A stretch of 64,000 bases of DNA from the NCBI RefSeq assembly GCF_030908245.1, contig NZ_JAVFJJ010000011.1, positions 62,001 through 126,000 of the forward strand, in the 5' to 3' direction. The notes under the pieces were generated by a model. The model did not search any database. It had not been told where the DNA came from and saw only the letters and a list, made by a program, of their open reading frames with translations. The translations under genes and the position numbers were made by a program. Positions 1 to 64,000 of the stretch are shown in pieces (positions within the stretch are counted from its first letter, which is position 1; every line of letters begins with the position of its first letter). This DNA is from Sinomonas sp. ASV322 (GTDB taxonomy: Bacteria; Actinomycetota; Actinomycetes; Actinomycetales; Micrococcaceae).

Positions 1-683
1 CGGGTGGACATCCCCTCCAGCACGAGGGCGCAGTCCTCCGCGCTGCGCGCGATGGGTCCGATGTGATCGAGTGTGTGGCTCACCGTGAGCACGCCGGAGC
101 CCGGGACCAGGCCGGCCGTCGGCTTGAGCCCCACGAGTCCGTTGACCGAGGCGGGGTTGCGCACGGATCCGCCGGTGTCGGTGCCGAGGGCCGCGGGGAC
201 GCTGCCGACCGCGACGGCGACGCCCGATCCTACGCTCGAACCGCCCGCATAGCGGCCCGGATCCCAGGGGTTCCGCGTGGGCGGCGTGCCCTGCCCGAAC
301 GCGAATTCGTGCGTCTGGAGCTTTCCGAGGATGACGGCGCCGCTCTCGCGGAGTCGCCGGACGGCCCCCGCGTCGCGGGCCGCGATGCGCCCGCGCAGCG
401 CGGCGGAGCCGCCTTCGGCGGGAAGGCCGCGCACGTCGATGACGTCCTTGACGCCGACGGGAACGCCCGTGAGCGGTCCCCCGCCGCCGCGACGCGCGAT
501 CCGGTCGGCCGTCCGCGCGGCGGCCCGGGCGCCGTCGGCGTCGACATGGGCCCATGCGCGCGCGAAGCCCTCCGTCGCGACGATGCGCTCCAGCACGGAG
601 TCGAGGAGCTCGACGGCGGAGAGCTCGCCGCCGCGGATCCTCCGCGCGGACTCCGCGACTCCCCACTCCCACGGCTCGGTCAT
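1..683 (-). CDS. Amidase signature family hydrolase (C-terminus beyond window)
   Basis: About 227 N-terminal residues of an amidase-signature enzyme, which hydrolyses carboxamides; the gene runs off the left edge. Reading the minus strand from ATG at 683 shows the whole catalytic core: Lys79 in VGVKDVID, the cis-Ser at about 149 in the segment GGSSVGSG, and the nucleophile Ser173 in [12 protein letters not shown], spaced as in the family. The start overlaps the stop of the upstream 66-residue ORF (ATGA), so the two are translationally coupled. The substrate cannot be named; GatA-like and AtzE-like amidases share this core. It is the last visible gene of a minus-strand group that starts with the amidohydrolase at 2250. 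Confidence 0.9.
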
Positions 684-880
684 TGGTCCCGGCCTTCCTC
701 GTGGGCGAGCAGGGGCGCGGCGTCGCGCCGCAGCCCCTCCATCGCGGCCCGGAAGTCGGCGTACGCCTCCGCGACGGCGGGCTCGTCCCGCCGCGCGACC
801 TCCTCGCCGACAAGCCGCTCGAGGACGCGGCGCTGCGCGGTCGAGAGGGGTTCGCGAGGCGCGTCTGCACTGCGGGTCAT
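680..880 (-). CDS. Small hypothetical protein coupled to the amidase
   Basis: A 66-residue acidic/basic helical protein with no recognised motif. It overlaps the amidohydrolase stop at its own start and the amidase start at its stop, both by 4 bases, so it is almost certainly translated. Some amidases work with a small GatC- or AtzG-like helical partner of this size encoded next to them. That role is a guess from position and length; the sequence does not show a clear GatC or AtzG signature. Confidence 0.6.
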   Translation of the reverse strand: MTRSADAPREPLSTAQRRVLERLVGEEVARRDEPAVAEAYADFRAAMEGLRRDAAPLLAHEEGRDQ

Positions 881-2250
881 CGGCGTGCTCCCGCCGTGAG
901 CTCCCCGTCGCGGACCACGGGCGCGCCGTCCACGAAGACGTGCCGCACGGTCCGGAGGTCGCGGGCGTCGGCGAGGACGACGTCGGCCGCGAACCCCGTG
1001 CGCAGCTCGCCGCGCCGCGTGGCGAGGCCCGGGATGGCGCGGGCGACGGCGCTCGTCGCCATCGCGACCGCACCGCCGAGCGTCCTGTGGCCGCGGGAGG
1101 CGACGTCCTGGACCGCGGCGATGAGCTCATCGTGGTCGCCGTCGTGGCCGTAGTCGGTCCCGAGCACCTGCACGAGATCGTCCTGTCCGAGGAGCGCGTC
1201 CCAGTGCTCTCGCGTCTCGACCGTGCGGCGCCGGTGGAGGAGGTCGAAGACGGAGGCCTCAGCGAGCCAGCCGTGCGCGCGGCCGAGCGCCGCGAGCTCG
1301 ACCGCCTCGCGGGGCGTGTGGGACGGATGGTTGGCGTGCCCCGCGATGACTCTCGCGCCACGGGCTGCGGGATCGCCCATGAGCTCCCGCAGGACCCGGG
1401 CCGTCGCGGAAGCGCTGTGGACGACGGCGGGCACGCCGAGGCGCGCGGCGGCCCGCACGCCCTCGCGGATCCCCTCGAGCGCCGGGGCGATGGACGGCAT
1501 GACCGTCGCTGAGACGAGGCCCGCTAGCTCGCCGATGTCGATCCGGCCGGCCAGCCCGGCGTCGCCCGCCGCCGCGGCGAGCGCTTCGGCGTCGACCGCG
1601 TCGGCATCCAGGAAGCGCCCGAGCACGGCCTCCTTGAGGCGGCGCGCCTGTGCCTGCGAGACCCGAACGCCTGTGCGGCGCTCGATCGCCTCCGGCAGGT
1701 ACACGAGGTCCTGCCCGCCGCCCCCGAGCGTCTGCCCGCCGCCGAGCTCGCCGATGGCGACAGCGCCGTCGTCGAGCATCTGCTCGACGCTGAGCTCCGC
1801 CTCGTGCCCGCGCAGCCCGCCGCCGTCGGCGCGTTGCGCGGCCGCGAGCGCGGACGGGAGATGCGTCGTGGCGCCTCGAACGTGAACGGCGTGGCGGCTG
1901 TCCGCCTCGCGGACCTGGTCCATCGTCGCGAAGCCGCACAGGCTCAGGACCGTCGTCGTGCCGGCGAGGAGGTGCCGGTCCAGGTGGCCGAGCCATTCCT
2001 CGTCGGGAAGGGCGGGCGCCGCGCTCGGGAACAACGGGCCGGGTGTGACCCCGTGGGTGTGGCAGTTGATGAGCCCCGGCATCACCATGAGCCCCGCCGC
2101 GTCGATGACTTCACCCTCGAAGCCGAGCGCGGAGTCCCAGCGGTCCAGGACCGCGTCGATCCTGCCGTCGGCGAGGACGAGCGCGCCACCCTCGATCGGC
2201 TCGTCCCCGGAGCCGGTGACGAGGGTGCCGCCGAAGATGAGCGTGGACAT
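877..2250 (-). CDS. Amidohydrolase superfamily, metal-dependent (imidazolonepropionase/chlorohydrolase-like)
   Basis: 457 residues with the usual layout of cyclic amidohydrolases: a beta-sandwich N-terminus (LIFGGTLVTGSGDEPIEGGALVLADGRI split over residues 4-31), the first metal motif HTH in the segment PGLINCHTHG near residue 63, further candidate ligands in VVHSAS (about 278), IAGHANH (about 303) and LGTDYGHDGD (about 365), and a C-terminal beta segment ending in VFVDGAPVV. Such enzymes hydrolyse ring amides, ureas or C-N bonds. ATG at 2250 is preceded by GGGAGG four bases upstream. The promoter carries the TATTATGAA/TTCATAATA element shared across the locus. The substrate is unknown; the neighbouring amidase, hydantoinase and deacetylase-fold enzymes suggest a ring-opening or deamination step. 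Confidence 0.85.
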   Translation of the reverse strand: MSTLIFGGTLVTGSGDEPIEGGALVLADGRIDAVLDRWDSALGFEGEVIDAAGLMVMPGLINCHTHGVTPGPLFPSAAPALPDEEWLGHLDRHLLAGTTTVLSLCGFATMDQVREADSRHAVHVRGATTHLPSALAAAQRADGGGLRGHEAELSVEQMLDDGAVAIGELGGGQTLGGGGQDLVYLPEAIERRTGVRVSQAQARRLKEAVLGRFLDADAVDAEALAAAAGDAGLAGRIDIGELAGLVSATVMPSIAPALEGIREGVRAAARLGVPAVVHSASATARVLRELMGDPAARGARVIAGHANHPSHTPREAVELAALGRAHGWLAEASVFDLLHRRRTVETREHWDALLGQDDLVQVLGTDYGHDGDHDELIAAVQDVASRGHRTLGGAVAMATSAVARAIPGLATRRGELRTGFAADVVLADARDLRTVRHVFVDGAPVVRDGELTAGARR

Positions 2251-2270
2251 CGCCCTCCCTGTGAAGTAGT

Positions 2271-2284
2271 TTCATAATATCGAA
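2271..2284. promoter_or_regulatory. Divergent-promoter operator of the locus (copy 1)
   Basis: TTCATAATATCGAA lies between the divergent genes starting at 2250 (minus) and 2357 (plus). On the minus strand it includes a good -10, TATTAT. It is followed 6 bases later by a further CTTCA half-site, and the larger segment 2261-2294 (GTGAAG...CTTCAC) is itself an inverted repeat. Near-identical copies occur at 7373, 13231, 17070 and 17233. Confidence 0.55.
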
Positions 2285-2356
2285 GTTGCTTCACTATAAC
2301 CGGGGTAAGCCTCCCCGGGAATCCCTTCGAACACCTCGACGGAGAGGAAGCCAGCG

Positions 2357-3184
2357 GTGCCCGACATGCCCCCTCCACGCGATCTCATCGGCTACGGCGA
2401 GCGCCCGCCCGCGTTCGAGTGGCCCGGCGGATCACGGGTCGCCGTCTCGCTCGTGATCAACGTCGAGGAAGGCGCCGAACGGGCTATCGCCCCAGGCCAG
2501 GCCACCGTGTTCGACTACGGCGCGCGGGCGGGAATCTGGCGGATCCTGCGCATTCTCGACCGTCACGGCGTCAAGGCCACGGCGTTCTGCTGCGCGATGG
2601 CGCTCGAGGCCAACCCCGCGATCGCGGCTGCCCTCGTGGGACGCGGCTACGAGATCGCCGACCACGGCTACGGCTGGGACGCGCACGCCGGGCTCAGCGC
2701 CGAGGCCGAGCGCGAGCTCATCGTCGCCTCGCGGGACTCGATCGCGGCGACGACCGGGGCACGGCCCACGAGCTGGTATTCGAAGGACGGGCTCAACCCC
2801 CACACGCGCGGCGTGCTCGTCGAGGAGGGATTCGCGTACGAGTCGAACAGCTTCAACGACGATCTCCCGCACTGGGGCGCCGACGGCGCACGCTTCCCGG
2901 TTCTTCCCTACTCGGGCGACACGAACGATGCCGGCCTCATGAGCCAGTTCCCGACAGGCCAGGCGTTCGCCGACCATCTCATCGGCTGCCTCGACCTCCA
3001 GCTCGAGGACCCACGGCAGGGCCCCTCGGTCATGAGCGTCGGGCTGCATCCGCGCATCATCGGGCGCCCAGCCTACGCGGGCGCCCTCGACCGCTTCCTC
3101 GGCCACGCGACAAGTCGCGGCGCGTGGATCGCGACGCGGCACGAAATCGTCGAGGCGTGGCTGAGGCGCGCCGCCCGAACCTGA
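2357..3184 (+). CDS. Polysaccharide deacetylase-fold hydrolase (PuuE allantoinase-like), copy 1
   Basis: 275 residues of the NodB-homology fold in the branch that includes cofactor-independent allantoinase PuuE: the opening RDLIGYGERPPAFEWPGG, the VSLVINVEEGAE strand, the ATAFCCAMALE segment, EIADHGYGWD, and SVGLHPRIIGRP near the C-terminus. Members hydrolyse cyclic amides or N-acyl groups. GTG at 2357 follows GGAGAGGAAG by 6 bases, which fixes the start over the internal ATG at 2366. It is divergent from the amidohydrolase and shares its promoter region. A longer paralogue starts at 7346; this copy lacks the roughly 30-residue insertion (about 45-75) seen there. True allantoinase activity is not established. 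Confidence 0.85.
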   Translation: MPDMPPPRDLIGYGERPPAFEWPGGSRVAVSLVINVEEGAERAIAPGQATVFDYGARAGIWRILRILDRHGVKATAFCCAMALEANPAIAAALVGRGYEIADHGYGWDAHAGLSAEAERELIVASRDSIAATTGARPTSWYSKDGLNPHTRGVLVEEGFAYESNSFNDDLPHWGADGARFPVLPYSGDTNDAGLMSQFPTGQAFADHLIGCLDLQLEDPRQGPSVMSVGLHPRIIGRPAYAGALDRFLGHATSRGAWIATRHEIVEAWLRRAART

Positions 3185-3211
3185 ACGGCATCGTCTACCG
3201 TGACGGACCGA

Positions 3212-3484
3212 CTACCTCGTTCGGTAGATCGAGTTTCGAGGCCCGATGTCGATGATGAGCATGACCATCGCCTCGTCATCGAGCCGATAGATCACCCGAA
3301 AATCGCCACGGCGAGCAGACCAATACCCTGAAAGCTCATTGCGGAGCTGATGTCCGCGGCGGCGCGGATTCTCGGCCAGAGATCCGAACGCGAAGGCCAA
3401 GAGCGGCTCGGCCACGCGCGGCGACAGGCTGGCAAGGCCCCTGAGCGCCGTAGCAGCGAGCCGCGGCTCGTAGGCCGCAGTCAC
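3212..3484 (-). CDS. RelE/ParE-family toxin
   Basis: 90 residues with the RelE fold: an N-terminal helix pair rich in Leu and Ala, then the strand-rich C-terminus with the hallmark segments GYWSARRGDFRVIYRLDD and VMLIIDIGPRNSIYR. RelE proteins cleave mRNA on the ribosome and are neutralised by their partner antitoxin. The start overlaps the stop of the upstream Phd/YefM-type antitoxin by 4 bases (ATGA), the usual order for this type II pair. The pair is convergent with the deacetylase-fold gene and appears inserted in an otherwise catabolic locus. Confidence 0.9.
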   Translation of the reverse strand: MTAAYEPRLAATALRGLASLSPRVAEPLLAFAFGSLAENPRRRGHQLRNELSGYWSARRGDFRVIYRLDDEAMVMLIIDIGPRNSIYRTR

Positions 3485-3765
3485 CGGCCGCGTTCGCGCA
3501 GTTCGCGGAGCATGGCAGCGGCCTGATCGGCCCCATAGGTGCGGCCTGCGACAATATCGGCCTCAGCGTCCGCGATCGTTTCCCGAATCCCGGGCTGCGA
3601 GAGCCAGAAGACAGTCTCCTCCATGGCTTCCCAGTCCTCCGCGGACACGAGGACGACGGCCGGGCGTCCATTGCGCGTGACCGTGTACCGCTCATGCTCC
3701 CGCTCGGCCCGGTCGGCGTATTCAGAGAGATGGGCCTTCAAATCGGACAAGGACGTCGTGACCAT
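3481..3765 (-). CDS. Phd/YefM-family antitoxin
   Basis: 94 residues: a DNA-binding Phd/YefM N-terminal domain (TSLSDLKAHLSEYADRAE, then RYTVTRNGRPAVVLVSAEDWEAMEET) and a C-terminal tail (about 55-94) that would wrap the toxin. It represses its own operon and blocks the RelE-type toxin encoded immediately downstream. An operator-like palindrome at 3778-3793 lies 12 bases before the start codon, as expected for autoregulation. Confidence 0.92.
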   Translation of the reverse strand: MVTTSLSDLKAHLSEYADRAEREHERYTVTRNGRPAVVLVSAEDWEAMEETVFWLSQPGIRETIADAEADIVAGRTYGADQAAAMLRELRERGR

Positions 3766-3777
3766 GCATCCATTTTA

Positions 3778-3793
3778 GACCAAAATAATGGTC
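3778..3793. promoter_or_regulatory. Antitoxin operator palindrome
   Basis: GACCA-AAATAA-TGGTC, a perfect 5-bp inverted repeat with a 6-base AT-only centre. It stands in an AT-rich island (3770-3812) directly upstream of the YefM-type antitoxin, so it is the likely autoregulation site. Confidence 0.6.
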
Positions 3794-3814
3794 AATCAAT
3801 AACCAATATTCAGA

Positions 3815-4564
3815 TCACGCTTCGAAGAGGCGGCCCCACCCCGGGGCCGGCCGGGCGGCGCCGGCGAGTCGGAGGAGCTTCCAGAGAGTTGCGACCGCGC
3901 TGTCAACCACGGGTACGCCGAACTCGCGCTCGAAGTCGGGCACGAGGTAGCCCGCGCGCAGATTCGTCCCGATGCACACGACCGCCTCGGCCTCGGGGAC
4001 AAACGCGGGGCGCATGAGGCACGCAATGTCCTCGGCGGGCAGGCGCGCAATCTCCGGGTTTGAGAGGACCGTTGGAGGAGTCGACGTCGCCACCACCTCG
4101 AGCCCCGAGCGGGCGTATTCTTCCGCGATGAGCTCGGCGATCGGCGCGGGTCCGGGGAAGACGACGGCGACACGGGACGCCCCAAGCTCGGCGAGGGCGT
4201 CGACGACAGCGAGGGACGCCGTCGTCGCCGGGGCCCCCGTCGCGTGGGCAAGGGACTCGCTTAGCTGCCTGTCGCCGTCGAGCCCTACCCAGCTTCCGGA
4301 CGTTCCGTGGAAGGCGACGGCGTCGAGCTCGGCGTCCGCGAGCATGCTCGGCGCGTCGCCGAGGACCGCGGCATCGATCGCGTCCCCGAGCTCAGGCGGG
4401 AGCCGGAAGCGGCTGCAGTGCACGCCGACGTCGGAGCGGTGCGCGAGGAGCGCGGCCGTGAGCGTCTCCGCGTTCGAGTTCGACGACGCGACGAGCATCC
4501 CGAGGCGGACGGCCGGCCCAGGGGCGCCTCCCGGCCCCGGGGCGCTCGGGCCGGGGCCCGTCAT
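3815..4564 (-). CDS. Asp/Glu racemase-fold protein of the maleate isomerase/arylmalonate decarboxylase family, both family cysteines replaced
   Basis: 249 residues of the two-domain Asp/Glu racemase superfamily, closest in motif layout to maleate cis-trans isomerase, EutA and arylmalonate decarboxylase: VRLGMLVASSNSNAE at the start, HGTSGSW at 86-92, a central VAVVFPGPAPIAELIAEEY, and CIGTNLRAGYLVPDFE followed by VPVVDSAVATLWKLLR. In maleate isomerases the two catalytic cysteines sit in CTSGS and CTNLR. Here both positions read Gly (G87 and G199), so classical two-cysteine isomerisation is not possible; arylmalonate decarboxylase keeps one. ATG at 4564 overlaps the regulator stop (TGATG). A longer in-frame reading to 4744 only covers the regulator gene and is rejected. 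Confidence 0.8.
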   Translation of the reverse strand: MTGPGPSAPGPGGAPGPAVRLGMLVASSNSNAETLTAALLAHRSDVGVHCSRFRLPPELGDAIDAAVLGDAPSMLADAELDAVAFHGTSGSWVGLDGDRQLSESLAHATGAPATTASLAVVDALAELGASRVAVVFPGPAPIAELIAEEYARSGLEVVATSTPPTVLSNPEIARLPAEDIACLMRPAFVPEAEAVVCIGTNLRAGYLVPDFEREFGVPVVDSAVATLWKLLRLAGAARPAPGWGRLFEA

Positions 4565-5202
4565 CAGTGCGCCCGGCCGAGCGACGGCGGCGTCGAGATC
4601 GCGATCATGACGGCGGCCGAATCGGTCCGGTTGTGCCACCAGTGCGGAAGCGACGAGTCGTACGTGAGGCTGTCCCCCGCCTCGAGGTGGAACTCTTGGC
4701 CGCCCACTGTCGCGACGAGAGACCCGGACTGCACGATGACGCACTCCTCGCCCTCGTGCGAGTCGGAGGAGTTCGCGCCGTCGAAATGCGCCGGGATCGT
4801 CATGCTCACGACGCCGAGCTTGCGTTCCGTGTCCGGGACGATGAGTTCCATGACGACGCCCTGCGACGGGATCTCGATGCGGCGCCGATCCGCGCGGCGC
4901 ACGAGCATGTTGTGACGCCCCCCGGGCGGCTCGTTGAACATGCTCGCGAGCGGGAGGTCGAGCGAGCTGGCGAGCCGGAGGAGCGTCGCGAAGGACGGGT
5001 TGCCGATCCCGCGCTCGATCTGGCTGATGAGCCCCGCGCTCACGCCCGCGCGTTCCGCGAGCTCTTCCACGGTGTATCGGCCGACGCGCTGTTCCCGGAT
5101 CGTGGCCCCGATCCGGGCGATCCAGAAGTCACGGTCGGGGGCCTCGCCGGTGGCGGTTCCGTTCCCGCCGACGCTCGCGGTGCCGTTCGGAGAGTCTCCC
5201 AC
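4564..5202 (-). CDS. XRE-cupin transcriptional regulator
   Basis: About 212 residues: a helix-turn-helix (RIGATIREQRVGRYTVEELAERAGVSAGLISQIERG) and a C-terminal cupin (SDSHEGEECVIVQSGSLV ... EAGDSLTYDSSLPHWWHN) that would sense a small ligand. GTG at 5202 is preferred because AAGGAG stands 6 bases upstream (5209-5214), with GGTACAAT as a -10-like box further up. An in-frame ATG at 5274 overlaps the aldolase stop by 4 bases but has no ribosome site and adds 24 non-conserved residues. A TTCAAT half-site of the locus element lies at 5213-5218, between the putative -10 and the GTG. This is the likely local regulator of the locus. Confidence 0.88.
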   Translation of the reverse strand: MGDSPNGTASVGGNGTATGEAPDRDFWIARIGATIREQRVGRYTVEELAERAGVSAGLISQIERGIGNPSFATLLRLASSLDLPLASMFNEPPGGRHNMLVRRADRRRIEIPSQGVVMELIVPDTERKLGVVSMTIPAHFDGANSSDSHEGEECVIVQSGSLVATVGGQEFHLEAGDSLTYDSSLPHWWHNRTDSAAVMIAISTPPSLGRAH

Positions 5203-5270
5203 GCAGGGCTCCTTCAATATGTCTCGGTTGGCGGCATTGTACCGAGCGGACGAGGACGTGACGCTGGTCG

Positions 5271-5996
5271 TCATATGGATCGTGACGCGGCGTATCCCGC
5301 GAGCAGCGTCGCGAGCTCTCGCTCCCAGTAGACCGCGCAGCGGTCGGCCCCTCGGTCGAAGACCTCGCGGGCGCGGGCCATCGACGGAGCAGGCAGCCCC
5401 ACGCTGTGCCCGGCCTCGCGGAGGGTCTCGACGACGGACTGCATGGCCTTGTCCAGATAGTCCGGATCCGTCCGGCCCTCTCGGTGCAGATCGGCCGCGA
5501 GGTCGGTCGGCCCGAGCCAGCCCCCGCCGAACGCCTCGAGCGCCACGAATTCTTCGGCGATGGCCACGGCGTCGACGGTCTCGAACAGGACGCTGAGCAA
5601 TGGCGCGCGGCTGAAGTCCGAACCGAAGCCCGACGCCGGGGAGACCTGCCGCGAGCGCAGGCCGCGCGGTGAGTACGTGATCGCCTCATACGCGCGCTCG
5701 AGCTCGCCAACGTTCCTCAGGTGCGGGAGCACGAGCTCGTCGGCGCCCGTGTTCGCAAAGGCCACGAGCGTGTTGGGCTGGATGTCCGGGACGCGCACCG
5801 AGACCCTCACTCCCGTCCCGCGCAGCCGCTGGACGACGTCGGCGCACGCCTGGACGCCCAGCGGCGTCTGCTCGGCGTCCAGGACGACGAAGTCGATGTG
5901 GGCGTGCGCAAGGACGGCGAAGAGCGTGGGGCTCGTGTCTGCCGTGATGACGCCGACGGCGCGGCCGGCCTCCTGCGGCGTACGGATCTCATTCAT
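5271..5996 (-). CDS. HpcH/HpaI-family class II aldolase-like protein
   Basis: 241 residues of the HpaI/2-dehydro-3-deoxyglucarate aldolase family, which cleaves 2-keto-4-hydroxy acids into pyruvate and an aldehyde. Visible family marks are DFVVLDAEQTPLG at about 35-47, the metal-binding Glu in SVLFETVDAV and Asp in GGWLGPTDLAADL. The family normally reads D-x-E-H in the first motif, the histidine being the catalytic base; here it is Gln, which argues for reduced or changed activity. It lies between the cupin and the regulator on the same strand, overlapping the cupin end by 8 bases. Confidence 0.85.
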   Translation of the reverse strand: MNEIRTPQEAGRAVGVITADTSPTLFAVLAHAHIDFVVLDAEQTPLGVQACADVVQRLRGTGVRVSVRVPDIQPNTLVAFANTGADELVLPHLRNVGELERAYEAITYSPRGLRSRQVSPASGFGSDFSRAPLLSVLFETVDAVAIAEEFVALEAFGGGWLGPTDLAADLHREGRTDPDYLDKAMQSVVETLREAGHSVGLPAPSMARAREVFDRGADRCAVYWERELATLLAGYAASRSI

Positions 5997-6426
5997 CGTG
6001 GACGAACTCCCAGTCGGCCGGCTTGCTCACGCCGACGACGAGGTCGACCGGCGTATCCGTGTCATTCCACGCGCCGTGGCTGAGGCCGCGCGGGATATAG
6101 ATTCCGTCGCCTGGTTTGGCGCGGTATTCCTCGCCCCCGAGGAAGACGAGCGGGGTCCCCGAGATGACGACATAGAACTCGGACGCGTCGGGGTGGTGGT
6201 GGCACAGGTGCCGCTGGCCGGGAAGGATCCGCCCCCAGCTGATGCAGAGATCATCCGAATCGCTCAGGTCGCGCGAGATGAGCGTCGAGACGAGGCCTTG
6301 GTCGCGCTGCCCGCTCAGGCCCACGCGGTTGAGCTCTTGAAAGCCCTGCTCGTGGACGTTGTGGACGAGCTTCGCAAGATCTGCGGTGCGCGGTGCGTCA
6401 GTGCGCTGGTCGCTCGACGCGTTCAC
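5989..6426 (-). CDS. Single-domain cupin protein
   Basis: 145 residues with one cupin domain: ISWGRILPGQRHLCHHHPDASEFYVVISG supplies the first motif (three His and a Glu) and GDGIYIPRGLSHGAWN the second. GTG at 6426 overlaps the stop of the upstream deacetylase-fold gene (GTGA), so the extra 30 residues of the longer reading (to 6516) are rejected. Cupins of this kind bind a metal and act as isomerases, lyases or small-ligand binders. Its substrate is presumably an intermediate of the locus. Confidence 0.82.
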   Translation of the reverse strand: MNASSDQRTDAPRTADLAKLVHNVHEQGFQELNRVGLSGQRDQGLVSTLISRDLSDSDDLCISWGRILPGQRHLCHHHPDASEFYVVISGTPLVFLGGEEYRAKPGDGIYIPRGLSHGAWNDTDTPVDLVVGVSKPADWEFVHDE

Positions 6427-7346
6427 GAGGCCACGCCCTCGAAGACACCCCGCGGCTGGTCGGCGGGTGCATGGTCGAGCCACCACCGTGCGATCTCCTC
6501 GCGCGTCGCAAACCACACGCCGGCCTGCGAGCCCGCGTACTCGAGGAAGCGGCGCACGCCATGCGCGACGCTGGGCCGCCCGCCAATCCGCAGGTGGATC
6601 CCGACCGACATCATCTTGGGGACCTCCTCGCCCTCATGGAGGAGGCAGTCGAGCGTGTCCTTCAGGACACTGAAGAAATCGGCTCCTGTCCCGAGGCTCC
6701 CGGGCCCCCAGAAGCGTCCGTCGTTCGTGTCCCCCGCGTAGGGGAGGACGAGGTGGCGCGCGCTTCCCGCCTGGACGAAGTACGGGAGATCGTCGGCGTA
6801 GGAGTTCGAGTCATAGAGGAAGCCCTCTTCGGCGAGGATGGCCCGGGTGTTCTCGGTGATGTCCTCGCGCACGTACCAGCCGACGGGTGTCACGCCCGCG
6901 GTGGCCTCGATCGCGGCCCGCGCGGCACGGATCTCGGCCCGCTCTTCGTCGGGGGTCATCCCTGCGAGCCCGCGCCAGCGGTAGCCGTGGGCGCATATCT
7001 CGTGCCCGTCGCGGGCGATGGCGCGGGCGGCATCGGGATTCTTCTCGAGCGCGGCCCCGCAGGCCATGAAGGTCGCCGGAACGCCGTACTCGCGCAGCAT
7101 CGCGAGATAGCGCCACACGCCGACGCGCGGCCCGTACTCGAAGAACGATTCCTTCATGAGGTTGCGCTTCGACGGGTCCGAGGACCAGCCACCGAAGATC
7201 ACGATGTCCTCGTCCGCTTCGTCGCCGGAGGCGATGGACCGCTCGGCCCCCTCTTCGTAATTGACGACGACGGAGACGGCCACCTTTGCGCCGCCCGGCC
7301 ATTCGACCACGGGAGGGTTCTCCCCGTATCCGATGAGATCTCTCAT
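6423..7346 (-). CDS. Polysaccharide deacetylase-fold hydrolase (PuuE allantoinase-like), copy 2
   Basis: 307 residues, the same family as the protein starting at 2357 and sharing its opening (RDLIGYGENPPVVEWPGG) and ending (MMSVGIHLRIGGRPS). Residues about 45-75 (FGGWSSDPSKRNLMKESFFEYG) match PuuE-type allantoinases and are missing in copy 1. Further motifs are PATFMACGAALEKNP, HEICAHGYRW and EEGFLYDSNSYADDLPY. ATG at 7346 has GAGGAG 6 bases upstream. It heads the run deacetylase-cupin-aldolase-regulator-racemase fold, each coupled by short overlaps, with operator copy 2 at 7373. Confidence 0.88.
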   Translation of the reverse strand: MRDLIGYGENPPVVEWPGGAKVAVSVVVNYEEGAERSIASGDEADEDIVIFGGWSSDPSKRNLMKESFFEYGPRVGVWRYLAMLREYGVPATFMACGAALEKNPDAARAIARDGHEICAHGYRWRGLAGMTPDEERAEIRAARAAIEATAGVTPVGWYVREDITENTRAILAEEGFLYDSNSYADDLPYFVQAGSARHLVLPYAGDTNDGRFWGPGSLGTGADFFSVLKDTLDCLLHEGEEVPKMMSVGIHLRIGGRPSVAHGVRRFLEYAGSQAGVWFATREEIARWWLDHAPADQPRGVFEGVAS

Positions 7347-7372
7347 GTTGCACTCCTCGCCGTGCCGATGGC

Positions 7373-7396
7373 TTCATAATATTGATACATCTTCAT
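7373..7396. promoter_or_regulatory. Operator/promoter element of the locus (copy 2)
   Basis: TTCATAATATTGAT (7373-7386) followed by an ATCTTCAT half-site (7389-7396). On the minus strand it contains a near-consensus -10, TATTAT, about 30 bases before the ATG at 7346. Twelve of its first 14 bases equal copy 1 at 2271. Confidence 0.55.
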
Positions 7397-7397
7397 T

Positions 7398-8327
7398 TTA
7401 CTGCTTCCTAGCGTCGTCGTAGACCCTTCGATGGGCCGCGAGCGACGTCGCGAGCATGCCGCCGACGTCGTCGATGACGTTGCCGTGGGCTGGCCCAATG
7501 AGCTCGGTCGGCAGCTCGGCGAGCATCCGCTCGATCTCGGCGAACGCAGTGCTCACGTCGACGAACTTGGTCCAATACAGGGCACGCCCCGTCCCGTAGG
7601 CGGCCTGCTCGACCGAAGGCGGCGCGGGCATCTCACCGGAGAAGAGCCGGCACTGGCCGGGCCGATGGACGGGCTCGTCATCGTCGCCGTCGGGCAAGGG
7701 GACGTCATGGATGAACGAGAAGCCGTCCGAGACGAAGAGCATGCGAGCCCCGCTGTCGTGGCCCCAGACCGTGTTCTCGAGGTCGCGGATGTGCGCGGGC
7801 AGGAAGCGGAATTCCCTCCCCCCGAGGTCGATCGAGTCGCCAGGACGCCTCGCGTCGAAGCGCCCCTCGAATTCGGGGAAATGCAGCGCATAATCACGCA
7901 CGTCTCCGACGACCCGCGCCTCCGGGAAGCGCTCGAGCAACGCAGGGAGATTGCCCGCATGCGGGATCTCGGGATGGGTCGGGAACACGTAGTCGAGCGT
8001 CCTGCCGCCGAGCGCGGCTTCCAGCTGGTCGAGGACGAGAGCCCGATGCGCAGGGTCGCCCGTGTCCACGAGCAGCGAGGCCCGCGAACCGACGACGAGA
8101 TACGAGGAGACGTGGTAGTGGACCTCTTCGCCCGCAGAGAAGGCCGAAAGGCACCCGCCGAGCCAGAAGACGCCGTCGGCGATCCGGCGAGCAGCGTCGA
8201 GGTTTTCCACGCGCCCGCCCGCTCGGGCCTGTCCCGCGGGGCGACGGGCGGCGTCGTCGTCTGCACTCATGCGCCCGCCCGCTCGGGCCTGTCCCGCGGG
8301 GCGACGGGCGCCGTCGTCGTTTGTCAT
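7398..8327 (-). CDS. MBL-fold protein, type A (partner 1)
   Basis: 309 residues of the metallo-beta-lactamase fold in the ODP-like branch. Candidate metal ligands are H118, E120 and H123 in THPEIPHAGN, H179 in LPAHIRD, D201 in FVSDGFSF and H281 in GPAHGN; the Asp expected before H123 (H-x-E-x-D-H) is Pro. The first 40 residues hold a direct repeat (DDGARRPAGQARAGGR and DDAARRPAGQARAGGR) from a 60-bp DNA duplication that also duplicates the start codon (8327 and 8270). ATG 8327 overlaps the stop of the type B protein (ATGA) and follows AGGAGG. Pair organisation with type B recurs at 11.5-13.2 kb. Confidence 0.85.
   Translation of the reverse strand: MTNDDGARRPAGQARAGGRMSADDDAARRPAGQARAGGRVENLDAARRIADGVFWLGGCLSAFSAGEEVHYHVSSYLVVGSRASLLVDTGDPAHRALVLDQLEAALGGRTLDYVFPTHPEIPHAGNLPALLERFPEARVVGDVRDYALHFPEFEGRFDARRPGDSIDLGGREFRFLPAHIRDLENTVWGHDSGARMLFVSDGFSFIHDVPLPDGDDDEPVHRPGQCRLFSGEMPAPPSVEQAAYGTGRALYWTKFVDVSTAFAEIERMLAELPTELIGPAHGNVIDDVGGMLATSLAAHRRVYDDARKQ
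8211..8324. repeat. 60-bp tandem duplication across an MBL gene start
   Basis: Two copies with 60-base period (from 8211 and from 8271); 51 of the first 53 positions agree. Each copy ends close to a start codon, so the upstream ATG adds a second copy of a GARRPAGQARAGGR-type leader to the protein. Confidence 0.9.
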
Positions 8328-9085
8328 CGGCCCCCCACCTCCTCAAGGCACGCCGCGAGGCGCGCGGCCTCGCGGCGGCACTCCGCCTCGCCGACGAACG
8401 GGAAGCCGTAGCCAGGGCCGATCGCAGTGACGCGCCGGCTCCCGATGACCCGCAGGACGTCCCGCGCGATGGGCCGCGTGTCCGCGCCGCCGAACCAGCG
8501 GAACTTCACGAGCCCCTCCATGGGGTCGCCCGCCTCGCCGTCGCCGCGGGCGTACGTGAACGCGTCCGAGGTGAGGAGCACGCCCGACGGCGGGTCGTAG
8601 ACCCAGAGCGTGGGCAGGAGGCGCAGGAGCGGGGAGACGAGCTGGAGGACGACGCCGGGGCGCAGCTCGACGTCGAGCGACGTCCCCGGCTCGACCGAGA
8701 CCCGGCGGGCCGGGGCAGTCGAGCGCGGGACGGTGATGCCGCCCGTGTACCAGACTGCATCGACCGGACGCCTCGCCTCGATCGCCGGGACGTTGAGGCA
8801 GCACTCCATCTCGGTCCTCGTCAGGAGGATCGTGATCGGCTCCCCGGGATCCAGCAGCTCGTCGAGCTGCTGGAGGACCTCGGCCTCGTGGCGCCGCACG
8901 CCCGTATCAACCAGGACGGCGCCGCCTTCTCCCCGAATGAGGTAGGCGTTGACCGGCTGCCGCCGTCGGACGCCCTCGGGGCACCAGCTGACGTGCTCGT
9001 CCAGGAGGATCTCCGCGCCCAGGCGGTGCACCCTGCTGCCCGCCAGGCCGACGGGCGGGGCCAGCAATCCCGCGCTCCCGTTCAT
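8324..9085 (-). CDS. MBL-fold-like protein with degenerate metal site, type B (partner 1)
   Basis: 253 residues, an MBL-fold relative in which the metal motif has decayed: the position of H-x-E-x-D-H reads TRTEMEC (R90, E92, E94, C95), the third histidine region reads SPLLRLLPTLW and the last one GPGYG. D174 in LLTSDAFTY is kept. The ATG at 9085 lies just after the stop of the isochorismatase-type gene; a longer reading to 9145 overlaps that gene and is rejected. It overlaps the type A start by 4 bases. Retention of the fold without ligands suggests a structural or regulatory partner of the type A protein. Its closest relative here is the protein at 12367. Confidence 0.8.
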   Translation of the reverse strand: MNGSAGLLAPPVGLAGSRVHRLGAEILLDEHVSWCPEGVRRRQPVNAYLIRGEGGAVLVDTGVRRHEAEVLQQLDELLDPGEPITILLTRTEMECCLNVPAIEARRPVDAVWYTGGITVPRSTAPARRVSVEPGTSLDVELRPGVVLQLVSPLLRLLPTLWVYDPPSGVLLTSDAFTYARGDGEAGDPMEGLVKFRWFGGADTRPIARDVLRVIGSRRVTAIGPGYGFPFVGEAECRREAARLAACLEEVGGR

Positions 9086-9093
9086 CGCCGCCC

Positions 9094-9768
9094 TCAGGCT
9101 CCCCGCGCCGCGTCCCACACGGCGACGGCCTCGGCGACGTTGCACACATCGTGCCGCGCACGCATGACCGTGAGGGCCGCGTCATGGACGACGGTGTCGT
9201 AGGCTCCGACGGCGTCCTCCAGGAGCACGGCGTAGAAGTCGTTGTGCACGGCGTCCCGCAGCGTGGCCTCGACGCAGCCGCCCGTCGACACCCCGACGAG
9301 CGCGACCGACTCGATGCCCTGGCTCCGCAGGAGGAGGGCGAGCTCGGTGGAGACGAACGCGCTCGGGCGCCGCTTGGTGATGACGGATTCGCCGTCGAGC
9401 GGGAGGCATTCGTCGCAGAAGTCCGTCGCGGGATCCCCCTTGACGCTGAGCTTGCCCAGGTCGATCGGGCGGCCGTTCGATGCCGTGTAGAGGGCCCGGA
9501 GCCACGCGGCCGGGGAGCTCGCGCCGTCCGGCAGGTTCTCGACGCGGATGTGGAAGATCGGGACGCCGTTGCGCCGGGCCGCCTCGATCGCCACGCGGCA
9601 CTGCTCGCGGACGCGCGGCATCATGCTCAGGTCGTGGCCCGAATCCCCGATGGCGCCGCCCGGGAAGACGGCTCCCTTCTGCATGTCGATGACGACGAGG
9701 GCGGTCGATGCGGGGTCGAGGAGTTCCTCGAGGGTGTCGCGGACAGGCTTTCCGCACAGTTCAATCAT
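9094..9768 (-). CDS. Isochorismatase-family cysteine hydrolase
   Basis: 224 residues with the isochorismatase-like triad: Asp in ALVVIDMQKGAVFPGG (near 28), Lys in SVITKRRPSAF (about 131), and Cys in VGVSTGGCVEATLRDA (about 169). Relatives hydrolyse N-carbamoyl compounds, ureidoacrylate, maleamate, nicotinamide or biuret. This fits an amide-degrading locus; the sequence does not decide between them. It follows the substrate-binding protein gene by 11 bases and precedes the MBL pair on the same strand. Confidence 0.88.
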   Translation of the reverse strand: MIELCGKPVRDTLEELLDPASTALVVIDMQKGAVFPGGAIGDSGHDLSMMPRVREQCRVAIEAARRNGVPIFHIRVENLPDGASSPAAWLRALYTASNGRPIDLGKLSVKGDPATDFCDECLPLDGESVITKRRPSAFVSTELALLLRSQGIESVALVGVSTGGCVEATLRDAVHNDFYAVLLEDAVGAYDTVVHDAALTVMRARHDVCNVAEAVAVWDAARGA

Positions 9769-9779
9769 GATGTGCCTTC

Positions 9780-11369
9780 CTAGCTGCCGAGGGCGTCGAA
9801 GTAGACCTGGCCGTTGCTCAGCGGAGTTGCCCCCGAGAGGCCCTTCTTCGCCGCGATGAGGCCTCGAGTCTCGACGAGCGAGAGGATCGGGGCGCCGGAA
9901 TCGACGACGGCGGTCATCTGCTTGATGAGGTCGTTCCGCTGGGCGGTCTGATCCTGGGGCGTTGCGGCGAGCTTCGTCCGGAGCTGGTCGAAGTTCGCAT
10001 CCTTCCAGCCGGTCGTGTTGCTCGGGGCGTTGCCGGCGTAGTACGCGAAGCTGTAGAACGCGGGGTCCGCGATGACGATCGGCTCCGAGTAGAGCACCGC
10101 CTCGAAGCGGCCCTGGATGAGCGCGCTCGAGAAGTCCGTCGAGCTCGCGACGTTCTGGAGCGTGACGGTGACGCCGATCTGGCTCAGCATCGACTGGATG
10201 AGGACCGAGGACTTGTTCGCGACCGGGCCTGGACGCGTCGCGCTGTAGCTCAGCGTGATCTTGAAGCCGTTCGCGTAGCCCGCGTCCGCCAAGAGCTTCT
10301 TCGCTCCGGCGACGTCGAACTTGTACACGCCCGAGGGATCACCGCCCGGGAACGTGGCCTGGGCCGCCTTGCCGTAGCCCGCATAGGCGCCCTTGACGAG
10401 GGCGTCGCGGTCAATGGCCATCGAAATCGCCTGCCGCACCCGGACGTCCGAGAGGGGGCCGGACTTGACGTTGAACATGAGCGTGTCCCGGGTCGCGCTC
10501 GGGCAGTTGAGCACGGTGACATCGGGCGACTTGCCGAGCGACGCGTACTGGTCGTACTCAAAGCCGTTCGCGATCTGCGCCTCGCCGGACTGCATGAGCT
10601 GGCTGCGGGTCGACGTGTTCGGCACGGCCTTGACGACGACGCGCTTGACCGAGCCGCGCTTGCCCTCCCACTTGGAGTCGGCGGTGACCGTGAGGGACGT
10701 GCCCGGGGTGAACTCCTCGAGGTTCCATCCGCTGTAGTCGGCGAGGTTCTTCGAGAGCCAGTTGTTCGCCGTCGGATCGTCGGCCGTGACGTGCTTCTTC
10801 GCCTCGACGCTGTCGTGGATGTAGAAGAGGTTGTTCTGGAGAGACTCGATGCTGAACGACGTGATGGCCGTCGTGTTGAGCTCGACCGTCTGATCGTCGA
10901 TGACCTTGGCCACGTTGTTGACGTCGAACCCGCTGCTCGCGAGGGTGCCCTTCATGACCGGCTGGCGCTGCATGCCGATCATGAGGCTCCAGCGGACGTC
11001 TTCGGCCGAGAGCGTGTGGCCGAACTGGCTCGTGAGCTTCTTGAGCTTGACGATGATGCCCTTGCCGTCCGGGGCGGGCGTCGCGCTCTCCGCGAGCCGG
11101 CCGGACACCGCGGTGGTGGGCTGGCCGCACGGATCCGAACTCGTCGCGGTGGACTTGTATTCGAGCAGCTGCGAGCCGAGGCCGCTCAGGACGACGTGGG
11201 AGGCGCTTCCGCCCCACGGGGCGGGCGTGAGGCTGTCGGGCAGGGAGCCGACCGCAATGACAACGCTGTCCGGCTGGGTCGGGGACGCGGAACTGCCGCC
11301 TCCGCAGCCGGTCAGGGAAACCGCAAGGGCGGCGGCCAGACCGCCGGAGAGCAGACGCAAGCGATTCAT
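9780..11369 (-). CDS. ABC importer substrate-binding lipoprotein (family 5, peptide/opine type)
   Basis: 529 residues. A lipoprotein signal peptide (MNRLRLLSGG...) ends at the lipobox LTGC with Cys22 as lipid anchor, followed by a Gly/Ser linker. The body is an SBP_bac_5 protein: AVGSLPDSLTPAPWGG, LSAEDVRWSLMIGMQRQP, DVRVRQAISMAIDRDALVKG and a GGDPSGVYKFDVAGAKKLLADAGY segment. It should capture the substrate outside the membrane for the permease/ATPase genes at 13267-16956, which lie about 2 kb upstream and are separated from it by an MBL pair. No Shine-Dalgarno is visible before ATG 11369. Confidence 0.92.
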   Translation of the reverse strand: MNRLRLLSGGLAAALAVSLTGCGGGSSASPTQPDSVVIAVGSLPDSLTPAPWGGSASHVVLSGLGSQLLEYKSTATSSDPCGQPTTAVSGRLAESATPAPDGKGIIVKLKKLTSQFGHTLSAEDVRWSLMIGMQRQPVMKGTLASSGFDVNNVAKVIDDQTVELNTTAITSFSIESLQNNLFYIHDSVEAKKHVTADDPTANNWLSKNLADYSGWNLEEFTPGTSLTVTADSKWEGKRGSVKRVVVKAVPNTSTRSQLMQSGEAQIANGFEYDQYASLGKSPDVTVLNCPSATRDTLMFNVKSGPLSDVRVRQAISMAIDRDALVKGAYAGYGKAAQATFPGGDPSGVYKFDVAGAKKLLADAGYANGFKITLSYSATRPGPVANKSSVLIQSMLSQIGVTVTLQNVASSTDFSSALIQGRFEAVLYSEPIVIADPAFYSFAYYAGNAPSNTTGWKDANFDQLRTKLAATPQDQTAQRNDLIKQMTAVVDSGAPILSLVETRGLIAAKKGLSGATPLSNGQVYFDALGS

Positions 11370-11390
11370 GGTCTAAACACCGGATTTCTT

Positions 11391-11450
11391 GGGTGGGGTG
11401 GGTGGGGGAAGAGCGGGTGGGGTGGGTGGGGCGGGTGGGGCGGGTGGGTG
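11391..11450 (+). repeat. G-run repeat (possible G-quadruplex)
   Basis: About 60 bases made of GGGTGGGG, GGGTGGGC-type units with more than eight G-runs of three or longer on the plus strand, in the gap (11370-11542) between the substrate-binding gene and the type A MBL gene. Four-run G-quadruplex folding is possible many times over. The adjoining 11458-11520 holds looser repeats of GTGCAAA and ACGGGGTG. Confidence 0.8.
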
Positions 11451-11542
11451 CAATGGGAAGGGTGCAAAACGGGGTGACTGCAAACGGGTGTGACAAACAG
11501 CGGTGCGTGCAAACAGGATGTGCGGCGAGGTGTGCGGCCGCG

Positions 11543-12358
11543 CTAGTACCGGTACGCCTGCTTGTGGCCGGCCCGGATGATGGGTTCGACGTCCCGGATG
11601 TTGGTGATGACGTTGCCGTGGGTCGGGGCGACGGTCGTGACGCCGAGTTCATCGACGAGCGCGAGCACACGGTCGTAGACGCGGTCGGCGTCGTTGGCGA
11701 AGCGCGCCCAGTAGAGGGCGCTGCCCGTGAAGAACGCGGCGTTCTCAACCGCCACGGGCGTGGAGAGCTCCGTCGTCGTGAGACCGCATTCGCCGGGAAG
11801 GTGCACGGGGTCTTCGTCGTCGAGCTCGGGGCGGTGCATGTAGCAGAAGCCGTCCGCCGTGAAGAGCACGCCGGACTGCGGCACGAAGCCCCACTGCGTG
11901 TTGGGCAGATCGCGGATGAGGGCCTCGACGATGAGGAACTCGTATCCGCCGCCCAGGTCGATGCGGTCTCCCGGCACACGGGCGTGGAGGTTCGGCTCGA
12001 TCTGAGGATAGAACAGGTGATAGTCGCGGATGTCCCCCACGATCTGCACGTTGGGGTACTTCTGGACGAGCCTCGGCAGGTTGCCGGTGTGGGGCAGCTC
12101 GGGGTGGGTCGGGAACACGTAGTCGAGCTCGCGGCCGCCGAGGAGCTCGTCGAGCTTCTCGGAGATGATCGGCCAGCTCGACGGGTTGCCCGTGTCGACG
12201 AGGATCGACGCCGTCTCGCCCTGGACGAGGAACGTCGAGTTGTGGCCGTGGATCACGCGTCCGTCGATGTGGAACGGAAGGCACGAGCTCATCCACGTCA
12301 CGCCGTCGGCAACGCTCCGCGGAAGATCGCTGCTCATCGTCTCAACTAGCTCTTCCAT
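11543..12358 (-). CDS. MBL-fold protein, type A (partner 2)
   Basis: 271 residues, paralogous to the type A protein at 7398: THPELPHTGN (H85, E87, H90, again Pro instead of Asp), D169 in LFTADGFCY and H247 in APTHGN are kept, but the third histidine is Leu (VEALIRD instead of LPAHIRD). Both type A copies end with a helical tail after the last His. ATG 12358 has AGGAGG 4 bases upstream; the longer reading to 12559 is rejected as it overlaps the type B gene. It follows the type B copy by 8 bases. Confidence 0.83.
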   Translation of the reverse strand: MEELVETMSSDLPRSVADGVTWMSSCLPFHIDGRVIHGHNSTFLVQGETASILVDTGNPSSWPIISEKLDELLGGRELDYVFPTHPELPHTGNLPRLVQKYPNVQIVGDIRDYHLFYPQIEPNLHARVPGDRIDLGGGYEFLIVEALIRDLPNTQWGFVPQSGVLFTADGFCYMHRPELDDEDPVHLPGECGLTTTELSTPVAVENAAFFTGSALYWARFANDADRVYDRVLALVDELGVTTVAPTHGNVITNIRDVEPIIRAGHKQAYRY

Positions 12359-12366
12359 GGGTCCTC

Positions 12367-13227
12367 CTAGACGGCCTGCGGCACGAGCCCGGCGTGCTGC
12401 GGTTCGAGGGCTTTGAGCATGAACTCGAGGTGGCGTCGCACCACGTCGCGCCCGCGGAGCACGCATCCGCGCGAGGGGGCGACGATCTCCGGGTCGAGTT
12501 CGTCGAACTTCGCGGCGAGCCAATCCCGCAGCGGCTCGCGCGTGGCGCGGGGAAGCCATTCGTACTTCGCGTACAGGTGGCCGGCCACCTGCTCGGGCGT
12601 CGTGGTGTCCTCGACGGTCGAGTCGATGACGCGCGGACCGTCCGGCCGGGCCATGACGCCATGGGTGAACGTGTCCGAGGTGAAGAGGGCGCCGGTCTCG
12701 GCGTCCCAGCCCCAGAACGTCATGAGGAGCCGCAGGAGCGGGGCCTCGATCTCGAGCACGCGGCCGGGCGCGATCTCGATGGTGGCGGCGCGGGCAACCG
12801 AGTCGCCGTGGCCCGTGCGCTGCGCGTCGATCTGGTGGCGGCGGCTGCGCAGCCCGGTGCGGGCGAGGTCCTCGAACGCGTCGAAGGGGTTGATGACGCC
12901 GCCCGTGAACAGCCGCTCGATGTCGAAGTGCCGGACGATCGGCTCGAGGTTGGAGACGCAGTCCATCTCGGCCCGCGTGAAGAAGACCGAGAGGTTGCCG
13001 CCCTCACCGATGAGGGACACGAGGTCTCCGAGGATCTCCTCGCTATGGACCGCGAGCCCCGAGTCGACGAGGAGGTGGGAGTCGCCCGCCGCGCTCGCCT
13101 CGGACAGCAAATAGCAATTCGAGGGCTGGAAGCCGGATGCCTGCGGGGGAACCCAGCTCACGCGGCCGTCGAGGGGGATCAGCCCACCGAGGACGACCAG
13201 CTTGTCGTTCTTTATTTTAGTGAACAT
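12367..13227 (-). CDS. MBL-fold-like protein with degenerate metal site, type B (partner 2)
   Basis: 286 residues, the counterpart of the protein at 8324. The metal motif reads TRAEMDC (R85, E87, D89, C90), the LPLLRLL-like segment is EAPLLRLLMTFWGWD and the final histidine is replaced in APSRG; D184 (LFTSDTFTH) remains. ATG 13227 is only 7 bases below a -10 box with an in-phase TTGACA -35 (13258-13263), so the transcript is probably leaderless. This promoter overlaps operator copy 3. Confidence 0.8.
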   Translation of the reverse strand: MFTKIKNDKLVVLGGLIPLDGRVSWVPPQASGFQPSNCYLLSEASAAGDSHLLVDSGLAVHSEEILGDLVSLIGEGGNLSVFFTRAEMDCVSNLEPIVRHFDIERLFTGGVINPFDAFEDLARTGLRSRRHQIDAQRTGHGDSVARAATIEIAPGRVLEIEAPLLRLLMTFWGWDAETGALFTSDTFTHGVMARPDGPRVIDSTVEDTTTPEQVAGHLYAKYEWLPRATREPLRDWLAAKFDELDPEIVAPSRGCVLRGRDVVRRHLEFMLKALEPQHAGLVPQAV

Positions 13228-13230
13228 GTC

Positions 13231-13263
13231 TTCAATCTATTGAATCGATCTTCATGGTGTCAA
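13231..13263 (-). promoter_or_regulatory. Promoter with overlapping operator (copy 3), leaderless
   Basis: -35 TTGACA (13258-13263), 17-base spacer, -10 ATAGAT (13235-13240). The near-perfect palindrome TTCAATCTATTGAA (13231-13244) covers the -10, and a CTTCAT half-site follows at 13250-13255. The ATG of the type B MBL gene begins 7 bases after the -10, so no leader RNA is expected. Confidence 0.65.
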
Positions 13264-13266
13264 GGG

Positions 13267-14322
13267 TCACATCGTCGGCGCGACGATAGGGCGGGCCCGG
13301 CGGCGGGGGCGCAGCGCGACACCGCGGGCCCGCGGATCGAGCAGCGTGATGAGCACGTCGAGGATGACGTAGCCGAACAGGCTCGTCGCCCCCATCACCA
13401 GGACGAAGCCCTGGATGACGGGCATGTCTCCCTTGAGGACGCCGTCGAGCGACCACCCGCCCACGCCCGGCCACGAGAAGACGCTCTCGATGATCGCGGC
13501 CCCGCTCAGGGCCGCCGCGAACAGCAGCACCATGTACGTCATGAGGGCCGCCCGGACGTCGCTCAGGGCGTAGCGGTACACCTGGAAAGGCCGGAGGCCG
13601 CACGCCCTCGCGAATTCGATCTGCGGGGAATGGAGGATCTGCAGGAGCCCGGTGCGGACGGTCTTCCCGAAGGGCGCCGCAAAGAAAAACCCCATGGTGA
13701 CAATCGGGAGCGCTGCCCGGCTGAAGACCGAGCCCAGGATCTTCCATTTCCCGGCGATCACAGCATCCACGAGCACGGAACCCGTCACCTTGGGCGGCGG
13801 AATATCGGCGCTCGCGAGCATTCCGAGCGGCGCCGGCGCAAGATGCAATTGCTGATAGAAGATAAACAGCAGCAGAAGCGCGAGCACGAATTCGGGCATC
13901 GCCATGAGCACTGAGACGCCGGCCGTGAAGGTCTTGTCCGGCAGCCGCCCGCTCCGATACGCGGCGAACGTCCCCATCGCGACGCCGAGGAGGAGCGCGA
14001 GGACGAGGCCCGGGACGAGATAGACGAGCGTGTTGGGCAGGCGCGTCCACAGTTCTTGGGCGACCGGCGTGCCCGTGAAGAACGAATGGCCCAGATCGCC
14101 CGTGATCGTGCGCCCGAGGTAGTCGAGGTACCGGTCCCAGACGGGCTTATCGAGCCCGAGCTCGCCGTGGATGCGGGCAATATCGTCTGGCGTCGCATAC
14201 TCGCCGAGAAGGGCGACGGCGGGGTCCCCGGGGAGGAGGGACACGAGCCCGAAGCTCAGGGTCATGAGTCCGAGGAGAAGGCCGACGGCGATGCCCAGCC
14301 GCGAGGCGATGTACCGGATCAT
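13267..14322 (-). CDS. ABC importer permease, DppB/OppB type
   Basis: 351 residues with an N-terminal membrane segment (RYIASRLGIAVGLLLGLMTLSFGLV split around 4-28), then the long periplasmic loop with GDPAVALLGEYATPDDIARI and LGLDKPVWDRYLDYL, and five further hydrophobic segments. The EAA-type cytoplasmic loop is seen in LQILHSPQIEFARACGLRPFQVYRYALSD. It forms the channel with the DppC-type permease. The start overlaps the ATPase stop (ATGA). Its C-terminus is followed by the promoter of the MBL pair. Confidence 0.92.
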   Translation of the reverse strand: MIRYIASRLGIAVGLLLGLMTLSFGLVSLLPGDPAVALLGEYATPDDIARIHGELGLDKPVWDRYLDYLGRTITGDLGHSFFTGTPVAQELWTRLPNTLVYLVPGLVLALLLGVAMGTFAAYRSGRLPDKTFTAGVSVLMAMPEFVLALLLLFIFYQQLHLAPAPLGMLASADIPPPKVTGSVLVDAVIAGKWKILGSVFSRAALPIVTMGFFFAAPFGKTVRTGLLQILHSPQIEFARACGLRPFQVYRYALSDVRAALMTYMVLLFAAALSGAAIIESVFSWPGVGGWSLDGVLKGDMPVIQGFVLVMGATSLFGYVILDVLITLLDPRARGVALRPRRRARPIVAPTM

Positions 14323-15194
14323 GCGTTGGCCTCCTGGGTGGTGGGAAGGAGTGGCCCGGACCCGTCGCCCGCCGAGGCGAACGCGCCGTCGTCGTCCGGC
14401 GAAATGTCCGGCGGGATGTAGGGAAGAGCCGGCATCGCGGCCGCCATGAGCGCCTGCGTGTAGGCCTGCATGGGGTTGTCGAGCACGTCGAGCGCCGGTC
14501 CCGTCTCGACGAACCGCCCGCGATGCATGACCGCGACTTTCGAACAGAAGTGCCTCACGGTCTCGATGTCATGCGAGATGAAGACATAGGTGAGCCCACG
14601 GGCGCGCTGCAGTTCCGAGAGCTTCCGCAGGATCGAAGCCCGGATCGTGAGGTCGAGTGACGACGTCGGCTCGTCGAGCACGACGATGCTCGGATCCGTG
14701 ACAAGTGACCGGGCGATGCCGACGCGCTGCTGCTGCCCGCCGCTCAGGTTCGCCGGGCGGCGGTCGAGGAACTGGGCCGAGAGGCCCACCTCGTCAAGCG
14801 TTCTCTCGACCTTCTCGAGCCGCTCAGCGCGCGACGCGCAGAGCTTCGAGACGACGAGCGGCTCCTCGACGATCTGGCGCACCGTGAGGCGCGGATTGAG
14901 CGACGCGAACGGCTCCTGGAACACGATCTGCCAGTGGCGGCGCTTCCGCCGGAGCGCTCGCGGCGCGAGAGCCCGGACGTCCTGCCCGTCGAGCAGGATG
15001 GAGCCCGAATCCGCCTCGTGCAGCCGCAGGAGGAGGCGGCCGAGCGTCGACTTGCCTGAGCCGCTCTCGCCGATGATCCCGAGGCATTCGCCAGCCTCGA
15101 CGTCGAACGAGACCCCGTCGACCGCCGTCAGGACGCGGCCTTGAGGGGTCTGGAACGTCTTGCGCAGATCCTTCACTTCGATGATGGGCATCAC
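14319..15194 (-). CDS. ABC importer ATPase, DppF/OppF type
   Basis: 291 residues: Walker A GESGSGKST, Q-loop IVFQEPFASLNPR, signature NLSGGQQQRVGIARSL, Walker B SIVVLDEPTSSLD and switch His in ISHD. It powers the peptide/opine-type importer with the second ATPase encoded just upstream. The oligopeptide-ATPase C-terminal extension (ALDVLDNPMQAYTQALMAA) is present. It overlaps both neighbours by 4 bases. Confidence 0.94.
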   Translation of the reverse strand: MMPIIEVKDLRKTFQTPQGRVLTAVDGVSFDVEAGECLGIIGESGSGKSTLGRLLLRLHEADSGSILLDGQDVRALAPRALRRKRRHWQIVFQEPFASLNPRLTVRQIVEEPLVVSKLCASRAERLEKVERTLDEVGLSAQFLDRRPANLSGGQQQRVGIARSLVTDPSIVVLDEPTSSLDLTIRASILRKLSELQRARGLTYVFISHDIETVRHFCSKVAVMHRGRFVETGPALDVLDNPMQAYTQALMAAAMPALPYIPPDISPDDDGAFASAGDGSGPLLPTTQEANA

Positions 15195-16072
15195 GCGCCC
15201 CCTGTCTCGGACATCGCGGCCTCGACGGGCTGCACTCGGTCAGATGGCCCCGCGGCCCTAGCGGCCTCCGCGGCGTTGGGGGACTCCGCGGGCCGCGCGA
15301 CAGACCTGAGCAGCGAGGCGGTGTACGGGTGTTCGGGCGCGGTGAAGACCCGCGACACCGCCCCCTGCTCGACGAGGTTCCCGCGGTACATCACGAGGAC
15401 GCGGTCACAGTACTCGGCCACGACCCCGAGGTCGTGGGTGACGATGAGCATGGACCGTCCGCTCCCGCTCGTCAGCTTCCGGAGCGTGTCGAGAACCTGC
15501 CGCTGGACGGTGAGGTCGAGCGCCGTCGTCGGCTCATCGGCGATGACGAGCCGCGGATTGAGGTAGAGCGCCATGGCGATGACGACGCGCTGCGCCATCC
15601 CGCCGCTCAGCTCGTGCGCGTAGCCGCGGATCACGCGTTCCGGCTCATTGACGCCGGTCGCCTCGAGCAGGGCCACGGCCCGCTCGCGCGACGCAGCGTC
15701 GGCGCGGACGCCGTGCGCCTTCGCGATGTTCGCGAACTGCTTCTCGAGTCGCAGCACGGGGTTGAGCGCGCTGAACGGATTCTGGGCGACGAAGCCGATG
15801 TCCCGCCCCCGGAGCTCGCGCATGCGCCGCTCGGGCAGGTCGAGCAGCGCTCGCCCGTCGAACACGACCGATCCCTCCGCCACGCGCCCAGGCGGCACGA
15901 GCAGCCGCGTGATCGAGCGGACGACCGTCGACTTGCCCGACCCCGACTCCCCGACGATGCCCACGATCTCCGTCTCGCCGACGTCGAACGAGATCCCATG
16001 GAGCGCCCGAACGGCGCCGCCGCGCGCCGCGAATTCGGTGACGAGCCCGCGCACCTCGAGCCCCGCCGTCAT
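15191..16072 (-). CDS. ABC importer ATPase, DppD/OppD type
   Basis: 293 residues: Walker A VGESGSGKST, IGFVAQNPFSALNPV, signature ELSGGMAQRVVIAMAL, Walker B RLVIADEPTTALD, VTHDLGVVAEYCDRVLVMYRG, and the C-terminal EQGAVSRVFTAPEHPYTASLL typical of DppD. ATG 16072 overlaps the permease stop (ATGA); the much longer in-frame reading to 16906 only traverses the permease gene. Confidence 0.94.
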   Translation of the reverse strand: MTAGLEVRGLVTEFAARGGAVRALHGISFDVGETEIVGIVGESGSGKSTVVRSITRLLVPPGRVAEGSVVFDGRALLDLPERRMRELRGRDIGFVAQNPFSALNPVLRLEKQFANIAKAHGVRADAASRERAVALLEATGVNEPERVIRGYAHELSGGMAQRVVIAMALYLNPRLVIADEPTTALDLTVQRQVLDTLRKLTSGSGRSMLIVTHDLGVVAEYCDRVLVMYRGNLVEQGAVSRVFTAPEHPYTASLLRSVARPAESPNAAEAARAAGPSDRVQPVEAAMSETGGA

Positions 16073-16956
16073 CGTGCACGCTCCACGCGCTCGATGCGGT
16101 TCTCGAGGGCACCCGCGAGGATGTTGAGCGAGCCGATCGCGAGGAGCATCGCGGCGGTCGGGAAGGCCGAGGCCCACCAGTCGCCGCGGATGAGCATGCT
16201 GAAGCCGTCCGCGATCATGCCGCCCCAGCTCGGCTGCGGCGGCTTTGCCCCGACCCCCAGGAAGTTGAGGGCCGCGATGGTGCCGAGGGCGTTCGCGGCG
16301 GTGAGGGTGGCCTGGACCAGCACGACGCCGTAGGCGTTGCGGAACACGTGGTTGAACGCGACTCGCAGCGGTGAGCATCCCGTCGCGACCGCCGCCTCGA
16401 CGTAGCGCGCCGAGCGCAGCGTGAGCGCCGCAGCGCGCGAGAGGCGCACGAAACGCGGCGCGCCGACGACGGCGATCGCGATGACGACATCGAGCACCGA
16501 ACCGCCCATGAGCTGGATGCCGACGACGGCGATCACGACCGTCGGCAGTGCGGCGAACGCGTCGACGACGCGCATGAGGGCGTCGCCGACGCGGCCGCTC
16601 GTGGCGAAGAGGCCGAGCGGCACGCCGACGACGAGGGCCAGGACAGTCGCTCCGATCGCGATCGGGAGGTCGAGCTTGGCGGCTTCGATCGTGCGGGAGA
16701 AGACGTCCATCCCGTTGCCGTCCGTGCCGAACCAGTACGTGGCATTCGGGGCGACGCTGATCGCGTTGGGGTCTGGCCTGAGGGGGCTGTGGGGGTACGG
16801 CATGACGAGGGCCAGAAGGGGGAGGCCGAGGATCACGGCGGCCGCCACGACGGTCACGGCCAGATGAGACCTCGAGAAGACCACGGCCCTCCCGCGCTTC
16901 GCCCAATCGGCGACGCGCAGGCCCGGAGACGTGCGCGGTATTCCCTGAACGCTCAT
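16069..16956 (-). CDS. ABC importer permease, DppC/OppC type
   Basis: 295 residues: an N-terminal soluble stretch, a first membrane helix (LAVTVVAAAVILGLPLLAL), the family loop ATYWFGTDGNGMDVFSRTIEAAKLDL, then five membrane segments and the EAA loop EAAVATGCSPLRVAFNHVFRN. It heads the importer operon after a 30-codon small ORF whose stop overlaps this ATG (ATGA). No Shine-Dalgarno precedes ATG 16956 itself, so expression may depend on that coupling. Confidence 0.93.
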   Translation of the reverse strand: MSVQGIPRTSPGLRVADWAKRGRAVVFSRSHLAVTVVAAAVILGLPLLALVMPYPHSPLRPDPNAISVAPNATYWFGTDGNGMDVFSRTIEAAKLDLPIAIGATVLALVVGVPLGLFATSGRVGDALMRVVDAFAALPTVVIAVVGIQLMGGSVLDVVIAIAVVGAPRFVRLSRAAALTLRSARYVEAAVATGCSPLRVAFNHVFRNAYGVVLVQATLTAANALGTIAALNFLGVGAKPPQPSWGGMIADGFSMLIRGDWWASAFPTAAMLLAIGSLNILAGALENRIERVERAR

Positions 16957-17045
16957 GGGGCGCCCTCCGCGGCTGTTGCAGGCACGTCAGGCGACGCAGG
17001 AAATCTCTTTGGCCTGCGAGAGAGGCGGACCGACAGCTGGGACAT
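16953..17045 (-). CDS. Small ORF translationally coupled to the importer operon
   Basis: A 30-residue Arg/Pro-rich peptide beginning MSQLSVRLSRRPKRF. It has a strong AAGGAG site (17051-17056) 5 bases before its ATG, and its TGA overlaps the ATG of the DppC-type permease, which lacks its own ribosome site. It may be a leader peptide or only a device for coupled translation. No homologue is recognised. Confidence 0.55.
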   Translation of the reverse strand: MSQLSVRLSRRPKRFPASPDVPATAAEGAP

Positions 17046-17069
17046 GCGGACTCCTTGAATCAAAGCGTC

Positions 17070-17083
17070 ATCACTTTATTGAA
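17070..17083 (-). promoter_or_regulatory. Operator copy 4, importer side
   Basis: On the minus strand TTCAATAAAGTGAT; 12 of 14 bases equal the copy at 17233. It lies 25 bases upstream of the small ORF that leads the importer operon, at the expected -10 region. The rest of the 16957-17295 gap has no other gene. Confidence 0.5.
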
Positions 17084-17210
17084 CCGACTCTCTTCCGCTT
17101 TGGGAAGCTCTGGTATCCCAGAACGGGCGTTCGGTTTGTTAGGTCGAGACATTCGCGGCTCATTTGGCACATCAGCCGCCACAAGTTTGGGATTGCGATT
17201 CGCGGAACCA

Positions 17211-17246
17211 TTGACAGGCCTCCAACGCCATCTTCAATATAGTGAC
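17211..17246 (+). promoter_or_regulatory. Promoter with operator copy 5, aminotransferase operon
   Basis: -35 TTGACA (17211-17216), 18-base spacer, -10-like CAATAT (17235-17240). The element TTCAATATAGTGAC (17233-17246) covers the -10, a repressor-like placement. The aminotransferase ATG follows at 17296 with GGAAGAGGAG at 17276-17285. Confidence 0.6.
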
Positions 17247-17295
17247 ACACACCATACGTTGTTGAAGTTGTTCTGGGAAGAGGAGCACCTACGAG

Positions 17296-18267
17296 ATGTC
17301 GACGCTGCGCGAAGAAGCGCTCTTGGCCACGCCACAGCCGGCCCCCGCTACGCCGAAGGTCCGGTATCTCCTGCACGACGGCGAGCTCGTCGAGTACGCC
17401 GACGCCCGGCTGCACGTCCTCAGCACGACGCTCAAATACGGCGTCGGCGTCTTCGAAGGCTTCCGCGCCTATTGGAGCGAGGACGAGCAGCAGCTCTACG
17501 CGTTCCGCGTAGGCGACCACATGCGCCGACTCGTCGACTCGATGCGCGTCGTCGAGATCGACGGCCCGCAGGACGTCGACGTCCTCACCGAGCAGCTCCT
17601 CGGCCTCGTCCGCGCGAATGGGCTGCGCAGCAACCTGCACATGCGCGCCCAGGTCTTCGTCGATTCGAGCGACGGCAAGCCCGAGGACACCGGGCCCTCG
17701 ACCGTGTTCATGGCCGCGATCCCCATGGGCAACTACTTCGGCGCGACCGGCCTCGACATGCAGATCAGCAGCTGGGCCCGCCTTTCGGACCGCTCGATGC
17801 CTCCGCGCATCAAATCCATCGCCAACTATCAGAACGGGCGCCTCGCCATGCTCGAGGCGCGGCGGAACGGCTACGACGCCGCGCTCCTCATGACCGAGTC
17901 CGGCCACGTCGCCGAGGGCGCGGGCTACAACGTCTTCATGGTGCGCAAGGGCCGGCTGTGCACGCCTCCCACGACGGACAGTATCCTCGAGGGCATCACG
18001 CGGGACAGCGTCCTGCACCTCGCGCGCACCGAACTCGGGCTCGACGTCGACATCCGGCCCATCGACCGCACGGAACTCTACTCCGCGGACGAGGTCTTCG
18101 TCTGCGGGAGCGCGGCCGAGGTCAACCACGTCAAGTCGGTCGACCGGACGCCGATCGGCACGGGCGCCGTCGGCGAGCTCACGGCGCGGCTCCAGCGGCT
18201 CTACCTCGACGCCGTCGTCGGGCGCGCCGCCTCGGACCAGGGCTGGGCGCAGCCCGTCTACGCGTAG
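17296..18267 (+). CDS. Class IV aminotransferase (branched-chain/D-amino acid type)
   Basis: 323 residues of the fold-IV PLP aminotransferases: YLLHDGELVEYADARLHVLS, KYGVGVFEGFRAY (IlvE-like), the PLP lysine K173 in RIKSIANYQNG, the cofactor Glu in HVAEGAGYNVFMVRKG and the TPPTTDSILEGITRDSV segment. It transfers an amino group to or from a branched-chain or similar 2-oxo acid. Its position, first in an operon with formamidase and hydantoinase, suggests it handles the amino acid released by the pathway rather than biosynthesis. Confidence 0.9.
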   Translation: MSTLREEALLATPQPAPATPKVRYLLHDGELVEYADARLHVLSTTLKYGVGVFEGFRAYWSEDEQQLYAFRVGDHMRRLVDSMRVVEIDGPQDVDVLTEQLLGLVRANGLRSNLHMRAQVFVDSSDGKPEDTGPSTVFMAAIPMGNYFGATGLDMQISSWARLSDRSMPPRIKSIANYQNGRLAMLEARRNGYDAALLMTESGHVAEGAGYNVFMVRKGRLCTPPTTDSILEGITRDSVLHLARTELGLDVDIRPIDRTELYSADEVFVCGSAAEVNHVKSVDRTPIGTGAVGELTARLQRLYLDAVVGRAASDQGWAQPVYA

Positions 18268-18277
18268 GCCTGCCGAC

Positions 18278-19192
18278 ATGGGCCAGTCCCCCGAAATCGG
18301 CCATCTACCCCACGCAGGCTTCGCCTATGCCGGATTCGACCACGCCTCGGCGGTGTTCACCGCCCTCGCCGAACCCGTCCTCGAGGTCGAGCAGGGCGAG
18401 CGCTTCGCCCTCGAGGCGCGGAGCCTCCTGACCGGCGGATTCTTCGAGGCGGGCGAGTACGAGAAGTGCTCGATCCCGGTGACGGGACCCGTCGTCGTCC
18501 GCGGCGCGCGCCCCGGCGACGCGCTCCGCGTCGAGATCCACGACATCCGCATCGCCAGCCGCGCCGCGATGGTGACGCTTCCCGGGCGTGGCGGGTTCGG
18601 CGCGCCCCTCGAGCGTTACGGTCACGTCGTCGAGATCGACGACGGCGGGGTCCGCTTCGACGACGGCGTCACCATCCCCGTCCGGCCCATGGTGGGCAAG
18701 CTCGGCGTGGCGCCCGCTGAGGGCGAGCCGAGCTCGAGCACCGTCGGCCCCTACGGCGGCAACATGGACTGCAACGATGTCACGGCCGGCTCGGCCGTCG
18801 TCCTTCCGGTCCAGGTCTACGGCGCGCGGCTCTTCGCGGGCGACCTCCACGCCGCGCAGGGCGACGGCGAGTGCTCCCTCACGGGCGTCGAGGTCGAGGG
18901 CACGGTGACGCTCTCGTGCCGCGTGATCCCGGGTGTCTCGGTCCGGCGTCCGGTCGTCCTCTCCGGCGGCCACGTGATCACGATCGGCGACGGCGACGAC
19001 CTAGACGCCGCAGCCCAGGCGGCCCTCGACGATCTCCTCGAGCTCGTCGTCGCAGACCGGGGCTGGCCCCGCGAAAAGGCGGCGATGCTGCTCAGCGCGG
19101 CGGCCGACGTCGCGGTCTCCCAGCTCGTCAACGCACGCGCGTCCGTCAAGGCGAGCCTCGCCGAGCGCTACTTCTCTCGTGTCCCCTTCTAG
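18278..19192 (+). CDS. Acetamidase/formamidase family protein
   Basis: 304 residues of the FmdA/AmdA family: GPVVVRGARPGDALRVEIHDI, GPYGGNMDCNDVTAGSAVVLPV, and the metal/active-site block GARLFAGDLHAAQGDGECSLTGVEVEG, followed by HVITIGDGDDLDAAAQAALDDLLEL. These enzymes release ammonia and a carboxylate from short amides such as formamide, consistent with mineralising a ring-derived amide. It starts 10 bases after the aminotransferase stop and is followed by the hydantoinase after 15 bases. Confidence 0.92.
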   Translation: MGQSPEIGHLPHAGFAYAGFDHASAVFTALAEPVLEVEQGERFALEARSLLTGGFFEAGEYEKCSIPVTGPVVVRGARPGDALRVEIHDIRIASRAAMVTLPGRGGFGAPLERYGHVVEIDDGGVRFDDGVTIPVRPMVGKLGVAPAEGEPSSSTVGPYGGNMDCNDVTAGSAVVLPVQVYGARLFAGDLHAAQGDGECSLTGVEVEGTVTLSCRVIPGVSVRRPVVLSGGHVITIGDGDDLDAAAQAALDDLLELVVADRGWPREKAAMLLSAAADVAVSQLVNARASVKASLAERYFSRVPF

Positions 19193-19207
19193 ATCTGGAG
19201 GCTTTCC

Positions 19208-20632
19208 ATGCTCGATCTCCTGCTGACCAACGGCGTGGTCGTCACGCCGTCCGGCGCCCGCCGACTCGACGTCGGGATCGCCGGCGGCACGATTGTCTCG
19301 CTCACCGCGCCCGAGTTCGGCGCCCCCGCCGAGGCCCGCCGCACGGTCGACCTCCGCGGCCAGCTCGTGGTGCCCGGCGGCGTCGACCCGCACGTCCACA
19401 CCAACAGCGTTCTGCCGACGGCCGCCGAGAGCGGCATCGTGTGCTTCGGTCCCGACCGCGTGAGCGAGGGCGCAATCTACGGCGGCACGACGACGCTCGT
19501 CGACTTCGCGCACTGGCAGCCAGGGGACGAGCTGTCCGAGTCATTTGCTCGGAAGTCAGCCGAGTGGGCCGGGAACACGTTCACGGACTACGCGCTCCAC
19601 GGGACGTTCAAGGAGCCCGAGATCCCGTTCGAAGTGCTCGAGCAGATCCCCGACGCCGTTGCCGCAGGCCACGGCAGCTACAAGGTCTGGATGACCAATA
19701 CGACGCCGACACGACCGCGCCAGAAGACCGACCTCGGCAACATGTGGGGCCTCATGGAGCAGACCGCCGCAGCCGGCGCGATGCTCGCGGTCCACGCCGA
19801 GGACGACGACATCGTCATGTACTCCTACAAACGGCTCGAGCGCGCGGGGCGCACCGGCCTCGAGTACATGTCCCACGCGCACAACAATCTGTCGGAGAAG
19901 CTCTCGTTCCAGCGGGCCATCACCCTAGCCGAGCACGTCGGCGCGCCGATCTACCTCATGCACGTGAGCGCGCGCGAGGGCGTCGACGCGATCCGCGACG
20001 CGCGCGGCCGCGGGCTGCCCGTGTACGGCGAGGTGCTCCCGCACTACGCGCATTTCACCGCCGAGGACTACCGCCAGGAGAACGGGGCGATCTACCACAC
20101 GTACCCGTCGCTCAAGTCGGCCGACGACCGCGACTCGATGTGGGACGCGCTCCTCGAAGGCGTGCTCAGCACGCTCGCGACCGACGGCGTGTGCACCGAC
20201 CTCGACGTCAAGACGCGCGGCAAGACGATCTTCGACGCGACCGGCGGCCACGCGGGCGTCGAGATGCGCATGGCCGTCGCGTACACGGAGGGCGTCGCGA
20301 AGCGCGGACTCGACCTGACGCGGTTCGTGGACCTCACCTCGGCGAACGCCGCGAAGATCCTGGGCCTGTACCCGCGCAAGGGGGCGATCGCGATCGGGAG
20401 CGACGCCGACCTCGCCGTCCTCGACACGATGGACGCCCGCCGGATCACCGCGTCCGACCTGCACGAGGCCGACTACACCCCGTGGGAGGGCTACGAGGTC
20501 GCGGCATGGCCCAGCATGACGGTGCTGCGCGGGTACGTGATCGTCGAGGACCGGGAGCTCAAGGCAGGGCCGCTCGGCACGCTGCTCACCCAACGGGTCT
20601 CGAGTGACGTCCGGAGCCGTCCGGCCTGCTGA
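19208..20632 (+). CDS. D-hydantoinase/dihydropyrimidinase
   Basis: 474 residues with all ligands of the binuclear zinc site: H62 and H64 in DPHVHT, the carboxylated K159 in GSYKVWMTNTTP, H196 in LAVHAEDDD, H252 in YLMHVSAREG and D326 in LATDGVCTD. The family opens six- and five-membered cyclic amides (dihydropyrimidines, hydantoins) to N-carbamoyl acids. ATG 19208 follows TGGAGG. Together with the isochorismatase-type hydrolase and formamidase it is the clearest pointer to a cyclic-imide substrate. Confidence 0.93.
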   Translation: MLDLLLTNGVVVTPSGARRLDVGIAGGTIVSLTAPEFGAPAEARRTVDLRGQLVVPGGVDPHVHTNSVLPTAAESGIVCFGPDRVSEGAIYGGTTTLVDFAHWQPGDELSESFARKSAEWAGNTFTDYALHGTFKEPEIPFEVLEQIPDAVAAGHGSYKVWMTNTTPTRPRQKTDLGNMWGLMEQTAAAGAMLAVHAEDDDIVMYSYKRLERAGRTGLEYMSHAHNNLSEKLSFQRAITLAEHVGAPIYLMHVSAREGVDAIRDARGRGLPVYGEVLPHYAHFTAEDYRQENGAIYHTYPSLKSADDRDSMWDALLEGVLSTLATDGVCTDLDVKTRGKTIFDATGGHAGVEMRMAVAYTEGVAKRGLDLTRFVDLTSANAAKILGLYPRKGAIAIGSDADLAVLDTMDARRITASDLHEADYTPWEGYEVAAWPSMTVLRGYVIVEDRELKAGPLGTLLTQRVSSDVRSRPAC

Positions 20633-20833
20633 GCCCCCGGCCTGCTGACAGAGCACGCCGCCGCCGGATTCCCCGGCTTCCGATTTCCCCAGCAACCGAG
20701 CTCCCCGACTCTTGGCGGGCAGCGATGCGACACGCCGGCCGGATCTGCCGACACACCGCGGGTTGAAGGCTAAAGCTGGGGACGTTGGAGGAGACGGCAC
20801 CCAGATTCTGGGGAATCCGGCCGGGCGCGTACC

Positions 20834-20891
20834 GCTGGGGCGGCGGACGACGGCGGGTGCGCGCCCGCCGTCCTCCGCCGCCCGCCCCAGC
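20834..20891. terminator. Large GC hairpin downstream of the hydantoinase operon
   Basis: GCTGGGGC + GGCGGACGACGGCGGG pairs with CCCGCCGTCCTCCGCC...GCCCCAGC around a 6-base loop, with one 4-base bulge and one mismatch; no T-run follows. The same gap (20633-20926) holds a 12-bp perfect inverted repeat GCCGGATTCCCC (near 20670) and GGGGAATCCGGC (near 20813). It could end the operon or structure the leader of the next gene. Confidence 0.45.
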
Positions 20892-20926
20892 CCGCCCGGC
20901 CCGCCCGGCGCGAGTAGGGTGAGGCT

Positions 20927-21796
20927 ATGTGCCGCCTGTTCGCCCTGCACGCGGGTCGAAACCGAGCCAAAGCGACGTTCTGGCTGCTCGACGCCCCGGA
21001 CAGTCTCAGGGAACAGAGCCACCGAGAGCCGGACGGAACCGGCGTCGGAACGTTCACGCCGCAAGGACGGCCGAAGGTCGAGAAGCAGGCTATGGCGGCG
21101 TGGGAGGACCGGGCCTTCGCACGCGAAGCCCGCGACCTCGAGAGCACAACCTTCCTCGCCCACGTCCGTTACGCGAGCACCGGGGCCCACACCTTCGTCA
21201 ACACCCACCCGTTCGAGCAGGCGGGACGGCTCTTCGCGCACAATGGCGCATTCGGCGGGCTCGAACGGCTCAATCAGCGGCTGCAGGACCTCGGCACTGC
21301 CGGGCTCGTGCACGGCGAGACGGACAGCGAGCGCCTCTTCGCCCTCATCACCGCGGAGACCCGGATCGCGGACGGCGACGTGGGCGCCGGCATCACGGCG
21401 GCGGTCTCGTGGATCGCGGATCTCCTTCCCGTGTTCAGCCTGAACTTCATCATGGCGACGGCCACCGACCTCTGGGCCCTGCGCTATCCCGAGACGCACG
21501 AGCTCTACGTCCGCGAGGACCATGGGGCCCCCGCATCGGAGCAACGCGGCCTCGACGCCACGAGCCAGCGCATTACGGTGCGCAGCCCCGATCTGGGCGA
21601 CCGCGTCCTCGTCGCGACCGAACGCATGGACGACGACCCCCGGTGGCGGCTCATGGACCCCGGCGAGCTGCTCCACGTGGGTCCCGACCTCCGGCCCGCC
21701 TCAAGCCGACCATTCCCCGGCAGGCCGGCGATCCTGCTCTCGCTCTCCGACTTGGACGCGAAGGCCGCCGCATCCCAGCGCCCACACCCGGCGTAG
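20927..21796 (+). CDS. Class II glutamine amidotransferase (YafJ/EgtC-like)
   Basis: 289 residues beginning MCRLFALHAG, so Cys2 is the N-terminal nucleophile after Met removal. Further Ntn-amidotransferase marks are PDGTGVGTF, FLAHVRYASTG, THPFEQAGRLFAHNGAFGG and ETDSERLFALI. Members hydrolyse gamma-glutamyl amides; EgtC acts in ergothioneine synthesis, but no other egt gene is near, so the substrate is open. It is a single gene behind a strong hairpin. Confidence 0.88.
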   Translation: MCRLFALHAGRNRAKATFWLLDAPDSLREQSHREPDGTGVGTFTPQGRPKVEKQAMAAWEDRAFAREARDLESTTFLAHVRYASTGAHTFVNTHPFEQAGRLFAHNGAFGGLERLNQRLQDLGTAGLVHGETDSERLFALITAETRIADGDVGAGITAAVSWIADLLPVFSLNFIMATATDLWALRYPETHELYVREDHGAPASEQRGLDATSQRITVRSPDLGDRVLVATERMDDDPRWRLMDPGELLHVGPDLRPASSRPFPGRPAILLSLSDLDAKAAASQRPHPA

Positions 21797-21806
21797 CACC
21801 CTACCG

Positions 21807-21820
21807 TAGACAATTATCTA
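21807..21820. promoter_or_regulatory. VapBC operator palindrome
   Basis: TAGA-CAATTA-TCTA, a 4-bp inverted repeat around an AT-only centre in a short AT-rich stretch 22 bases before the antitoxin ATG. It is the likely autoregulatory site. Confidence 0.45.
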
Positions 21821-21842
21821 GGGCGACTCTATCCTTCATGAT

Positions 21843-22103
21843 ATGAGCGCAGAACCGACGATCAGCGTGGGCCATCTCCGGCAGAACCCGACAGAGATGC
21901 TCCGGCATGTCAAGGAGGGCACCGAATACGTGCTGACTGACCACGGCACGCCCATCGCCCGGATTGTGCCGCTCACCCGCGGGCCGTGGGTCAGCGATCA
22001 GCGGATGCGCCACGCCTTCCAAACCCCCGTGGATCCTGGATGGCGACACGATCTTGAAGAGCATCGGGCGCAGACGGACATGCAGGACCCCTTCGAACGA
22101 TGA
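21843..22103 (+). CDS. vapB: Phd/YefM-type antitoxin of a VapC toxin
   Basis: 86 residues: SVGHLRQNPTEMLRHVKEGTEYVLTDHGTPIARIVP is the DNA-binding Phd/YefM-like fold, followed by a tail (about 48-86) that would bind the toxin. The stop overlaps the toxin start by 4 bases, the normal VapBC order. Confidence 0.88.
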   Translation: MSAEPTISVGHLRQNPTEMLRHVKEGTEYVLTDHGTPIARIVPLTRGPWVSDQRMRHAFQTPVDPGWRHDLEEHRAQTDMQDPFER

Positions 22104-22492
22104 GGGCGGTCTTCGACACGAGCGTCGTCATCGACCGCGAGCCCGCCACGTTCGGCGGAGTCACGGAGTACGCCATCACGTCAATCACCTATGCCGAGCT
22201 TCAGTTCGGCGTCGTCGCGGCAAAGACCGCCGACGCGCGAGTGGCCCGTGCTGCCCGCCTCGGCGCGATTCGGGAAGCGTTCGGGGCGGGCTTGCCGTTC
22301 GACGACCACGCCGCCGCATCCTACGGCCTGATCACGGATCTCGTGTTGGACCGCGGGCGTCTGCCTCGCGGGCGGGTTGCGGACTTGATGATCGCCGCCG
22401 TAGCGCACGCCAACGGGGCAGCCCTCATCACCTACAACGTCAAGGACTTCGCCGGGCTCGAAAACCTCGTCCACGTCATGGACGCGGCCTGA
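22100..22492 (+). CDS. vapC: PIN-domain ribonuclease toxin VapC
   Basis: 130 residues with the PIN acid quartet: Asp in VFDTSVVID (D6), Glu in SITYAELQFGV, Asp in RVADLMIAAVAHANG and Asp in TYNVKDFAGL. VapC toxins cut tRNA or rRNA when free of antitoxin. It stands between metabolic genes with no sign of further mobile DNA. Confidence 0.92.
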   Translation: MRAVFDTSVVIDREPATFGGVTEYAITSITYAELQFGVVAAKTADARVARAARLGAIREAFGAGLPFDDHAAASYGLITDLVLDRGRLPRGRVADLMIAAVAHANGAALITYNVKDFAGLENLVHVMDAA

Positions 22493-22504
22493 CGGGACGC
22501 CCGC

Positions 22505-23659
22505 CTAACCGCCCCGCACCCCGCGGGCGCGCCGGTACACGCTCGGCGCGAGCACGACGGCGACGCCGACGACCGAGCCGATCGCCGTGTCGATGAAGCG
22601 GTCGTGGAGGAGCACCCCGGGATCGGTGTGCGCGACGAGGAGGGTCGAGAGCAGCGCGAGCGGCGTCACGCACACCTGCGCGAGGAAGTATTGCCGTGCG
22701 ATGAGCATCTCCGCGCCGAACTGGCACACCGCGATGAGCACGACCATGGCCCACGGCGCAGGCTGTAGCGCCGCGATCCCCGCGAGCAGCACGAGGCCGA
22801 CGACGGTGCCCAGCACGCGCTGGAGGCCCCGGCTCACGCGGTGGCGCGTCGAGTGCCCGACGAGCGGCACGACCGCGGCGACCATCGCCCAGTAGTTGTG
22901 CCCGAAGCCGAGGGCCTGGCCTACGGCGGTCGCGGCGAGGCCCGCGATGCCGGGCCCCACGAGGTAGCCGATCGACTCGAGCCACAGGACCCGCCGTTCC
23001 GCCACGCTGACGCGGACACGCCACCCGTCCCGGACATCCGCCCAGGCGAGCGGGCTCCGGTGGGACGGGGTCACGCGCGAGGAGAGGCCGATCGCGAGGC
23101 ACAGCCCAAACGTGGCGACTGCCGCGAGCAGCGCGTCGGGGAGCGGCGGCTGATGCGGGAGCGACGAAACGGCCGCGAACGCGAAGATGTAGAAGAGCGA
23201 ACCGGCCGGCCGAAGGCGCCACAGGCCCGCGAGGACCGAGCACAGCCACGCGACGAGCGTCGTGCCAGCGACGGTCCACCACGGGTCGAGGGCCCCGCCG
23301 GGACTGAGTCGGGCGGCGAGCGTCGCGGCGAAAATGACGCCGAGCATGAGCAGCCCCGCGCGGGCCTGCGCGACGACGCGGATCCGGTGCGGCTCGTTCC
23401 GGCCGTAGATCCCCGTGAACGCGGCGAAGCTCGCGAAGATTGCGAGGTCGAGGCGGTTGACGAGGGTGAGCGTCAGGAGGGGAAGGAACACGCCCAGCGC
23501 GACGCGCAGGGCGGGCTGGTGGTCCCTGCGGGCCGGGCCGATCGAGAACAGCAGCTCGTGCGAGAAGCGCACGACGACGGCGAACGGCCCGCCGCGGCGA
23601 GCTGCGACGTCGTCGTTCGCACCGGGGCGAGAAGCGGACGGAAGCCCTGCCCGGCTCAT
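22505..23659 (-). CDS. FUSC-family / aromatic acid exporter-like membrane protein
   Basis: 384 residues with two groups of hydrophobic segments (about 45-160 and 245-375) around a short hydrophilic linker, as in FUSC/YccS-type proteins: ALRVALGVFLPLLTLTL, LDLAIFASFAAFTGIYG, GHNYWAMVAAVVPLVG, the conserved HRVSRGLQRVLGTVVGLVLL and FFLAQVCVTPLALLS-like YFLAQVCVTPLALLS. Such proteins are linked to export of aromatic or organic acids or to cell-wall functions. ATG 23659 is chosen because it begins after the rlmN stop (23667); the longer reading to 23767 overlaps rlmN. Confidence 0.8.
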   Translation of the reverse strand: MSRAGLPSASRPGANDDVAARRGGPFAVVVRFSHELLFSIGPARRDHQPALRVALGVFLPLLTLTLVNRLDLAIFASFAAFTGIYGRNEPHRIRVVAQARAGLLMLGVIFAATLAARLSPGGALDPWWTVAGTTLVAWLCSVLAGLWRLRPAGSLFYIFAFAAVSSLPHQPPLPDALLAAVATFGLCLAIGLSSRVTPSHRSPLAWADVRDGWRVRVSVAERRVLWLESIGYLVGPGIAGLAATAVGQALGFGHNYWAMVAAVVPLVGHSTRHRVSRGLQRVLGTVVGLVLLAGIAALQPAPWAMVVLIAVCQFGAEMLIARQYFLAQVCVTPLALLSTLLVAHTDPGVLLHDRFIDTAIGSVVGVAVVLAPSVYRRARGVRGG

Positions 23660-23666
23660 TCGGCCG

Positions 23667-24905
23667 TTACTCGGCGGCGGCAAGCTGGCCGCACGCGCCG
23701 TCGATCTCCTTGCCGCGCGTGTCGCGCAGGGTCGTGGGGATGCCGGCCGCGCGGAGGGTCTCGACAAACTCGTCCTGGACCTCGGGCTCGGACGCGGTCC
23801 AAATGGAACCCGGCGTCGGGTTGAGCGGGATCGGGTTGACGTGCACCCAGCCGCGGCCGCGCTGGTTGAGCTTCTTCGCGAGGAGGGACGCGCGCCAGGC
23901 GTGGTCGTTCATATCCTTGATGAGCGCGTACTCGATGCTCACGCGGCGGCCGGTCTTGCGGAAGTAGTCATGCGCGGCGTCGATCGCCTCGTCGACCTTC
24001 CAGCGGTTGTTGACGGGGATGAGCTCGTCGCGGAGCTCGTCGTCCGGGGCGTGCAGGGAGAGCGCGAACGTGACCGGGAGCTCCTCGTCGGCGAGCTTGC
24101 GGATCGCGGGGACGAGGCCCACGGTCGAGACCGTGATGTTGCGGGCCGACATGCCAAGCCCCTCGGGCGCGGGGTCCACGAAGCGGTGCACGGCGGCCAT
24201 GACCCGCTTGTAGTTCGCGAGCGGTTCCCCCATGCCCATGAAGACGATGTTCGTGACTCTTTCGTCGGGGTGCTCGGTCGCGCCCAACTCCCCCGCCGCG
24301 ATGACGCGGTTGGCGGCGACGACCTGGTCCACGATCTCCGCGGTCGACATGTTGCGCGTGAGGCCCGCCTGGCCCGTCGCGCAGAACGGGCAGTTCATGC
24401 CGCAGCCCGCCTGCGACGAGACGCACAGCGTGATGCGGCCCGGGTAGCGCATCAGCACGGACTCGACGAGCGCGCCGTCGAAGAGCCGCCACAGGAACTT
24501 GATGGTGTTGCCGTCGTCGGTGCGGAGTCGGCGGACCTCGGTGAGGAGCGGCGGGAACATTGCCTCGACAAGTTCCTCCCGGCCGGCCTTCGGGAGGTCG
24601 CTCATACGTTCCGGATCTGTGGTCCAGTGCTGGAAGTAGTGCGTGCTGAGCTGCTTCGCGCGGAAGGGCTGGAGGCCGAGCTCCTTGAGCGTCTCGGCGC
24701 GCTCCGCGAGCGTGAGGTCCGCGAGGTGCTGCGGCGGCTGCTTGACGCGGGGGGACGCGAACTGGAGCAGCGGCCGGCCCTCGGCCGTACGCTGCTGCTC
24801 CCAGCCCTCGGCGGCAGGCAGGACCTGGGGGCGCGCATCGCCGTCGGCCGAGCTCACGGCGGCACGGTTCAGCGGGGAGTTGGGGGTTCGCGTGGGGGAA
24901 GTCAT
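23667..24905 (-). CDS. rlmN: 23S rRNA (adenine2503-C2)-methyltransferase RlmN
   Basis: 412 residues: the N-terminal helical domain ([14 protein letters not shown]), the radical-SAM cluster motif CGMNCPFC, the methyl-carrying Cys region CGQLAAAE near the C-terminus (after [12 protein letters not shown]), [14 protein letters not shown], and [11 protein letters not shown]. It methylates A2503 of 23S rRNA and often A37 of some tRNAs. ATG 24905 is the most plausible start, giving normal length; the upstream extension is repetitive intergenic DNA. Confidence 0.95.
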
Positions 24906-25000
24906 CCCGCCCATCATCCCATGCCAGTTTTCGCATTCCCCAATCGGGGCACTATGATTCCGCTCTCGCGGGGCCAGAGCTGACCTCCCGTCAGCGCCTC

Positions 25001-25072
25001 TCCCCGCACCGGTGCCCCGTCCCCGCAACGGTGCGCCTTCCCCGCACCGGTGCCCCGTCCCCGCAACGGTGC
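25001..25072. repeat. 38-bp period intergenic direct repeat
   Basis: Two 34-base copies (25001-25034 and 25039-25072) of TCCCCGCACCGGTGCCCCGT + CCCCGCAACGGTGC lie between the ABC transporter stop and rlmN. CCGCA and TGCGG pairs allow hairpins. The unit resembles the palindromic spacer at 49208-49310. Confidence 0.8.
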
Positions 25073-25152
25073 TGCGGACCCGCGGCCCAGTTGCGGGGAA
25101 GCGGCACCAACGTGACCGGTGGCGGCCGTCGTCGGCCGCGGCAACCGCGGCC

Positions 25153-27081
25153 CTACCGTTCCGCCCGCGCGACCGTCTCCGCACCGCCGGCACTCGCCCC
25201 GTTCGGGTTCGCGCCCGCCTGTTCGAGGTAGAGCCGCGCGTACGCGCCGCCCGCGGCGAGCAGCTCGGCATGAGTTCCGTGCTCGACGATGCGCCCGTGG
25301 TCCACGACGTAGATCACGTCCGCGCCGACGACGGTCGAGAGCCGGTGGGCGATCGCGATGGTCGTGCGGCCGTGGGCGGCGGTGTCGAGTGCCTTCTGCA
25401 CGACGCGCTCCGAGATCGTGTCGAGCGAGCTCGTGGCCTCGTCGAGCACGAGCACCTCGGGGTCCTTGAGCAGCACGCGCGCGATTGCGATGCGCTGCTT
25501 TTCGCCGCCCGAGAGCCGGTAGCCCCGCTCCCCCACGACCGTCTCGTAGCCGTCGGGGAAGGACGTGATCGTCTCGTGGATGTTCGCGGCGCGGGCGGCG
25601 GCCTCGAGCTCGTCCTGCGTCGCGTCGGCCTTCGCGTAGCGCAGGTTTTCGGCGATCGTCGCGTGGAACAGGTACGTCTCCTGGCTCACGATCCCGATGT
25701 GGCTCACGAGCGATTCGCGCTCGAGCTCCCGCACGTCCTCCCCGGCGAACCGCACGGCCCCTTCGCTCGCCTCGTAGAACCGCGGGATGAGGTAGGAGAC
25801 GGTCGTCTTCCCGGCGCCGCTCGGCCCCACGAACGCTGCGTACTGCCCGGGCTCGACGCGGAAGGAGACGTCCTCGAGCGTGGCCCGGTCCTCGCCGCGC
25901 GAATCCGGGTAGCGGAACGTCACGCCGTCGAACTCGATTTCACCGAGCCGCGGCGAATCCTCGGAGAGGGGCACGGCGCCCGGGGCATCGGCGATCGCGG
26001 GTCGCAGGTCGAGGTATTCGAAGATGCGCGCGAAGAGCGCGCCGGAGGTCTGGAGGTCGAGGGCCACGCGCATGATCGCGATGAGCGGGAAGAGCAGCCT
26101 GGCCTGGACGGTCGTGAAGGCGACGATCGTTCCGGCGGTGATGGTGACGAGGCCGCCCGAGAGAAGCCAGCCCGCCACGAGGTACACGATCGCCGGAATC
26201 GATGAGAGGAAGATGCTCACGAGCGCGAAGAAGTACTGGCCGCTCATGGCCTGCCGCACCTGGAGCTTCACGAGGTTGCGGTTCTCGGCCGAGTACTTCT
26301 CGATCTCGTCCGGCTGGCGATTGAAGCTCTTCGAGAGCAGGATTCCGGACACGCTGAGCGATTCCTGCGTGATCGCCGTCATGTCGGAGAGGGACTCCTG
26401 CGTCTTCGTCGCGATGCGCGCGCGTACCTGCCCGACGCGGCGCTGGGCGATGACGAGGAACGGCATGAGGACGACGGCGATGAGCGTCAGCTGGGCGTTG
26501 AGCGCGACCATCGCGACGAACGCCGCGATCACAGTCACGATGTTCCCCACGACGCCGGAGACCGTATTGGCCAAGACGCCCGCGACGCCGCCGACGTCGT
26601 TCTGGAGGCGGGACTGGATCACGCCGGTCTTGGTGCGCGTGAAGAAGCTCAGCTCCATGGACTGCAGATGGCTGAACAGCCGGACGCGCAGCGAGCCCAT
26701 GACCGAGTTGCCCACGGTCGATGTGAGGTACGTCTGCCACACCCCGAGGAGGGCGGAGACGATGTACACGGCGGTCATGAGCCCCACGAGCTCGGCGAGC
26801 CGAGCGATGTTGGGGTGGCCTCCGGGCGGGAACAGGCCGTCGTCGAACGTCCTCTGGGTGAGCAGCGGCGGGGCGACGGAGAGAGCGGCCCCCACGAGTA
26901 CGAGGACCACGGTCACGACGAGCGCGCCGCGGTGCGGCGCGAAGAGCTCCGCGATGCGACGGAACAGGTGCGGAATCTTGGGCGCCTCGGCGTTGAGCTT
27001 CTTCTGCAGCGCGACGTCGCCCCCCGAAACGCCACCGCCGCGCCCGACGGCGGGCGGTCGCCCGGGTGTGATGTGGGACAT
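25153..27081 (-). CDS. Multidrug-type ABC transporter, fused permease and ATPase
   Basis: 642 residues: an exporter membrane domain with six hydrophobic segments (about 55-355; note [22 protein letters not shown] and [16 protein letters not shown]) and an ATPase with Walker [12 protein letters not shown]-loop [14 protein letters not shown], signature [17 protein letters not shown], Walker [13 protein letters not shown] and IAHRLST. It would work as a homodimer exporting hydrophobic compounds. ATG 27081 follows AGGAGG by 3 bases. The PadR gene ends 39 bases upstream, so the two probably form one operon, as in PadR-controlled drug exporters. Confidence 0.94.
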
Positions 27082-27120
27082 GCGCCTCCTTGGGATACGG
27101 CCTACTCTGCAATGATCCCG

Positions 27121-27738
27121 CTACTCGGCGAGGATGAGGTACAGCGCTTTGCGGGCCTCGTCGATCGCGGCGGCCGCCTTGGTTCGCTGCTCGTCGGTCG
27201 CGGCGAACCGGAACTGGTGAAGCACGCCGAAGAACTTCTTGGCGCTCTCGACGAGGGCGTCCGAGGCCTCGCTCGTCCCCGGCGCGGCGTCCCACGCCCT
27301 CTGGAGCTCCTCGGCGTGGTCCGCGACGTACTCGCGGCCGGCCTCGGTGAGCGCGAACTCGGTGCGCTTGCCTTCCCCTGCCTGCTCGACGAGCTCTTCG
27401 TCGACGAGCTGCTGGAGCGTCGGGTAGACGGATCCGGGGCTCGGACGCCACATGCCGTTCGTGCGCTCGTTCGCGGCCTGGATGATGCCGTAGCCCGTGT
27501 TCGGGCTCTCGGACAGGAGCGAGAGGATCATCGCGCGGATGTCCCCGCGGCTCGCGCGGCGTCCGCCGCGAGGACCGAATCCGGGCGGGAAGTCGCGGCC
27601 CGGCCCGAAGCCTCGCCCGAACCCGCGGCCGAAGCCCGGCCCGAAGCCGCCGGGGCCGAATCCCCCGGGACCGCCGGGCCCGAAGCCGTGCCCGTCGTGG
27701 TGGCGACGCTCATCATGGTGGTCTGGATGTGGATGCAT
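27121..27738 (-). CDS. PadR-family regulator with His- and Gly/Phe-rich N-terminal tail
   Basis: 205 residues. Residues 1-62 are a low-complexity tail: seven or more His (MHPHPDHHDERRHHDGHGFG) followed by repeats of GPGGFGPGFGRGF. Then comes the PadR winged helix (RGDIRAMILSLLSESPNTGYGIIQAANERTNGMWRPSPGSVYPTLQQLVDEELV, about 62-115) and a C-terminal dimerisation helix pair. ATG 27738 is chosen for AGGAGA 8 bases upstream; the longer reading to 27795 would start inside the operators. It probably represses the ABC exporter gene downstream and itself. The His-rich tail could bind metal. Confidence 0.9.
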   Translation of the reverse strand: MHPHPDHHDERRHHDGHGFGPGGPGGFGPGGFGPGFGRGFGRGFGPGRDFPPGFGPRGGRRASRGDIRAMILSLLSESPNTGYGIIQAANERTNGMWRPSPGSVYPTLQQLVDEELVEQAGEGKRTEFALTEAGREYVADHAEELQRAWDAAPGTSEASDALVESAKKFFGVLHQFRFAATDEQRTKAAAAIDEARKALYLILAE

Positions 27739-27758
27739 GTGTTCTCTCCTGAATGAGC

Positions 27759-27783
27759 GATACATCGAAGGGTACGATGTATC
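27759..27783. promoter_or_regulatory. PadR operator 1
   Basis: GATACATCG and CGATGTATC, a perfect 9-bp inverted repeat with 7-base spacer, 21 bases upstream of the PadR start. A further ATC-rich half-site (CGATGCATC) follows at 27785-27793. Confidence 0.7.
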
Positions 27784-27793
27784 TCGATGCATC

Positions 27794-27807
27794 AACGATA
27801 TATCGTT
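27794..27807. promoter_or_regulatory. PadR operator 2 / promoter palindrome
   Basis: AACGATATATCGTT is a perfect 14-bp palindrome containing a TATATC -10-like core, 56 bases upstream of the PadR start. With operator 1 it covers the likely promoter, giving autoregulation. Confidence 0.65.
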
Positions 27808-27952
27808 AAGTTTCGTTCCACAAGACCACTCCCGGACTCTTGCCCGCGCCGTTGGACATGACTAATCTCGTCAATACTTTGACGGCTGTCGGCTGGGGAC
27901 GACCGGAGAAGTAACGCCCTTCAACCGGTGTCACCTCACTTCGGGAGTTCAC

Positions 27953-29740
27953 ATGAGCGCTGTCTCGTCCACACCCAACTTCAACCACGGCTACCCGACA
28001 CCGGGACCACAGTCGCCCACGCCGCAGAAGGTCATGGATCACGTCTTCTTCCTCTCGCAGGGCGCGTGGAAGCAGGCGCGTGAAGACCAGCAATTCGACT
28101 TCGTCGTGATCGGCACGGGCTTCTGTTCGCTCGCGTTCGCCGAGCGGACCCTCTCGCACAACCCCCTCGCTCGAATCCTCATCCTCGAGCGCGGGACGTT
28201 CTTCCTCCCGCAGCACTTCCAGAACCTGCCGCTCCCCTATCGGCAGACGCTCGGCGGCCTGTCCGAGACGTTCCCGTGGACCCTCTCCGCCCAGACGGCA
28301 AAGCAGCCTGCGGGGAACATCAGCTGGCAGCACGGCATGGTGCCCTTCTACGGCGGCCGCAGCATCATGTGGAGCGCGTGGTGCCCGCGGCCCGAGCCGC
28401 AGGAGATGCGCGCGTGGCCCGCCGAGACGATCGCCGCGGCCCAGCGAAACTTCGCGAGCGCGGAGGCCCTCCTCAACGTCATCCCGGCCGACCGCATCGA
28501 CGCCGGCGAGTCACGGGCGGCGCTCGAGGTCATCGGCCGCACCCGCCCCGTGTACGGCACCCTCCAGAAGGGCCTGCAGGAGATCCTCGGCGCAGACTTC
28601 CACCGCATCGATTCCGGCACGCGCTGGATCCCCGCGCCGCTCGCGGCCGCGGCCGGCGCCGACTCCGGCATCGACTTCGCGAAGTTCTCCACCCCGGCCG
28701 TCCTCCTCGAGCTCGCTGACCGCCAGGCCGCGCTCGCGGCGAACGGCGACGGCTCGCCGCTGAGCATCGTCACCGAGTGCACGGTCGAACGCATCCACTC
28801 CCAAGGCGGCGTCGCGACCGCGCTCGAGACGAGCCGCGGCGTCGTCGCCCTCGGGGACGCCCAGCTCGTCCTCGCCATGGGCACCCTGCCGCCCACCACG
28901 CTCGTCCTCAACTCATTCCCGGAGACGCCCGGCGCCGGCTCGACGTTCTCGGCCCACTTCATCACGTCGGTCGTCGCGCGGGTGCCGCGCGACGACTTCC
29001 CCTTCGGCGAAGGCCTCGGCAGCCTCGAAGTCGCCGCGATCTACCTCGCGGGCGAGAGCCCGGCGGGCATGCAGTACCACGTCCAGCTCTCAGTCCTCTC
29101 GGATCGCGAGCCCGTCATCAACGCGCAGAAGGCCGAGCGCTATGCCCCGGACGTCGTCGCGACGGCGTCGGCGGCGCAGCTCCGCGGCTCCGAGGACTAC
29201 CTCGTGTTCGTGTGCGCCGTACTGGGCGAGCTCGACGAGGCGAACCCCGAGAACTGGCTCAAGCCCGACGGCGGCCCCGACCCGACGTGCAACGTGACGC
29301 TCCAGGTCCTGGCCAACGGGACGGACCGCGAGACGTGGGACACGATGGACGAGGCGACGTTCCAGATGATGGAGCGGGTCTTCTCCCCCGCGGGCGCGGG
29401 CCGCGTCGAGTACTGGCACGGAAGCCCGGACGACGGCAGCTGGTCGTCCGGGCGGCCGGCCATCCCCGAGCGGCGCGTCCCCGGCCTCGTCCACGAGGGC
29501 TCCACGCTCGCGATCGGCGAAACCGGAGAGTTCCCCGTGGACACGGGCTACCGCCTGCGCGGCACCGAGAACGTGTTCGTCACAGGGGGCGGGCTGTGGC
29601 CCACGGGCGGCTCGTGGAACCCGACCATGACCATGACGGCGCTCGCGCAGGACCTCGCGGACCGCCTCGCGCGGCCCTCCGGCGAGACCGCCGAGGATCA
29701 CGCCGAGGTCGCGGCGACCGAGGCGGCGGGCGCGCGATGA
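27953..29740 (+). CDS. GMC-type FAD oxidoreductase
   Basis: 595 residues. The FAD Rossmann motif is VVIGTGFCSLAFAE near 51-64 (third Gly replaced by Ser), followed by ILERG; the segment WQHGMVPFYGGRSIMWSAW resembles the GMC substrate/FAD region, and the C-terminal block TGGGLWPTGGSWNPTMTMTALAQDLADRL is the family's FAD-closing motif. GMC enzymes oxidise alcohols or sugars. ATG 27953 has GGGAG 6 bases upstream. It is followed, with 4-base overlap, by a PAS protein and then a DUF985 cupin, an arrangement I do not recognise from characterised pathways. Confidence 0.88.
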   Translation: MSAVSSTPNFNHGYPTPGPQSPTPQKVMDHVFFLSQGAWKQAREDQQFDFVVIGTGFCSLAFAERTLSHNPLARILILERGTFFLPQHFQNLPLPYRQTLGGLSETFPWTLSAQTAKQPAGNISWQHGMVPFYGGRSIMWSAWCPRPEPQEMRAWPAETIAAAQRNFASAEALLNVIPADRIDAGESRAALEVIGRTRPVYGTLQKGLQEILGADFHRIDSGTRWIPAPLAAAAGADSGIDFAKFSTPAVLLELADRQAALAANGDGSPLSIVTECTVERIHSQGGVATALETSRGVVALGDAQLVLAMGTLPPTTLVLNSFPETPGAGSTFSAHFITSVVARVPRDDFPFGEGLGSLEVAAIYLAGESPAGMQYHVQLSVLSDREPVINAQKAERYAPDVVATASAAQLRGSEDYLVFVCAVLGELDEANPENWLKPDGGPDPTCNVTLQVLANGTDRETWDTMDEATFQMMERVFSPAGAGRVEYWHGSPDDGSWSSGRPAIPERRVPGLVHEGSTLAIGETGEFPVDTGYRLRGTENVFVTGGGLWPTGGSWNPTMTMTALAQDLADRLARPSGETAEDHAEVAATEAAGAR

Positions 29741-30135
29741 GCGAAACTCCCGACCCTGTGATCCTGCCGACCGAGCCGCCCATGAGCGTCGCGGACGTCC
29801 TCAACCGGCAGGATGGCGTCTATTGGGTCGTCAAGAACCGCGACTCGGTGTTCCTTTGGGTCAACGAGAACTTCGCCGACCTCGTGGGGATGACCAAGGA
29901 CCAGCTCATCGGCCACCGGGACTCGCGCGCGGCCCATGTCGAGCACGACCAGCAGGTCATGGCGAGCGGCAAGCCCCTCCTGAACTTCCACGAGACGATC
30001 GCCGTGCCCACGAAATCGGGCGGCATGGTCAACGTGGACATCGTGACGCAGAAGGGGCTCCTCCGCTCGCTCGACACCGGCGAGATCATCGGCATCACCG
30101 TGTGCTTCAGCCTCGCGAATCCGGTCGATGAGTAG
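29737..30135 (+). CDS. Stand-alone PAS-domain protein
   Basis: 132 residues made of a single PAS fold: NRQDGVYWVVKNRDSVFLWVNENFADLVGMTKDQLIGHRD, then HETIAVPTKSGGMVNVDIVTQKG and a final strand GEIIGITVCFSLA. No kinase, cyclase or DNA-binding domain is attached, so it acts as a ligand- or redox-binding partner. Its ATG overlaps the oxidoreductase stop (ATGA), and its own end overlaps the cupin start by 8 bases, implying stoichiometric co-expression. Confidence 0.88.
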   Translation: MSETPDPVILPTEPPMSVADVLNRQDGVYWVVKNRDSVFLWVNENFADLVGMTKDQLIGHRDSRAAHVEHDQQVMASGKPLLNFHETIAVPTKSGGMVNVDIVTQKGLLRSLDTGEIIGITVCFSLANPVDE

Positions 30136-30673
30136 CGCGGCACGAAGTAGCCCCGCACCGCGCAGTCCAGCACGAGGCTGGATCGAGCGGCTGGGGCTCG
30201 CGCCGTCGTCCGTCGGCGGCTGGTTCGGCGCCGCGATGGGCTCGGACGAAACGGTCGACGGCGCGGCGCTGCCTTCGCGCTTCAGCGGCCCCCACCCGCT
30301 GTACTCGTCGAATTGGTACCTGCTTGAGGAGGGGCAGCATCTGCTCCTCCACCAGCTCGCCCAGGACGAGCTCTGGTTCTTCCACGTCGGCGGACCGATA
30401 GTCCTTCACAGCTTCCCAGACTCGGGCCCGCTGACCGTCGCCGTGGGGCCCGACCCGGAACGGGGCCAGACCCTGCACGCCGCCGCGCCGCATTCCACAT
30501 GGTTCGGCGCGGAGCTTGAGCCGGGAGCGGGGTTCGCGCTCGTGAGCTGCAGCCTCGGGCCGGGCTGGCGGCCGTCGGACCCGAGACTCCCCACGGACGA
30601 CGACGTCGACCGCCTCTCCGCACGGTTCCCCGAGCGGGAGGAGCTCATCCGCCGGCTCGCGGCCGCCCCGTGA
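30128..30673 (+). CDS. DUF985-type cupin protein
   Basis: 181 residues of the YML079w/DUF985 cupin family: SGPHPLYSSNWYLLEEGQHLLLHQLAQDELWFFHVGGPIVLH and QTLHAAAPHSTWFGAELEPGAGFALVSCSLGPGWRP. The family has a jelly-roll fold with an internal ligand pocket; its reaction is not established. Third gene of the GMC-PAS operon. An N-terminal extension of about 20 residues precedes the domain. Confidence 0.85.
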   Translation: MSSAARSSPAPRSPARGWIERLGLAPSSVGGWFGAAMGSDETVDGAALPSRFSGPHPLYSSNWYLLEEGQHLLLHQLAQDELWFFHVGGPIVLHSFPDSGPLTVAVGPDPERGQTLHAAAPHSTWFGAELEPGAGFALVSCSLGPGWRPSDPRLPTDDDVDRLSARFPEREELIRRLAAAP

Positions 30674-30674
30674 G

Positions 30675-31148
30675 CTAAGCCCTGACGCGGTGGCGGCTCA
30701 CGATCGAGACGCGATTGAAGACGTTCATCGTGGCCGCCGCCCAGCACAGGACCGAATACGTCGTGTCCCCCACCGCGAACCGGGCTGACTCGAGGGCGGC
30801 CACGCGCTCGTCCTCATCCGGCAGCAAGGTGACGGCCTCGGCGATGGCGAGCGCGGCTTCCTCGAACTCGGTGAAGATCATCGCGGTCTCGCGCCACGCG
30901 GGCAGCACGCGCAGCTTGACCGCCTCGACCCCGGCCTCCTCGGCGAGTCGAACATGGAGATTGAGGCAGTAGGCGCAGCCATTGAGCTGGGAGATGCGCA
31001 CGTTGGCGAGTTCGATGACGTCCCGCGGCACTCCCGCCGCCTCCGCCGCCTCGCGCACGGCGGCCGCAAGCATGTTGAGGGCTTTCCACGATGCTGGGTC
31101 GGCCTTGTCGAGGTAGAACGCGGGGATCGGGCTCGTCGTGTCGGTCAT
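30675..31148 (-). CDS. AhpD-like carboxymuconolactone decarboxylase-family protein
   Basis: 157 residues. The redox pair is seen in NGCAYCLNLH (C-x-x-C followed by His three residues on), typical of AhpD-type peroxidase-associated proteins rather than of true 4-carboxymuconolactone decarboxylase. Preceding ELANVRISQL and following helices match the CMD/AhpD fold. It is convergent with the DUF985 gene (2-base gap) and precedes nothing obviously linked. Confidence 0.88.
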   Translation of the reverse strand: MTDTTSPIPAFYLDKADPASWKALNMLAAAVREAAEAAGVPRDVIELANVRISQLNGCAYCLNLHVRLAEEAGVEAVKLRVLPAWRETAMIFTEFEEAALAIAEAVTLLPDEDERVAALESARFAVGDTTYSVLCWAAATMNVFNRVSIVSRHRVRA

Positions 31149-31192
31149 AGGGGCATCCTTTCACCCGGCGCACCCCGGGCGGACGTGGCCGG

Positions 31193-32383
31193 CTACTTCC
31201 CCTGCCACCCCGTGTAGCACTTGGCGATGTACGCGCGGCCGTGCTCCGACTCGAGCAGCGAGCGCAGCTCCCCGAGCTGGCGCGCGCGGAAGAAGGCGTG
31301 GTTGGCCTCGCTCGGGACGGTGTGCAGGAGCGTCGTCATCCAGTACGAGAAGTACTGCGCCTTCCACACGCGGTTGAGCGCGCGGTCGGAGTAGGTGTCC
31401 AGGAGGGCCGAGGAACCGGTTGAGAAGTACGAATCGAGCGATTCGAACAGGAGCTTCACGTCGTGGAGTGCGAGGTTGAGGCCCTTCGCGCCCGTGGGCG
31501 GGACGGTGTGGGCGGCGTCGCCGGCGAGGAACAAGTTCCCGTGGCGCATGGGGGTGTGGACGAACGAGCGGAACGGCAGCACGACCTTGTCGATGACCGG
31601 CCCCTCCTTGAGCTCGAAGCCGTTGCCGTTGACGCGGAGGCGCAGCTGCTCCCAGATCTGCTCGTCGGTCCAGCCAGCGGGGTTCGTCGTCGGATCGCAC
31701 TGGAAGTACATGCGCTGCACGGTATCGGTGCGCTGGCTGATGAGCGCGAAGCCGTGGGCCGAGTTCGCGTAGATGAGCTCGGGAGCGCTGCGCGGCGCCT
31801 CGGCGAGGATTCCGAACCACGCGAACGGGTACTCGTTGAAGTACCACGTGCGCTCCGCCTCGGGCACCGCGGCGCGGCACTGCGAGCGCGAGCCGTCGGC
31901 GCCCACGAGGATGTCCGCCTGGAGCTCCCACTCCTGGCCGGCGTCGTCGGTGAAGAACACCTTGGGATTGCCCGTGAGGTCGTCGATGCGCGTGTTCGAG
32001 CATGAATAGCGCACGTCGCCCCAGTCGGCGTCGCGCCGGGCGGCGAGATCGTCGAACACGTCGTTCTGCGGGTAGAGCCACACGGACTGACCGGTAAGCG
32101 CCTTGAAGTCGATGCGGTGCCCCTCGCCGTTGACGCGGAACTCCGTGCCCTCGTGCTCGTGGCCGTTCCGGAGGACGTTGTCGACCCCCGCGTCGACGAG
32201 CAGGTCCACCGATCCGGCCTCGAGGATGCCGGCGCGGATGGTCTGGGAAATCGCCTCGCGGCTGCGGATCTCCACGACCGTGTTCTCGATCCCGGCCCGG
32301 AACAGGAGGTGGGACAGCATGAGCCCGGCGGGACCGGCGCCCATGATGGCCACCTGGGTCTTGTGGATCTTGCGTTCGCTCAT
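31193..32383 (-). CDS. pobA: 4-hydroxybenzoate 3-monooxygenase
   Basis: 396 residues, a class A flavin monooxygenase: FAD motif VAIMGAGPAGLMLSHLLFRAGI, DG motif ILVGADGSRSQCRAAVP, and GD motif NLFLAGDAAHTVPPTGAKGLNLALHD. Length and the segments RAGILEAGSVDLL and SVWLYPQNDVFDDL match PobA. It hydroxylates 4-hydroxybenzoate to protocatechuate using NAD(P)H and O2. ATG 32383 gives the normal N-terminus (MSERKIHKTQVAI). A perfect IclR-type palindrome (32483-32497) lies 100 bases upstream. Confidence 0.95.
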   Translation of the reverse strand: MSERKIHKTQVAIMGAGPAGLMLSHLLFRAGIENTVVEIRSREAISQTIRAGILEAGSVDLLVDAGVDNVLRNGHEHEGTEFRVNGEGHRIDFKALTGQSVWLYPQNDVFDDLAARRDADWGDVRYSCSNTRIDDLTGNPKVFFTDDAGQEWELQADILVGADGSRSQCRAAVPEAERTWYFNEYPFAWFGILAEAPRSAPELIYANSAHGFALISQRTDTVQRMYFQCDPTTNPAGWTDEQIWEQLRLRVNGNGFELKEGPVIDKVVLPFRSFVHTPMRHGNLFLAGDAAHTVPPTGAKGLNLALHDVKLLFESLDSYFSTGSSALLDTYSDRALNRVWKAQYFSYWMTTLLHTVPSEANHAFFRARQLGELRSLLESEHGRAYIAKCYTGWQGK

Positions 32384-32482
32384 TTCAGACTCGCTTTCAG
32401 CTGCGGGGCCGGCCCACCTTTGGGCCCGCACCGGACGACTGCTTCGAGTGTGCGACGGATCACTCCGGCGGCGTTAGCCAGG

Positions 32483-32497
32483 TTCCGTTGAACGGAA
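32483..32497. promoter_or_regulatory. IclR-type operator, pobA side
   Basis: TTCCGTTGAACGGAA, a perfect 7-bp inverted repeat around one base, between the iclR stop and pobA. The same 15-mer recurs exactly at 48059 and with one change at 33298. Confidence 0.75.
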
Positions 32498-32505
32498 TTC
32501 TTTGA

Positions 32506-33255
32506 TCAGCCCGTGGGCGCGGCGAGCTGCCTCCCGATTCCGCGCGCCGCGGTCTTGAGAGCGGGGACGATCTGGTGGATGCGCACCTCCGCTATCGGGA
32601 CGACGACGCCGATCGCCGCAACCGCGAGCCCCTGGCGGTCTTCGACAGGCACGGCGATGCCCCACGTATCGGGATCGACGACGCCGGCGAGCTCGGCGAA
32701 GCCCCGCTCGGCGGCGGTCGCGAGAAGCTGACGCACGTGGTCCACCGTCGTCCGCCCGGAAGGATCGTAGAACCGCGAGAGGTACTCGTTCTGCGCGTGG
32801 CGCGGCTGGCCCGCCATGAGCGCAACGCCCGCGGAGGAAATGTGCACAGGCATGCGGCCCGCGACCTTGGCGCGGTTCGCCACCGACCCGCGGCGGGAGA
32901 GCCGCTCGACGAACAGGACGTCGTCGCCCTGCAGCACGGCCAGGTTGACGTTCTGGTTGAGAACCTGATGGATGTCGTCCATGAACGGCAGCGCCGCCTG
33001 GCGCAGGACGAGGATGGGCGAGTTGCGGTTCACGAGCTCCCAGAGCCGCAGGCCGAGCTGGATCTTGCCGCCGGGCGCCTGCTCGAGCAGGCGGTGCAGT
33101 GCGAGCTGGCTGACGATCCGGTGGGCGCTCGTGAGCGGCAGGCCTGCACGGTCCGCGAGTTCGGTGAGCGGCAGCGCGCTCACGCCTTCCGGGAAGGCCT
33201 CGAGGACGCGGACCACGCGGTCAATGACCGAGTCTCCTGAGCTTGAGTTGGCCAC
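32506..33255 (-). CDS. IclR-family regulator, probable regulator of pobA and the aromatic transporter
   Basis: 249 residues: N-terminal winged helix (VIDRVVRVLEAFPEGVSALPLTELADRAGLPLTSAHRIVSQL) and the IclR effector domain (about 75-245, with AKVAGRMPVHISSAGVALMAG and DPDTWGIAVPVEDRQG). It is placed between pobA (same strand, downstream) and the divergent transporter gene, with the palindrome TTCCRTTSAACGGAA on both sides, which makes it the most likely binder of that sequence. The effector would be 4-hydroxybenzoate or protocatechuate by analogy; not shown by sequence. Confidence 0.9.
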   Translation of the reverse strand: MANSSSGDSVIDRVVRVLEAFPEGVSALPLTELADRAGLPLTSAHRIVSQLALHRLLEQAPGGKIQLGLRLWELVNRNSPILVLRQAALPFMDDIHQVLNQNVNLAVLQGDDVLFVERLSRRGSVANRAKVAGRMPVHISSAGVALMAGQPRHAQNEYLSRFYDPSGRTTVDHVRQLLATAAERGFAELAGVVDPDTWGIAVPVEDRQGLAVAAIGVVVPIAEVRIHQIVPALKTAARGIGRQLAAPTG

Positions 33256-33297
33256 GGCGCCTCCCCTGCTGATTCCGATAGTGGCTACTGTTCATTA

Positions 33298-33312
33298 TTC
33301 CATTCAACGGAA
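33298..33312. promoter_or_regulatory. IclR-type operator, iclR/transporter divergent promoter
   Basis: TTCCATTCAACGGAA, one arm change relative to the perfect copies. On the minus strand TTGAAT inside it could serve as the -35 of iclR. It stands 43 bases before the iclR start and 71 bases before the transporter start. Confidence 0.7.
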
Positions 33313-33382
33313 AGAGTGATTCCGGCCAGATTGGCCGAAGTGATACACATCTCACACCAGTTCCACTTCCCGAAGGTTTCCC

Positions 33383-34750
33383 GTGACAGCGTCGTCCCCC
33401 TCCCTCGCCCGCACCCACTCACCCTCGCACAACTCGTCCTCACCCGCCCGCGGCTCCTCACCCACCCGCGCCAACCCCGGGCCCGTCTGGCTCTGCTGGC
33501 TCGCCATGGTCCTCGACGGCTTCGACCTCGTGGTCCTCGGCGCCATCATCCCCACCCTGCTCAAGACCAAAGAACTCGGCTTCGACCCAGTGGGGGCGAC
33601 GTTCGCCGCCACGATCTCGCTCGTGGGCGTGGGCCTCGGCGCCCTGTTCATCGCGCCGCTCTCGGACAAGTTCGGCCGCCGACGGCTGCTCGTCGCGTGC
33701 GTCGCCTGGTTCTCGATCTTCACGCTCGCGGTCGTCATCGCGCCCAACGTGGCCGTGTTCAGCGCGTTCCGGCTGCTCGCCGGGCTCGGCCTCGGGGCAT
33801 GCCTGCCCGTCGCGCTCGCCTACATGAACGATCTCTCACCCGCCGGATCCCGCGCCCGCGCCACCACGCGCACCATGACCGGGTACCACGTCGGCGCCGT
33901 CGCGACCTCGCTCCTCGCGCTCGCGCTCGTCCCCAACTGGCGGGCGATGTTCATCGTCGGCGGCCTCGCGGGCCTCGCCCTCGTGCCCTTCCTGTGGTTC
34001 AAGCTGCCCGAGTCCGTTCGGGCACGCGCTTCCGTCCCCGCCGCGGAGGGCACGGCGAACGACGGCGGCGCCCTCCCGGCGTCGTCCGCCTCGTCAGGTG
34101 CCCACGCGCCGTCGTCCGCCTCTTCGGGCGGGAAAAGCCTCGGGTTCCGCGCGCTCCTGCGCAAGCCATACCCGCTCGCGGCCGTGGGCATCGCCGTCGC
34201 ATCGTTCATGGGACTCCTGCTCGTGTACGGTCTCAACACGTGGCTCCCGACGCTCATGTCCGGCGCGGGATACTCGATGGGCTCCTCGCTCACGCTCCTG
34301 TTCGTGCTCAACGTCGGGGCGGTTGCGGGGCTGATCCTGGCGGGACGGCTCGCGGACCGGCACGGGGCCAAGCGCGTCGTGCTGCTGTGGTTCGGACTTT
34401 CGGCCGTCTTCCTCGCGTTCCTGAGCATCCGGATGCAGAACGAGCTCCTTCTCGACGCCGCGGTGTTCGTGACGGGCGTGTTCGTGTTCAGCTCGCAGGT
34501 CCTCGTGTACGCGTGGGTCAGCCAGCTCTTCCCGCGGCATCTCGCGGGGACCGCCCTGGGCTTCTCGGCCGGTGTGGGCCGCGTCGGAGCAATCCTCGGC
34601 CCGGCCGTGACCGGTGCGCTCGTGGCCGCCAAAGCGGCCTACCCGTGGGGGTTCTACGTCTTCGCAGTAGCGGCGCTTGCGGCCGTCGCAGCACTCGCCT
34701 TCGTGCCCCGGGCGGGCGCGCAGAAGGTGCCCGGAGGCGACGAGGCGTAA
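33383..34750 (+). CDS. pcaK: MFS aromatic acid:H+ symporter (PcaK/BenK type)
   Basis: 455 residues with twelve membrane segments. The AAHS-family mark is in the first helix, WLAMVLDGFDLVVLGAIIPTLL (D-G-x-D), followed by the MFS loop DKFGRRRLLV and the second-half loop GRLADRHGAKRVV. A Ser/Ala-rich central loop (about 210-255) holds short repeats of ASSASSG. It imports an aromatic acid such as 4-hydroxybenzoate or protocatechuate. GTG 33383 follows GAAGG. Divergent from iclR with a shared operator. Confidence 0.88.
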   Translation: MTASSPSLARTHSPSHNSSSPARGSSPTRANPGPVWLCWLAMVLDGFDLVVLGAIIPTLLKTKELGFDPVGATFAATISLVGVGLGALFIAPLSDKFGRRRLLVACVAWFSIFTLAVVIAPNVAVFSAFRLLAGLGLGACLPVALAYMNDLSPAGSRARATTRTMTGYHVGAVATSLLALALVPNWRAMFIVGGLAGLALVPFLWFKLPESVRARASVPAAEGTANDGGALPASSASSGAHAPSSASSGGKSLGFRALLRKPYPLAAVGIAVASFMGLLLVYGLNTWLPTLMSGAGYSMGSSLTLLFVLNVGAVAGLILAGRLADRHGAKRVVLLWFGLSAVFLAFLSIRMQNELLLDAAVFVTGVFVFSSQVLVYAWVSQLFPRHLAGTALGFSAGVGRVGAILGPAVTGALVAAKAAYPWGFYVFAVAALAAVAALAFVPRAGAQKVPGGDEA

Positions 34751-34803
34751 CCGGCGGACCCTCCGGGACGCCGTAGCCTTGGAGGACGACCGGAAGGACT
34801 CCC

Positions 34804-35379
34804 ATGCCCACGCACATCATTCGCTTCGACGGCCTCCCGCGCACCCCGTGGCGCAACGGCGGCGGAACCACCGTCGAGATTGCGCGGGGTCCGGAATCCG
34901 ACGGCGAAGCCTGGGGCTGGCGGCTGAGCGTCGCGGACGTCGAGAGGGCCGGCGCGTTCTCCGAGTTCCCGGGCATGGACCGCGTGCTCACGGTGATCGA
35001 CGGTGAGCTCTTGGTCCTGACCGTGGACGGCGGCGAGCACGGGCTCGAGCGCTACCGGCCCTTCAGGTTCGACGGCGGCGCCCCCGCGAGCGCGGTGCTC
35101 CCCACCGGCTCGATCCGCGACCTCGGGCTCATCACCCGCCGAGGCGCGTTCACGGGTCACGTCACGATCCTCGAGCTGTCGAAGAAGCGCCCCTTCCCGG
35201 TAGGGCGCGGTCAGCTCGCGGTCCTCCTCCAGGGCGATGCCGTCGCGTCCGCCGATGCGGGCGACGCCGGTACTCCCCTCGCGCGGTACGACGCCGTGGT
35301 CGGCGACGACCCGGCGCCCACCGTGGCGGGACGCGGCTTCCTCGCCATCGTCTCGGTAGACGCGGTCGACGGCGAATGA
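34804..35379 (+). CDS. hutD: HutD/Ves family protein
   Basis: 191 residues with the HutD signature TPWRNGGGTTVEIARGP, the cupin-like strands WRLSVADVERAGAFSEFPGMDRVLTVIDG and the C-terminal GHVTILEL block. HutD is a small cupin-fold protein usually found near histidine-use genes; no other hut gene is visible here, so its role in this position is unclear. It lies 53 bases after the transporter on the same strand. Confidence 0.88.
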   Translation: MPTHIIRFDGLPRTPWRNGGGTTVEIARGPESDGEAWGWRLSVADVERAGAFSEFPGMDRVLTVIDGELLVLTVDGGEHGLERYRPFRFDGGAPASAVLPTGSIRDLGLITRRGAFTGHVTILELSKKRPFPVGRGQLAVLLQGDAVASADAGDAGTPLARYDAVVGDDPAPTVAGRGFLAIVSVDAVDGE

Positions 35380-35508
35380 GTTGGCCCGTCTCGGCCGCCG
35401 CGGGGCCGGATGGGTCGTAGAGACACAGCTCGTGCGCCTCTCGCGCCTCAACCGTGCCTCCTGACGCGCGAATTGTGGTGTTCTGCACCCGCGCTTAGGC
35501 CGACGAGG

Positions 35509-36294
35509 TCAGAGCTCGGCGATGTCGAGGTCAACCCCGAGGTCGCGCAGGGCCCGTCGCGTCGTTTCGCTGAGATCGGAATCCGTGACCACCGCGTCGA
35601 GTTTCGCGAGGGGGACGACGTTGAAGCGCTCGAACGTGCCGAACTTCGTGCTGTCCGCGAGCAGGACACTCGTCGACGCCGAGGCCATCGCCGCCCGCTT
35701 GAGAACCACTTTCTCAGTTGACGGCGTCGTGACGCCGTGCGGGACGTCCCACGTGCCGGTGCTGAGGAAGCACAGGTCCAGGTTGACCGACGCGAGGGTC
35801 GCCGCCGCGAGGGGGCCGCTGCTTGAGCGGCTTTCGACGTCGACCGCCCCGCCGGTGTGGATCGTCTCGATCTCCGGGTAGTCGAAGAGCGCAGCGACGG
35901 TGCCGTAGTCGTTCGTCACGACCGTGACGTTCCGCCGCGCCGCGAGGAACGGCACGACGGACTCGCACGTGGTGCCGGCATCGAGGAAGACGACCATGCC
36001 GTCCTCGACGAGCGTCGCCGCGCGCTCGGCGATGGCCCGCTTGCGGGGCAGCTCGAGCTGGGCGCGCGACGAGCGTTCGGCCGGAGGCTCGACGCCGGGA
36101 TGCTCGGCAAGGCGGACGCCCCCCTGGACGGCGACGACCTGTCCACCCTCCTCGAGGTTCGAGATGTCGCGGCGGATCGTCATATGGGAGACCTTCATGA
36201 GCTCCGTGAGGTCCCGGATGCTGAGCACACCCGCGGTTCGGAGCAGCCTCAGAAGCTCCTTCTGACGCTGTTCCGGGATCATCGGACTGCTCAC
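35509..36294 (-). CDS. DeoR-family regulator
   Basis: 261 residues: DeoR helix-turn-helix (QRQKELLRLLRTAGVLSIRDLTELMKVSHMTIRRDISNLEEGGQV) and the sugar-phosphate-binding DeoRC domain (MVVFLDAGTTCESVVPFL, VVTNDYGTVAALF, LLADSTKFG). It is the last gene of a four-gene minus-strand group with KDPG aldolase, an MFS transporter and a kinase, so it probably controls sugar-acid use in response to a phosphorylated intermediate. Confidence 0.9.
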   Translation of the reverse strand: MSSPMIPEQRQKELLRLLRTAGVLSIRDLTELMKVSHMTIRRDISNLEEGGQVVAVQGGVRLAEHPGVEPPAERSSRAQLELPRKRAIAERAATLVEDGMVVFLDAGTTCESVVPFLAARRNVTVVTNDYGTVAALFDYPEIETIHTGGAVDVESRSSSGPLAAATLASVNLDLCFLSTGTWDVPHGVTTPSTEKVVLKRAAMASASTSVLLADSTKFGTFERFNVVPLAKLDAVVTDSDLSETTRRALRDLGVDLDIAEL

Positions 36295-36319
36295 GCGCTC
36301 TCCCCTCGTAACCCGACGA

Positions 36320-36880
36320 TCATAGATGCCGGGTCAGGGCCTCCGCCGAAACGCCGTCGCCGCTATTGTCGAAGAGCACGTGCCGCGCTCCGCGCCACTC
36401 GCACTCCGCGGCCTGTGCTTTGGCCCAGAACTCGTCCCAATGGCCGAGCTTCCACGCGTCCCGCTCGAGGGACCGTGCGCTCACCCGCTCCCGGACCGTG
36501 CTGCTGCCCGCGCTCACGTGCACGACGACGGCCTCGGTCTCGGGCCAGCCGTGCGTGCGCGCCGCCTCCTCGATGTAGTCCTCGCGGGAGAAGTAGCGCA
36601 CGAACGGGGCGTCCAGCACCACGGAGAGCCCGAGCCGCAGGTTGTCCCCCGCGACCCGCAACAGCGTCGCGTACTCGAGGTCCATGACGGTGCGCTGGTA
36701 GAACTCGCTGTTGTCCCGCTCGTGCGGATCACTGCCCGACTGGGTCAGGAGCGCCTCCGTAAAGTACGTCGCGAGGCTGTCCTTGTCGAGGTAGACGGCG
36801 CCGCGCTCTGTGGCGACGAGCTTCGCAACGGTCGATTTCCCGGATCCCGCCGGCCCGATGACGAAGTAGATGCTCGGCAT
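36320..36880 (-). CDS. Small P-loop kinase (AAA_33/gluconokinase-like)
   Basis: 186 residues: Walker A VIGPAGSGKST at 8-17, LDKDSLATYF, and SVVLDAPFVRYFSREDY. The layout resembles small gluconate/shikimate-type kinases or AAA_33 proteins. In this operon the likely role is phosphorylating a sugar acid before KDPG aldolase, which is inference. ATG 36880 overlaps the transporter stop (TGATG), rejecting the longer in-frame reading. Confidence 0.75.
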   Translation of the reverse strand: MPSIYFVIGPAGSGKSTVAKLVATERGAVYLDKDSLATYFTEALLTQSGSDPHERDNSEFYQRTVMDLEYATLLRVAGDNLRLGLSVVLDAPFVRYFSREDYIEEAARTHGWPETEAVVVHVSAGSSTVRERVSARSLERDAWKLGHWDEFWAKAQAAECEWRGARHVLFDNSGDGVSAEALTRHL

Positions 36881-38193
36881 CACGCCTCGGCTCGGGAACG
36901 GTCCTTGACGAACACACCGTAGGAGAACGCGCCGACGAGCAGGAGCGCGCCGCCGATCAGGAACACGAGTGTGTAGTTGCCGCCCGTCGCGGCGAGGATG
37001 GCGCCCGTGACGATCGGCGCGACGGCCGCGCCGAGGAAACCGCCGAAGTTCTGAATCGCGCCGAGCGAGGCCACCTGGTTCGGCTTCGCGATGTCCGCCG
37101 CGAGGGTCCAGAGGCATCCGATGGGCACCTGCGCCGCGAAGTAGCCGAGCGAGAGGAGGACGACGGCGACTGCCGTGCTGTCCACGTAGGCGACCGGCAG
37201 GACCGCGGCGGCCGCGAGGATGGCGCCTCCGACGATCGGCACTTTGCGGGCCAGCACCGTGCCGACACCCCGGCGGACGAGACGGCCCGAGAGCCAGCCT
37301 CCGAAGAGCACGCCGAGCACGCCGCACAGGAACGGAAGCGAGGCGAGCCAGCCGCTCTGGGTGAGGCTCAGGCCGCGGGACGTCTGGAGGTAGCTCGGGA
37401 GCCACGTGAGGTAGACCCACACGGTGTAGAAGATGCCGAATGCGCCGAGGATCATGAAGTACGTGTTGCGGTGGCGGAAGAGCTCGCCCCAGCCGGTCTG
37501 CTTGACGGTCTTCTTGCCGGCCTCTTCGGCCTCCGCCTCGCCCCCCTTGATCAGGATCTGCTCGCGGATCGATGGGTCCCGGTACATGCGGAGCCACACG
37601 AGGACAATGACGACGCCGAGCGCCGCGATGAACACGAACATGCCGCGCCAGCTCATCGTGATGAGGAGGTACGTGAGGAGCGGCGGCGCGATCGCGTTCG
37701 CGATCTGCGAGCCGGTGTTCACGATCGAGACGGGAAGCGCGCGCTCGGTCTTGTTGAACCAGCGGTCCGTCACCTTGAGGCTTGCCGTGAAGAACGGAGA
37801 CTCGGCGATGCCGAGCGCCACACGGGCCGCGTAGAGGAAGCCAAACGAGTTCGCCGCGGCCGAGACCGCCGAGACGAGCGACCACAGCCCGGCCGCCCAC
37901 GCGAACATCTTCTTCGGGCCAAGCTTGTCCACAAGGTAGCCCGCGGGGAGGTTGGCGATTGCGTAAGGCCACGAGAAGGCCGAGAGCAGGAGGCCCATTT
38001 GGACCGGGTTGAGGCCGAATTCCTTGGCAATCGTCGTGTTGGCGATGCTCAGGTTGCTCCGGTCCAGATAGTTGACGACGCCGCCGATAACGAGCAGCAC
38101 CACGAACGCCCAGCGGATCCTCAGGACCCTGCGGGTCTCGGAAGGCTGTTCAGTGGCGCTTGTGTTCGTGAGGTCTGGGGTCGACGATGCCAT
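36880..38193 (-). CDS. MFS transporter, anion:cation symporter type (sugar acid)
   Basis: 437 residues with twelve membrane segments of the ACS family: VVNYLDRSNLSIANTTIAKEFGLNPVQMGLLLSAFSWPYA, LVDKLGPKKMF, GIAESPFFTASLKVTDRWFNKTERA, and a charged central loop (about 205-235). Relatives carry galactonate, glucarate or related acids by proton symport. It sits between the aldolase (134-base gap) and the kinase (overlap). Confidence 0.88.
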   Translation of the reverse strand: MASSTPDLTNTSATEQPSETRRVLRIRWAFVVLLVIGGVVNYLDRSNLSIANTTIAKEFGLNPVQMGLLLSAFSWPYAIANLPAGYLVDKLGPKKMFAWAAGLWSLVSAVSAAANSFGFLYAARVALGIAESPFFTASLKVTDRWFNKTERALPVSIVNTGSQIANAIAPPLLTYLLITMSWRGMFVFIAALGVVIVLVWLRMYRDPSIREQILIKGGEAEAEEAGKKTVKQTGWGELFRHRNTYFMILGAFGIFYTVWVYLTWLPSYLQTSRGLSLTQSGWLASLPFLCGVLGVLFGGWLSGRLVRRGVGTVLARKVPIVGGAILAAAAVLPVAYVDSTAVAVVLLSLGYFAAQVPIGCLWTLAADIAKPNQVASLGAIQNFGGFLGAAVAPIVTGAILAATGGNYTLVFLIGGALLLVGAFSYGVFVKDRSRAEA

Positions 38194-38327
38194 TGCTTCA
38201 CTCCTTTGTGCAGCCGGTCGGGGCGTGGTGCCCTACGGTGGGGGTGCGGAACGGGATGGGGAACGGTGTGGGAAGGGATGCGGGGCGGTGGCTCGCGGGA
38301 ACGAGCGGGGTTCGAGTCCTAGCGGGT

Positions 38328-38996
38328 TCAGGCCCGAGCGGCGGCGATGGCGGAGAGCATGTCCTTGGCCGCCCGCGTGACCCGGCTGTAGTCGCCGTCG
38401 GCCCGCGCCGCCTTGGTGATGCTGCTGCCAACGCCCACGGCACTTGCCCCGGCCGCGAACCACTCCCCGACGTTTTCAGGCGTGGCACCGCCTGCCGGAA
38501 GGAGCTCGGCCTGGGGAAGCGGAGCCTTGATGGCCTTGAGATGGCTCGGGCCGAGGCTCTCAGTAGGGAACACCTTGACGAAGTCGGCGCCTTCCTCAAG
38601 CGCCGCGACTACTTCGGTCGGCGTGTAGGCGCCGGGGATGGCCACGGCACCGTATCGATGGGCCGCCCGGATCATGCCGACGGTCACGTTGGGGCTCACG
38701 AGCAACCGAGCCCCGGCCTGGATGCAGGCGAAGGCTGCCGCCTCGTCGAGCACTGTGCCGGCGCCCACCGCGATCCCCTGCCCCTCGTACTCGTGCGCGA
38801 GCGTGCGGATCACTCCGAGGGCGTCGGGAACCGAGAGTGTGATCTCGAGGGCCCGGATGCCTCCCTCGACAGCGGCTCGCGAGACGGCGAGGGCTTCCTC
38901 GGCGCTCTCGAGCCGAACAATCAACACGGCACCGGTCGTCACGATACTGTCCACGACAGCGTGCTTGCTTAACATCACGTGCTCAAGATATCTCAT
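38328..38996 (-). CDS. eda: KDPG/KHG aldolase
   Basis: 222 residues of the class I 2-keto-3-deoxy-6-phosphogluconate aldolase family: VLIVRLESAEEALAVSRAAVEGGIRALEITLSVP, Glu in the EIT motif, GAGTVLDEAAAFACIQAGARLLVSPN, and Schiff-base Lys in GADFVKVFPTESLGPSHLKAI. It splits a 2-keto-3-deoxy sugar-acid phosphate into pyruvate and an aldehyde. The start may be ATG 38996 or ATG 38975; the latter lies below a palindrome (38986-39013) and has weak GAG spacing. First gene of the sugar-acid group. Confidence 0.88.
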   Translation of the reverse strand: MRYLEHVMLSKHAVVDSIVTTGAVLIVRLESAEEALAVSRAAVEGGIRALEITLSVPDALGVIRTLAHEYEGQGIAVGAGTVLDEAAAFACIQAGARLLVSPNVTVGMIRAAHRYGAVAIPGAYTPTEVVAALEEGADFVKVFPTESLGPSHLKAIKAPLPQAELLPAGGATPENVGEWFAAGASAVGVGSSITKAARADGDYSRVTRAAKDMLSAIAAARA

Positions 38997-39013
38997 ATGT
39001 TCACAGAATATCT
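38986..39013. promoter_or_regulatory. Candidate operator of the sugar-acid operon
   Basis: AGATATCT (38986-38993) and AATATCT (39007-39013) are inverted arms around a 13-base centre, in a local AT-rich stretch at the start of eda. It would suit the DeoR regulator encoded in the same operon. If it overlaps the promoter, the ATG at 38975 is the better start. Confidence 0.4.
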
Positions 39014-39082
39014 AGAGTCATGTGAAAGTTTGTTCCGCCGGAATCCTCGCCCCGAGAGGCACCGCCGGGTAGGCTCCCGCTC

Positions 39083-39367
39083 ATGGGGAACTCAGCACAC
39101 AGCGTCACGTCGGCGACGCCCGGAATCCTCTTCGGTGCCGCCGTCTCCGCGCTCCTCGCGTTCTACGCGTTCGAGGCAGCCACCTCGTCCAAGCCCCTCC
39201 TGTGGGTCGTGTGGGGCCTACTCGCCGCCTGCTCGAGCGCCGTCGTCGTCGAAATGATCCGCTATCAGGCCGCGGGCGGCACGAAGCCGCGCTGGCTCAA
39301 CGCCGCGGGAGCGATCGCGTTCGTGCTAGCTGTCGCGTTCGGCCAGTTCCACCAGTACGGCGGCTGA
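39083..39367 (+). CDS. Small hypothetical membrane protein
   Basis: 94 residues with three hydrophobic segments (about 14-29, 37-55, 74-88) joined by short loops, including a SSKP turn and VEMIRYQAAGGTKPRW between helices two and three. No family is recognised. ATG 39083 has no clear ribosome site but codon use agrees with the neighbours. Divergent from eda. Confidence 0.6.
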   Translation: MGNSAHSVTSATPGILFGAAVSALLAFYAFEAATSSKPLLWVVWGLLAACSSAVVVEMIRYQAAGGTKPRWLNAAGAIAFVLAVAFGQFHQYGG

Positions 39368-39472
39368 GCACCTCGGGCGTGCCCCGCCCGGACTTTCAGA
39401 CACAGCCGGGCGCTCAACCGAGGGGCGATTTCCGAAACCCGGGTACCTTGCTTTGCGAGACGGGTCGCGCCG

Positions 39473-40084
39473 CTAGGTTCCGGGCGTCCGCCATTCAGTG
39501 GCGAGGAGGGCCCAGATCTGGGTGTCGTCGAAGACACCGTCGATCGGCCAGGACTGCCGCAGGGTCCCCTCCAACGTCATCCCGAGGCGTTGCGCGACAG
39601 CTCCGGATCGCGCGTTCGCCGCCCGGCAGCGCCACTCGATCCGCCGTATTCCGCGCGTCTCGAACGCCCAGCGCACCAAGGCCCGGCAGGCTTCGCTCAC
39701 GAGACCCCGTCCTTGTGCGGCAGGCTCGAGCCAGCAGCCGAGTTCGGCGGAGCCACGGGCGGCGTCGAAGGCAACGAACATGACGCCGCCGACGAGGGCA
39801 CCCTCGGACCAGATGCCGTAGATCCGGGCGCCGTCGGCGGCCGTCGACGTGGCGTAGCGGGTCAGCGTCGCGGTGGCGGCCTCCACCCCCGTCGTGACGA
39901 ACGACGGCCCGACCCACGGGCGGATGTGCTCACGGGCCCGATCAAGATGCTCGGCGAACTCTGGTCCTTGCCACGGTTCGAGCGGCCGAAGCTCGGCCCC
40001 CGACGGCAGCCGATGCGCGAACACTAGGAACCCCCGGAGATCGCCGGGCGATCGACTCGCGCTCTGCGTGGCATGCGGCCCCAC
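39473..40084 (-). CDS. GNAT acetyltransferase, RimJ/RimL type
   Basis: 203 residues: LRPLEPWQGPEFAEHLDRAREHIRPWVG at the N-terminus, IWSEGALVGGVMFVAFD, the acetyl-CoA loop LEPAAQGRGLVSEACRALVRWAFE, and RIEWRCRAANARSGAVAQRLGMTLEG. Such enzymes acetylate amino groups of ribosomal proteins or small molecules. GTG 40024 (after CCGGGGG) is an alternative start that would remove 20 residues of poor conservation. Confidence 0.87.
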   Translation of the reverse strand: MGPHATQSASRSPGDLRGFLVFAHRLPSGAELRPLEPWQGPEFAEHLDRAREHIRPWVGPSFVTTGVEAATATLTRYATSTAADGARIYGIWSEGALVGGVMFVAFDAARGSAELGCWLEPAAQGRGLVSEACRALVRWAFETRGIRRIEWRCRAANARSGAVAQRLGMTLEGTLRQSWPIDGVFDDTQIWALLATEWRTPGT

Positions 40085-40163
40085 TCCTCACGTGCTCCGC
40101 CATCGGGACAACCGCCACCCTATCCCGAAAGACCAGCACCCGCCGCAGGGCCCAAAGCGCGGG

Positions 40164-40958
40164 CTACGCCGCGCCGGCCGCCCGGGCCGCGTCCGCGATG
40201 CCCGCGGCGGTCTTGCGCAGCTCCGGCACGAGCCGTTGCACCTCCGCCGCCCGGTCCTCGGCGCCGTCGAGCCGCGCGGACAGCGCGAGGTTGATCGCGG
40301 CGACCGTGCGGCCGTCGGTCCCCAGAACGGGCACGGCCACCGAGCGCAGGCCCACCTCGAGTTCCTGGTCGACGACGGCGTAGCCCTGCGCCCGGACCCG
40401 CGTGAGCTCCGCTTCGATCGCCCCGCGCGACGTCAGGGTGCGGGGCGTGAGCGGCACGAGGCTCGCCGCGGCGAAGTACCCGTCGAGCTCGGCGGGCGAG
40501 AGGGCCGCGAGCAGGACGCGGCCCATCGACGTCACGTGCGCGGGGAAACGCGTGCCCGGCGAGATGCCGACGGAGATGATGCGCCGCGTGTGGATCCGCG
40601 CGAGGTACACGATGTCCGTCCCGTCGAGGACGGCCATCGACGTCGACTCGCCCTCGCGGCGCGAGAGGTCTTCGAGGAACGGCTGGGCGAGCTCGGGGAG
40701 CCGCTGACCTGAGAGGTACGCATACCCGAGCTGCAAGACGAGCGGCGTCAGCGTGAAGAGGCGCCCGTCGGTGCGCATGTAGCCGAGTTCGACGAGCGTG
40801 TGCAGGAAGCGCCGCGCGGTCGCTCGCGTGAGTTCGGTGCGCGCGGCGACCTCGGAGAGCGTCATCTCCTGGTGCTCGGCATCAAACGCACGGATGACGG
40901 CGAGCCCTCGCGCGAGCGACTGCACGAACTGGTCGCCTGGCGCCGCTATCTCACTCAT
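40164..40958 (-). CDS. pcaR: IclR-family regulator, probable PcaR
   Basis: 264 residues: helix-turn-helix (FVQSLARGLAVIRAFDAEHQEMTLSEVAARTELTRATARRFLHTLVELGYM) and effector domain (GTRFPAHVTSMGRVLLAALSP, VVDQELEVGLRSVAVPVLG) in the PcaR/PcaU/PobR branch. ATG 40958 has GGAG 6 bases upstream. It lies downstream of pcaJ on the same strand, separated by hairpin repeats, and is the likely regulator of the pcaHGBDCFIJ operon through the CGAAC palindrome at 47981. Activation rather than repression is suggested by that site's position at the -35. Confidence 0.88.
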   Translation of the reverse strand: MSEIAAPGDQFVQSLARGLAVIRAFDAEHQEMTLSEVAARTELTRATARRFLHTLVELGYMRTDGRLFTLTPLVLQLGYAYLSGQRLPELAQPFLEDLSRREGESTSMAVLDGTDIVYLARIHTRRIISVGISPGTRFPAHVTSMGRVLLAALSPAELDGYFAAASLVPLTPRTLTSRGAIEAELTRVRAQGYAVVDQELEVGLRSVAVPVLGTDGRTVAAINLALSARLDGAEDRAAEVQRLVPELRKTAAGIADAARAAGAA

Positions 40959-40997
40959 CGTCACTCCGCCCTTCTCGCCACAGCCGTCCCAAAAGGT

Positions 40998-41075
40998 CAT
41001 AACCGTCCCCGGCCGCCATAACCGTCCCATATACCCGTGCACGCGGGACGGTCGTGCCTTCGAGGAACGGTTATG
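40998..41075. repeat. CATRACCGTCCC intergenic repeats
   Basis: CATAACCGTCCC at 40998-41009 and 41017-41028 (19-base period), then inverted GGGACGGTCGTG (41045-41056) and GGAACGGTTATG (41064-41075). The same design (CATGACCGTCCC twice with 19-base period, then GGGACGG inverted twice) occurs at 55093-55177. Confidence 0.8.
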
Positions 41076-41099
41076 TGGCTCAGGGAGAGCCACATAACC
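41069..41099 (-). terminator. Perfect hairpin after pcaJ
   Basis: GGTTATGTGGCTC and GAGCCACATAACC form a perfect 13-bp stem with a 5-base loop, starting 9 bases beyond the pcaJ stop. There is no T-run, but the stem would end or pause the long pca transcript and separate it from the regulator gene. Confidence 0.6.
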
Positions 41100-41107
41100 T
41101 TACGCGC

Positions 41108-41812
41108 TCACCCCGCCAGCAGCGGGACGTCCACAAGCGCCTGAAGCTCCTCGAAGGTGACGCCGAACGTCTCCCGCACGCGCACGCCGTCGTCCGTAAT
41201 GAGGAAGACCGCCTTGTCCGTGTAGACGCGCGTCACGCAGCCGACGCCCGTGAGCGGGTACGAGCACGACGGCACAAGCTTGGACTTCCCGTCCTTCGTG
41301 AGCAGGGTCATCATCACGTAGACGTCCTTGGCGCCGGTCGCGAGGTCCATCGCGCCGCCGACGGCGGGGATCGCGTCCGGCGCGCCAGTGTGCCAGTTCG
41401 CGAGGTCGCCGGTCGCGGAAACCTGGAACGCGCCGAGCACGCATACGTCGAGGTGGCCGCCGCGCATGATCGCGAACGAGTCGGCGTGGTGGAAGTAGCT
41501 CGCGCCCGGCAGCTCCGTCACGGGGATCTTGCCGGCGTTGATGAGGTCCGGGTCGATCTCGTCGCCCTTCGCCTCGGGGCCCATGCCGAGCATCCCGTTC
41601 TCCGTGTGGAGCGTGATGTTCTGCTCCTCGGTGAGGTAGTTCGAGACGAGGGTCGGCTGGCCGATGCCGAGGTTCACGAACGAACCGGGCGCGATGTCCC
41701 GCGCCACGAGACGCGCGAGGTCGTCGCGGCCGATGGGCTCGGCGCTGGTTTGAGGGGCCCCGCTTTGGGGCGCCTCATCTGAAGAAACAGGCGACGTCGA
41801 TGTCTCACTCAT
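41108..41812 (-). CDS. pcaJ: 3-oxoadipate CoA-transferase subunit B
   Basis: 234 residues of CoA transferase family I: NLGIGQPTLVSNYL, the catalytic Glu in LHTENGMLGMGP, GGHLDVCVLGAFQVS and KLVPSCSYPLTGVGCVTRVYTD. With PcaI it moves CoA from succinyl-CoA to 3-oxoadipate. A Ser/Pro-rich N-terminal extension of about 26 residues precedes the domain. It starts 4 bases after pcaI. Confidence 0.95.
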   Translation of the reverse strand: MSETSTSPVSSDEAPQSGAPQTSAEPIGRDDLARLVARDIAPGSFVNLGIGQPTLVSNYLTEEQNITLHTENGMLGMGPEAKGDEIDPDLINAGKIPVTELPGASYFHHADSFAIMRGGHLDVCVLGAFQVSATGDLANWHTGAPDAIPAVGGAMDLATGAKDVYVMMTLLTKDGKSKLVPSCSYPLTGVGCVTRVYTDKAVFLITDDGVRVRETFGVTFEELQALVDVPLLAG

Positions 41813-41816
41813 GCTC

Positions 41817-42476
41817 TCAGCCCACCTTCACGATCGTGTTGACGTAGATGCCCGGTGTGACCACGTTCTCCGGGTCGAGGCCGCCAATCGGCACCACCTC
41901 GGAGACCTGGACGATGGTCTGCTTCGCGGCCGCGGCCATGATCGGGCCGAAGTTCCGCGCCGTCTTGCGGTACACGAGGTTGCCCTTGCCATCCGCCTTG
42001 AGCGCCTTGATGAGCGCGACGTCCGCGTGGATGGGCGTCTCGAACACCTGCCACTTGCCGTCGAGGAAGCGCGTCTCCTTGCCCTCGGCGAGCATGGTCC
42101 CGTAGCCGGTCGGCGTGAAGAACCCGCCGATCCCGGCCCCGGCCGCTCGGATGCGCTCCGCGAGATTGCCCTGCGGCACAAGCTCGAGCTCGATCTCCCC
42201 GGCACGGTACTTCGCGTCGAAGTGCCACGAGTCGCTCTGCCGCGGGAACGAGCAGATCATCTTGCGCACGCGGCCCTCCTTGATGAGGAGCGCGAGGCCC
42301 TCGTCGGCCTGGCCCGCGTTGTTGTTGACCACCGTGAGCTCGCGAGCGCCGCTCTGCAGCAGCGCATCGATGAGCTCGAACGGCTGCCCGGCGTTGCCGA
42401 AGCCCCCGATCATGACCGTCGAGCCGTCCTTGACGCCCGCGACCGCCTCGGCGACGGTGTCCTTGAATTCCAGCAT
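41817..42476 (-). CDS. pcaI: 3-oxoadipate CoA-transferase subunit A
   Basis: 219 residues: VKDGSTVMIGGFGNAGQPFELIDALLQSGARELTVVNNNAG is the subunit A CoA-binding start, followed by ICSFPRQSD, ELVPQGNLAERIRAAGAGIGGFFTPTGYGT and the C-terminal VVTPGIYVNTIVKV. It pairs with PcaJ. ATG 42476 follows AAGGG; the longer frame to 42698 lies inside pcaF. Confidence 0.95.
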   Translation of the reverse strand: MLEFKDTVAEAVAGVKDGSTVMIGGFGNAGQPFELIDALLQSGARELTVVNNNAGQADEGLALLIKEGRVRKMICSFPRQSDSWHFDAKYRAGEIELELVPQGNLAERIRAAGAGIGGFFTPTGYGTMLAEGKETRFLDGKWQVFETPIHADVALIKALKADGKGNLVYRKTARNFGPIMAAAAKQTIVQVSEVVPIGGLDPENVVTPGIYVNTIVKVG

Positions 42477-42484
42477 CTCGACCC

Positions 42485-43717
42485 TTACTTCCCAGTCACG
42501 TTCTCGAGCACCACAGCCAGCCCCTGACCCACGCCGATGCAGATCGCGGCGACGCCCCAGCGCTCGCCGCTCCGCTGAAGGCTCCGAGCGAGCGTCCCGA
42601 GGATGCGGCCGCCGGACGCGCCGAGCGGGTGGCCCATGGCGATCGCGCCACCGTGCGCGTTGACAATCTCCGGGTCGATCTTCCAGGCGTCGAGGCACGC
42701 GAGGGACTGTGCGGCGAACGCCTCGTTGAGTTCGACGGCGCCGACCTGGTCCCAGCCGATGCCCGCCTTCTCGAGGGCGCGGTTGGCGGCCTCGACGGGC
42801 GCGAAGCCGAAGAACTGCGGTTCGTTCGCGGCCGCGCCGCGTCCCGCGATGCGGGCGATGGGCTCGAGGCCGATCGTCGCGGCGGCGGCCTCGGAGCCGA
42901 GCAGCACCGCAGACGCGCCGTCAGAGAGCGGCGAGGCGTTGCCTGCCGTGACCGTGCCGCCGGTCGTCGTGCCCGAGCGGTCGCCGTTGTCGGCGCGGAA
43001 GACGGTCTTGAGCCCCGCGAGCTTCTCCGCGCTCGAGCCCGGGCGGATGCCCTCGTCCCGCGTGAGCTCCGTACCGGGGACCGGGACCACGAGCTCGTCG
43101 AAGAAGCCCTCGTTCCACGCCTTGTCCGAGAGGTTGTGGGATCGCGCGGCGAACTCGTCCTGCCGGTCGCGCCCGATCGCGTGCCGCTCACGCAGCTGCT
43201 CGGTCGCCTCGCCGAGCGAGACGGTCCACTGCGACGGCATCTTCGGGTTCACGAGGCGCCAGCCGAGCGTCGTCGACGCGAGCGTGAGGTCCCCGGCCGG
43301 GTACGGGCGCTCGGTCTTCGGCAGCACCCACGGCGCCCGGCTCATCGACTCGACCCCACCCACGAGGACGACGTCGGCGTCGCCCACCGCGATCTGGCGC
43401 GAGGCGATCATGGCGGCGTCGAGGGACGAGCCGCAGAGTCGGTTCACGGTCGTGCCGGGGATCGACGTCGGGAGCCCCGCGAGGAGCGTGGCCATCCGCG
43501 CGACGTTGCGATTCTCCTCGCCCGCGCCATTCGCGTTGCCGAAAACCACCTCGTCCACCGCGCCGGCTTCGAGGGCGTCAGGCGTGAGCCCCGGGGCACG
43601 GTCCACGATGCTGCGGACCATGTGGGCCGCGAGGTCATCCGGGCGGACGCCTGCGAGCGAGCCGCCGAACTTGCCGAACGGGGTGCGGATGGCGTCGTAG
43701 ATGAATGCTTCGGTCAT
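42485..43717 (-). CDS. pcaF: 3-oxoadipyl-CoA thiolase
   Basis: 410 residues of the thiolase family: acyl-enzyme Cys in TTVNRLCGSSLDAAMIASRQI (about 94), NEAFAAQSLACLDAW, the His of AHGGAIAMGHPLGASGGRIL, and the second Cys region AAICIGVGQG. It splits 3-oxoadipyl-CoA into succinyl-CoA and acetyl-CoA, the final step. The start overlaps the pcaC stop (ATGA). Confidence 0.95.
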   Translation of the reverse strand: MTEAFIYDAIRTPFGKFGGSLAGVRPDDLAAHMVRSIVDRAPGLTPDALEAGAVDEVVFGNANGAGEENRNVARMATLLAGLPTSIPGTTVNRLCGSSLDAAMIASRQIAVGDADVVLVGGVESMSRAPWVLPKTERPYPAGDLTLASTTLGWRLVNPKMPSQWTVSLGEATEQLRERHAIGRDRQDEFAARSHNLSDKAWNEGFFDELVVPVPGTELTRDEGIRPGSSAEKLAGLKTVFRADNGDRSGTTTGGTVTAGNASPLSDGASAVLLGSEAAAATIGLEPIARIAGRGAAANEPQFFGFAPVEAANRALEKAGIGWDQVGAVELNEAFAAQSLACLDAWKIDPEIVNAHGGAIAMGHPLGASGGRILGTLARSLQRSGERWGVAAICIGVGQGLAVVLENVTGK

Positions 43718-44178
43718 GGCTGTTCCTCGTTGTCGGTGGCGGCATCCGCCAGAATCTTCTGTGCCACCTTGAAGGCCGTGTTGGCGGACGGAACCCCGCA
43801 GTAGATGGCGCTCTGCAGGATCACTTCCTTGATCTCGTCCCGCGTGAGCCCGTTGCGGACGGCCGCGCGGACGTGCATCGCGAACTCGTCCCAATGCCCG
43901 TGAGCGATCATCGCCGTGAGCACGGCGACCGAGCGCATCTGCCGGGTGAGCCCCGGCCGCGTCCAGACGCCGCCCCACGCGATGCGGGTGATCATGTTCT
44001 GGAACTCGGCCGTGAACTCGTCGGTGTTCGCGTTGGCCCGGTCCACGTGCGCGTCGCCGAGGACCTCCCGCCGAACTTCCATGCCGCCGTCGTACACCTC
44101 GCGCTGGGTGGCGTCGGGCTGGACGGCGCCTGCCCGCGCGTCGTCCTTCCAGTTCTCCCCGACAAGCTGCGCGCTCAC
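43714..44178 (-). CDS. pcaC: 4-carboxymuconolactone decarboxylase
   Basis: 154 residues with the PcaC pattern: YDGGMEVRREVLGDAHVDRANANTDEFTAEFQNMITRIAWGGVW, then RSVAVLTAMIAHGHWDEFAMHVRAAVRNGLTRDEIKEVILQSAIYCGVPSANTAF. It decarboxylates 4-carboxymuconolactone to the 3-oxoadipate enol-lactone. There is no C-x-x-C pair, unlike the AhpD-like protein at 30675. It is a separate gene, not fused to pcaD as in the PcaL proteins of many actinobacteria. Confidence 0.95.
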   Translation of the reverse strand: MSAQLVGENWKDDARAGAVQPDATQREVYDGGMEVRREVLGDAHVDRANANTDEFTAEFQNMITRIAWGGVWTRPGLTRQMRSVAVLTAMIAHGHWDEFAMHVRAAVRNGLTRDEIKEVILQSAIYCGVPSANTAFKVAQKILADAATDNEEQP

Positions 44179-45026
44179 TTGGCCCCCTCCGCGGCGTTCT
44201 CGTCAGCCGCCGCGCGCGCGAAGTGCTCGCGCAGAAGGTCCGCGACAGCAACCGGGTTCTCGGTCGGCGCGATGTGCGCGACGCCGGGGACCTCGACGGC
44301 GCGGCCGTCGCGCGCCCGCTCGGCCATCCACTGCGCCTCGGAGAACGGGCACACGGAGTCGAACTCGCCCGCGATGGCGAGGAATGGGACGGCGATCTCG
44401 GCGAAGCGGTCGCGGACGTCGTAGGCGGCGATCGCGCGGCATACGGCGGCGTAGCCGAAGCGGTCGGCGTCGCGGAGCGCGTGGAGGAGGCGCGAGGACT
44501 CGGCTGGGTGCTCGCCGAGGAAGCCCGGCGCGAACCAGATCTCGGCCGAGGCCTGGAGGCGTATCGCGGTGCCCTGGGCTGCGACGAGGTCGGCGCGCTC
44601 GGCGTAGCCTTCGGCGCCGTTGAAGCGTGGCGACGAGCAGATCATCGCAAGGCTCAGGAGCCGCTCGGGGTGGCGGAGCGCGAGCTCGGCGCCCGTCGCA
44701 CCGCCCACGGAGTCGCCGGCATAGTGAAACGCAATGCCCGGGGCGATCGAGTCGACAAGCGCCACCACGGCGTCCGCGAGCTCGCCGAGGCTGAACGCCG
44801 TGTCCGGCTCGGCGGCCGGCGAGACGCCGTGGCCGGGCAGGTCCCAGCCGAGGACGTCGTAGTCCTCGCCGAGGAGCCGCGCGGCCGCGTCCCACATGGC
44901 CGTCGACGTGCCGAGCGAGGGCCCCAGCACCACGAGGTCCTTCTCCCCCAGCTGCTCGCGCGGCGAGAGCCTCACCGCTCGGATCTGTGGCACGCTCACG
45001 TGCTCGTCCTTCCTCTCGTGTCTCAT
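44175..45026 (-). CDS. pcaD: 3-oxoadipate enol-lactonase
   Basis: 283 residues of the alpha/beta hydrolase fold: LVVLGPSLGTSTAMWD (oxyanion region), LGWDLPGHGVSP, nucleophile Ser in HYAGDSVGGATGAELAL, Asp in IAGEFDSVCPFSEA and His in VPGVAHIAPTENP. It hydrolyses the enol-lactone to 3-oxoadipate. ATG 45026 overlaps the pcaB stop (ATGA); GTG 44996, with GGAAGGA about 7 bases before it, is an alternative start. Confidence 0.93.
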   Translation of the reverse strand: MRHERKDEHVSVPQIRAVRLSPREQLGEKDLVVLGPSLGTSTAMWDAAARLLGEDYDVLGWDLPGHGVSPAAEPDTAFSLGELADAVVALVDSIAPGIAFHYAGDSVGGATGAELALRHPERLLSLAMICSSPRFNGAEGYAERADLVAAQGTAIRLQASAEIWFAPGFLGEHPAESSRLLHALRDADRFGYAAVCRAIAAYDVRDRFAEIAVPFLAIAGEFDSVCPFSEAQWMAERARDGRAVEVPGVAHIAPTENPVAVADLLREHFARAAADENAAEGAK

Positions 45027-46516
45027 GTCTGCCTGCGGCGCCGGGCCGCCCGCGCTTCGTAGTCGGCCAAGATGCGGTCGACGATCCCGGCCGCATCGCC
45101 CTGGTACCCGGCGGGGTCCAGGAGTTCGTCGAGCCGCGCGTCATCTGCTGCGCCCGAAGGCACGACGGCGCGAAGTCCCTTCCGCAACACCCGCCCCTGC
45201 TCGGCGGGGTCGGCCCCGCTCGCGAGAGCCGCGTCGACGGCCTTCTGGATCCCGGCGCGGCCACCCTCGGCCACGCCTGAGAGCTCGAGCATGATGCGCT
45301 CGCTCACAAGGAGCGGGCCGCTCAGCTCGAGGTTCGCGCGCATGCGCTCGGGGAAGACCCGGAGCCCGCCCGCTATCTCCCGCACGGCCGCAGCGGCGCC
45401 GGCGGCGAGGCGCAGCAGCTCCCGCAGGGCGGGCCATTCGGTGTGCCACGCACCGCCGGTGCGCTCGTCCTCGCTCAGGGCGGCCGCGAGTTCGAGCTGC
45501 ATGGCTTGGGCGGGGGCCTTGAGGGCGGCCGAGCGGATGAGCGCCGAAAGCGCGGGATTCTGCTTCTGCGGCATCGCCGAGGAGACGCCGCGGCCTTCCG
45601 CGATCGGTTCGCCGAGCTCGCCGATCTCGGGGCGCGAAAGCAGCATGACGTCGTTCGCGACGTGCCCCGCGGCCGAGCACACCGCCGCGAGGGCGTGGCC
45701 GAGGTCCGTCACCGGGCCTCGGAACGACTGCCATGGCGCGACGGCGGCATCGAGGCCAGCGCGACGGGCCCAGTCCGCCGCGAGCGCGGCCGGCTCCCCG
45801 CCGAGCGCGACGAGCGACGCGTTCGTCCCCGCCGCACCCCCGCACTGCACTGGGAAGCTCAGGGCCGCGACGCGGGCCTCGGCGTGCGCGACGCCCTGGA
45901 GCCAGTTCGCGGCCTTGAGCCCGAAGCTCGAGGGAAGCGAGTGCTGGGCGAGCGTGCGAGCCACCTGCGGGGTCGTGCGGTGCGCCGCAGCGAGGTCCGC
46001 GAGGGAGTCCGCGGCGACGGCGAGGTCCGCGAGGAGCCCGACGACGACGCGCCTTGCCGTGAGCATGAGCGCCGAGTCGAGGACATCCTGGCTCGTGAGG
46101 CCCTTGTGGACCGAGCGTTTGCCAGGCTCGGGGGTCACCTCGCGGAGAGCCTTCACGAGGGGGATGACCGGATTCCCGCCACCTTGGGCTTCCATCGCGA
46201 GCCGCCCGGCGTCAAACGCGAGCACGGACGACGGCGCGTTGACCGCCTCGGGCGCGGCGCCGTCGTCGGCTGTTGCCTTCGTCCCGCCGACGGCGGCGCT
46301 GACCGCCGCGCGAACCACAGCACGCACGGCCGCGCCCGCGCCGGCCTCGGCAAGCCCCGCTGCCTCGAGCGATTCGGCCCATGCGGCCTCGAGCTCGAGC
46401 ATCGCGGCGACGATCGCGGCGTCGCCGGTAGCCCCCGCGATGTCCGGGCTGGCCCAGACCGGCGAAAGCAGACCTCGGTCTGCAGGGTCTGCGGCAGGAT
46501 CGAAGGCGGCGGTCAT
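45023..46516 (-). CDS. pcaB: 3-carboxy-cis,cis-muconate cycloisomerase
   Basis: 497 residues of the fumarase/aspartase superfamily: HKGLTSQDVLDSALML, the AQHSLPSSFGLKAANWL region, and the signature GVSSAMPQKQNPALSALI. It closes 3-carboxymuconate to 4-carboxymuconolactone. An Ala-rich, Gly/Thr-rich insert at about 60-95 makes it longer than the roughly 450-residue relatives. It starts 6 bases after the pcaG stop. Confidence 0.94.
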   Translation of the reverse strand: MTAAFDPAADPADRGLLSPVWASPDIAGATGDAAIVAAMLELEAAWAESLEAAGLAEAGAGAAVRAVVRAAVSAAVGGTKATADDGAAPEAVNAPSSVLAFDAGRLAMEAQGGGNPVIPLVKALREVTPEPGKRSVHKGLTSQDVLDSALMLTARRVVVGLLADLAVAADSLADLAAAHRTTPQVARTLAQHSLPSSFGLKAANWLQGVAHAEARVAALSFPVQCGGAAGTNASLVALGGEPAALAADWARRAGLDAAVAPWQSFRGPVTDLGHALAAVCSAAGHVANDVMLLSRPEIGELGEPIAEGRGVSSAMPQKQNPALSALIRSAALKAPAQAMQLELAAALSEDERTGGAWHTEWPALRELLRLAAGAAAAVREIAGGLRVFPERMRANLELSGPLLVSERIMLELSGVAEGGRAGIQKAVDAALASGADPAEQGRVLRKGLRAVVPSGAADDARLDELLDPAGYQGDAAGIVDRILADYEARAARRRRQT

Positions 46517-46522
46517 GTCAGT

Positions 46523-47089
46523 TCAGCCCTGGAAGTCGAGGAAGACGGTCTCGTCTTCGCCCTGGAGCCGGACGTCCCAGTGCAGCGAGCCGTCCGCGAG
46601 GCGCTCGGCGATGAGGGTCTTGCGGCGGGCGGGGTCGAGGGAGCTCAGGAGGGCGTCGTTCTCGAGCGCCTCGGTGTCCTCGGGGAGGTAAACCCGCGTG
46701 AAAAGCCGGTTGAGCAGGCCTCGCGCAAAGACGACGACGGCGATGAACGGCGCCTTGCCGGGCTCCGTCGGGCCGGGGTTGACGGTCGTGAAGACGTACC
46801 TTCCGGTGTTGCCCACCGGGGTGCGGCCCCAGCCCGTGAAGGTGTAGCCGTCGCGGATCAGCGAGCCGGTCTCATTCGGGATGTTGCCCTGCGCGTCCGC
46901 CTGCCAAATCTCGACGAGCGCGTCCGGAATGGGGTTGCCGTGGCCGTCATAGACGGTGCCGTGGAGCTGAACGCTCTCCGGGCTGCCCGGCGGGACGAGC
47001 TCGCCGCCCTTCTCGAACGGCAGCGCGTAGCCGTAGAACGGGCCGACGGTCTGGCCGGGGGTGGCGATCATCTGGGTCTTCTCACTCAT
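46523..47089 (-). CDS. pcaG: Protocatechuate 3,4-dioxygenase alpha subunit
   Basis: 188 residues of the intradiol dioxygenase family: TPGQTVGPFYGYALPFEKGGELV, VYDGHGNPIPDALVEIWQADAQGNI, and FIAVVVFARGLLNRLFTRVYLPED. The alpha subunit has the fold but lacks the iron ligands, held by PcaH. ATG 47089 lies inside the last codons of pcaH (8-base overlap), so the subunits are coupled. Confidence 0.95.
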   Translation of the reverse strand: MSEKTQMIATPGQTVGPFYGYALPFEKGGELVPPGSPESVQLHGTVYDGHGNPIPDALVEIWQADAQGNIPNETGSLIRDGYTFTGWGRTPVGNTGRYVFTTVNPGPTEPGKAPFIAVVVFARGLLNRLFTRVYLPEDTEALENDALLSSLDPARRKTLIAERLADGSLHWDVRLQGEDETVFLDFQG

Positions 47090-47897
47090 TGTCGCCCTGC
47101 TCTCCATACGCTTCGTTCTCGGTCCACGTCCGCTTGGCGCCCGTGAGGACGATGTCCCATTCGTAGCCGAGCGCCCACTCGGGCGCGGTGAAATCGTGGT
47201 TGTAGCGTGCCACGAGGCGGTCCCGCGCGTCCTGGTCGACGATCGATTGGTAGATCGGGTCGAGCGGGAAGAGCTGATCGCCTGGGAAGTACATCTGGGT
47301 GACGATGCGCTGCGTGAACTCCGTGCCGAACAGGCTGAAGTGGATGTGTGCGGGGCGCCACGCGTTGAGGTGGTTCTTCCACGGATATGCGCCAGGCTTG
47401 ATGGTCAAAAACTCGTAGGAGCCGTCGGGACCCGTGATGCAGCGGCCGACACCCGTGAAGTTCGGGTCAATCGGCGCGGGATGCTGGTCGCGCTTGTGGA
47501 TGTAGCGGCCCGCCGAGTTGGCCTGCCAGATCTCGACGAGCTGGCCAGCAACGGGGCGGCCGTCGCCGTCGAGCACCTTGCCGCGGAGGACCATGCGTTC
47601 GCCGAGCGGCTCCCCACCGTGCTGGATCGTCAGGTTCGATTCGAGAGCGTGCACGTCCTGGTGGCCGAACGCCGGGCTGTAGAGCTCTATCGTCTCAGGG
47701 TCGGTGTGGTGCAGGTTCTTCGTGGGGTGCCGCAGGATCGAGCTGCGGTACGGCGGATAGTCGATGCGTGGCTGCGTCTCCGCGGGCTGCCCCGCGGCGC
47801 GGGCCGCCTCGTAGCCCTCTTCGATGTCCCGGATCTCCTGGCTGACGATCGCCTGATTGTCAGCGGCGGCGTCGGACGATTTGACGGGCTCGCCCAT
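47082..47897 (-). CDS. pcaH: Protocatechuate 3,4-dioxygenase beta subunit
   Basis: 271 residues: VLDGDGRPVAGQLVEIWQANSAGRYIHKRDQHPAPIDPNFTGVGRCITGPDGSYEF carries the family signature and one Tyr ligand, then the second Tyr in KPGAYPWKN and the two His ligands in WRPAHIHFSLFG. It binds the non-haem Fe(III) and cleaves protocatechuate between its hydroxyls. ATG 47897 has AGGAGG 4 bases upstream. First gene of the eight-gene pca operon. Confidence 0.96.
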   Translation of the reverse strand: MGEPVKSSDAAADNQAIVSQEIRDIEEGYEAARAAGQPAETQPRIDYPPYRSSILRHPTKNLHHTDPETIELYSPAFGHQDVHALESNLTIQHGGEPLGERMVLRGKVLDGDGRPVAGQLVEIWQANSAGRYIHKRDQHPAPIDPNFTGVGRCITGPDGSYEFLTIKPGAYPWKNHLNAWRPAHIHFSLFGTEFTQRIVTQMYFPGDQLFPLDPIYQSIVDQDARDRLVARYNHDFTAPEWALGYEWDIVLTGAKRTWTENEAYGEQGDNE

Positions 47898-47954
47898 GGT
47901 TCCTCCTCTAGCTTCCTTGCTGAGTGCCCCGCGTGCGGCACCGTCTCCCTTTCG

Positions 47955-48005
47955 AGAGTACCGGTTGTTCGCATTCTGTACAAGTGTTCGCATCACGAAC
48001 ACTTG
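47955..48005 (-). promoter_or_regulatory. pca operon promoter and CGAAC palindrome
   Basis: On the minus strand, -35 TTGTAC (47978-47983), 17-base spacer, -10 TACTCT (47955-47960). Overlapping the upstream edge of the -35 is a perfect 10-bp inverted repeat, CAAGTGTTCG-CATCA-CGAACACTTG (47981-48005). A third GTTCGCAT half-site stands at 47967-47974. The GTTCG/CGAAC arms suit an IclR-type activator such as PcaR. Confidence 0.7.
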
Positions 48006-48058
48006 TCGTGGGGCGGTCTTGACAGCGTAGGCGCGAGGCCGGGCCCATGACGGAGTTC

Positions 48059-48105
48059 TTCCGTTGAACGGAAATGTTGAGCGCATCGCGACCCGAAGGT
48101 AGGTC
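48059..48105 (+). promoter_or_regulatory. Aldo/keto reductase promoter with IclR-type operator
   Basis: TTCCGTTGAACGGAA (48059-48073), identical to the site before pobA, is followed by a -35-like TTGAGC (48077-48082), a 17-base spacer and TAGGTC (48100-48105). Another palindrome, AGGGG-TAA-CCCCT, lies at 48147-48159 near the ribosome site. Confidence 0.6.
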
Positions 48106-48179
48106 TGAGAGACCCTTCCCCGCGCGGGCCGTGAGGCGTAGGCATGAGGGGTAACCCCTACAACGATGGAGGCACCCTC

Positions 48180-49175
48180 ATGCGCTACCGCAAGCTCGGC
48201 AGTTCCGACCTCGAGGTCTCCGAGATCTCACTCGGCTCCTGGCTGACGTTCTCGGGCGGGGTGGAAGCCGAGGCGACGAGGGCCTGCACCGAGGCAGCGT
48301 TCGACGTCGGGATCACCTTCTTCGACACGGCGAACGTCTACGGTCGCGGCGCGGCCGAGACGGCCTGGGGCGACATCCTGTCGAAGCACCCGCGCGATTC
48401 CTACGTCCTCGCCACGAAGGTCTTCGGCCAGATGTCGGACACGGAATCGGGACTCTCCGCCGAGCAGATCTCGAAGCAGATCGACGCTTCGCTGACCCGG
48501 CTCAAGACCGACTACGTAGACCTCTACCAGGCGCACCGCTTCGATTCGAGCGTGCCGATCGAGGAGACGGTCGAGGCGTTCCAGAAGGTCGTCGAGCAGG
48601 GCAAGGCCCGGTACCTCGGGTTCAGCGAGTGGACGCCCGAGCAGATTCAGGCGGCGATCGACATCGCTGGACCGGACCTCTTCGTCTCGTCGCAGCCGCA
48701 GTACTCGATGCTGTGGCAGGCGCCCGAGGCCGAGGTGTTCCCGCTCTGCGAGGCCAACGGCATCTCGCAGATCGTGTGGTCGCCGCTCGCCCAGGGCGTT
48801 CTCACGGGCAAGTACAGGCCGGGACAGCCCGTCCCCGAGGGCAGCCGCTTCGCGAGCGAGACCATGAGTGGCTCGATGGACCGCCTCATCACGGAGCCGA
48901 TCCTCGAGGCCGTCGAGCGGCTTGCTCCGATCGCCGAGAGCGCGGGCCTGAGCCTTCCGACGCTCGCGCTCGCGTGGGTGCTCCGACGCGGCGAGCTCGC
49001 CTCGGCCATCACTGGCGCCTCGCGCCCCGAGCAGGTCCGCGCGAACGCGTCGGCCTCGGGCATCGAACTCGGCGACGACGTCCTCGCGGCCATCGACGAG
49101 GCGCTCGACGGCGTCGCGGTCAAGGGTCCGACGCTCGCCCCGTACGCCCAGACGGGCATCATGCACCGCGGCTAA
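48180..49175 (+). CDS. Aldo/keto reductase
   Basis: 331 residues of the AKR fold, near the voltage-gated-channel beta-subunit-like group: MRYRKLGSSDLEVSEISLGSW, catalytic Asp and Tyr in GITFFDTANVYGRGAAET, Lys in LATKVFG, His in YQAHRFDSS, and the NADPH site SPLAQGVLTGKY. It reduces an aldehyde or ketone. ATG 48180 follows GGAGG by 7 bases. It is divergent from pcaH and carries the same operator as pobA, so it may serve aromatic aldehyde metabolism; substrate not known. Confidence 0.9.
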   Translation: MRYRKLGSSDLEVSEISLGSWLTFSGGVEAEATRACTEAAFDVGITFFDTANVYGRGAAETAWGDILSKHPRDSYVLATKVFGQMSDTESGLSAEQISKQIDASLTRLKTDYVDLYQAHRFDSSVPIEETVEAFQKVVEQGKARYLGFSEWTPEQIQAAIDIAGPDLFVSSQPQYSMLWQAPEAEVFPLCEANGISQIVWSPLAQGVLTGKYRPGQPVPEGSRFASETMSGSMDRLITEPILEAVERLAPIAESAGLSLPTLALAWVLRRGELASAITGASRPEQVRANASASGIELGDDVLAAIDEALDGVAVKGPTLAPYAQTGIMHRG

Positions 49176-49238
49176 GCCCCCGGGAGGCGTCCGCGCGTCC
49201 GGTCAGAGGCGGCCGCGCCCCGCAATGACGCGGCTTCC

Positions 49239-49274
49239 CCGCAATGGCGCGCCGGGTCCGGCGCGCCATTGCGG
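49239..49274. terminator. Perfect 16-bp hairpin downstream of the aldo/keto reductase
   Basis: CCGCAATGGCGCGCCG pairs perfectly with CGGCGCGCCATTGCGG around a GGTC loop, 64 bases after the stop. Flanking CCCGCAATGACGCGG (49218-49233) and GGCGCGCCTTTGCGG (49280-49294) are related half-units. Confidence 0.7.
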
Positions 49275-49388
49275 CTAAGGCGCGCCTTTGCGGTGAGGGC
49301 GCGCCTTCAGCATCGCGCGGCCACCTGTGACGCCGGCAACACGAGGGGCTTGAAGCGCACGGCACGGAGCCCTACCATGGGTTGAGCG

Positions 49389-49413
49389 ATATTAGAACGG
49401 CTCGTTCCAATAT
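49389..49413. promoter_or_regulatory. Inverted repeat in the promoter of the 3-hydroxybenzoate hydroxylase
   Basis: ATATTAGAAC and GTTCCAATAT (nine of ten bases pair, 5-base spacer) followed by another TATAGAAC at 49411-49418. It lies just upstream of the coding start at 49454 in an AT-rich island and is a likely operator. Confidence 0.6.
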
Positions 49414-49453
49414 AGAACACGTCGGGCGCAACCACAACGAAGTGAGGAAAGCC

Positions 49454-51367
49454 GTGCATTTCCACCACCACGGATACGTCTCCGGAGACCCGCGGGTGCA
49501 GCCGGCCGCCGGTGTCGGCATAGATCGGCCCGAAGAGCTCCCCGACGAGGTCGACGTCCTCATCGTGGGCACCGGACCCGCCGGCATGATCACCGCCGCG
49601 CAGCTTGCCCAGTTCCCCGGCATCACGACCCGCATCGTCGAGCGCCGCCCCGGCCGGCTCGCGATCGGACAGGCCGACGGCATCCAGGCACGCAGCGTCG
49701 AGACGTTCCAGGCGTTCGGCTTCGCCGAGCGGATCACGGCCGAGGCCTACCGCATCACGGAGATGGCGTTCTGGAAGCCGGACCACGAGGATCCGTCGCG
49801 GATCGTGCGCGCGGCGCGCGCGGTCGACGACGAAATGGGCATCAGCGAGTTCCCCCACCTCATCGTCAACCAGGCACGTGTGCTCGACTACTTCGCCGAA
49901 TTCATGGCCAACTCGCCCGCGCGCCTGCGGCCGGACTACGGCTACGAATTCCAGAGTCTGACGGTCGACGACGAGACCCAGGGCGGCGACAACGCGTACC
50001 CGGTCAGGGTCACCCTCGTGAACACCGCCGGCGAGAACGAGGGCCAGGAGCGGACCGTTCGGGCCAAGTACGTCGTCGGGGCCGACGGCGCGCGCAGCAA
50101 GGTGCGCCAGTCGATCGGCTGCAAGCTCGCGGGAGACCAGGCCAACCACGCGTGGGGCGTCATGGACGTCCTCGCCGTGACCGACTTCCCTGACATTCGA
50201 ACCAAATGTGCGATCCAGGGCGAGGCCGGGAGCATCCTGCTCATCCCGCGCGAGGGCGGTCACCTTTTCCGCATGTACGTGGACCTCGGCGAGGTCGGGG
50301 CCGAGGACGGCCGCGCGGTGCGCAACACGACGATCGAGCAGATCATCGCCAAGGCCGACGAGATCCTGCAGCCCTACACGCTCGACGTCCGCAACATCGC
50401 GTGGCACAGCGTGTACGAGGTCGGCCACCGGCTCACCGACCGGTTCGACGACGTCCTCCCCGAGGAGGCAGGAACGCGCACCCCACGCGTCTTCATCGCG
50501 GGCGACGCGTGCCACACCCACAGCGCCAAGGCCGGGCAGGGCATGAACGTCTCGATGCAGGACGGCTTCAACCTCGGCTGGAAGCTCGGGCACGTGCTCG
50601 AAGGCCGCAGCCCCGAGAGCCTCCTCGCGACGTACTCCGGGGAGCGCCAGGTCATCGCGAAGAACCTCATCGACTTCGACAAGGAGTGGTCCACGCTCAT
50701 GGCGAAGAAGCCCGAGGAGTTCGAGGATCCCTCGGAGCTCGAGGACTTCTACGTCCGCACCGCCGAGTTCCCCGCGGGCTTCATGACCCAGTACGCCCCC
50801 TCGATGCTGGTCGCGGAGCCCACGCATCAGGGCCTCGCGACCGGTTTCCCGATCGGCAAGCGCTTCAAGTCCGCGCCGGTCGTGCGGGTCTGCGACACCA
50901 ATCCGCTCGAGCTCGGCCACCAGGCGACGGCGGACGGCCGGTGGCGCATCTACGTCTTCGCGGACGCTCCCGAGGCGGGCGCGCCGTCGCGTGTCGCCGA
51001 GCTCGCGGAATGGCTCGCGGCCTCCCCCGCCTCCCCGCTCGCCGCGACGCCCGAGGGCCTCGACCGGGATGCGTGGTTCGACGTCAAGGTCATCTACCAG
51101 CAGGGCCACACGGAGATCGACATCAACTCCGTGCCGGCCGTGTTCAAGCCCGAGGTCGGCCCGTTCCGGCTCACGTACCTCGAGAAGGTCTACGGCGTCG
51201 ACCACAAGGCGGACATCTTCGACGTCCGCGGGATCGACCGCGGAGGCGCCGTCGTCGTCGTCCGCCCGGACCAGTACGTCGCGGACGTCCTGCCGCTCAC
51301 CGCCACGGACGAACTCGCGGCGTTCTTCGCCGGCAATCAGCTGGCGCGGCGGGCCGAAGCGGTCTGA
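49454..51367 (+). CDS. mobA: FAD-dependent hydroxylase, probable 3-hydroxybenzoate 4-monooxygenase
   Basis: 637 residues, the long phenol-hydroxylase class: FAD motif VLIVGTGPAGMITAAQLAQF, GADGARSKVRQSIGC, GD motif VFIAGDACHTHSAKAGQGMNVSMQDGFNLGWKLG, and a thioredoxin-like C-terminal domain (about 440-637). Length and HFHHHGYVSGDPRVQPAAG-type N-terminus match MobA, which makes protocatechuate from 3-hydroxybenzoate; this fits the neighbouring pca operon. GTG 49454 with AGGA 5 bases upstream is chosen; the longer TTG reading from 49382 begins in the promoter. Confidence 0.85.
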   Translation: MHFHHHGYVSGDPRVQPAAGVGIDRPEELPDEVDVLIVGTGPAGMITAAQLAQFPGITTRIVERRPGRLAIGQADGIQARSVETFQAFGFAERITAEAYRITEMAFWKPDHEDPSRIVRAARAVDDEMGISEFPHLIVNQARVLDYFAEFMANSPARLRPDYGYEFQSLTVDDETQGGDNAYPVRVTLVNTAGENEGQERTVRAKYVVGADGARSKVRQSIGCKLAGDQANHAWGVMDVLAVTDFPDIRTKCAIQGEAGSILLIPREGGHLFRMYVDLGEVGAEDGRAVRNTTIEQIIAKADEILQPYTLDVRNIAWHSVYEVGHRLTDRFDDVLPEEAGTRTPRVFIAGDACHTHSAKAGQGMNVSMQDGFNLGWKLGHVLEGRSPESLLATYSGERQVIAKNLIDFDKEWSTLMAKKPEEFEDPSELEDFYVRTAEFPAGFMTQYAPSMLVAEPTHQGLATGFPIGKRFKSAPVVRVCDTNPLELGHQATADGRWRIYVFADAPEAGAPSRVAELAEWLAASPASPLAATPEGLDRDAWFDVKVIYQQGHTEIDINSVPAVFKPEVGPFRLTYLEKVYGVDHKADIFDVRGIDRGGAVVVVRPDQYVADVLPLTATDELAAFFAGNQLARRAEAV

Positions 51368-51429
51368 GCCCGCGGGGGCCGCCCCCGCCCGGCCCGCCAG
51401 GGGACCAAACGGGCCGGACGGGGACGGGG

Positions 51430-52107
51430 TCAGATGTGCGCGAAGGCGCGCTTCCAGCCCCGCGGCTGGATGCCGGCGAGGTCGATGAACGATCCTGCGA
51501 GGGCGCGCCCATCGCCGAGCGGGAAGCCGTACTCCCGCGCCTGCGGGGCGAGGAACTGCGCGAGCTTCTCGGGAGCCCTGAGCTTGCGCTGGCGGATGGC
51601 TTCCCGCAGGAGGGAGGCGACCACGTTGCCGTCAGCACCGCGTTCCACGAAGTCCGCGATCGTGCGTTCAACCGTGAGGGCCGGGACCGAGTCGACGACG
51701 CCGACCTCGCCCGGGCTCAGCGACTGCACGCGCAGCCGCACATCGGCCAGGCGGGTGCGGCGTCGAACGGGGACGATGAACTCGCTCTCCCGGGGGCGGA
51801 ACGGCCCGAGGCCGTGCAGGAGCGCCGCGCTCTCGCCCGCGGCGACGACTCCGGGGATGCCGTCCGCCGTCGTCGGAAGTTCCGGGCCCGCGAGCGCAAG
51901 CCAGCGGGCGACGACGACGCCCTGGCCTGTCGCGGGCGTCTTCCCGACGCGATACACGCCTTGGGCGACGCGCACGATCATGCCGAGCGCCGCGAGCCTC
52001 GACATCTGCTTCCTGCTGATGCCGGCCGCTTCCGCGCGAGCCGTCGTGACGAGTCCCCATCGATTCTCGGCCAGGTCGCCGAGGCGCCCCACTAGTTCCG
52101 CGGTCAT
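51430..52107 (-). CDS. Orphan AbiEi-like antitoxin-domain protein
   Basis: 225 residues. The N-terminal winged-helix region (NRWGLVTTARAEAAGISRKQMSRLAALGMIVRVAQGVYRVG) is the AbiEi antitoxin motif; the rest (LALAGPELPTTADGIPGVVAAGESAALLHGLG, LTVERTIADFVERG) resembles the AbiEi C-terminal part. In type IV toxin-antitoxin systems the nucleotidyltransferase toxin AbiEii follows directly; here the next gene downstream is the convergent hydroxylase and no toxin is present. It may be a solitary regulator. Confidence 0.8.
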   Translation of the reverse strand: MTAELVGRLGDLAENRWGLVTTARAEAAGISRKQMSRLAALGMIVRVAQGVYRVGKTPATGQGVVVARWLALAGPELPTTADGIPGVVAAGESAALLHGLGPFRPRESEFIVPVRRRTRLADVRLRVQSLSPGEVGVVDSVPALTVERTIADFVERGADGNVVASLLREAIRQRKLRAPEKLAQFLAPQAREYGFPLGDGRALAGSFIDLAGIQPRGWKRAFAHI

Positions 52108-52276
52108 CTCAATCCTTGGTGCTCCGGGGGGCGCGAGAACGGGGTCAAGGGTCTGGCTGAGTGCGGTCGCGGTGCCGGCTGCCCCCCAAAAACACGGAAC
52201 CCGACGCTCCCGCCGATGTCCCGCGCCCTCCAGCCGGAGCCGCGCCCAACACCTGTGAGCGTAGGTCCCGAAAACG

Positions 52277-52324
52277 CCAACTCAGTGGTGAATCAGCCAA
52301 ACTCAGTGGCGTTCTGGCCAAATA
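52277..52324. repeat. Tandem 20-bp imperfect repeats in a gene-free gap
   Basis: CCAACTCAGTGGTGAATCAG (52277-52296) and CCAAACTCAGTGGCGTTCTG (52297-52316), followed by a third CCAAA. The surrounding gap (52108-52446) has no supported gene and a less regular base composition. Multiple short repeats of this kind occur at ends of IS21-family elements, so it may be a remnant; no transposase sequence is visible. Confidence 0.5.
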
Positions 52325-52446
52325 TCCGTACCAGCAAGGGCACACGTGGGTCGTCGGAACCCGTTTTGGGGCCGACACATCCGAGGTGACGCGCAAGGCG
52401 CCTACGTGGCGCGAGCGAGTCCCCGAGGGGCGTCGGGGATCGCAAG

Positions 52447-53340
52447 TCAGCGCGGCGAGCCGGCCGCCGTCGCCCGCAGCTGCTCCTCAAGGCGCTCCGT
52501 CTCCGCCCAGCTCGCGAGCAGGCGGAGGGACTCCTCGGACGCCGAGCCCGGCTCGGCCGGGTACACCGTGAGGGTGAGCCCGGGATCCTCGGAAAGCTGC
52601 ATGGCCTCGAACATGAGCTCGATGCCGCCCACCACGGGGTGCCGGAACGTCTTGCTGCCCGAATAGTGGCGGCGCACGTTGTGGGCTGCCCAGCGGACCC
52701 GGAACTCCTCGCTGCGCATCGAGAGCTCTCCGACGAGGTCGGCGAGGCCCTTGTCGTACGGGTTGCGTCCCGACTCGGTGCGCAGGAGCGCGACGTTGTT
52801 GTTCGCCGCGAGATCCCAATCGGGGTAGAAGTCCTGCGCGCGGGGATCGAGGAAGATGAACCGCGAATGGTTCGCGGGCCGCACAGGGTCCAAGAACACC
52901 GGCGAATAGAGCGCGAAGCCCAGGCGGTTCGCGGCGAGGATGTCCATCCGGCTGTTTCGGACGAAAGCAGGGGCGCCCGTGATCGCGTCGAGCAGGAATT
53001 GGACGCTCGGCCGGATGCGCTGCTTCAATGCCCTGGCCTGACGCGCGCGCGAGGTAGCGTTGGCCGCCTTCGCGAGGTCGAAGAGGTGGTCACGTTCGGC
53101 GTCGTCGAGCTGGAGGCCGCGCGCGAGCGCCTCGAGGACGCCTTCCGATACACCCGAGAGGTTTCCGCGCTCGAGCCGCGTGTAGTAGTCGACGCTCACG
53201 CCCGCGAGCATCGCCGCCTCCTCACGGCGCAGACCTGGAACGCGGCGGTTGCCGCCGTAGACGGTGAGTCCTGCCCGCTCCGGGGTGATGCGTGCGCGGC
53301 GCGACGAGAGGAATTCGCGCACTTCCGTCCGATTGTCCAT
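52447..53340 (-). CDS. XRE regulator with MmyB-like ligand-binding domain
   Basis: 297 residues: a helix-turn-helix (RRVPGLRREEAAMLAGVSVDYYTRLERGNLSGVSEGVLEALARGLQLDDAERDHLFDLA) and an MmyB-type PAS-like domain (PAFVRNSRMDILAANRLGFALYSPVF ... WAAHNVRRHYSGSKTFRHPVVG). Such proteins commonly control the gene transcribed divergently from them, here the CMD-family gene at 53464 and possibly the MFS gene after it. Confidence 0.92.
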   Translation of the reverse strand: MDNRTEVREFLSSRRARITPERAGLTVYGGNRRVPGLRREEAAMLAGVSVDYYTRLERGNLSGVSEGVLEALARGLQLDDAERDHLFDLAKAANATSRARQARALKQRIRPSVQFLLDAITGAPAFVRNSRMDILAANRLGFALYSPVFLDPVRPANHSRFIFLDPRAQDFYPDWDLAANNNVALLRTESGRNPYDKGLADLVGELSMRSEEFRVRWAAHNVRRHYSGSKTFRHPVVGGIELMFEAMQLSEDPGLTLTVYPAEPGSASEESLRLLASWAETERLEEQLRATAAGSPR

Positions 53341-53463
53341 AGGTCAACGCTATGCGCCGCGCCGGTATCCACGGGAGGTACTGGCAGAACCGGTATCGAG
53401 AGGGCTCTCGCTCCCTTCCGGGGAGACCCGTCTCATGGAACCCAGACCCCCGAAAGGAACCCC

Positions 53464-53790
53464 ATGCCAGCGTCCCAACAACCCTCAGCCGCCGAGAAGC
53501 TGTACGGCGACTTCGCCCCCACCCTCGTGGGCTACACCGACGACGTCCTCTTCGGCCAGGTGTGGAAGCGCCCCGAGCTCTCGCAGCGGGACCGCAGCCT
53601 CGTGACCGTGGCGGCGCTCCTCGCCGGCGGCAATGCCGAGCAGCTCACGTTCCACTTCGCGTACGCGAAGGAGAACGGGGTGAGCGAGAACGAGCTCATC
53701 GAGGCCATCACGCACCTCGCGTTCTACGCCGGATGGCCCAGGGCCATGTCCGCGCTGGCCGTGGCCAAGCGTGTTTTCCGTGGGGAATAG
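53464..53790 (+). CDS. Carboxymuconolactone decarboxylase-family protein (copy 1)
   Basis: 108 residues: EKLYGDFAPTLVGYTDDVLFGQVWKRPELSQRDRSLVTVAALLAGG, then ENELIEAITHLAFYAGWPRAMSALAVAKRVF. The H-x-x-F-Y-A-G-W-P pattern is of the small CMD group without a redox C-x-x-C pair. A true pcaC exists at 43714, so this copy likely has another role, often redox- or quinone-linked. ATG 53464 follows AAAGGAA. A close paralogue is at 58693. Confidence 0.85.
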   Translation: MPASQQPSAAEKLYGDFAPTLVGYTDDVLFGQVWKRPELSQRDRSLVTVAALLAGGNAEQLTFHFAYAKENGVSENELIEAITHLAFYAGWPRAMSALAVAKRVFRGE

Positions 53791-53808
53791 GAGCATCAGG
53801 ACGGCACG

Positions 53809-53840
53809 CGTCCCTTCCAGTACGCGTACTGGAAGGGACG
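53809..53840. terminator. 32-bp perfect palindrome after the CMD gene
   Basis: CGTCCCTTCCAGTACG followed directly by its reverse complement CGTACTGGAAGGGACG. It stands 19 bases after the stop. The core CAGTACGCGTACTG recurs at 57676-57689. As a hairpin it could terminate transcription or act as a protein site. Confidence 0.7.
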
Positions 53841-53865
53841 GCGTTCCCGATCGATCGACACGCCA

Positions 53866-55116
53866 GTGAGGACCCCCGTGACCGCACCCAAGACACGCCC
53901 GACCATGACCACGGGCCTTACGCTCCTATTCGCCGTGGCCGGAGGCGCCGCCGTCGGCAATCTGTACTGGGCGCAGCCGCTCCTCGACGCCATCGCGGCC
54001 GATCTGCACGCGTCCCCCGCGACGGCCGGCTGGCTCGTCACCGCCACCCAGCTCGGCTACGCGGCAGGGATCCTGCTCATCGTGCCGTTGGGCGACGTCC
54101 TCGACCGGAGGAGGCTCGTCGTCGTCATGATGCTCGCCTCCGCCGCAGCACTCGTGCTGTGCGCGCTCGCGCCGTCCGCGGCGTTCCTTCTCGTCGCCGT
54201 GAGCCTCCTCGGCGTCACGACGGTTGCGGGGCAGATCCTCACCCCGCTCGCCGGCGATCTCGCCGACGACGCCCATCGCGGGCGCGTCGTCGGAACCGTC
54301 GTCGCGGGCATCCTCACGGGGATCCTCGCGTCGCGGACGGTAAGCGGCCTCATCGCGGCGGTCGGCGGCTGGCGGGCCGTGTACGCGGTGGCGACGATCG
54401 GCGTCGTCGTTCTGGCCGTGCTCCTGGGCCGCGCGCTGCCAGCCCTCGAGCCCAAGGCGCGCGTCTCCTACCCGAAGCTTCTGGCGTCGGTGGGCGCGGT
54501 CGTCGTCAAGGAGCGGGCGGTGCGCTGGACGCTCGCGCTCTCCTCGACGGGCTTCGCAGCCTTCACCCTGTTCTGGACCTCGCTCACGTTCCTGCTTGCA
54601 GGCCCGGCGTTCCGCTACCCCGTCGAGGTGATCGGCCTGTTCGGGCTCGCGGGGATCGCTGGCGCCGTGACCGTCCAGCGCGCGGGGCGCCTTCACGACC
54701 GCGGCTGGTCGATGCCAGCGACCGGCGTCGCGTGGGCGCTCGCGCTTGCGGCCTTCGGCCTGTGCTTCGTCGCGGGAAGCTCGGTGTGGCTCGTGCTCGC
54801 GGTCGTCTTCGTGCTCGACGTCGCGATTCAAGGGCAGAATGTCCTCAACCAGACCCGGCTGCTCGCCCTCTCCCACGAGGCTCGCAGCCGGCTCAACACC
54901 GTCTATGTCACGGCGAATTTCATCGGCGGCGCGATCGGCTCCGGGGCCGCCGCGCTCTTGTGGGGCGTGGGCGGCTGGACCGCCGTCTCGGCTGCCGGGA
55001 CCGCGCTGAGCTGCGTTGCGCTCGCTGTCTGGGCGATCGGCAGGCGGGGGCCGCTGCGACCTCCTCACCGGGACCAGCCCGATGACCCGCCTCATGACCG
55101 TCCCTCAGCGGCATGA
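53866..55116 (+). CDS. MFS transporter (exporter type)
   Basis: 416 residues with twelve membrane segments. NLYWAQPLLDAIAADLHASPATAGWLVTATQLGYAAGILLIVPLGDVLDRRRLVVVMM carries the MFS loop G-D-x-x-D-R-R-R. The other half has FLLAGPAFRYPVEVIGLFGLAGIAG and IQGQNVLNQTRLLAL. The group resembles YybF/arabinose-efflux-like exporters; substrate unknown. GTG 53866 or GTG 53878 (after GAGGA) are both possible starts. The C-terminal 20 residues are Pro/Asp-rich and run into a repeat. Confidence 0.85.
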   Translation: MRTPVTAPKTRPTMTTGLTLLFAVAGGAAVGNLYWAQPLLDAIAADLHASPATAGWLVTATQLGYAAGILLIVPLGDVLDRRRLVVVMMLASAAALVLCALAPSAAFLLVAVSLLGVTTVAGQILTPLAGDLADDAHRGRVVGTVVAGILTGILASRTVSGLIAAVGGWRAVYAVATIGVVVLAVLLGRALPALEPKARVSYPKLLASVGAVVVKERAVRWTLALSSTGFAAFTLFWTSLTFLLAGPAFRYPVEVIGLFGLAGIAGAVTVQRAGRLHDRGWSMPATGVAWALALAAFGLCFVAGSSVWLVLAVVFVLDVAIQGQNVLNQTRLLALSHEARSRLNTVYVTANFIGGAIGSGAAALLWGVGGWTAVSAAGTALSCVALAVWAIGRRGPLRPPHRDQPDDPPHDRPSAA

Positions 55117-55177
55117 CCGTCCCCTGAACACAGGTACGAGGGACGGCTGTGCCACGCCGGGACGGCTGTGCCACGCC
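55093..55177. repeat. CATRACCGTCCC / GGGACGG intergenic repeats
   Basis: CATGACCGTCCC at 55093-55104 and 55112-55123 (19-base period), then two direct copies of GGGACGGCTGTGCCACGCC (55140-55158, 55159-55177). The first part overlaps the end of the MFS coding sequence. Same design as 40998-41075. Confidence 0.8.
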
Positions 55178-55208
55178 GGGAGAGCGCGACGGCGGCCACG
55201 GGAGTAGC

Positions 55209-57635
55209 GTGGCGCCCGTGAAGTCCTACGAGAACTACCTCCGCTTCACCCGCGTCGACGCGGTCCGCGAAACAGCCTCGGGCCTTCTCGCCGACCTCCA
55301 CGGGGAGCATCTGCGCCTCGACATCATCCGCGAGGACGTCGTCCGGATCAAGATCAGCCGCGGCGGCGTCTTCGACGAGCAGCCATCGTTCGCCGTCGCC
55401 GCGGATCCCCACAGCTTCGGCGCGCACTTCGCGGTCGAGGCGAGCGACGACGTCGTTCGCGTGCGGACCGCACGGCTCGTCGCCTCGCTCTGGCTCGACC
55501 CGTTCCGCCTCGAGGTCCACCGACCGGACGGATCCGCCGTCGTCGAAACCGCCCGCGACGAGGACGGGACGTACCACCCGTACGCGACCCTCAACGACGC
55601 CTTCACGTTCGCACGGCGGTGCCATCCAGACGACGCCGTGTTCGGGCTCGGCGAAAAGTCCGGGGCGGGGAACCGCAGGGGACGCGAGTTCACGCTGTGG
55701 AACACGGACGTCCTCGACCCCTCGGCCACCGGCGAGTTCACCGCCCAGGCAGAGGCCACAGACCCGCGCGCGGACCCGACGAGCGTCGAGTTCGACCCGT
55801 ACTACGTCTCGATCCCGTTCGCGTACCACCAGGACGCGAGCACGGGGAAGGTCTCGGCGTCGTTCGTCGACAACGGGTACCGCGGCACCTACGACTTCTC
55901 GCCAGCAGACTGCTTCCGCGTCCACTTTTCCGGGGGCCAGTACACGGAATACGTCTTCGCCGGCCCGGACATGCCCGGCATCCTCGAGGCGTACACGTGG
56001 CTCACGGGCCGCACCCAGCTGCCGCCGATCTGGTCCCTCGGCTACCACCAATGCCGGTGGCACAGGTACACCCAGGCGGACGTCGAGGCGATCGCGGCCC
56101 GCCTGCGCCGCGAAGGCCTCCCGTGCGATGCCCTCTGGCTCGACATCGAATACATGGACGGCTACCGGGTCTTCACGTGGGACGGGGAGCGGTTCCCGGA
56201 CCCCGAGGGCTTCATGGCCCGCCTTGACGCCGAGGGCTATCGCCTCATCAGCATCGTCGACCCGGGCGTCAAGGCGGAGCCGGGCTACGAGGTGTACGAC
56301 GACGCCGTGCAGCAGGGCGTGCTCTGCCGCACCGAGGGCGGGGACATCTACATCGGTCAGGTGTGGCCCGGGAACACCGCCTTCCCCGACTTCGCGACCG
56401 AGGAAGCGCGCGCGTGGTGGGGCGAGCTCAACGCCCACCACGTGCAGTCCGGCCTCGCGGGCATCTGGAACGACATGAACGAGCCCGCGACGGGCGTCAT
56501 CTCGCCGCTCGGCATGCGCTTCGGCAAGGGCGAGCACTCGCACGAGCGCTTCCACAACCAATACGCCCTGCTCATGGCGATGGGCACAACCCAAGGCCTG
56601 CTCTCAGCCATGCCGGACAAGCGAACGTTCATCCTCTCGCGCGCCGGGTCGCCCGGGATCCAGCGCTACGCGGCCAACTGGATGGGCGACAACCTCGCGA
56701 ATTGGGACCACCTGCGCGTAAGCATTCCGATGGCCACGGGATTCGGGATCTCGGGCCAGGCGTTCGTCGGGGCGGACATCGGCGGCTTCTTCGGCCACAC
56801 GAACGCCGAGCTGTTCGCCCGCTGGTTCCAGTACGGTGCGCTCACGCCGTTCTGCCGGAACCACTCGAACATCGGAACCCGCGATCAGTATCCATGGTCG
56901 TTCGGGCCGGCCGTCCTCGAGATCGTGCGGGACGCGCTCGAGCTGAGGTACCGGCTGCTGCCGTATCTCTACGCGTCCTTCGTCCGGGCGGCCGAAACCG
57001 GGGCACCCGTGCAGCGGCCGCTCGTCTTCGACCACCAATACGACCCCATCACCGCCGACATCGACGACGAATACCTCTTCGGCCCCGACCTGCTCGTGGC
57101 CCCTGTGCTCGGTCCGGGGATCACGTCGCGGCAGGTCTACCTTCCCGCAGGCCACTGGTACGAGTGGCACAGCGACCGCCTCCACGCGGGCCAGCGTCAC
57201 GTCGTCGCCGAGACCCCGATGGACCGCATCCCGCTGTACGCGCGCGCCGGCGCGGTCATCCCGATGTGGGCGGAGGCGCCGCCGTCAACGTATGGGTACG
57301 CACCGGGTGCCGTCGAGCTCCATGTGTTCGCGCCCGCCGAGGACGGCGCGCACGAATCATTCCTCCAGGAGGACGACGGGCTCACGCTCGCCGCCGCCGA
57401 CGGGGCCCGAGTGCGCACCGAGTTCGCCGTGTCCCGTGCGGGGCGGCGCGTGACCGTGGACGCGGGCGTCACGGGCGCGGGGTTCCCCGGGTTCGCGCGA
57501 GGGGAGTTCGTCGTCGTCCTCCACGGGGCCTCCCCACCAGCGGCGACGGTCGACGGCGTCAAGGTCACCGTGGAGGGCGGCAGGCTCACGATCCGCACCT
57601 CGGGGCAGCCGTTCCGGCTCGAGTTCGAGGCCTAG
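55209..57635 (+). CDS. Glycoside hydrolase family 31 alpha-glucosidase-like enzyme
   Basis: About 808 residues. An N-terminal beta domain is followed by the GH31 barrel: QLPPIWSLGYHQCRWHRYTQADVEAIAARLRREGLPCDALWLDIEYMDGYRVFTWD, the nucleophile Asp in GLAGIWNDMNEPATG, LSRAGSPGIQRYAANWMGDN, and the acid/base region GADIGGFFGHTNAELFARWFQYGALTPFCRNHS; two C-terminal beta domains follow. It releases glucose from alpha-glucosides or related sugars and has no signal peptide, so acts in the cytoplasm. GTG 55209 (GGAG 4 bases upstream) or GTG 55218 is the start. Confidence 0.93.
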   Translation: MAPVKSYENYLRFTRVDAVRETASGLLADLHGEHLRLDIIREDVVRIKISRGGVFDEQPSFAVAADPHSFGAHFAVEASDDVVRVRTARLVASLWLDPFRLEVHRPDGSAVVETARDEDGTYHPYATLNDAFTFARRCHPDDAVFGLGEKSGAGNRRGREFTLWNTDVLDPSATGEFTAQAEATDPRADPTSVEFDPYYVSIPFAYHQDASTGKVSASFVDNGYRGTYDFSPADCFRVHFSGGQYTEYVFAGPDMPGILEAYTWLTGRTQLPPIWSLGYHQCRWHRYTQADVEAIAARLRREGLPCDALWLDIEYMDGYRVFTWDGERFPDPEGFMARLDAEGYRLISIVDPGVKAEPGYEVYDDAVQQGVLCRTEGGDIYIGQVWPGNTAFPDFATEEARAWWGELNAHHVQSGLAGIWNDMNEPATGVISPLGMRFGKGEHSHERFHNQYALLMAMGTTQGLLSAMPDKRTFILSRAGSPGIQRYAANWMGDNLANWDHLRVSIPMATGFGISGQAFVGADIGGFFGHTNAELFARWFQYGALTPFCRNHSNIGTRDQYPWSFGPAVLEIVRDALELRYRLLPYLYASFVRAAETGAPVQRPLVFDHQYDPITADIDDEYLFGPDLLVAPVLGPGITSRQVYLPAGHWYEWHSDRLHAGQRHVVAETPMDRIPLYARAGAVIPMWAEAPPSTYGYAPGAVELHVFAPAEDGAHESFLQEDDGLTLAAADGARVRTEFAVSRAGRRVTVDAGVTGAGFPGFARGEFVVVLHGASPPAATVDGVKVTVEGGRLTIRTSGQPFRLEFEA

Positions 57636-57675
57636 GGTCGGGGCGGGGGCTCGAGCCGCCGGCCGCCGTCCGTTC

Positions 57676-57689
57676 CAGTACGCGTACTG
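57676..57689. repeat. CAGTACGCGTACTG palindrome between convergent genes
   Basis: A perfect 14-bp palindrome, the same core as the 32-bp palindrome at 53809. GGTACGCGTCCC (57693-57704) and GTGTACGCG, then GGGACG (57725-57730), surround it. It fills the gap between the glucosidase and the SDR, which converge on it. Confidence 0.75.
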
Positions 57690-57732
57690 CACGGTACGCG
57701 TCCCTTCGTGTACGCGTGCAGGATGGGACGGG

Positions 57733-58497
57733 TTAGGGCAGCTCGACGCCCGTGAGCCCGGCCAGCTCCGCAAGAACCGCGTCCTGGAACTCCGGATCGG
57801 CGGCCGCAGCGGCGGGTTCGCGACGTCGCCCGTGGTACCAATACCCGCCCGTGACGTCCGCCTCGGGGCCGCCGCCCGCAAGCCAAGCTTGCGTCGCGTG
57901 GCCGAGTTCGAGGTCGTCCGGGGCGGAGGGCCCGCCCATCCGGGTGGGCACCCATCCCGGGTCGACGGCGTTGCTGCGCACCTCGGGCCACCTCCGCGCG
58001 ACCGCGAGGGCGAGCGCAGTCACGTACAGTTTGCTGTCCGAATACGCCTGGTACCCGTCCCACGGCCGCGCCGCCCATTCGACGTCGCGGAGGGACGTGT
58101 CCCCGCCGCGGTGCAGCCCGCTGCTGAGGTAGACGAGCCGCGCGGGGCGTCCAATGAGCGCCGTGAGCAGGTACGGCGCGAGCACGTTGACCGCGAGCAC
58201 GCGGGGATGCCCCTCGGGCGTCGCGTGGCGTCCGGGCTCGGTGTAGACCCCGGCGTTGTGGATGACGGCGTCCATACGCGCCAGCGCGTTGACCTGCTCG
58301 GCCACGCCGAGCGTCTCGTCGCGGTGCGATAGATCGCCGACGACGACGCCCGCGGCTCGCGCGGCAAGCTCGCCGAGGCTCGCGGCACGCTCGCGAGTGC
58401 GCGCGTGGAGGACGACGTCGTGCCCCTCGCCGAGGAGCGCTTCCGCGGCCCCGCGGCCCAGGCCTTGCGTAGATCCCGTGATGAAGATCCGTGCCAT
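57733..58497 (-). CDS. Short-chain dehydrogenase/reductase
   Basis: 254 residues: dinucleotide site ITGSTQGLGRGAAEALL, DAVIHNAGVYTEPG (N-A-G), LVYLSSGLH, catalytic Tyr and Lys in YQAYSDSKLYV, and DPGWVPTRMGG. It oxidises or reduces an alcohol/carbonyl with NAD(P). ATG 58497 is followed upstream by 196 bases without a recognised gene, then a CMD-family gene on the same strand. Confidence 0.9.
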   Translation of the reverse strand: MARIFITGSTQGLGRGAAEALLGEGHDVVLHARTRERAASLGELAARAAGVVVGDLSHRDETLGVAEQVNALARMDAVIHNAGVYTEPGRHATPEGHPRVLAVNVLAPYLLTALIGRPARLVYLSSGLHRGGDTSLRDVEWAARPWDGYQAYSDSKLYVTALALAVARRWPEVRSNAVDPGWVPTRMGGPSAPDDLELGHATQAWLAGGGPEADVTGGYWYHGRRREPAAAAADPEFQDAVLAELAGLTGVELP

Positions 58498-58692
58498 GGA
58501 GTCCTCTCTGACAATTGCCCTGAAGCCGCTTGACCGGCGTCGCCCGGGACAAGCAGTCGGCCGGAACCACCGTACCCGCCGGAGGAGCGCAGACGCCCGC
58601 TAGCTTGAATTCGGTGCGGTTCCACCGGCCCGTCAGGTGTTGCGAGCGAGTCCGTTGATGCGGGTGACGGCGGCGGTGCCAGTGACGCGCGC

Positions 58693-59013
58693 CTACCCGG
58701 CGAAGACTTCTTTGGCCACGGTGACGGCGGACATCGCCTTGGGCCACCCAGCGTAGAACGCGAGGTGGATGATGGACTCTTTGAGCTCGGTTTCGGTCAG
58801 TCCGTTCTCCTTCGCCCGAGCCAGGTGGCCGCGGAGCTGCTCTGTGCTGCCGCTCGTGATAAGGCTCGCCACCGTGATGAGGCTGCGGTCTCTCGGGGAG
58901 AGCTCGGGGCGGGCCCATACGTCGCCGAACAGGACGTCGTCGGTGAGGGTAGCGAGCTTCGGGGCGAAGTCTCCGACGAGGCGCTGGGCCGCGGTCTGGT
59001 TCGTTTCGCTCAT
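58693..59013 (-). CDS. Carboxymuconolactone decarboxylase-family protein (copy 2)
   Basis: 106 residues, clearly paralogous to the protein at 53464 (shared RLVGDFAPKLATLTDDVLFGDVWARPELSPRDRSL and HLAFYAGWPKAMSAV patterns). ATG 59013 has AAAGGA 9 bases upstream; the longer reading to 59058 adds a divergent leader. Small CMD proteins like this are often beside a cupin and a dehydrogenase, as here. Confidence 0.87.
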   Translation of the reverse strand: MSETNQTAAQRLVGDFAPKLATLTDDVLFGDVWARPELSPRDRSLITVASLITSGSTEQLRGHLARAKENGLTETELKESIIHLAFYAGWPKAMSAVTVAKEVFAG

Positions 59014-59195
59014 GATGGGAGTCCTTTCGTTGGTCGTGCGATCACCCGCTTTCAGCACACCACTTCGGACCGCGTTCGAGAACGCACTGCCATGACAGGT
59101 AAAGCCAGAACCTCCTCGACGGCACCCACCGTGGCTTAGCCTCTCCCACAGGCCTGCCCATTGCGCCGCACCCGCCCACCGAAGGAGATCCCAGC

Positions 59196-59642
59196 ATGAA
59201 CATCCAGCCGAAGCAGCCCTCGGCCAGAGCCACCCCGGACCGCTTCACCGGGAGTGTCTGGGTCGACTCGATCGCTGCGCCGCAGGAAGACGGCCAGCGG
59301 ATGATCGTCGCAAAAGTGCGCTTCTCGCCCGGAGCCCGCACGGCGTGGCATTCGCATGCCCGCGGCCAGACCCTCCACGTCACCGAAGGTGTGGCGCTCA
59401 TGCAGTCCCGAGCCGGGGAGATCATCGAGGTCCACCCCGGTCAGACGATCTACACTCCTGCCGGCGAAGAGCACTGGCACGGCGCGACGCCCGACGATTT
59501 CATGGAGCACCTGGCCATGCTCGAGCAGGGGGACGACCCGACGTCGACCACGACATGGCTCGAGCACGTTACCGACGACGAGTACCGGCGACCGCCGGCC
59601 GCATGCTCCCCGGAACCGCCTGCCGCGAAGCAGACCGACTAG
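59196..59642 (+). CDS. Cupin protein of the CMD-associated type
   Basis: 148 residues with one cupin domain: KVRFSPGARTAWHSHARGQTLHVTEGVALMQSRAGEIIEVHPGQTIYTPAGEEHWHGATPD gives His-x-His, a Gln/Glu and a second His motif. Proteins of this shape are commonly encoded near CMD-family genes; some are mandelonitrile-lyase-like. ATG 59196 follows GAAGGAGAT. It is divergent from the CMD gene at 58693. Confidence 0.87.
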   Translation: MNIQPKQPSARATPDRFTGSVWVDSIAAPQEDGQRMIVAKVRFSPGARTAWHSHARGQTLHVTEGVALMQSRAGEIIEVHPGQTIYTPAGEEHWHGATPDDFMEHLAMLEQGDDPTSTTTWLEHVTDDEYRRPPAACSPEPPAAKQTD

Positions 59643-59743
59643 AGCGCGAATATCACTTGAGCTCTCGACGGACCCAGGGGCAACTCGCTCTGAACGGCGT
59701 GATGCTGCACGGCTTTTGACTCGCGACTCCATTTGAAGACATA

Positions 59744-59786
59744 CTGTCGTTAAGTTGCTGACGATCTGTCAGCACGATATCGACAG
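59744..59786. promoter_or_regulatory. Nested inverted repeats upstream of the ABC operon
   Basis: Outer arms CTGTCG (59744-59749) and CGACAG (59781-59786) enclose an inner GCTGAC-GATCT-GTCAGC (59757-59773) and a CGATATCG palindrome (59775-59782). It is AT-richer than its surroundings and starts 21 bases before the permease ATG, so it is probably operator DNA. No regulator gene is adjacent. Confidence 0.6.
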
Positions 59787-59806
59787 ATTGTCTCCAAGGG
59801 GGTCCC

Positions 59807-60946
59807 ATGTTCTTAGCACTCCGCGAACTGAGCTTTGCCCGAGGGCGATTCGCCCTCATGGGCGCCGTGATCTCGCTCATCGCACTGCTCGTCGTCCTGC
59901 TGTCGGGGCTCGCGGTGGGCCTCACGAACGACGGCGTATCCGGCCTGCGCTCGATGCCCGCCACGAGCTTCGCCTTCAGCAAGGGCACGATCACCGACAA
60001 CGCGTTCAGCCGATCGCTCGTCGACCCCCAGGAGCTCGCCGCATGGAAGGATGCGCCGGGCATCGCCTCGGCCGCGCCCCTGGGAGTGAGCTCGGTCCAC
60101 GGCACAGCCAACGGGCAGCAGATTGACCTGACGCTCTTCGGCGTCGAGCCGTCAAGCTTCCTTTCCCCCGCCGTCTCACGCGGCGAGAGACTGTCCGGGC
60201 CGGCCGGGATCGTCGTCTCGGAGACGGCACGGGCGAAAGGGCTCGAACTCGGAAGCACCGTCACGCTCGACCGCATCGGCGTCGAGCTGACCGTCGTCGG
60301 CTTTACAAAGGGCCAGGCGACCTTCGGCCACGTCAACGTCGCCTACGTTCCCCTCGCCACGTGGCGCCTCATCGCGTCCGGCACCGCCAAGCCTGGCCCG
60401 CCGACACAAGCCCACGTCGACGCCGTCGCGTATCGCTACGCGAGCGCCGTAGCGGTCCAGGCCGCTGCGGGCGCGGCGCCGGACCTCGCGGCGATCGACG
60501 CGCGGGCCGGAACCGTCTCGATGACCAAGGCCCAGGCGTTCAACGCCTCGCCCGGCTATCAGCCCGAGACGCTCACACTCACGATGATCCAGGTGTTCCT
60601 GTACGCGATCAGCTCGCTCGTCGTCGGCGCGTTCTTCACGGTGTGGACCATCCAGCGAAAGCACGAGCTCGCCGTCCTGCGCGCGATCGGCGCCTCGGCC
60701 GGCTACCTCCTGCGGGACGGCCTCGCGCAGGCCGCGATCCTGCTCGGTGCGTTCACAGCGCTGGGCGTGGGGGCCGCCGTCGCCCTCGGGGCCCTCATGC
60801 CCTCAACGGCCCCCTTCAGCCTCGAGCCGGCGCCCGTCGCCGTCGCAACCGTCCTGACGATCGGACTCGGCCTCGCGGGCGCCGCCGTCGCCATCCTGCG
60901 CATCTCCCGCGTCGATCCCCTCACAGCCCTCGGAGGAAACCGATGA
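59807..60946 (+). CDS. ABC transporter permease, FtsX/MacB type
   Basis: 379 residues: an N-terminal membrane helix (FALMGAVISLIALLVVLLSGLAVG), a large extracytoplasmic domain (about 40-245), then three C-terminal helices (TMIQVFLYAISSLVVGAFF, LAQAAILLGAFTALGVGAAVAL, VATVLTIGLGLAGAAVAIL) around IQRKHELAVLRAIGASAGYLLRDGLAQA, the FtsX loop. It couples ATP hydrolysis to extracytoplasmic work such as release of lipids, peptides or drugs. Start ATG 59807 follows AAGGGGG. Confidence 0.9.
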   Translation: MFLALRELSFARGRFALMGAVISLIALLVVLLSGLAVGLTNDGVSGLRSMPATSFAFSKGTITDNAFSRSLVDPQELAAWKDAPGIASAAPLGVSSVHGTANGQQIDLTLFGVEPSSFLSPAVSRGERLSGPAGIVVSETARAKGLELGSTVTLDRIGVELTVVGFTKGQATFGHVNVAYVPLATWRLIASGTAKPGPPTQAHVDAVAYRYASAVAVQAAAGAAPDLAAIDARAGTVSMTKAQAFNASPGYQPETLTLTMIQVFLYAISSLVVGAFFTVWTIQRKHELAVLRAIGASAGYLLRDGLAQAAILLGAFTALGVGAAVALGALMPSTAPFSLEPAPVAVATVLTIGLGLAGAAVAILRISRVDPLTALGGNR

Positions 60947-61671
60947 ACGTCAATCCCGCTCCGTCGACCCTAGCCCAGTCCACCCGTGCCCAGCCTGCCC
61001 CCGCACTCGACCTGACCGACGTCGTCCTCGACCTCGGCGATGGAGAGGCGAGCGTCCGCGCCCTCGACTCCGTCTCGCTCCGCATCGAGCCGGGCGAGTT
61101 CGCCGCCGTCGTCGGCCCCTCCGGCTCGGGGAAGTCCTCGCTGCTCGCCGTCGCGGGGCTTCTTTCCGCCCCGACGTCGGGCTCGGTGCGCGTCCACGGA
61201 ACGGAGGTCTCGGGGCTCGGGCCCGGAGCGGCGGCCCGCTTCCGGCTCGAGAACATCGGCTTCGTCTTCCAGTCGGGCAACCTCATCCCGGCCCTGACCG
61301 CGGCAGACCAGCTCCGCCTCGCGGCACGCCTCGCCGGGAACCGCCGCCTGGATCCCGAGCCGCTCCTCCGCGCTGTCGGGATGGAACGGCGCGCAGGCCA
61401 TCGGCCCGAGCAGCTGAGCGGCGGCGAACGCCAGCGGGTCGGGATCGCGCGGGCGCTCGTCAACAGGCCGCCGCTGCTCCTCGTCGACGAGCCGACCGCC
61501 GCGCTCGACCGGCGGCGCAGCGCGGAAGTTGTGGGGCTCCTCGCCGAGCAGGCCGCGCGTTTCGGCGTCGCGGTGCTCATGGTCACGCACGATCACGACG
61601 TACTCGGCCATTGCGACCGTATCCTCGAGATGGTGGACGGTCGCCTTGCGGAGGCTGCCGCGGTGGCCTAG
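60943..61671 (+). CDS. ABC transporter ATPase, MacB/LolD type
   Basis: 242 residues: Walker A VGPSGSGKSS, IGFVFQSGNLIPALTA, signature QLSGGERQRVGIARALV, Walker B PLLLVDEPTAALD and VTHDHDVLGHCDRIL. It partners the FtsX-type permease, which it overlaps by 4 bases. A Thr/Ala/Gln-rich leader of about 20 residues precedes the domain. Confidence 0.93.
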   Translation: MNVNPAPSTLAQSTRAQPAPALDLTDVVLDLGDGEASVRALDSVSLRIEPGEFAAVVGPSGSGKSSLLAVAGLLSAPTSGSVRVHGTEVSGLGPGAAARFRLENIGFVFQSGNLIPALTAADQLRLAARLAGNRRLDPEPLLRAVGMERRAGHRPEQLSGGERQRVGIARALVNRPPLLLVDEPTAALDRRRSAEVVGLLAEQAARFGVAVLMVTHDHDVLGHCDRILEMVDGRLAEAAAVA

Positions 61672-61704
61672 GAGCGCGATGTCCGCACGGGTTAGGATGG
61701 GTGC

Positions 61705-61742
61705 AGATTAACCAGATTAACCAGATTCACCGAGATTCACCG
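61705..61742 (+). repeat. Four short tandem repeats before an AAA ATPase gene
   Basis: AGATTAACC twice (61705-61713, 61714-61722) then AGATTCACCG twice (61723-61732, 61733-61742), ending directly at the GGGAGG ribosome site. Repeat number could vary by slippage and change expression, or the array could bind a protein. Confidence 0.8.
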
Positions 61743-61751
61743 GGAGGACCC

Positions 61752-62843
61752 GTGCAGAATCCGTTCCGACCCACCGCGGGCGCCACCCCGCCGGTCATCG
61801 TGAGCCGCAACGGCGTCCTCAGCGAATTCGAATACGGCCTCACCATCAGATCCGGCGCCCCCGGCCTCCTCACGATCTTCACGGGCGCCCGCGGCATTGG
61901 CAAGACTGTCATGCTGAGCGCTGCCGAAGACGCGGCCCAGGCGCAGGGTTGGCTCGTGATCTCGGAGACCGCCACTGCCGGGTTCATGGCCCGCATCGGC
62001 GAGGCGATGCGGCGCGCGTTCGGCGAGCTCGGCGAACGGCCGGGCGGCCGCCGGATCACCGGCGTCACCCTGGCCGGCTTCGGGGTGACGACCCAGCTCG
62101 CCCCCGAGGAGCAGGTCGGCTGGCGGGAAGCGGGCGAGAAGCTTCTCGGCGCCCTCGACAGCCACGGAACCGGCCTCGCGATCACTGTCGACGAGGTGCA
62201 CGCCGCCGACCGCGGGGAGATCGCCGCACTCGCAGCGAACGTCCAGCACTTCATCCGCGAGGGGCTGCCCATCGCGCTCGTGTTTGCCGGGCTGCCTGCG
62301 GCGGTGTCCGACCTCCTCAACGAAGGCGTCGCCACCTTCCTGCGCCGCGCCGACCGCATCGACCTGCACGCGGCTTCCATCGATGAGACCGCCGATTCCT
62401 ACACCAAGCTCTTCGCGCAGGGCGGCCACGACCTCGCCCCCGAACTGGCCCGGACGGCGGCCGACGCGACCGGCGGCTATCCATTCCTCATCCAGCTCGT
62501 CGGCTACAGCCTGTGGCAGGAGGCCGAGGCCGGACCCCTCACCTCGGAGGCTGTGAACCGAGCGATCGCGGCAGCCCGCCGTCGTAACGAGCGCACCGTG
62601 ATCGAGGCCGCGCTCTCCACCGCAAGCGCGCGGGACATGGACTTCCTGTCCGCGATGGCCGACGACGACGCCACCTCCGAAGCGGGCGAGATCGGCCGGC
62701 GCATGGCAGCCAGCCCGAGCCTCGTGGGCAAGTATCGGGCACGGCTCATCGACGCCGGTCTTATCGAACAGGCTGGCTACGGGAAGGTCGAGTTCGCGAT
62801 CCCGGGGCTTCGGGAATACCTGCGCTCCCACGTCATCCGCTGA
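61752..62843 (+). CDS. AAA-type ATPase of unknown function
   Basis: 363 residues: Walker A TIFTGARGIGKTVM near 41-54, Walker B GLAITVDEVHAAD near 152-164, PIALVFAGLPAAVSDLL (sensor 1 region), and a C-terminal winged-helix-like domain (about 275-363, ending KVEFAIPGLREYLRSHV). The overall look is that of STAND/Orc-like bacterial ATPases that bind DNA or act in defence; function is not assignable. GTG 61752 with GGGAGG 4 bases upstream is chosen over the longer reading to 61611, which would start inside the ABC ATPase gene. Confidence 0.8.
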   Translation: MQNPFRPTAGATPPVIVSRNGVLSEFEYGLTIRSGAPGLLTIFTGARGIGKTVMLSAAEDAAQAQGWLVISETATAGFMARIGEAMRRAFGELGERPGGRRITGVTLAGFGVTTQLAPEEQVGWREAGEKLLGALDSHGTGLAITVDEVHAADRGEIAALAANVQHFIREGLPIALVFAGLPAAVSDLLNEGVATFLRRADRIDLHAASIDETADSYTKLFAQGGHDLAPELARTAADATGGYPFLIQLVGYSLWQEAEAGPLTSEAVNRAIAAARRRNERTVIEAALSTASARDMDFLSAMADDDATSEAGEIGRRMAASPSLVGKYRARLIDAGLIEQAGYGKVEFAIPGLREYLRSHVIR

Positions 62844-62920
62844 GCGATAACTCCTCCACAAGGGGGCGAGTCCGCGCTCTGGACCCGCCACAAAGGCCGC
62901 ATCACCGTTGTCATCCACAT

Positions 62921-62964
62921 ACGTCTAGACGTGGGTTGACATGCTTGTCTAGTGGTCCATAGAC
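62921..62964 (+). promoter_or_regulatory. Promoter and tandem operators of the HicB gene
   Basis: A perfect palindrome ACGTCTAGACGT (62921-62932), -35 TTGACA (62936-62941), 17-base spacer and ATAGAC (62959-62964) as -10 region. GTCTA (62947-62951) and TAGAC (62960-62964) form a second inverted repeat with the same half-site as the first. Confidence 0.65.
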
Positions 62965-63008
62965 GCATAGCATGATGGTGAAGCGACGAGACCAGGGGAG
63001 GACATCAA

Positions 63009-63389
63009 GTGAAGCTCTCGGCGAAGGTCCACCGGGATGGGCGCTTCTGGTACGTGTCCGTGCCCGAGATTCCCGGACTGATCACGCAAGGCCGGACGCT
63101 CTCGGAGGTGCGCGAGATGGTGCTCGATCAGGCCAGCGCGCGAACTGGTCGCCCTGAGGCCGAGTTCGAGGTCGAACTCGATATCGATGAGCCGGAGGCG
63201 ATGCGGGCCATCCACCATGCCGACCAACTCGCCAAAGAGGCCGACGCGCTTCGGCAGGAGTCCGCCGAGGAGCGGCGGAACGCCGCTCGGATCCTTCAGG
63301 CGAAGGGCCTCACGGTCCGTGAAATCGGAGCCGTTCTACATGTATCGCACCAGCGGGCGGCCCAGCTGCTCACGGTGCCATCCCCCTAA
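63009..63389 (+). CDS. HicB-family antitoxin, no HicA partner
   Basis: 126 residues: HicB-like N-terminal fold (KVHRDGRFWYVSVPEIPGLITQGRTLSEVREMVLDQ), a helical middle (about 60-92) and a C-terminal helix-turn-helix (ARILQAKGLTVREIGAVLHVSHQRAAQLL). HicA toxin normally lies directly before or after; neither flank has one. GTG 63009 has GGGGAGG 7 bases upstream. It probably represses its own promoter through the GTCTA sites. Confidence 0.85.
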   Translation: MKLSAKVHRDGRFWYVSVPEIPGLITQGRTLSEVREMVLDQASARTGRPEAEFEVELDIDEPEAMRAIHHADQLAKEADALRQESAEERRNAARILQAKGLTVREIGAVLHVSHQRAAQLLTVPSP

Positions 63390-63392
63390 CGC

Positions 63393-64000
63393 CTACTGCG
63401 CCCGCTGCGCTGCGTGCTGGACTGCGTGCCGCACGGGCGCGTTCGGGGCTCCGAAGCCGTCGTAGCCGCCGATCCGCTGCACGACCTCGAAGAACACGCT
63501 CCCGACCGTCTCCGTGTAGAAATGCAGGAATTCGCCGCCTGCGTCCCGGTCGTACAGCAGGTCGAGCTCGCGCAGAGTCGCGAGAAACTCGGGTTCGAGG
63601 CCGTACCGCGCGTCGAGATCCTCGTAGTAGTTCTCCGGTATCGGGAGAAAGCGCAGACCCCGCGCACGGCACGCTCGCGCGGTCTCGACGAGGTCAGGGA
63701 CGGCAACGGCGATGTGCTCTTGGAACGTGTCCCGGACCGTCCCGCGCACCTCGTCGGCCTGAACCCACGGAGCGAGGTTGAGCGCGAGCCTGACTGCGCG
63801 CTCACCGCGGACAAGCTCAGTCTGCATCACCTGCGAGCGCACGAGGCCGGTGGGGCTCGAGACATCCTGCGAGGGCTGCGGGGTCAGCGCGAGCACCGAC
63901 GAGTAGAACAGCACAGCTTCGTCGTAGTGCTGCCACGGCTGGGCGAGGTTGATGTGGTCGATCCGCGCCACGTGGCGGCCTGGCCCGCCCGACTCGCCGA
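63393..64000 (-). CDS. 3-dehydroshikimate dehydratase-like protein, C-terminal HPPD-like part (gene continues past window)
   Basis: The visible frame is open to the window end. It holds a 4-hydroxyphenylpyruvate-dioxygenase-like domain with the three metal ligands: His in ARIDHINLAQPW, His in TFQEHIAVAVPD and Glu in VFFEVVQRIGGYDGFGAPNAPV. This C-terminal domain is typical of bifunctional sugar-phosphate-isomerase/HPPD proteins such as QsuB, which dehydrate 3-dehydroshikimate to protocatechuate. The N-terminal barrel lies outside the window. GTG 63971 is an internal in-frame codon, not a trusted start. The product would enter the pca pathway. Confidence 0.78.
   Translation of the reverse strand, partial: GESGGPGRHVARIDHINLAQPWQHYDEAVLFYSSVLALTPQPSQDVSSPTGLVRSQVMQTELVRGERAVRLALNLAPWVQADEVRGTVRDTFQEHIAVAVPDLVETARACRARGLRFLPIPENYYEDLDARYGLEPEFLATLRELDLLYDRDAGGEFLHFYTETVGSVFFEVVQRIGGYDGFGAPNAPVRHAVQHAAQRAQ

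Follow-up and report, generated by a model that had tools for sequence, protein, structure and literature searches.

The hyu operons of Arthrobacter, which serve hydantoin utilisation, join a hydantoinase to amide hydrolases. The locus described here shares this combination, but unlike those operons it carries many extra genes. It lies in a window of 64,000 nucleotides (the whole stretch of DNA analysed) from Sinomonas sp. ASV322, where about 20 genes form one block at 1..20632 that, by locus comparison, is kept together in several soil actinobacteria. As a whole, the block is best explained as a single-regulon, sporadically distributed catabolic island for cyclic ureide/amide breakdown, a reading that we hold at about even confidence. 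The island looks built to import and dismantle a nitrogen-rich ring compound, and our best guess for the substrate is a cyclic ureide (hydantoin-like).

Gene content, conservation and regulation

The features of the block are as follows.

1..683, minus: amidase-signature hydrolase, N-terminal part (Pfam Amidase, 309.5 bits)
680..880, minus: 66-aa ORF between amidase and amidohydrolase (no Pfam match)
877..2250, minus: amidohydrolase (Amidohydro_1, 35.8 bits, cut-off 25; in 16/16 cluster loci)
2277..2295, minus: promoter motif AGTGAWGNNRCTTYGATAT, amidohydrolase/PuuE1 divergent region
2357..3184, plus: PuuE1, PuuE/polysaccharide-deacetylase family, divergent gene (TIGR03212, 215.6 bits, cut-off 424.6)
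3815..4564, minus: AMDase/EutA/maleate-isomerase superfamily protein (both catalytic-Cys positions Gly)
4564..5274, minus: XRE-cupin regulator (PuuR-like, below cut-off)
5271..5996, minus: HpcH/HpaI-like protein (catalytic His replaced by Gln)
5989..6426, minus: cupin (Pfam; in 16/16 cluster loci)
6423..7346, minus: PuuE2 (closest solved relatives are PuuE allantoinase structures)
7398..8327, minus: MBL-A2, start uncertain (Pfam scan, alignment)
8324..9085, minus: MBL-b2, degenerate partner (Pfam scan, alignment)
9094..9768, minus: isochorismatase-fold hydrolase (ISO), BiuH/RutB-like (below NCBIfam cut-offs)
9780..11369, minus: substrate-binding protein, family 5 (Pfam/NCBIfam scan)
11543..12358, minus: MBL-A1 (HxExPH, flavodiiron/ODP-type core)
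12367..13227, minus: MBL-b1 (same fold as MBL-A, degraded metal site)
13267..14322, minus: permease B (Pfam/NCBIfam scan)
14319..15194, minus: ABC ATPase (Pfam/NCBIfam scan)
15191..16072, minus: ABC ATPase (ABC_tran in a longer ORF; orthologues in other loci)
16069..16956, minus: permease C (NCBIfam scan)
17059..17083, minus: motif AGTGATGACGCTTTGAT overlapping TTCAATAAAGTGA, permC promoter
17233..17245, plus: motif TTCAATATAGTGA, aminotransferase promoter
17296..18267, plus: class IV aminotransferase, IlvE-like (over NCBIfam cut-offs)
18278..19192, plus: FmdA/AmdA family amidase, about 300-aa type (Pfam scan)
19208..20632, plus: hydantoinase/dihydropyrimidinase (HYD; Pfam/NCBIfam scan, structure alignment)

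Pfam and NCBIfam scans recovered every enzyme family listed in an earlier note on this DNA, as well as the importer and the XRE-cupin regulator; MBL-b1, the one of the four MBL proteins without a significant Pfam match (the other three match Lactamase_B), was assigned by similarity to MBL-b2 and by fold. The earlier inventory fell short in two places: the amidase gene runs 690 bases beyond the left edge (whole gene, window -690..683, L010:1310-2683), and the AMDase/EutA-like protein had been missed. In the NCBIfam scan of the cluster enzymes (amidase left out), the aminotransferase alone exceeded its cut-off among the matches listed. PDB relatives of the amidase include GatA, 6c62 (named biuret hydrolase) and malonamidase E2. 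The adjoining 66-aa ORF, with a 44-45% match in L014 and L029, presumably resembles AtzG/GatC-like small subunits. A Phd/YefM-ParE toxin-antitoxin pair lies at 3216-3768; none of the 16 loci tested has a convincing counterpart.

The earlier reading depended on the genes being conserved together, and this is what was found: the same order is present in 14 of the 16 cluster loci and two more retain most genes, indicating that the grouping is not due to chance. A narrow search of the open PMC literature found no characterised operon with this gene content, in line with what had been claimed.

A 17-bp motif is common to two promoters 14.8 kb apart and recurs, as an exact match, nowhere else in the 4.34-Mb genome, which suggests a single regulon. 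The local XRE-cupin protein may sense a ligand and control these promoters. L031, L033 and L035 showed no 19-bp motif, and L035 no 13-bp motif either. The first scan used another operator candidate, GTGAAGNNNNTTC, whose 9 matches compare with 7.3 expected; the longer motif replaced it.

The block could instead be a depot of at least two separate scavenging pathways, with a ureide/pyrimidine wing and another substrate handled by the amidase/PuuE1/EutA wing. This division would suit L035, a 20.8-kb Amycolatopsis locus with permeases, ATPases, amidase, amidohydrolase, PuuE1, EutA-like and XRE genes and one MBL pair, but, within those 20.8 kb, no ISO, HYD, FmdA, aminotransferase, PuuE2, cupin or HpcH matches. 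The two PuuE proteins and two MBL pairs also look like parallel sets, and in the MBL tree the distance of copy 1 to copy 2 is about the same as to other families, while L035 falls in with copy 2 (the MBL-A copy-1 clade has a support of only 0.57). The conserved gene order argues the other way, as does the promoter motif, which both wings carry in the window and also, by raw count, in 7 of the 17 orthologous loci. We regard two or more pathways as unlikely.

Candidate pathway for a cyclic ureide

In the single-island reading, the importer would take up a cyclic ureide or amide, hydantoin- or dihydropyrimidine-like and possibly with a side chain. The ring would be opened by the hydantoinase and the PuuE-type proteins, carbamoyl or amide nitrogen would be removed by the isochorismatase-fold hydrolase, the FmdA-type amidase and the amidase, and the freed amino acid would be transaminated by the IlvE-like enzyme. 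The dedicated uptake system that had been predicted is complete and of Opp/Dpp type, with a family 5 substrate-binding protein, two permeases and two ATPases.

Ring opening and amide hydrolysis, also proposed earlier, fit the families present. In HYD, the residues that align with 1nfg, presumably the metal-ligand His, the carbamylated Lys and the Asp, are kept in all 13 sequences (window included); its score of 308.5 bits is under the NCBIfam D-hydantoinase cut-off of 393.25. ISO has Asp, Lys and Cys in 17/17 orthologue alignment rows and in the 6azo alignment, which we take to be the catalytic triad of the biuret hydrolase/RutB-type isochorismatase fold. PuuE2 aligns along PuuE allantoinase. 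Neither a hydantoin racemase with a catalytic Cys nor an M20 carbamoylase was recognised in the island.

These same affinities, of PuuE2 to PuuE allantoinase, HYD to D-hydantoinase and ISO to biuret hydrolase/RutB-type enzymes, would be expected of a variant allantoin/purine or pyrimidine degradation cluster. We consider this very improbable: AllB is located elsewhere in the genome, outside the island, both PuuE-like proteins score under the NCBIfam PuuE cut-off (305.8 and 215.6 bits against 424.6), and neither urate nor ureidoglycolate genes, nor any more Rut genes, were recognised in the block.

A final carbon cleavage had also been proposed; it is weakened by the loss of catalytic residues in both candidate enzymes. 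The HpcH-like protein has Gln in place of the His seen in the GarL structure 1dxe in 17/17 sequences (window included). We take this His, of the E-H-x-P motif, to be catalytic in HpcH/HpaI class II aldolases, and a canonical aldolase identity was set aside because of its replacement. For the AMDase-like protein we assumed as reference site the single catalytic Cys of arylmalonate decarboxylase, Cys188. This site is Gly in 16/16 sequences, with an invariant Cys two residues earlier, and since both Cys positions are Gly, identities as maleate isomerase, hydantoin racemase or AMDase were set aside. The two proteins may bind keto-acid or malonate-like intermediates, probably with altered chemistry.

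Relatives of the amidohydrolase and EutA-like protein were inspected in their plasmid contexts (rhizobial plasmids, Pelagibacterium, Caballeronia NK8), and selected neighbours of MBL pairs elsewhere are TctC receptors, FAD_binding_3, Aldolase_II and luciferase-like proteins. Of seven plasmid matches in all, H1 to H6 were covered. None of these contexts, nor the nearest solved structures, names a substrate.

A paired MBL-fold module

The four MBL proteins are not four independent hydrolases but two copies of one module, MBL-A plus MBL-b, with a flavodiiron-topology MBL core and best fold matches to flavodiiron proteins and ODP. The two genes are adjacent, in either order, in 56 of 57 loci; these come from actinobacteria, alphaproteobacteria and a single MAG labelled Bacillota. 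Not every locus is independent of the others: one strain has the same pair on two plasmids (L017 and L019), L039 and L041 are overlapping stretches of one contig, and L051 and L068 are near-identical. In L065, a 0.8-kb ORF, probably not a gene, separates A and b. No natural A-b fusion was flagged in the 57 loci, and nothing on the module was found in the open PMC literature.

MBL-A measures 240-290 aa from the start of the match to the stop; no flavodoxin Pfam match was found in the window's four MBL proteins. Nine matches with incomplete or frameshifted genes were left out of the A and b alignments. A joint alignment of all A and b rows was set aside, as the b rows fell on the A half. The MBL-A site reads H-x-E-x-P-H...D...D...H, with Pro88 for the ligand Asp in 72/73 and Asp149 aligned with the FprA His in 73/73. 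It fails to match H-x-E-x-D-H...H...D...H, which we take, from the FprA letters in the alignment, to be the flavodiiron set. MBL-b also lacks the flavodiiron ligands: its site has R85 (74/74), E87 (73/74), D or E89 (74/74) and C90 (59/74), and the last His in 21/74. The pocket residues R85 and W224 are kept in 74/74, indicating that MBL-b is not drifting.

MBL-b is presumably a site-degraded subunit of MBL-A. A tandem A-b structure model gave a pTM of 0.59, too low for a heterodimer interface. The mirror-tree correlation of A and b is 0.89 (largest of 500 permutations, 0.08); a high value is expected for linked genes and was not counted as proof of contact.

Each pair may be an ordinary hydrolase that uses zinc (a lactonase, cyclic amidase or esterase), with b a mere scaffold and the pathway purely hydrolytic, a reading with a real but less than even chance. 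Many MBL-fold enzymes encoded beside catabolic genes are hydrolases, the Lactamase_B matches agree, and neither a reductase nor a ferredoxin gene could be recognised in the window's cluster, a point against a monooxygenase. Yet the Glu at the second ligand position and the Asp for the flavodiiron His bring MBL-A closer to flavodiiron sites, and the best fold matches are to flavodiiron proteins and ODP, though a common fold does not show function; the invariant R85 and W224, by which b is not drifting, also count against this reading. We tentatively favour a step beyond plain hydrolysis, in which the ring or its product is most likely oxidised in a metal/O2-dependent reaction. The module would then represent a so far unrecognised class of two-subunit enzymes without flavodoxin, derived from the flavodiiron core, A with a carboxylate-rich, probably iron, site and b with a substrate-binding pseudo-site, performing O2-dependent ring chemistry in many actinobacterial and alphaproteobacterial catabolic pathways and here twice in one cyclic-ureide pathway. 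This full proposal is possible but doubtful.

Comparison with known systems

The island is a defined, testable unit, about 20 genes with a shared promoter motif, for a putative new route of soil organic-nitrogen breakdown, and named strains carry it, for example Sinomonas gamaensis NEAU-HV1. The A/b pair forms a protein module that lacks annotation; should it turn out to be an oxygenase, a fold associated mainly with hydrolysis and O2/NO reduction would gain an enzyme class.

PuuE allantoinase and HxnM-type cyclic imidase are close to PuuE2, which aligns over residues 2-294 of 307 with PuuE-type 1z7a; unlike them, the island PuuEs are two divergent copies that fall below the family cut-off, with AllB encoded elsewhere. 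MBL-A and MBL-b have the MBL-core fold of the flavodiiron proteins (FprA, ROO, flavorubredoxin), and they resemble the cyanobacterial Flv1/Flv3 and Flv2/Flv4 heterodimers in the canonical/non-canonical partner logic of Flv3/4 with Flv1/2, as an excerpt of PMC4390876 describes it. In contrast to flavodiiron proteins, MBL-A has no flavodoxin domain, has two substituted ligands and sits among catabolic genes. It differs likewise from the oxygen-binding diiron protein (ODP): its scores against PF19583 (25.3 and 22.2 bits) are under the Pfam gathering threshold of 27.2, its ligands are altered, it adjoins MBL-b, and its context is catabolic rather than chemotactic.

Gene content and conservation of the island

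The window covers positions 62001-126000 of contig C3. Open reading frames and family scans gave the following map of the island.

Window -690..683 (-): amidase, spanning the left edge of the window
Left wing, following the amidase: small ORF and amidohydrolase (both -), then PuuE1 (+), one of two PuuE-type proteins
3216-3768 (-): toxin-antitoxin insertion (ParE-like, Phd/YefM) that separates PuuE1 from the EutA-like gene
Central block (-), first half: AMDase/EutA-like protein (3815-4564), XRE-cupin regulator, HpcH/HpaI-like protein, cupin, PuuE2, MBL-A2, MBL-b2
Central block (-), second half: isochorismatase-fold hydrolase (ISO), family 5 substrate-binding protein (SBP), MBL-A1, MBL-b1, permease, two ATPases, permease
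Right wing (+): aminotransferase IV, FmdA/AmdA, hydantoinase/dihydropyrimidinase (HYD)
Right flank: class II glutamine amidotransferase-like gene (family scan) and RlmN-like gene (identified by eye), both of which look unrelated to the cluster

A single scan of the genome collection with the MBL-A alignment returned 51 loci, of which 15 (L020-L034) carry the cluster; plasmid locus L014 brings the number to 16. A gene was called present when its best match reached at least 43% identity. The amidohydrolase, HpcH-like protein, cupin, PuuE2, ISO, aminotransferase and all four MBL genes are found in 16/16 loci, which for MBL-A1 holds by construction. The EutA-like gene, XRE regulator, SBP, both permeases, both ATPases and FmdA occur in 15/16, and PuuE1 and HYD in 14/16 (L029 and L033 stop short of HYD; PuuE1 of L034 is in pieces). 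Counts are low for the amidase (3/16) and the small ORF (2/16) because 13 loci end before these genes. The right-flank glutamine amidotransferase has no match in the 16 cluster loci.

Gene order is identical in 14 of the 16. L029 keeps it apart from an inverted importer, 47-57% alike; L033 is rearranged, with no match to the importer, PuuE1, EutA-like or XRE genes within the 11.9 kb available. For the toxin-antitoxin pair, tblastx against the 16 loci L020-L035 gave no convincing counterpart, with only short, scattered weak matches in L032. HYD and the aminotransferase match in broken frames in L014 (StoSoilB13; 8471-9893 and 10873-11815), as do several genes in L034 (Hiyo8), which may reflect either sequencing error or decay.

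The cluster occurs in Sinomonas, Arthrobacter, Microbacterium and a Microbacteriaceae MAG, and its distribution is sporadic: counting its own genome each time, MBL-b1 has relatives in 3/15 genomes of the genus, 1/297 sampled in the order and 3/396 of the phylum sample. Together with the plasmid copy (L014) and a right flank that differs in the 14 loci extending beyond HYD, this suggests horizontal spread. The GC content of the cluster (0.695) equals that of the remaining window (0.696; 0.718 in the 20 kb on the left), so composition carries no sign of recent import.

Catalytic residues and a proposed pathway

HYD retains the hydantoinase metal ligands and ISO its Asp-Lys-Cys triad. PuuE2 aligns over nearly its full length with PuuE-type structures, and FmdA belongs to the ~300-aa type of acetamidase. 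Among the enzymes scanned and the matches listed, the aminotransferase alone passed an NCBIfam cut-off. AllB allantoinase is encoded separately in the genome. The earlier note had proposed carbon cleavage as the final step. In the HpcH-like protein His is replaced by Gln (17/17 sequences), and the AMDase-like protein has Gly at both Cys positions (16/16); in every sequence read, both thus lack residues that define their textbook chemistry, so a last carbon cleavage is not to be assumed. The AMDase-superfamily protein (3815-4564) also has an invariant Cys two residues ahead of the second catalytic place.

What the analysis shows is the set of genes, how they are conserved, the motifs, the residues and a fold model; substrate, step order, complex formation and chemistry are inferred. 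The compound would be taken up by the importer and its ring opened by HYD/PuuE; ISO, FmdA and the amidase would remove carbamoyl or amide nitrogen, and transamination would follow. The paired MBL-A/MBL-b proteins would contribute a non-hydrolytic step, probably involving metal/O2. The apparent novelty rests on searches of the open PMC literature and on the family libraries used.

Promoter motifs

The amidohydrolase and permease C (permC) promoters share AGTGAWGNNRCTTYGAT. As the pattern was drawn up on these two promoters and their orthologous counterparts, its two exact matches exist by construction. Allowing up to 2 mismatches leaves the count in the window at these two, vs 0.24 expected (at least 2 in 3/100 shuffles); the whole genome holds 2 exact and 1 one-mismatch match, and 0 for the reversed-pattern control. 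The only two occurrences of TTCAATAWAGTGA are at the promoters of the aminotransferase and of permC. In scans of 17 orthologous loci run without shuffles, the 19-bp motif, with 2 mismatches tolerated, is present in 14, at both promoters in 7 of these, and absent from L031, L033 and L035; the 13-bp motif, with 1 mismatch tolerated, is present in 16, L035 being the exception. The cluster may thus form one regulon, and the XRE-cupin protein presumably binds these sites. Separately, a G-rich GGGTGGG tract (11390-11450), a possible G-quadruplex, lies immediately upstream of the SBP start.

Related genes in other settings

Selected neighbours of MBL pairs elsewhere include HpcH/HpaI genes with the usual E-H (Roseomonas L016, L053), adjoining TctC receptors (L037, L041, L047, L055, L060), an AMDase-like gene directly after the pair (L047), FAD_binding_3 genes (Nocardia L065, Actinomadura L051) and, in L065, an importer with ISO and HYD. 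These contexts would fit small-acid and aromatic or heterocycle catabolism, without naming a substrate. In Actinomadura L051 and L068, two b-A pairs stand in tandem with an Opp importer after them; upstream of these, L051 has PEP-mutase/ICL-family and FAD_binding_3 genes.

Amidohydrolase relatives (38-40%) are also found on rhizobial and Pelagibacterium plasmids (L074, L075, L076), where they stand next to genes for response regulators, together with genes for MmgE/PrpD and ornithine cyclodeaminase. A TauD dioxygenase and an ABC importer follow in L074 and L075, and there the block, flanked by conjugation genes, has an opine-like arrangement.
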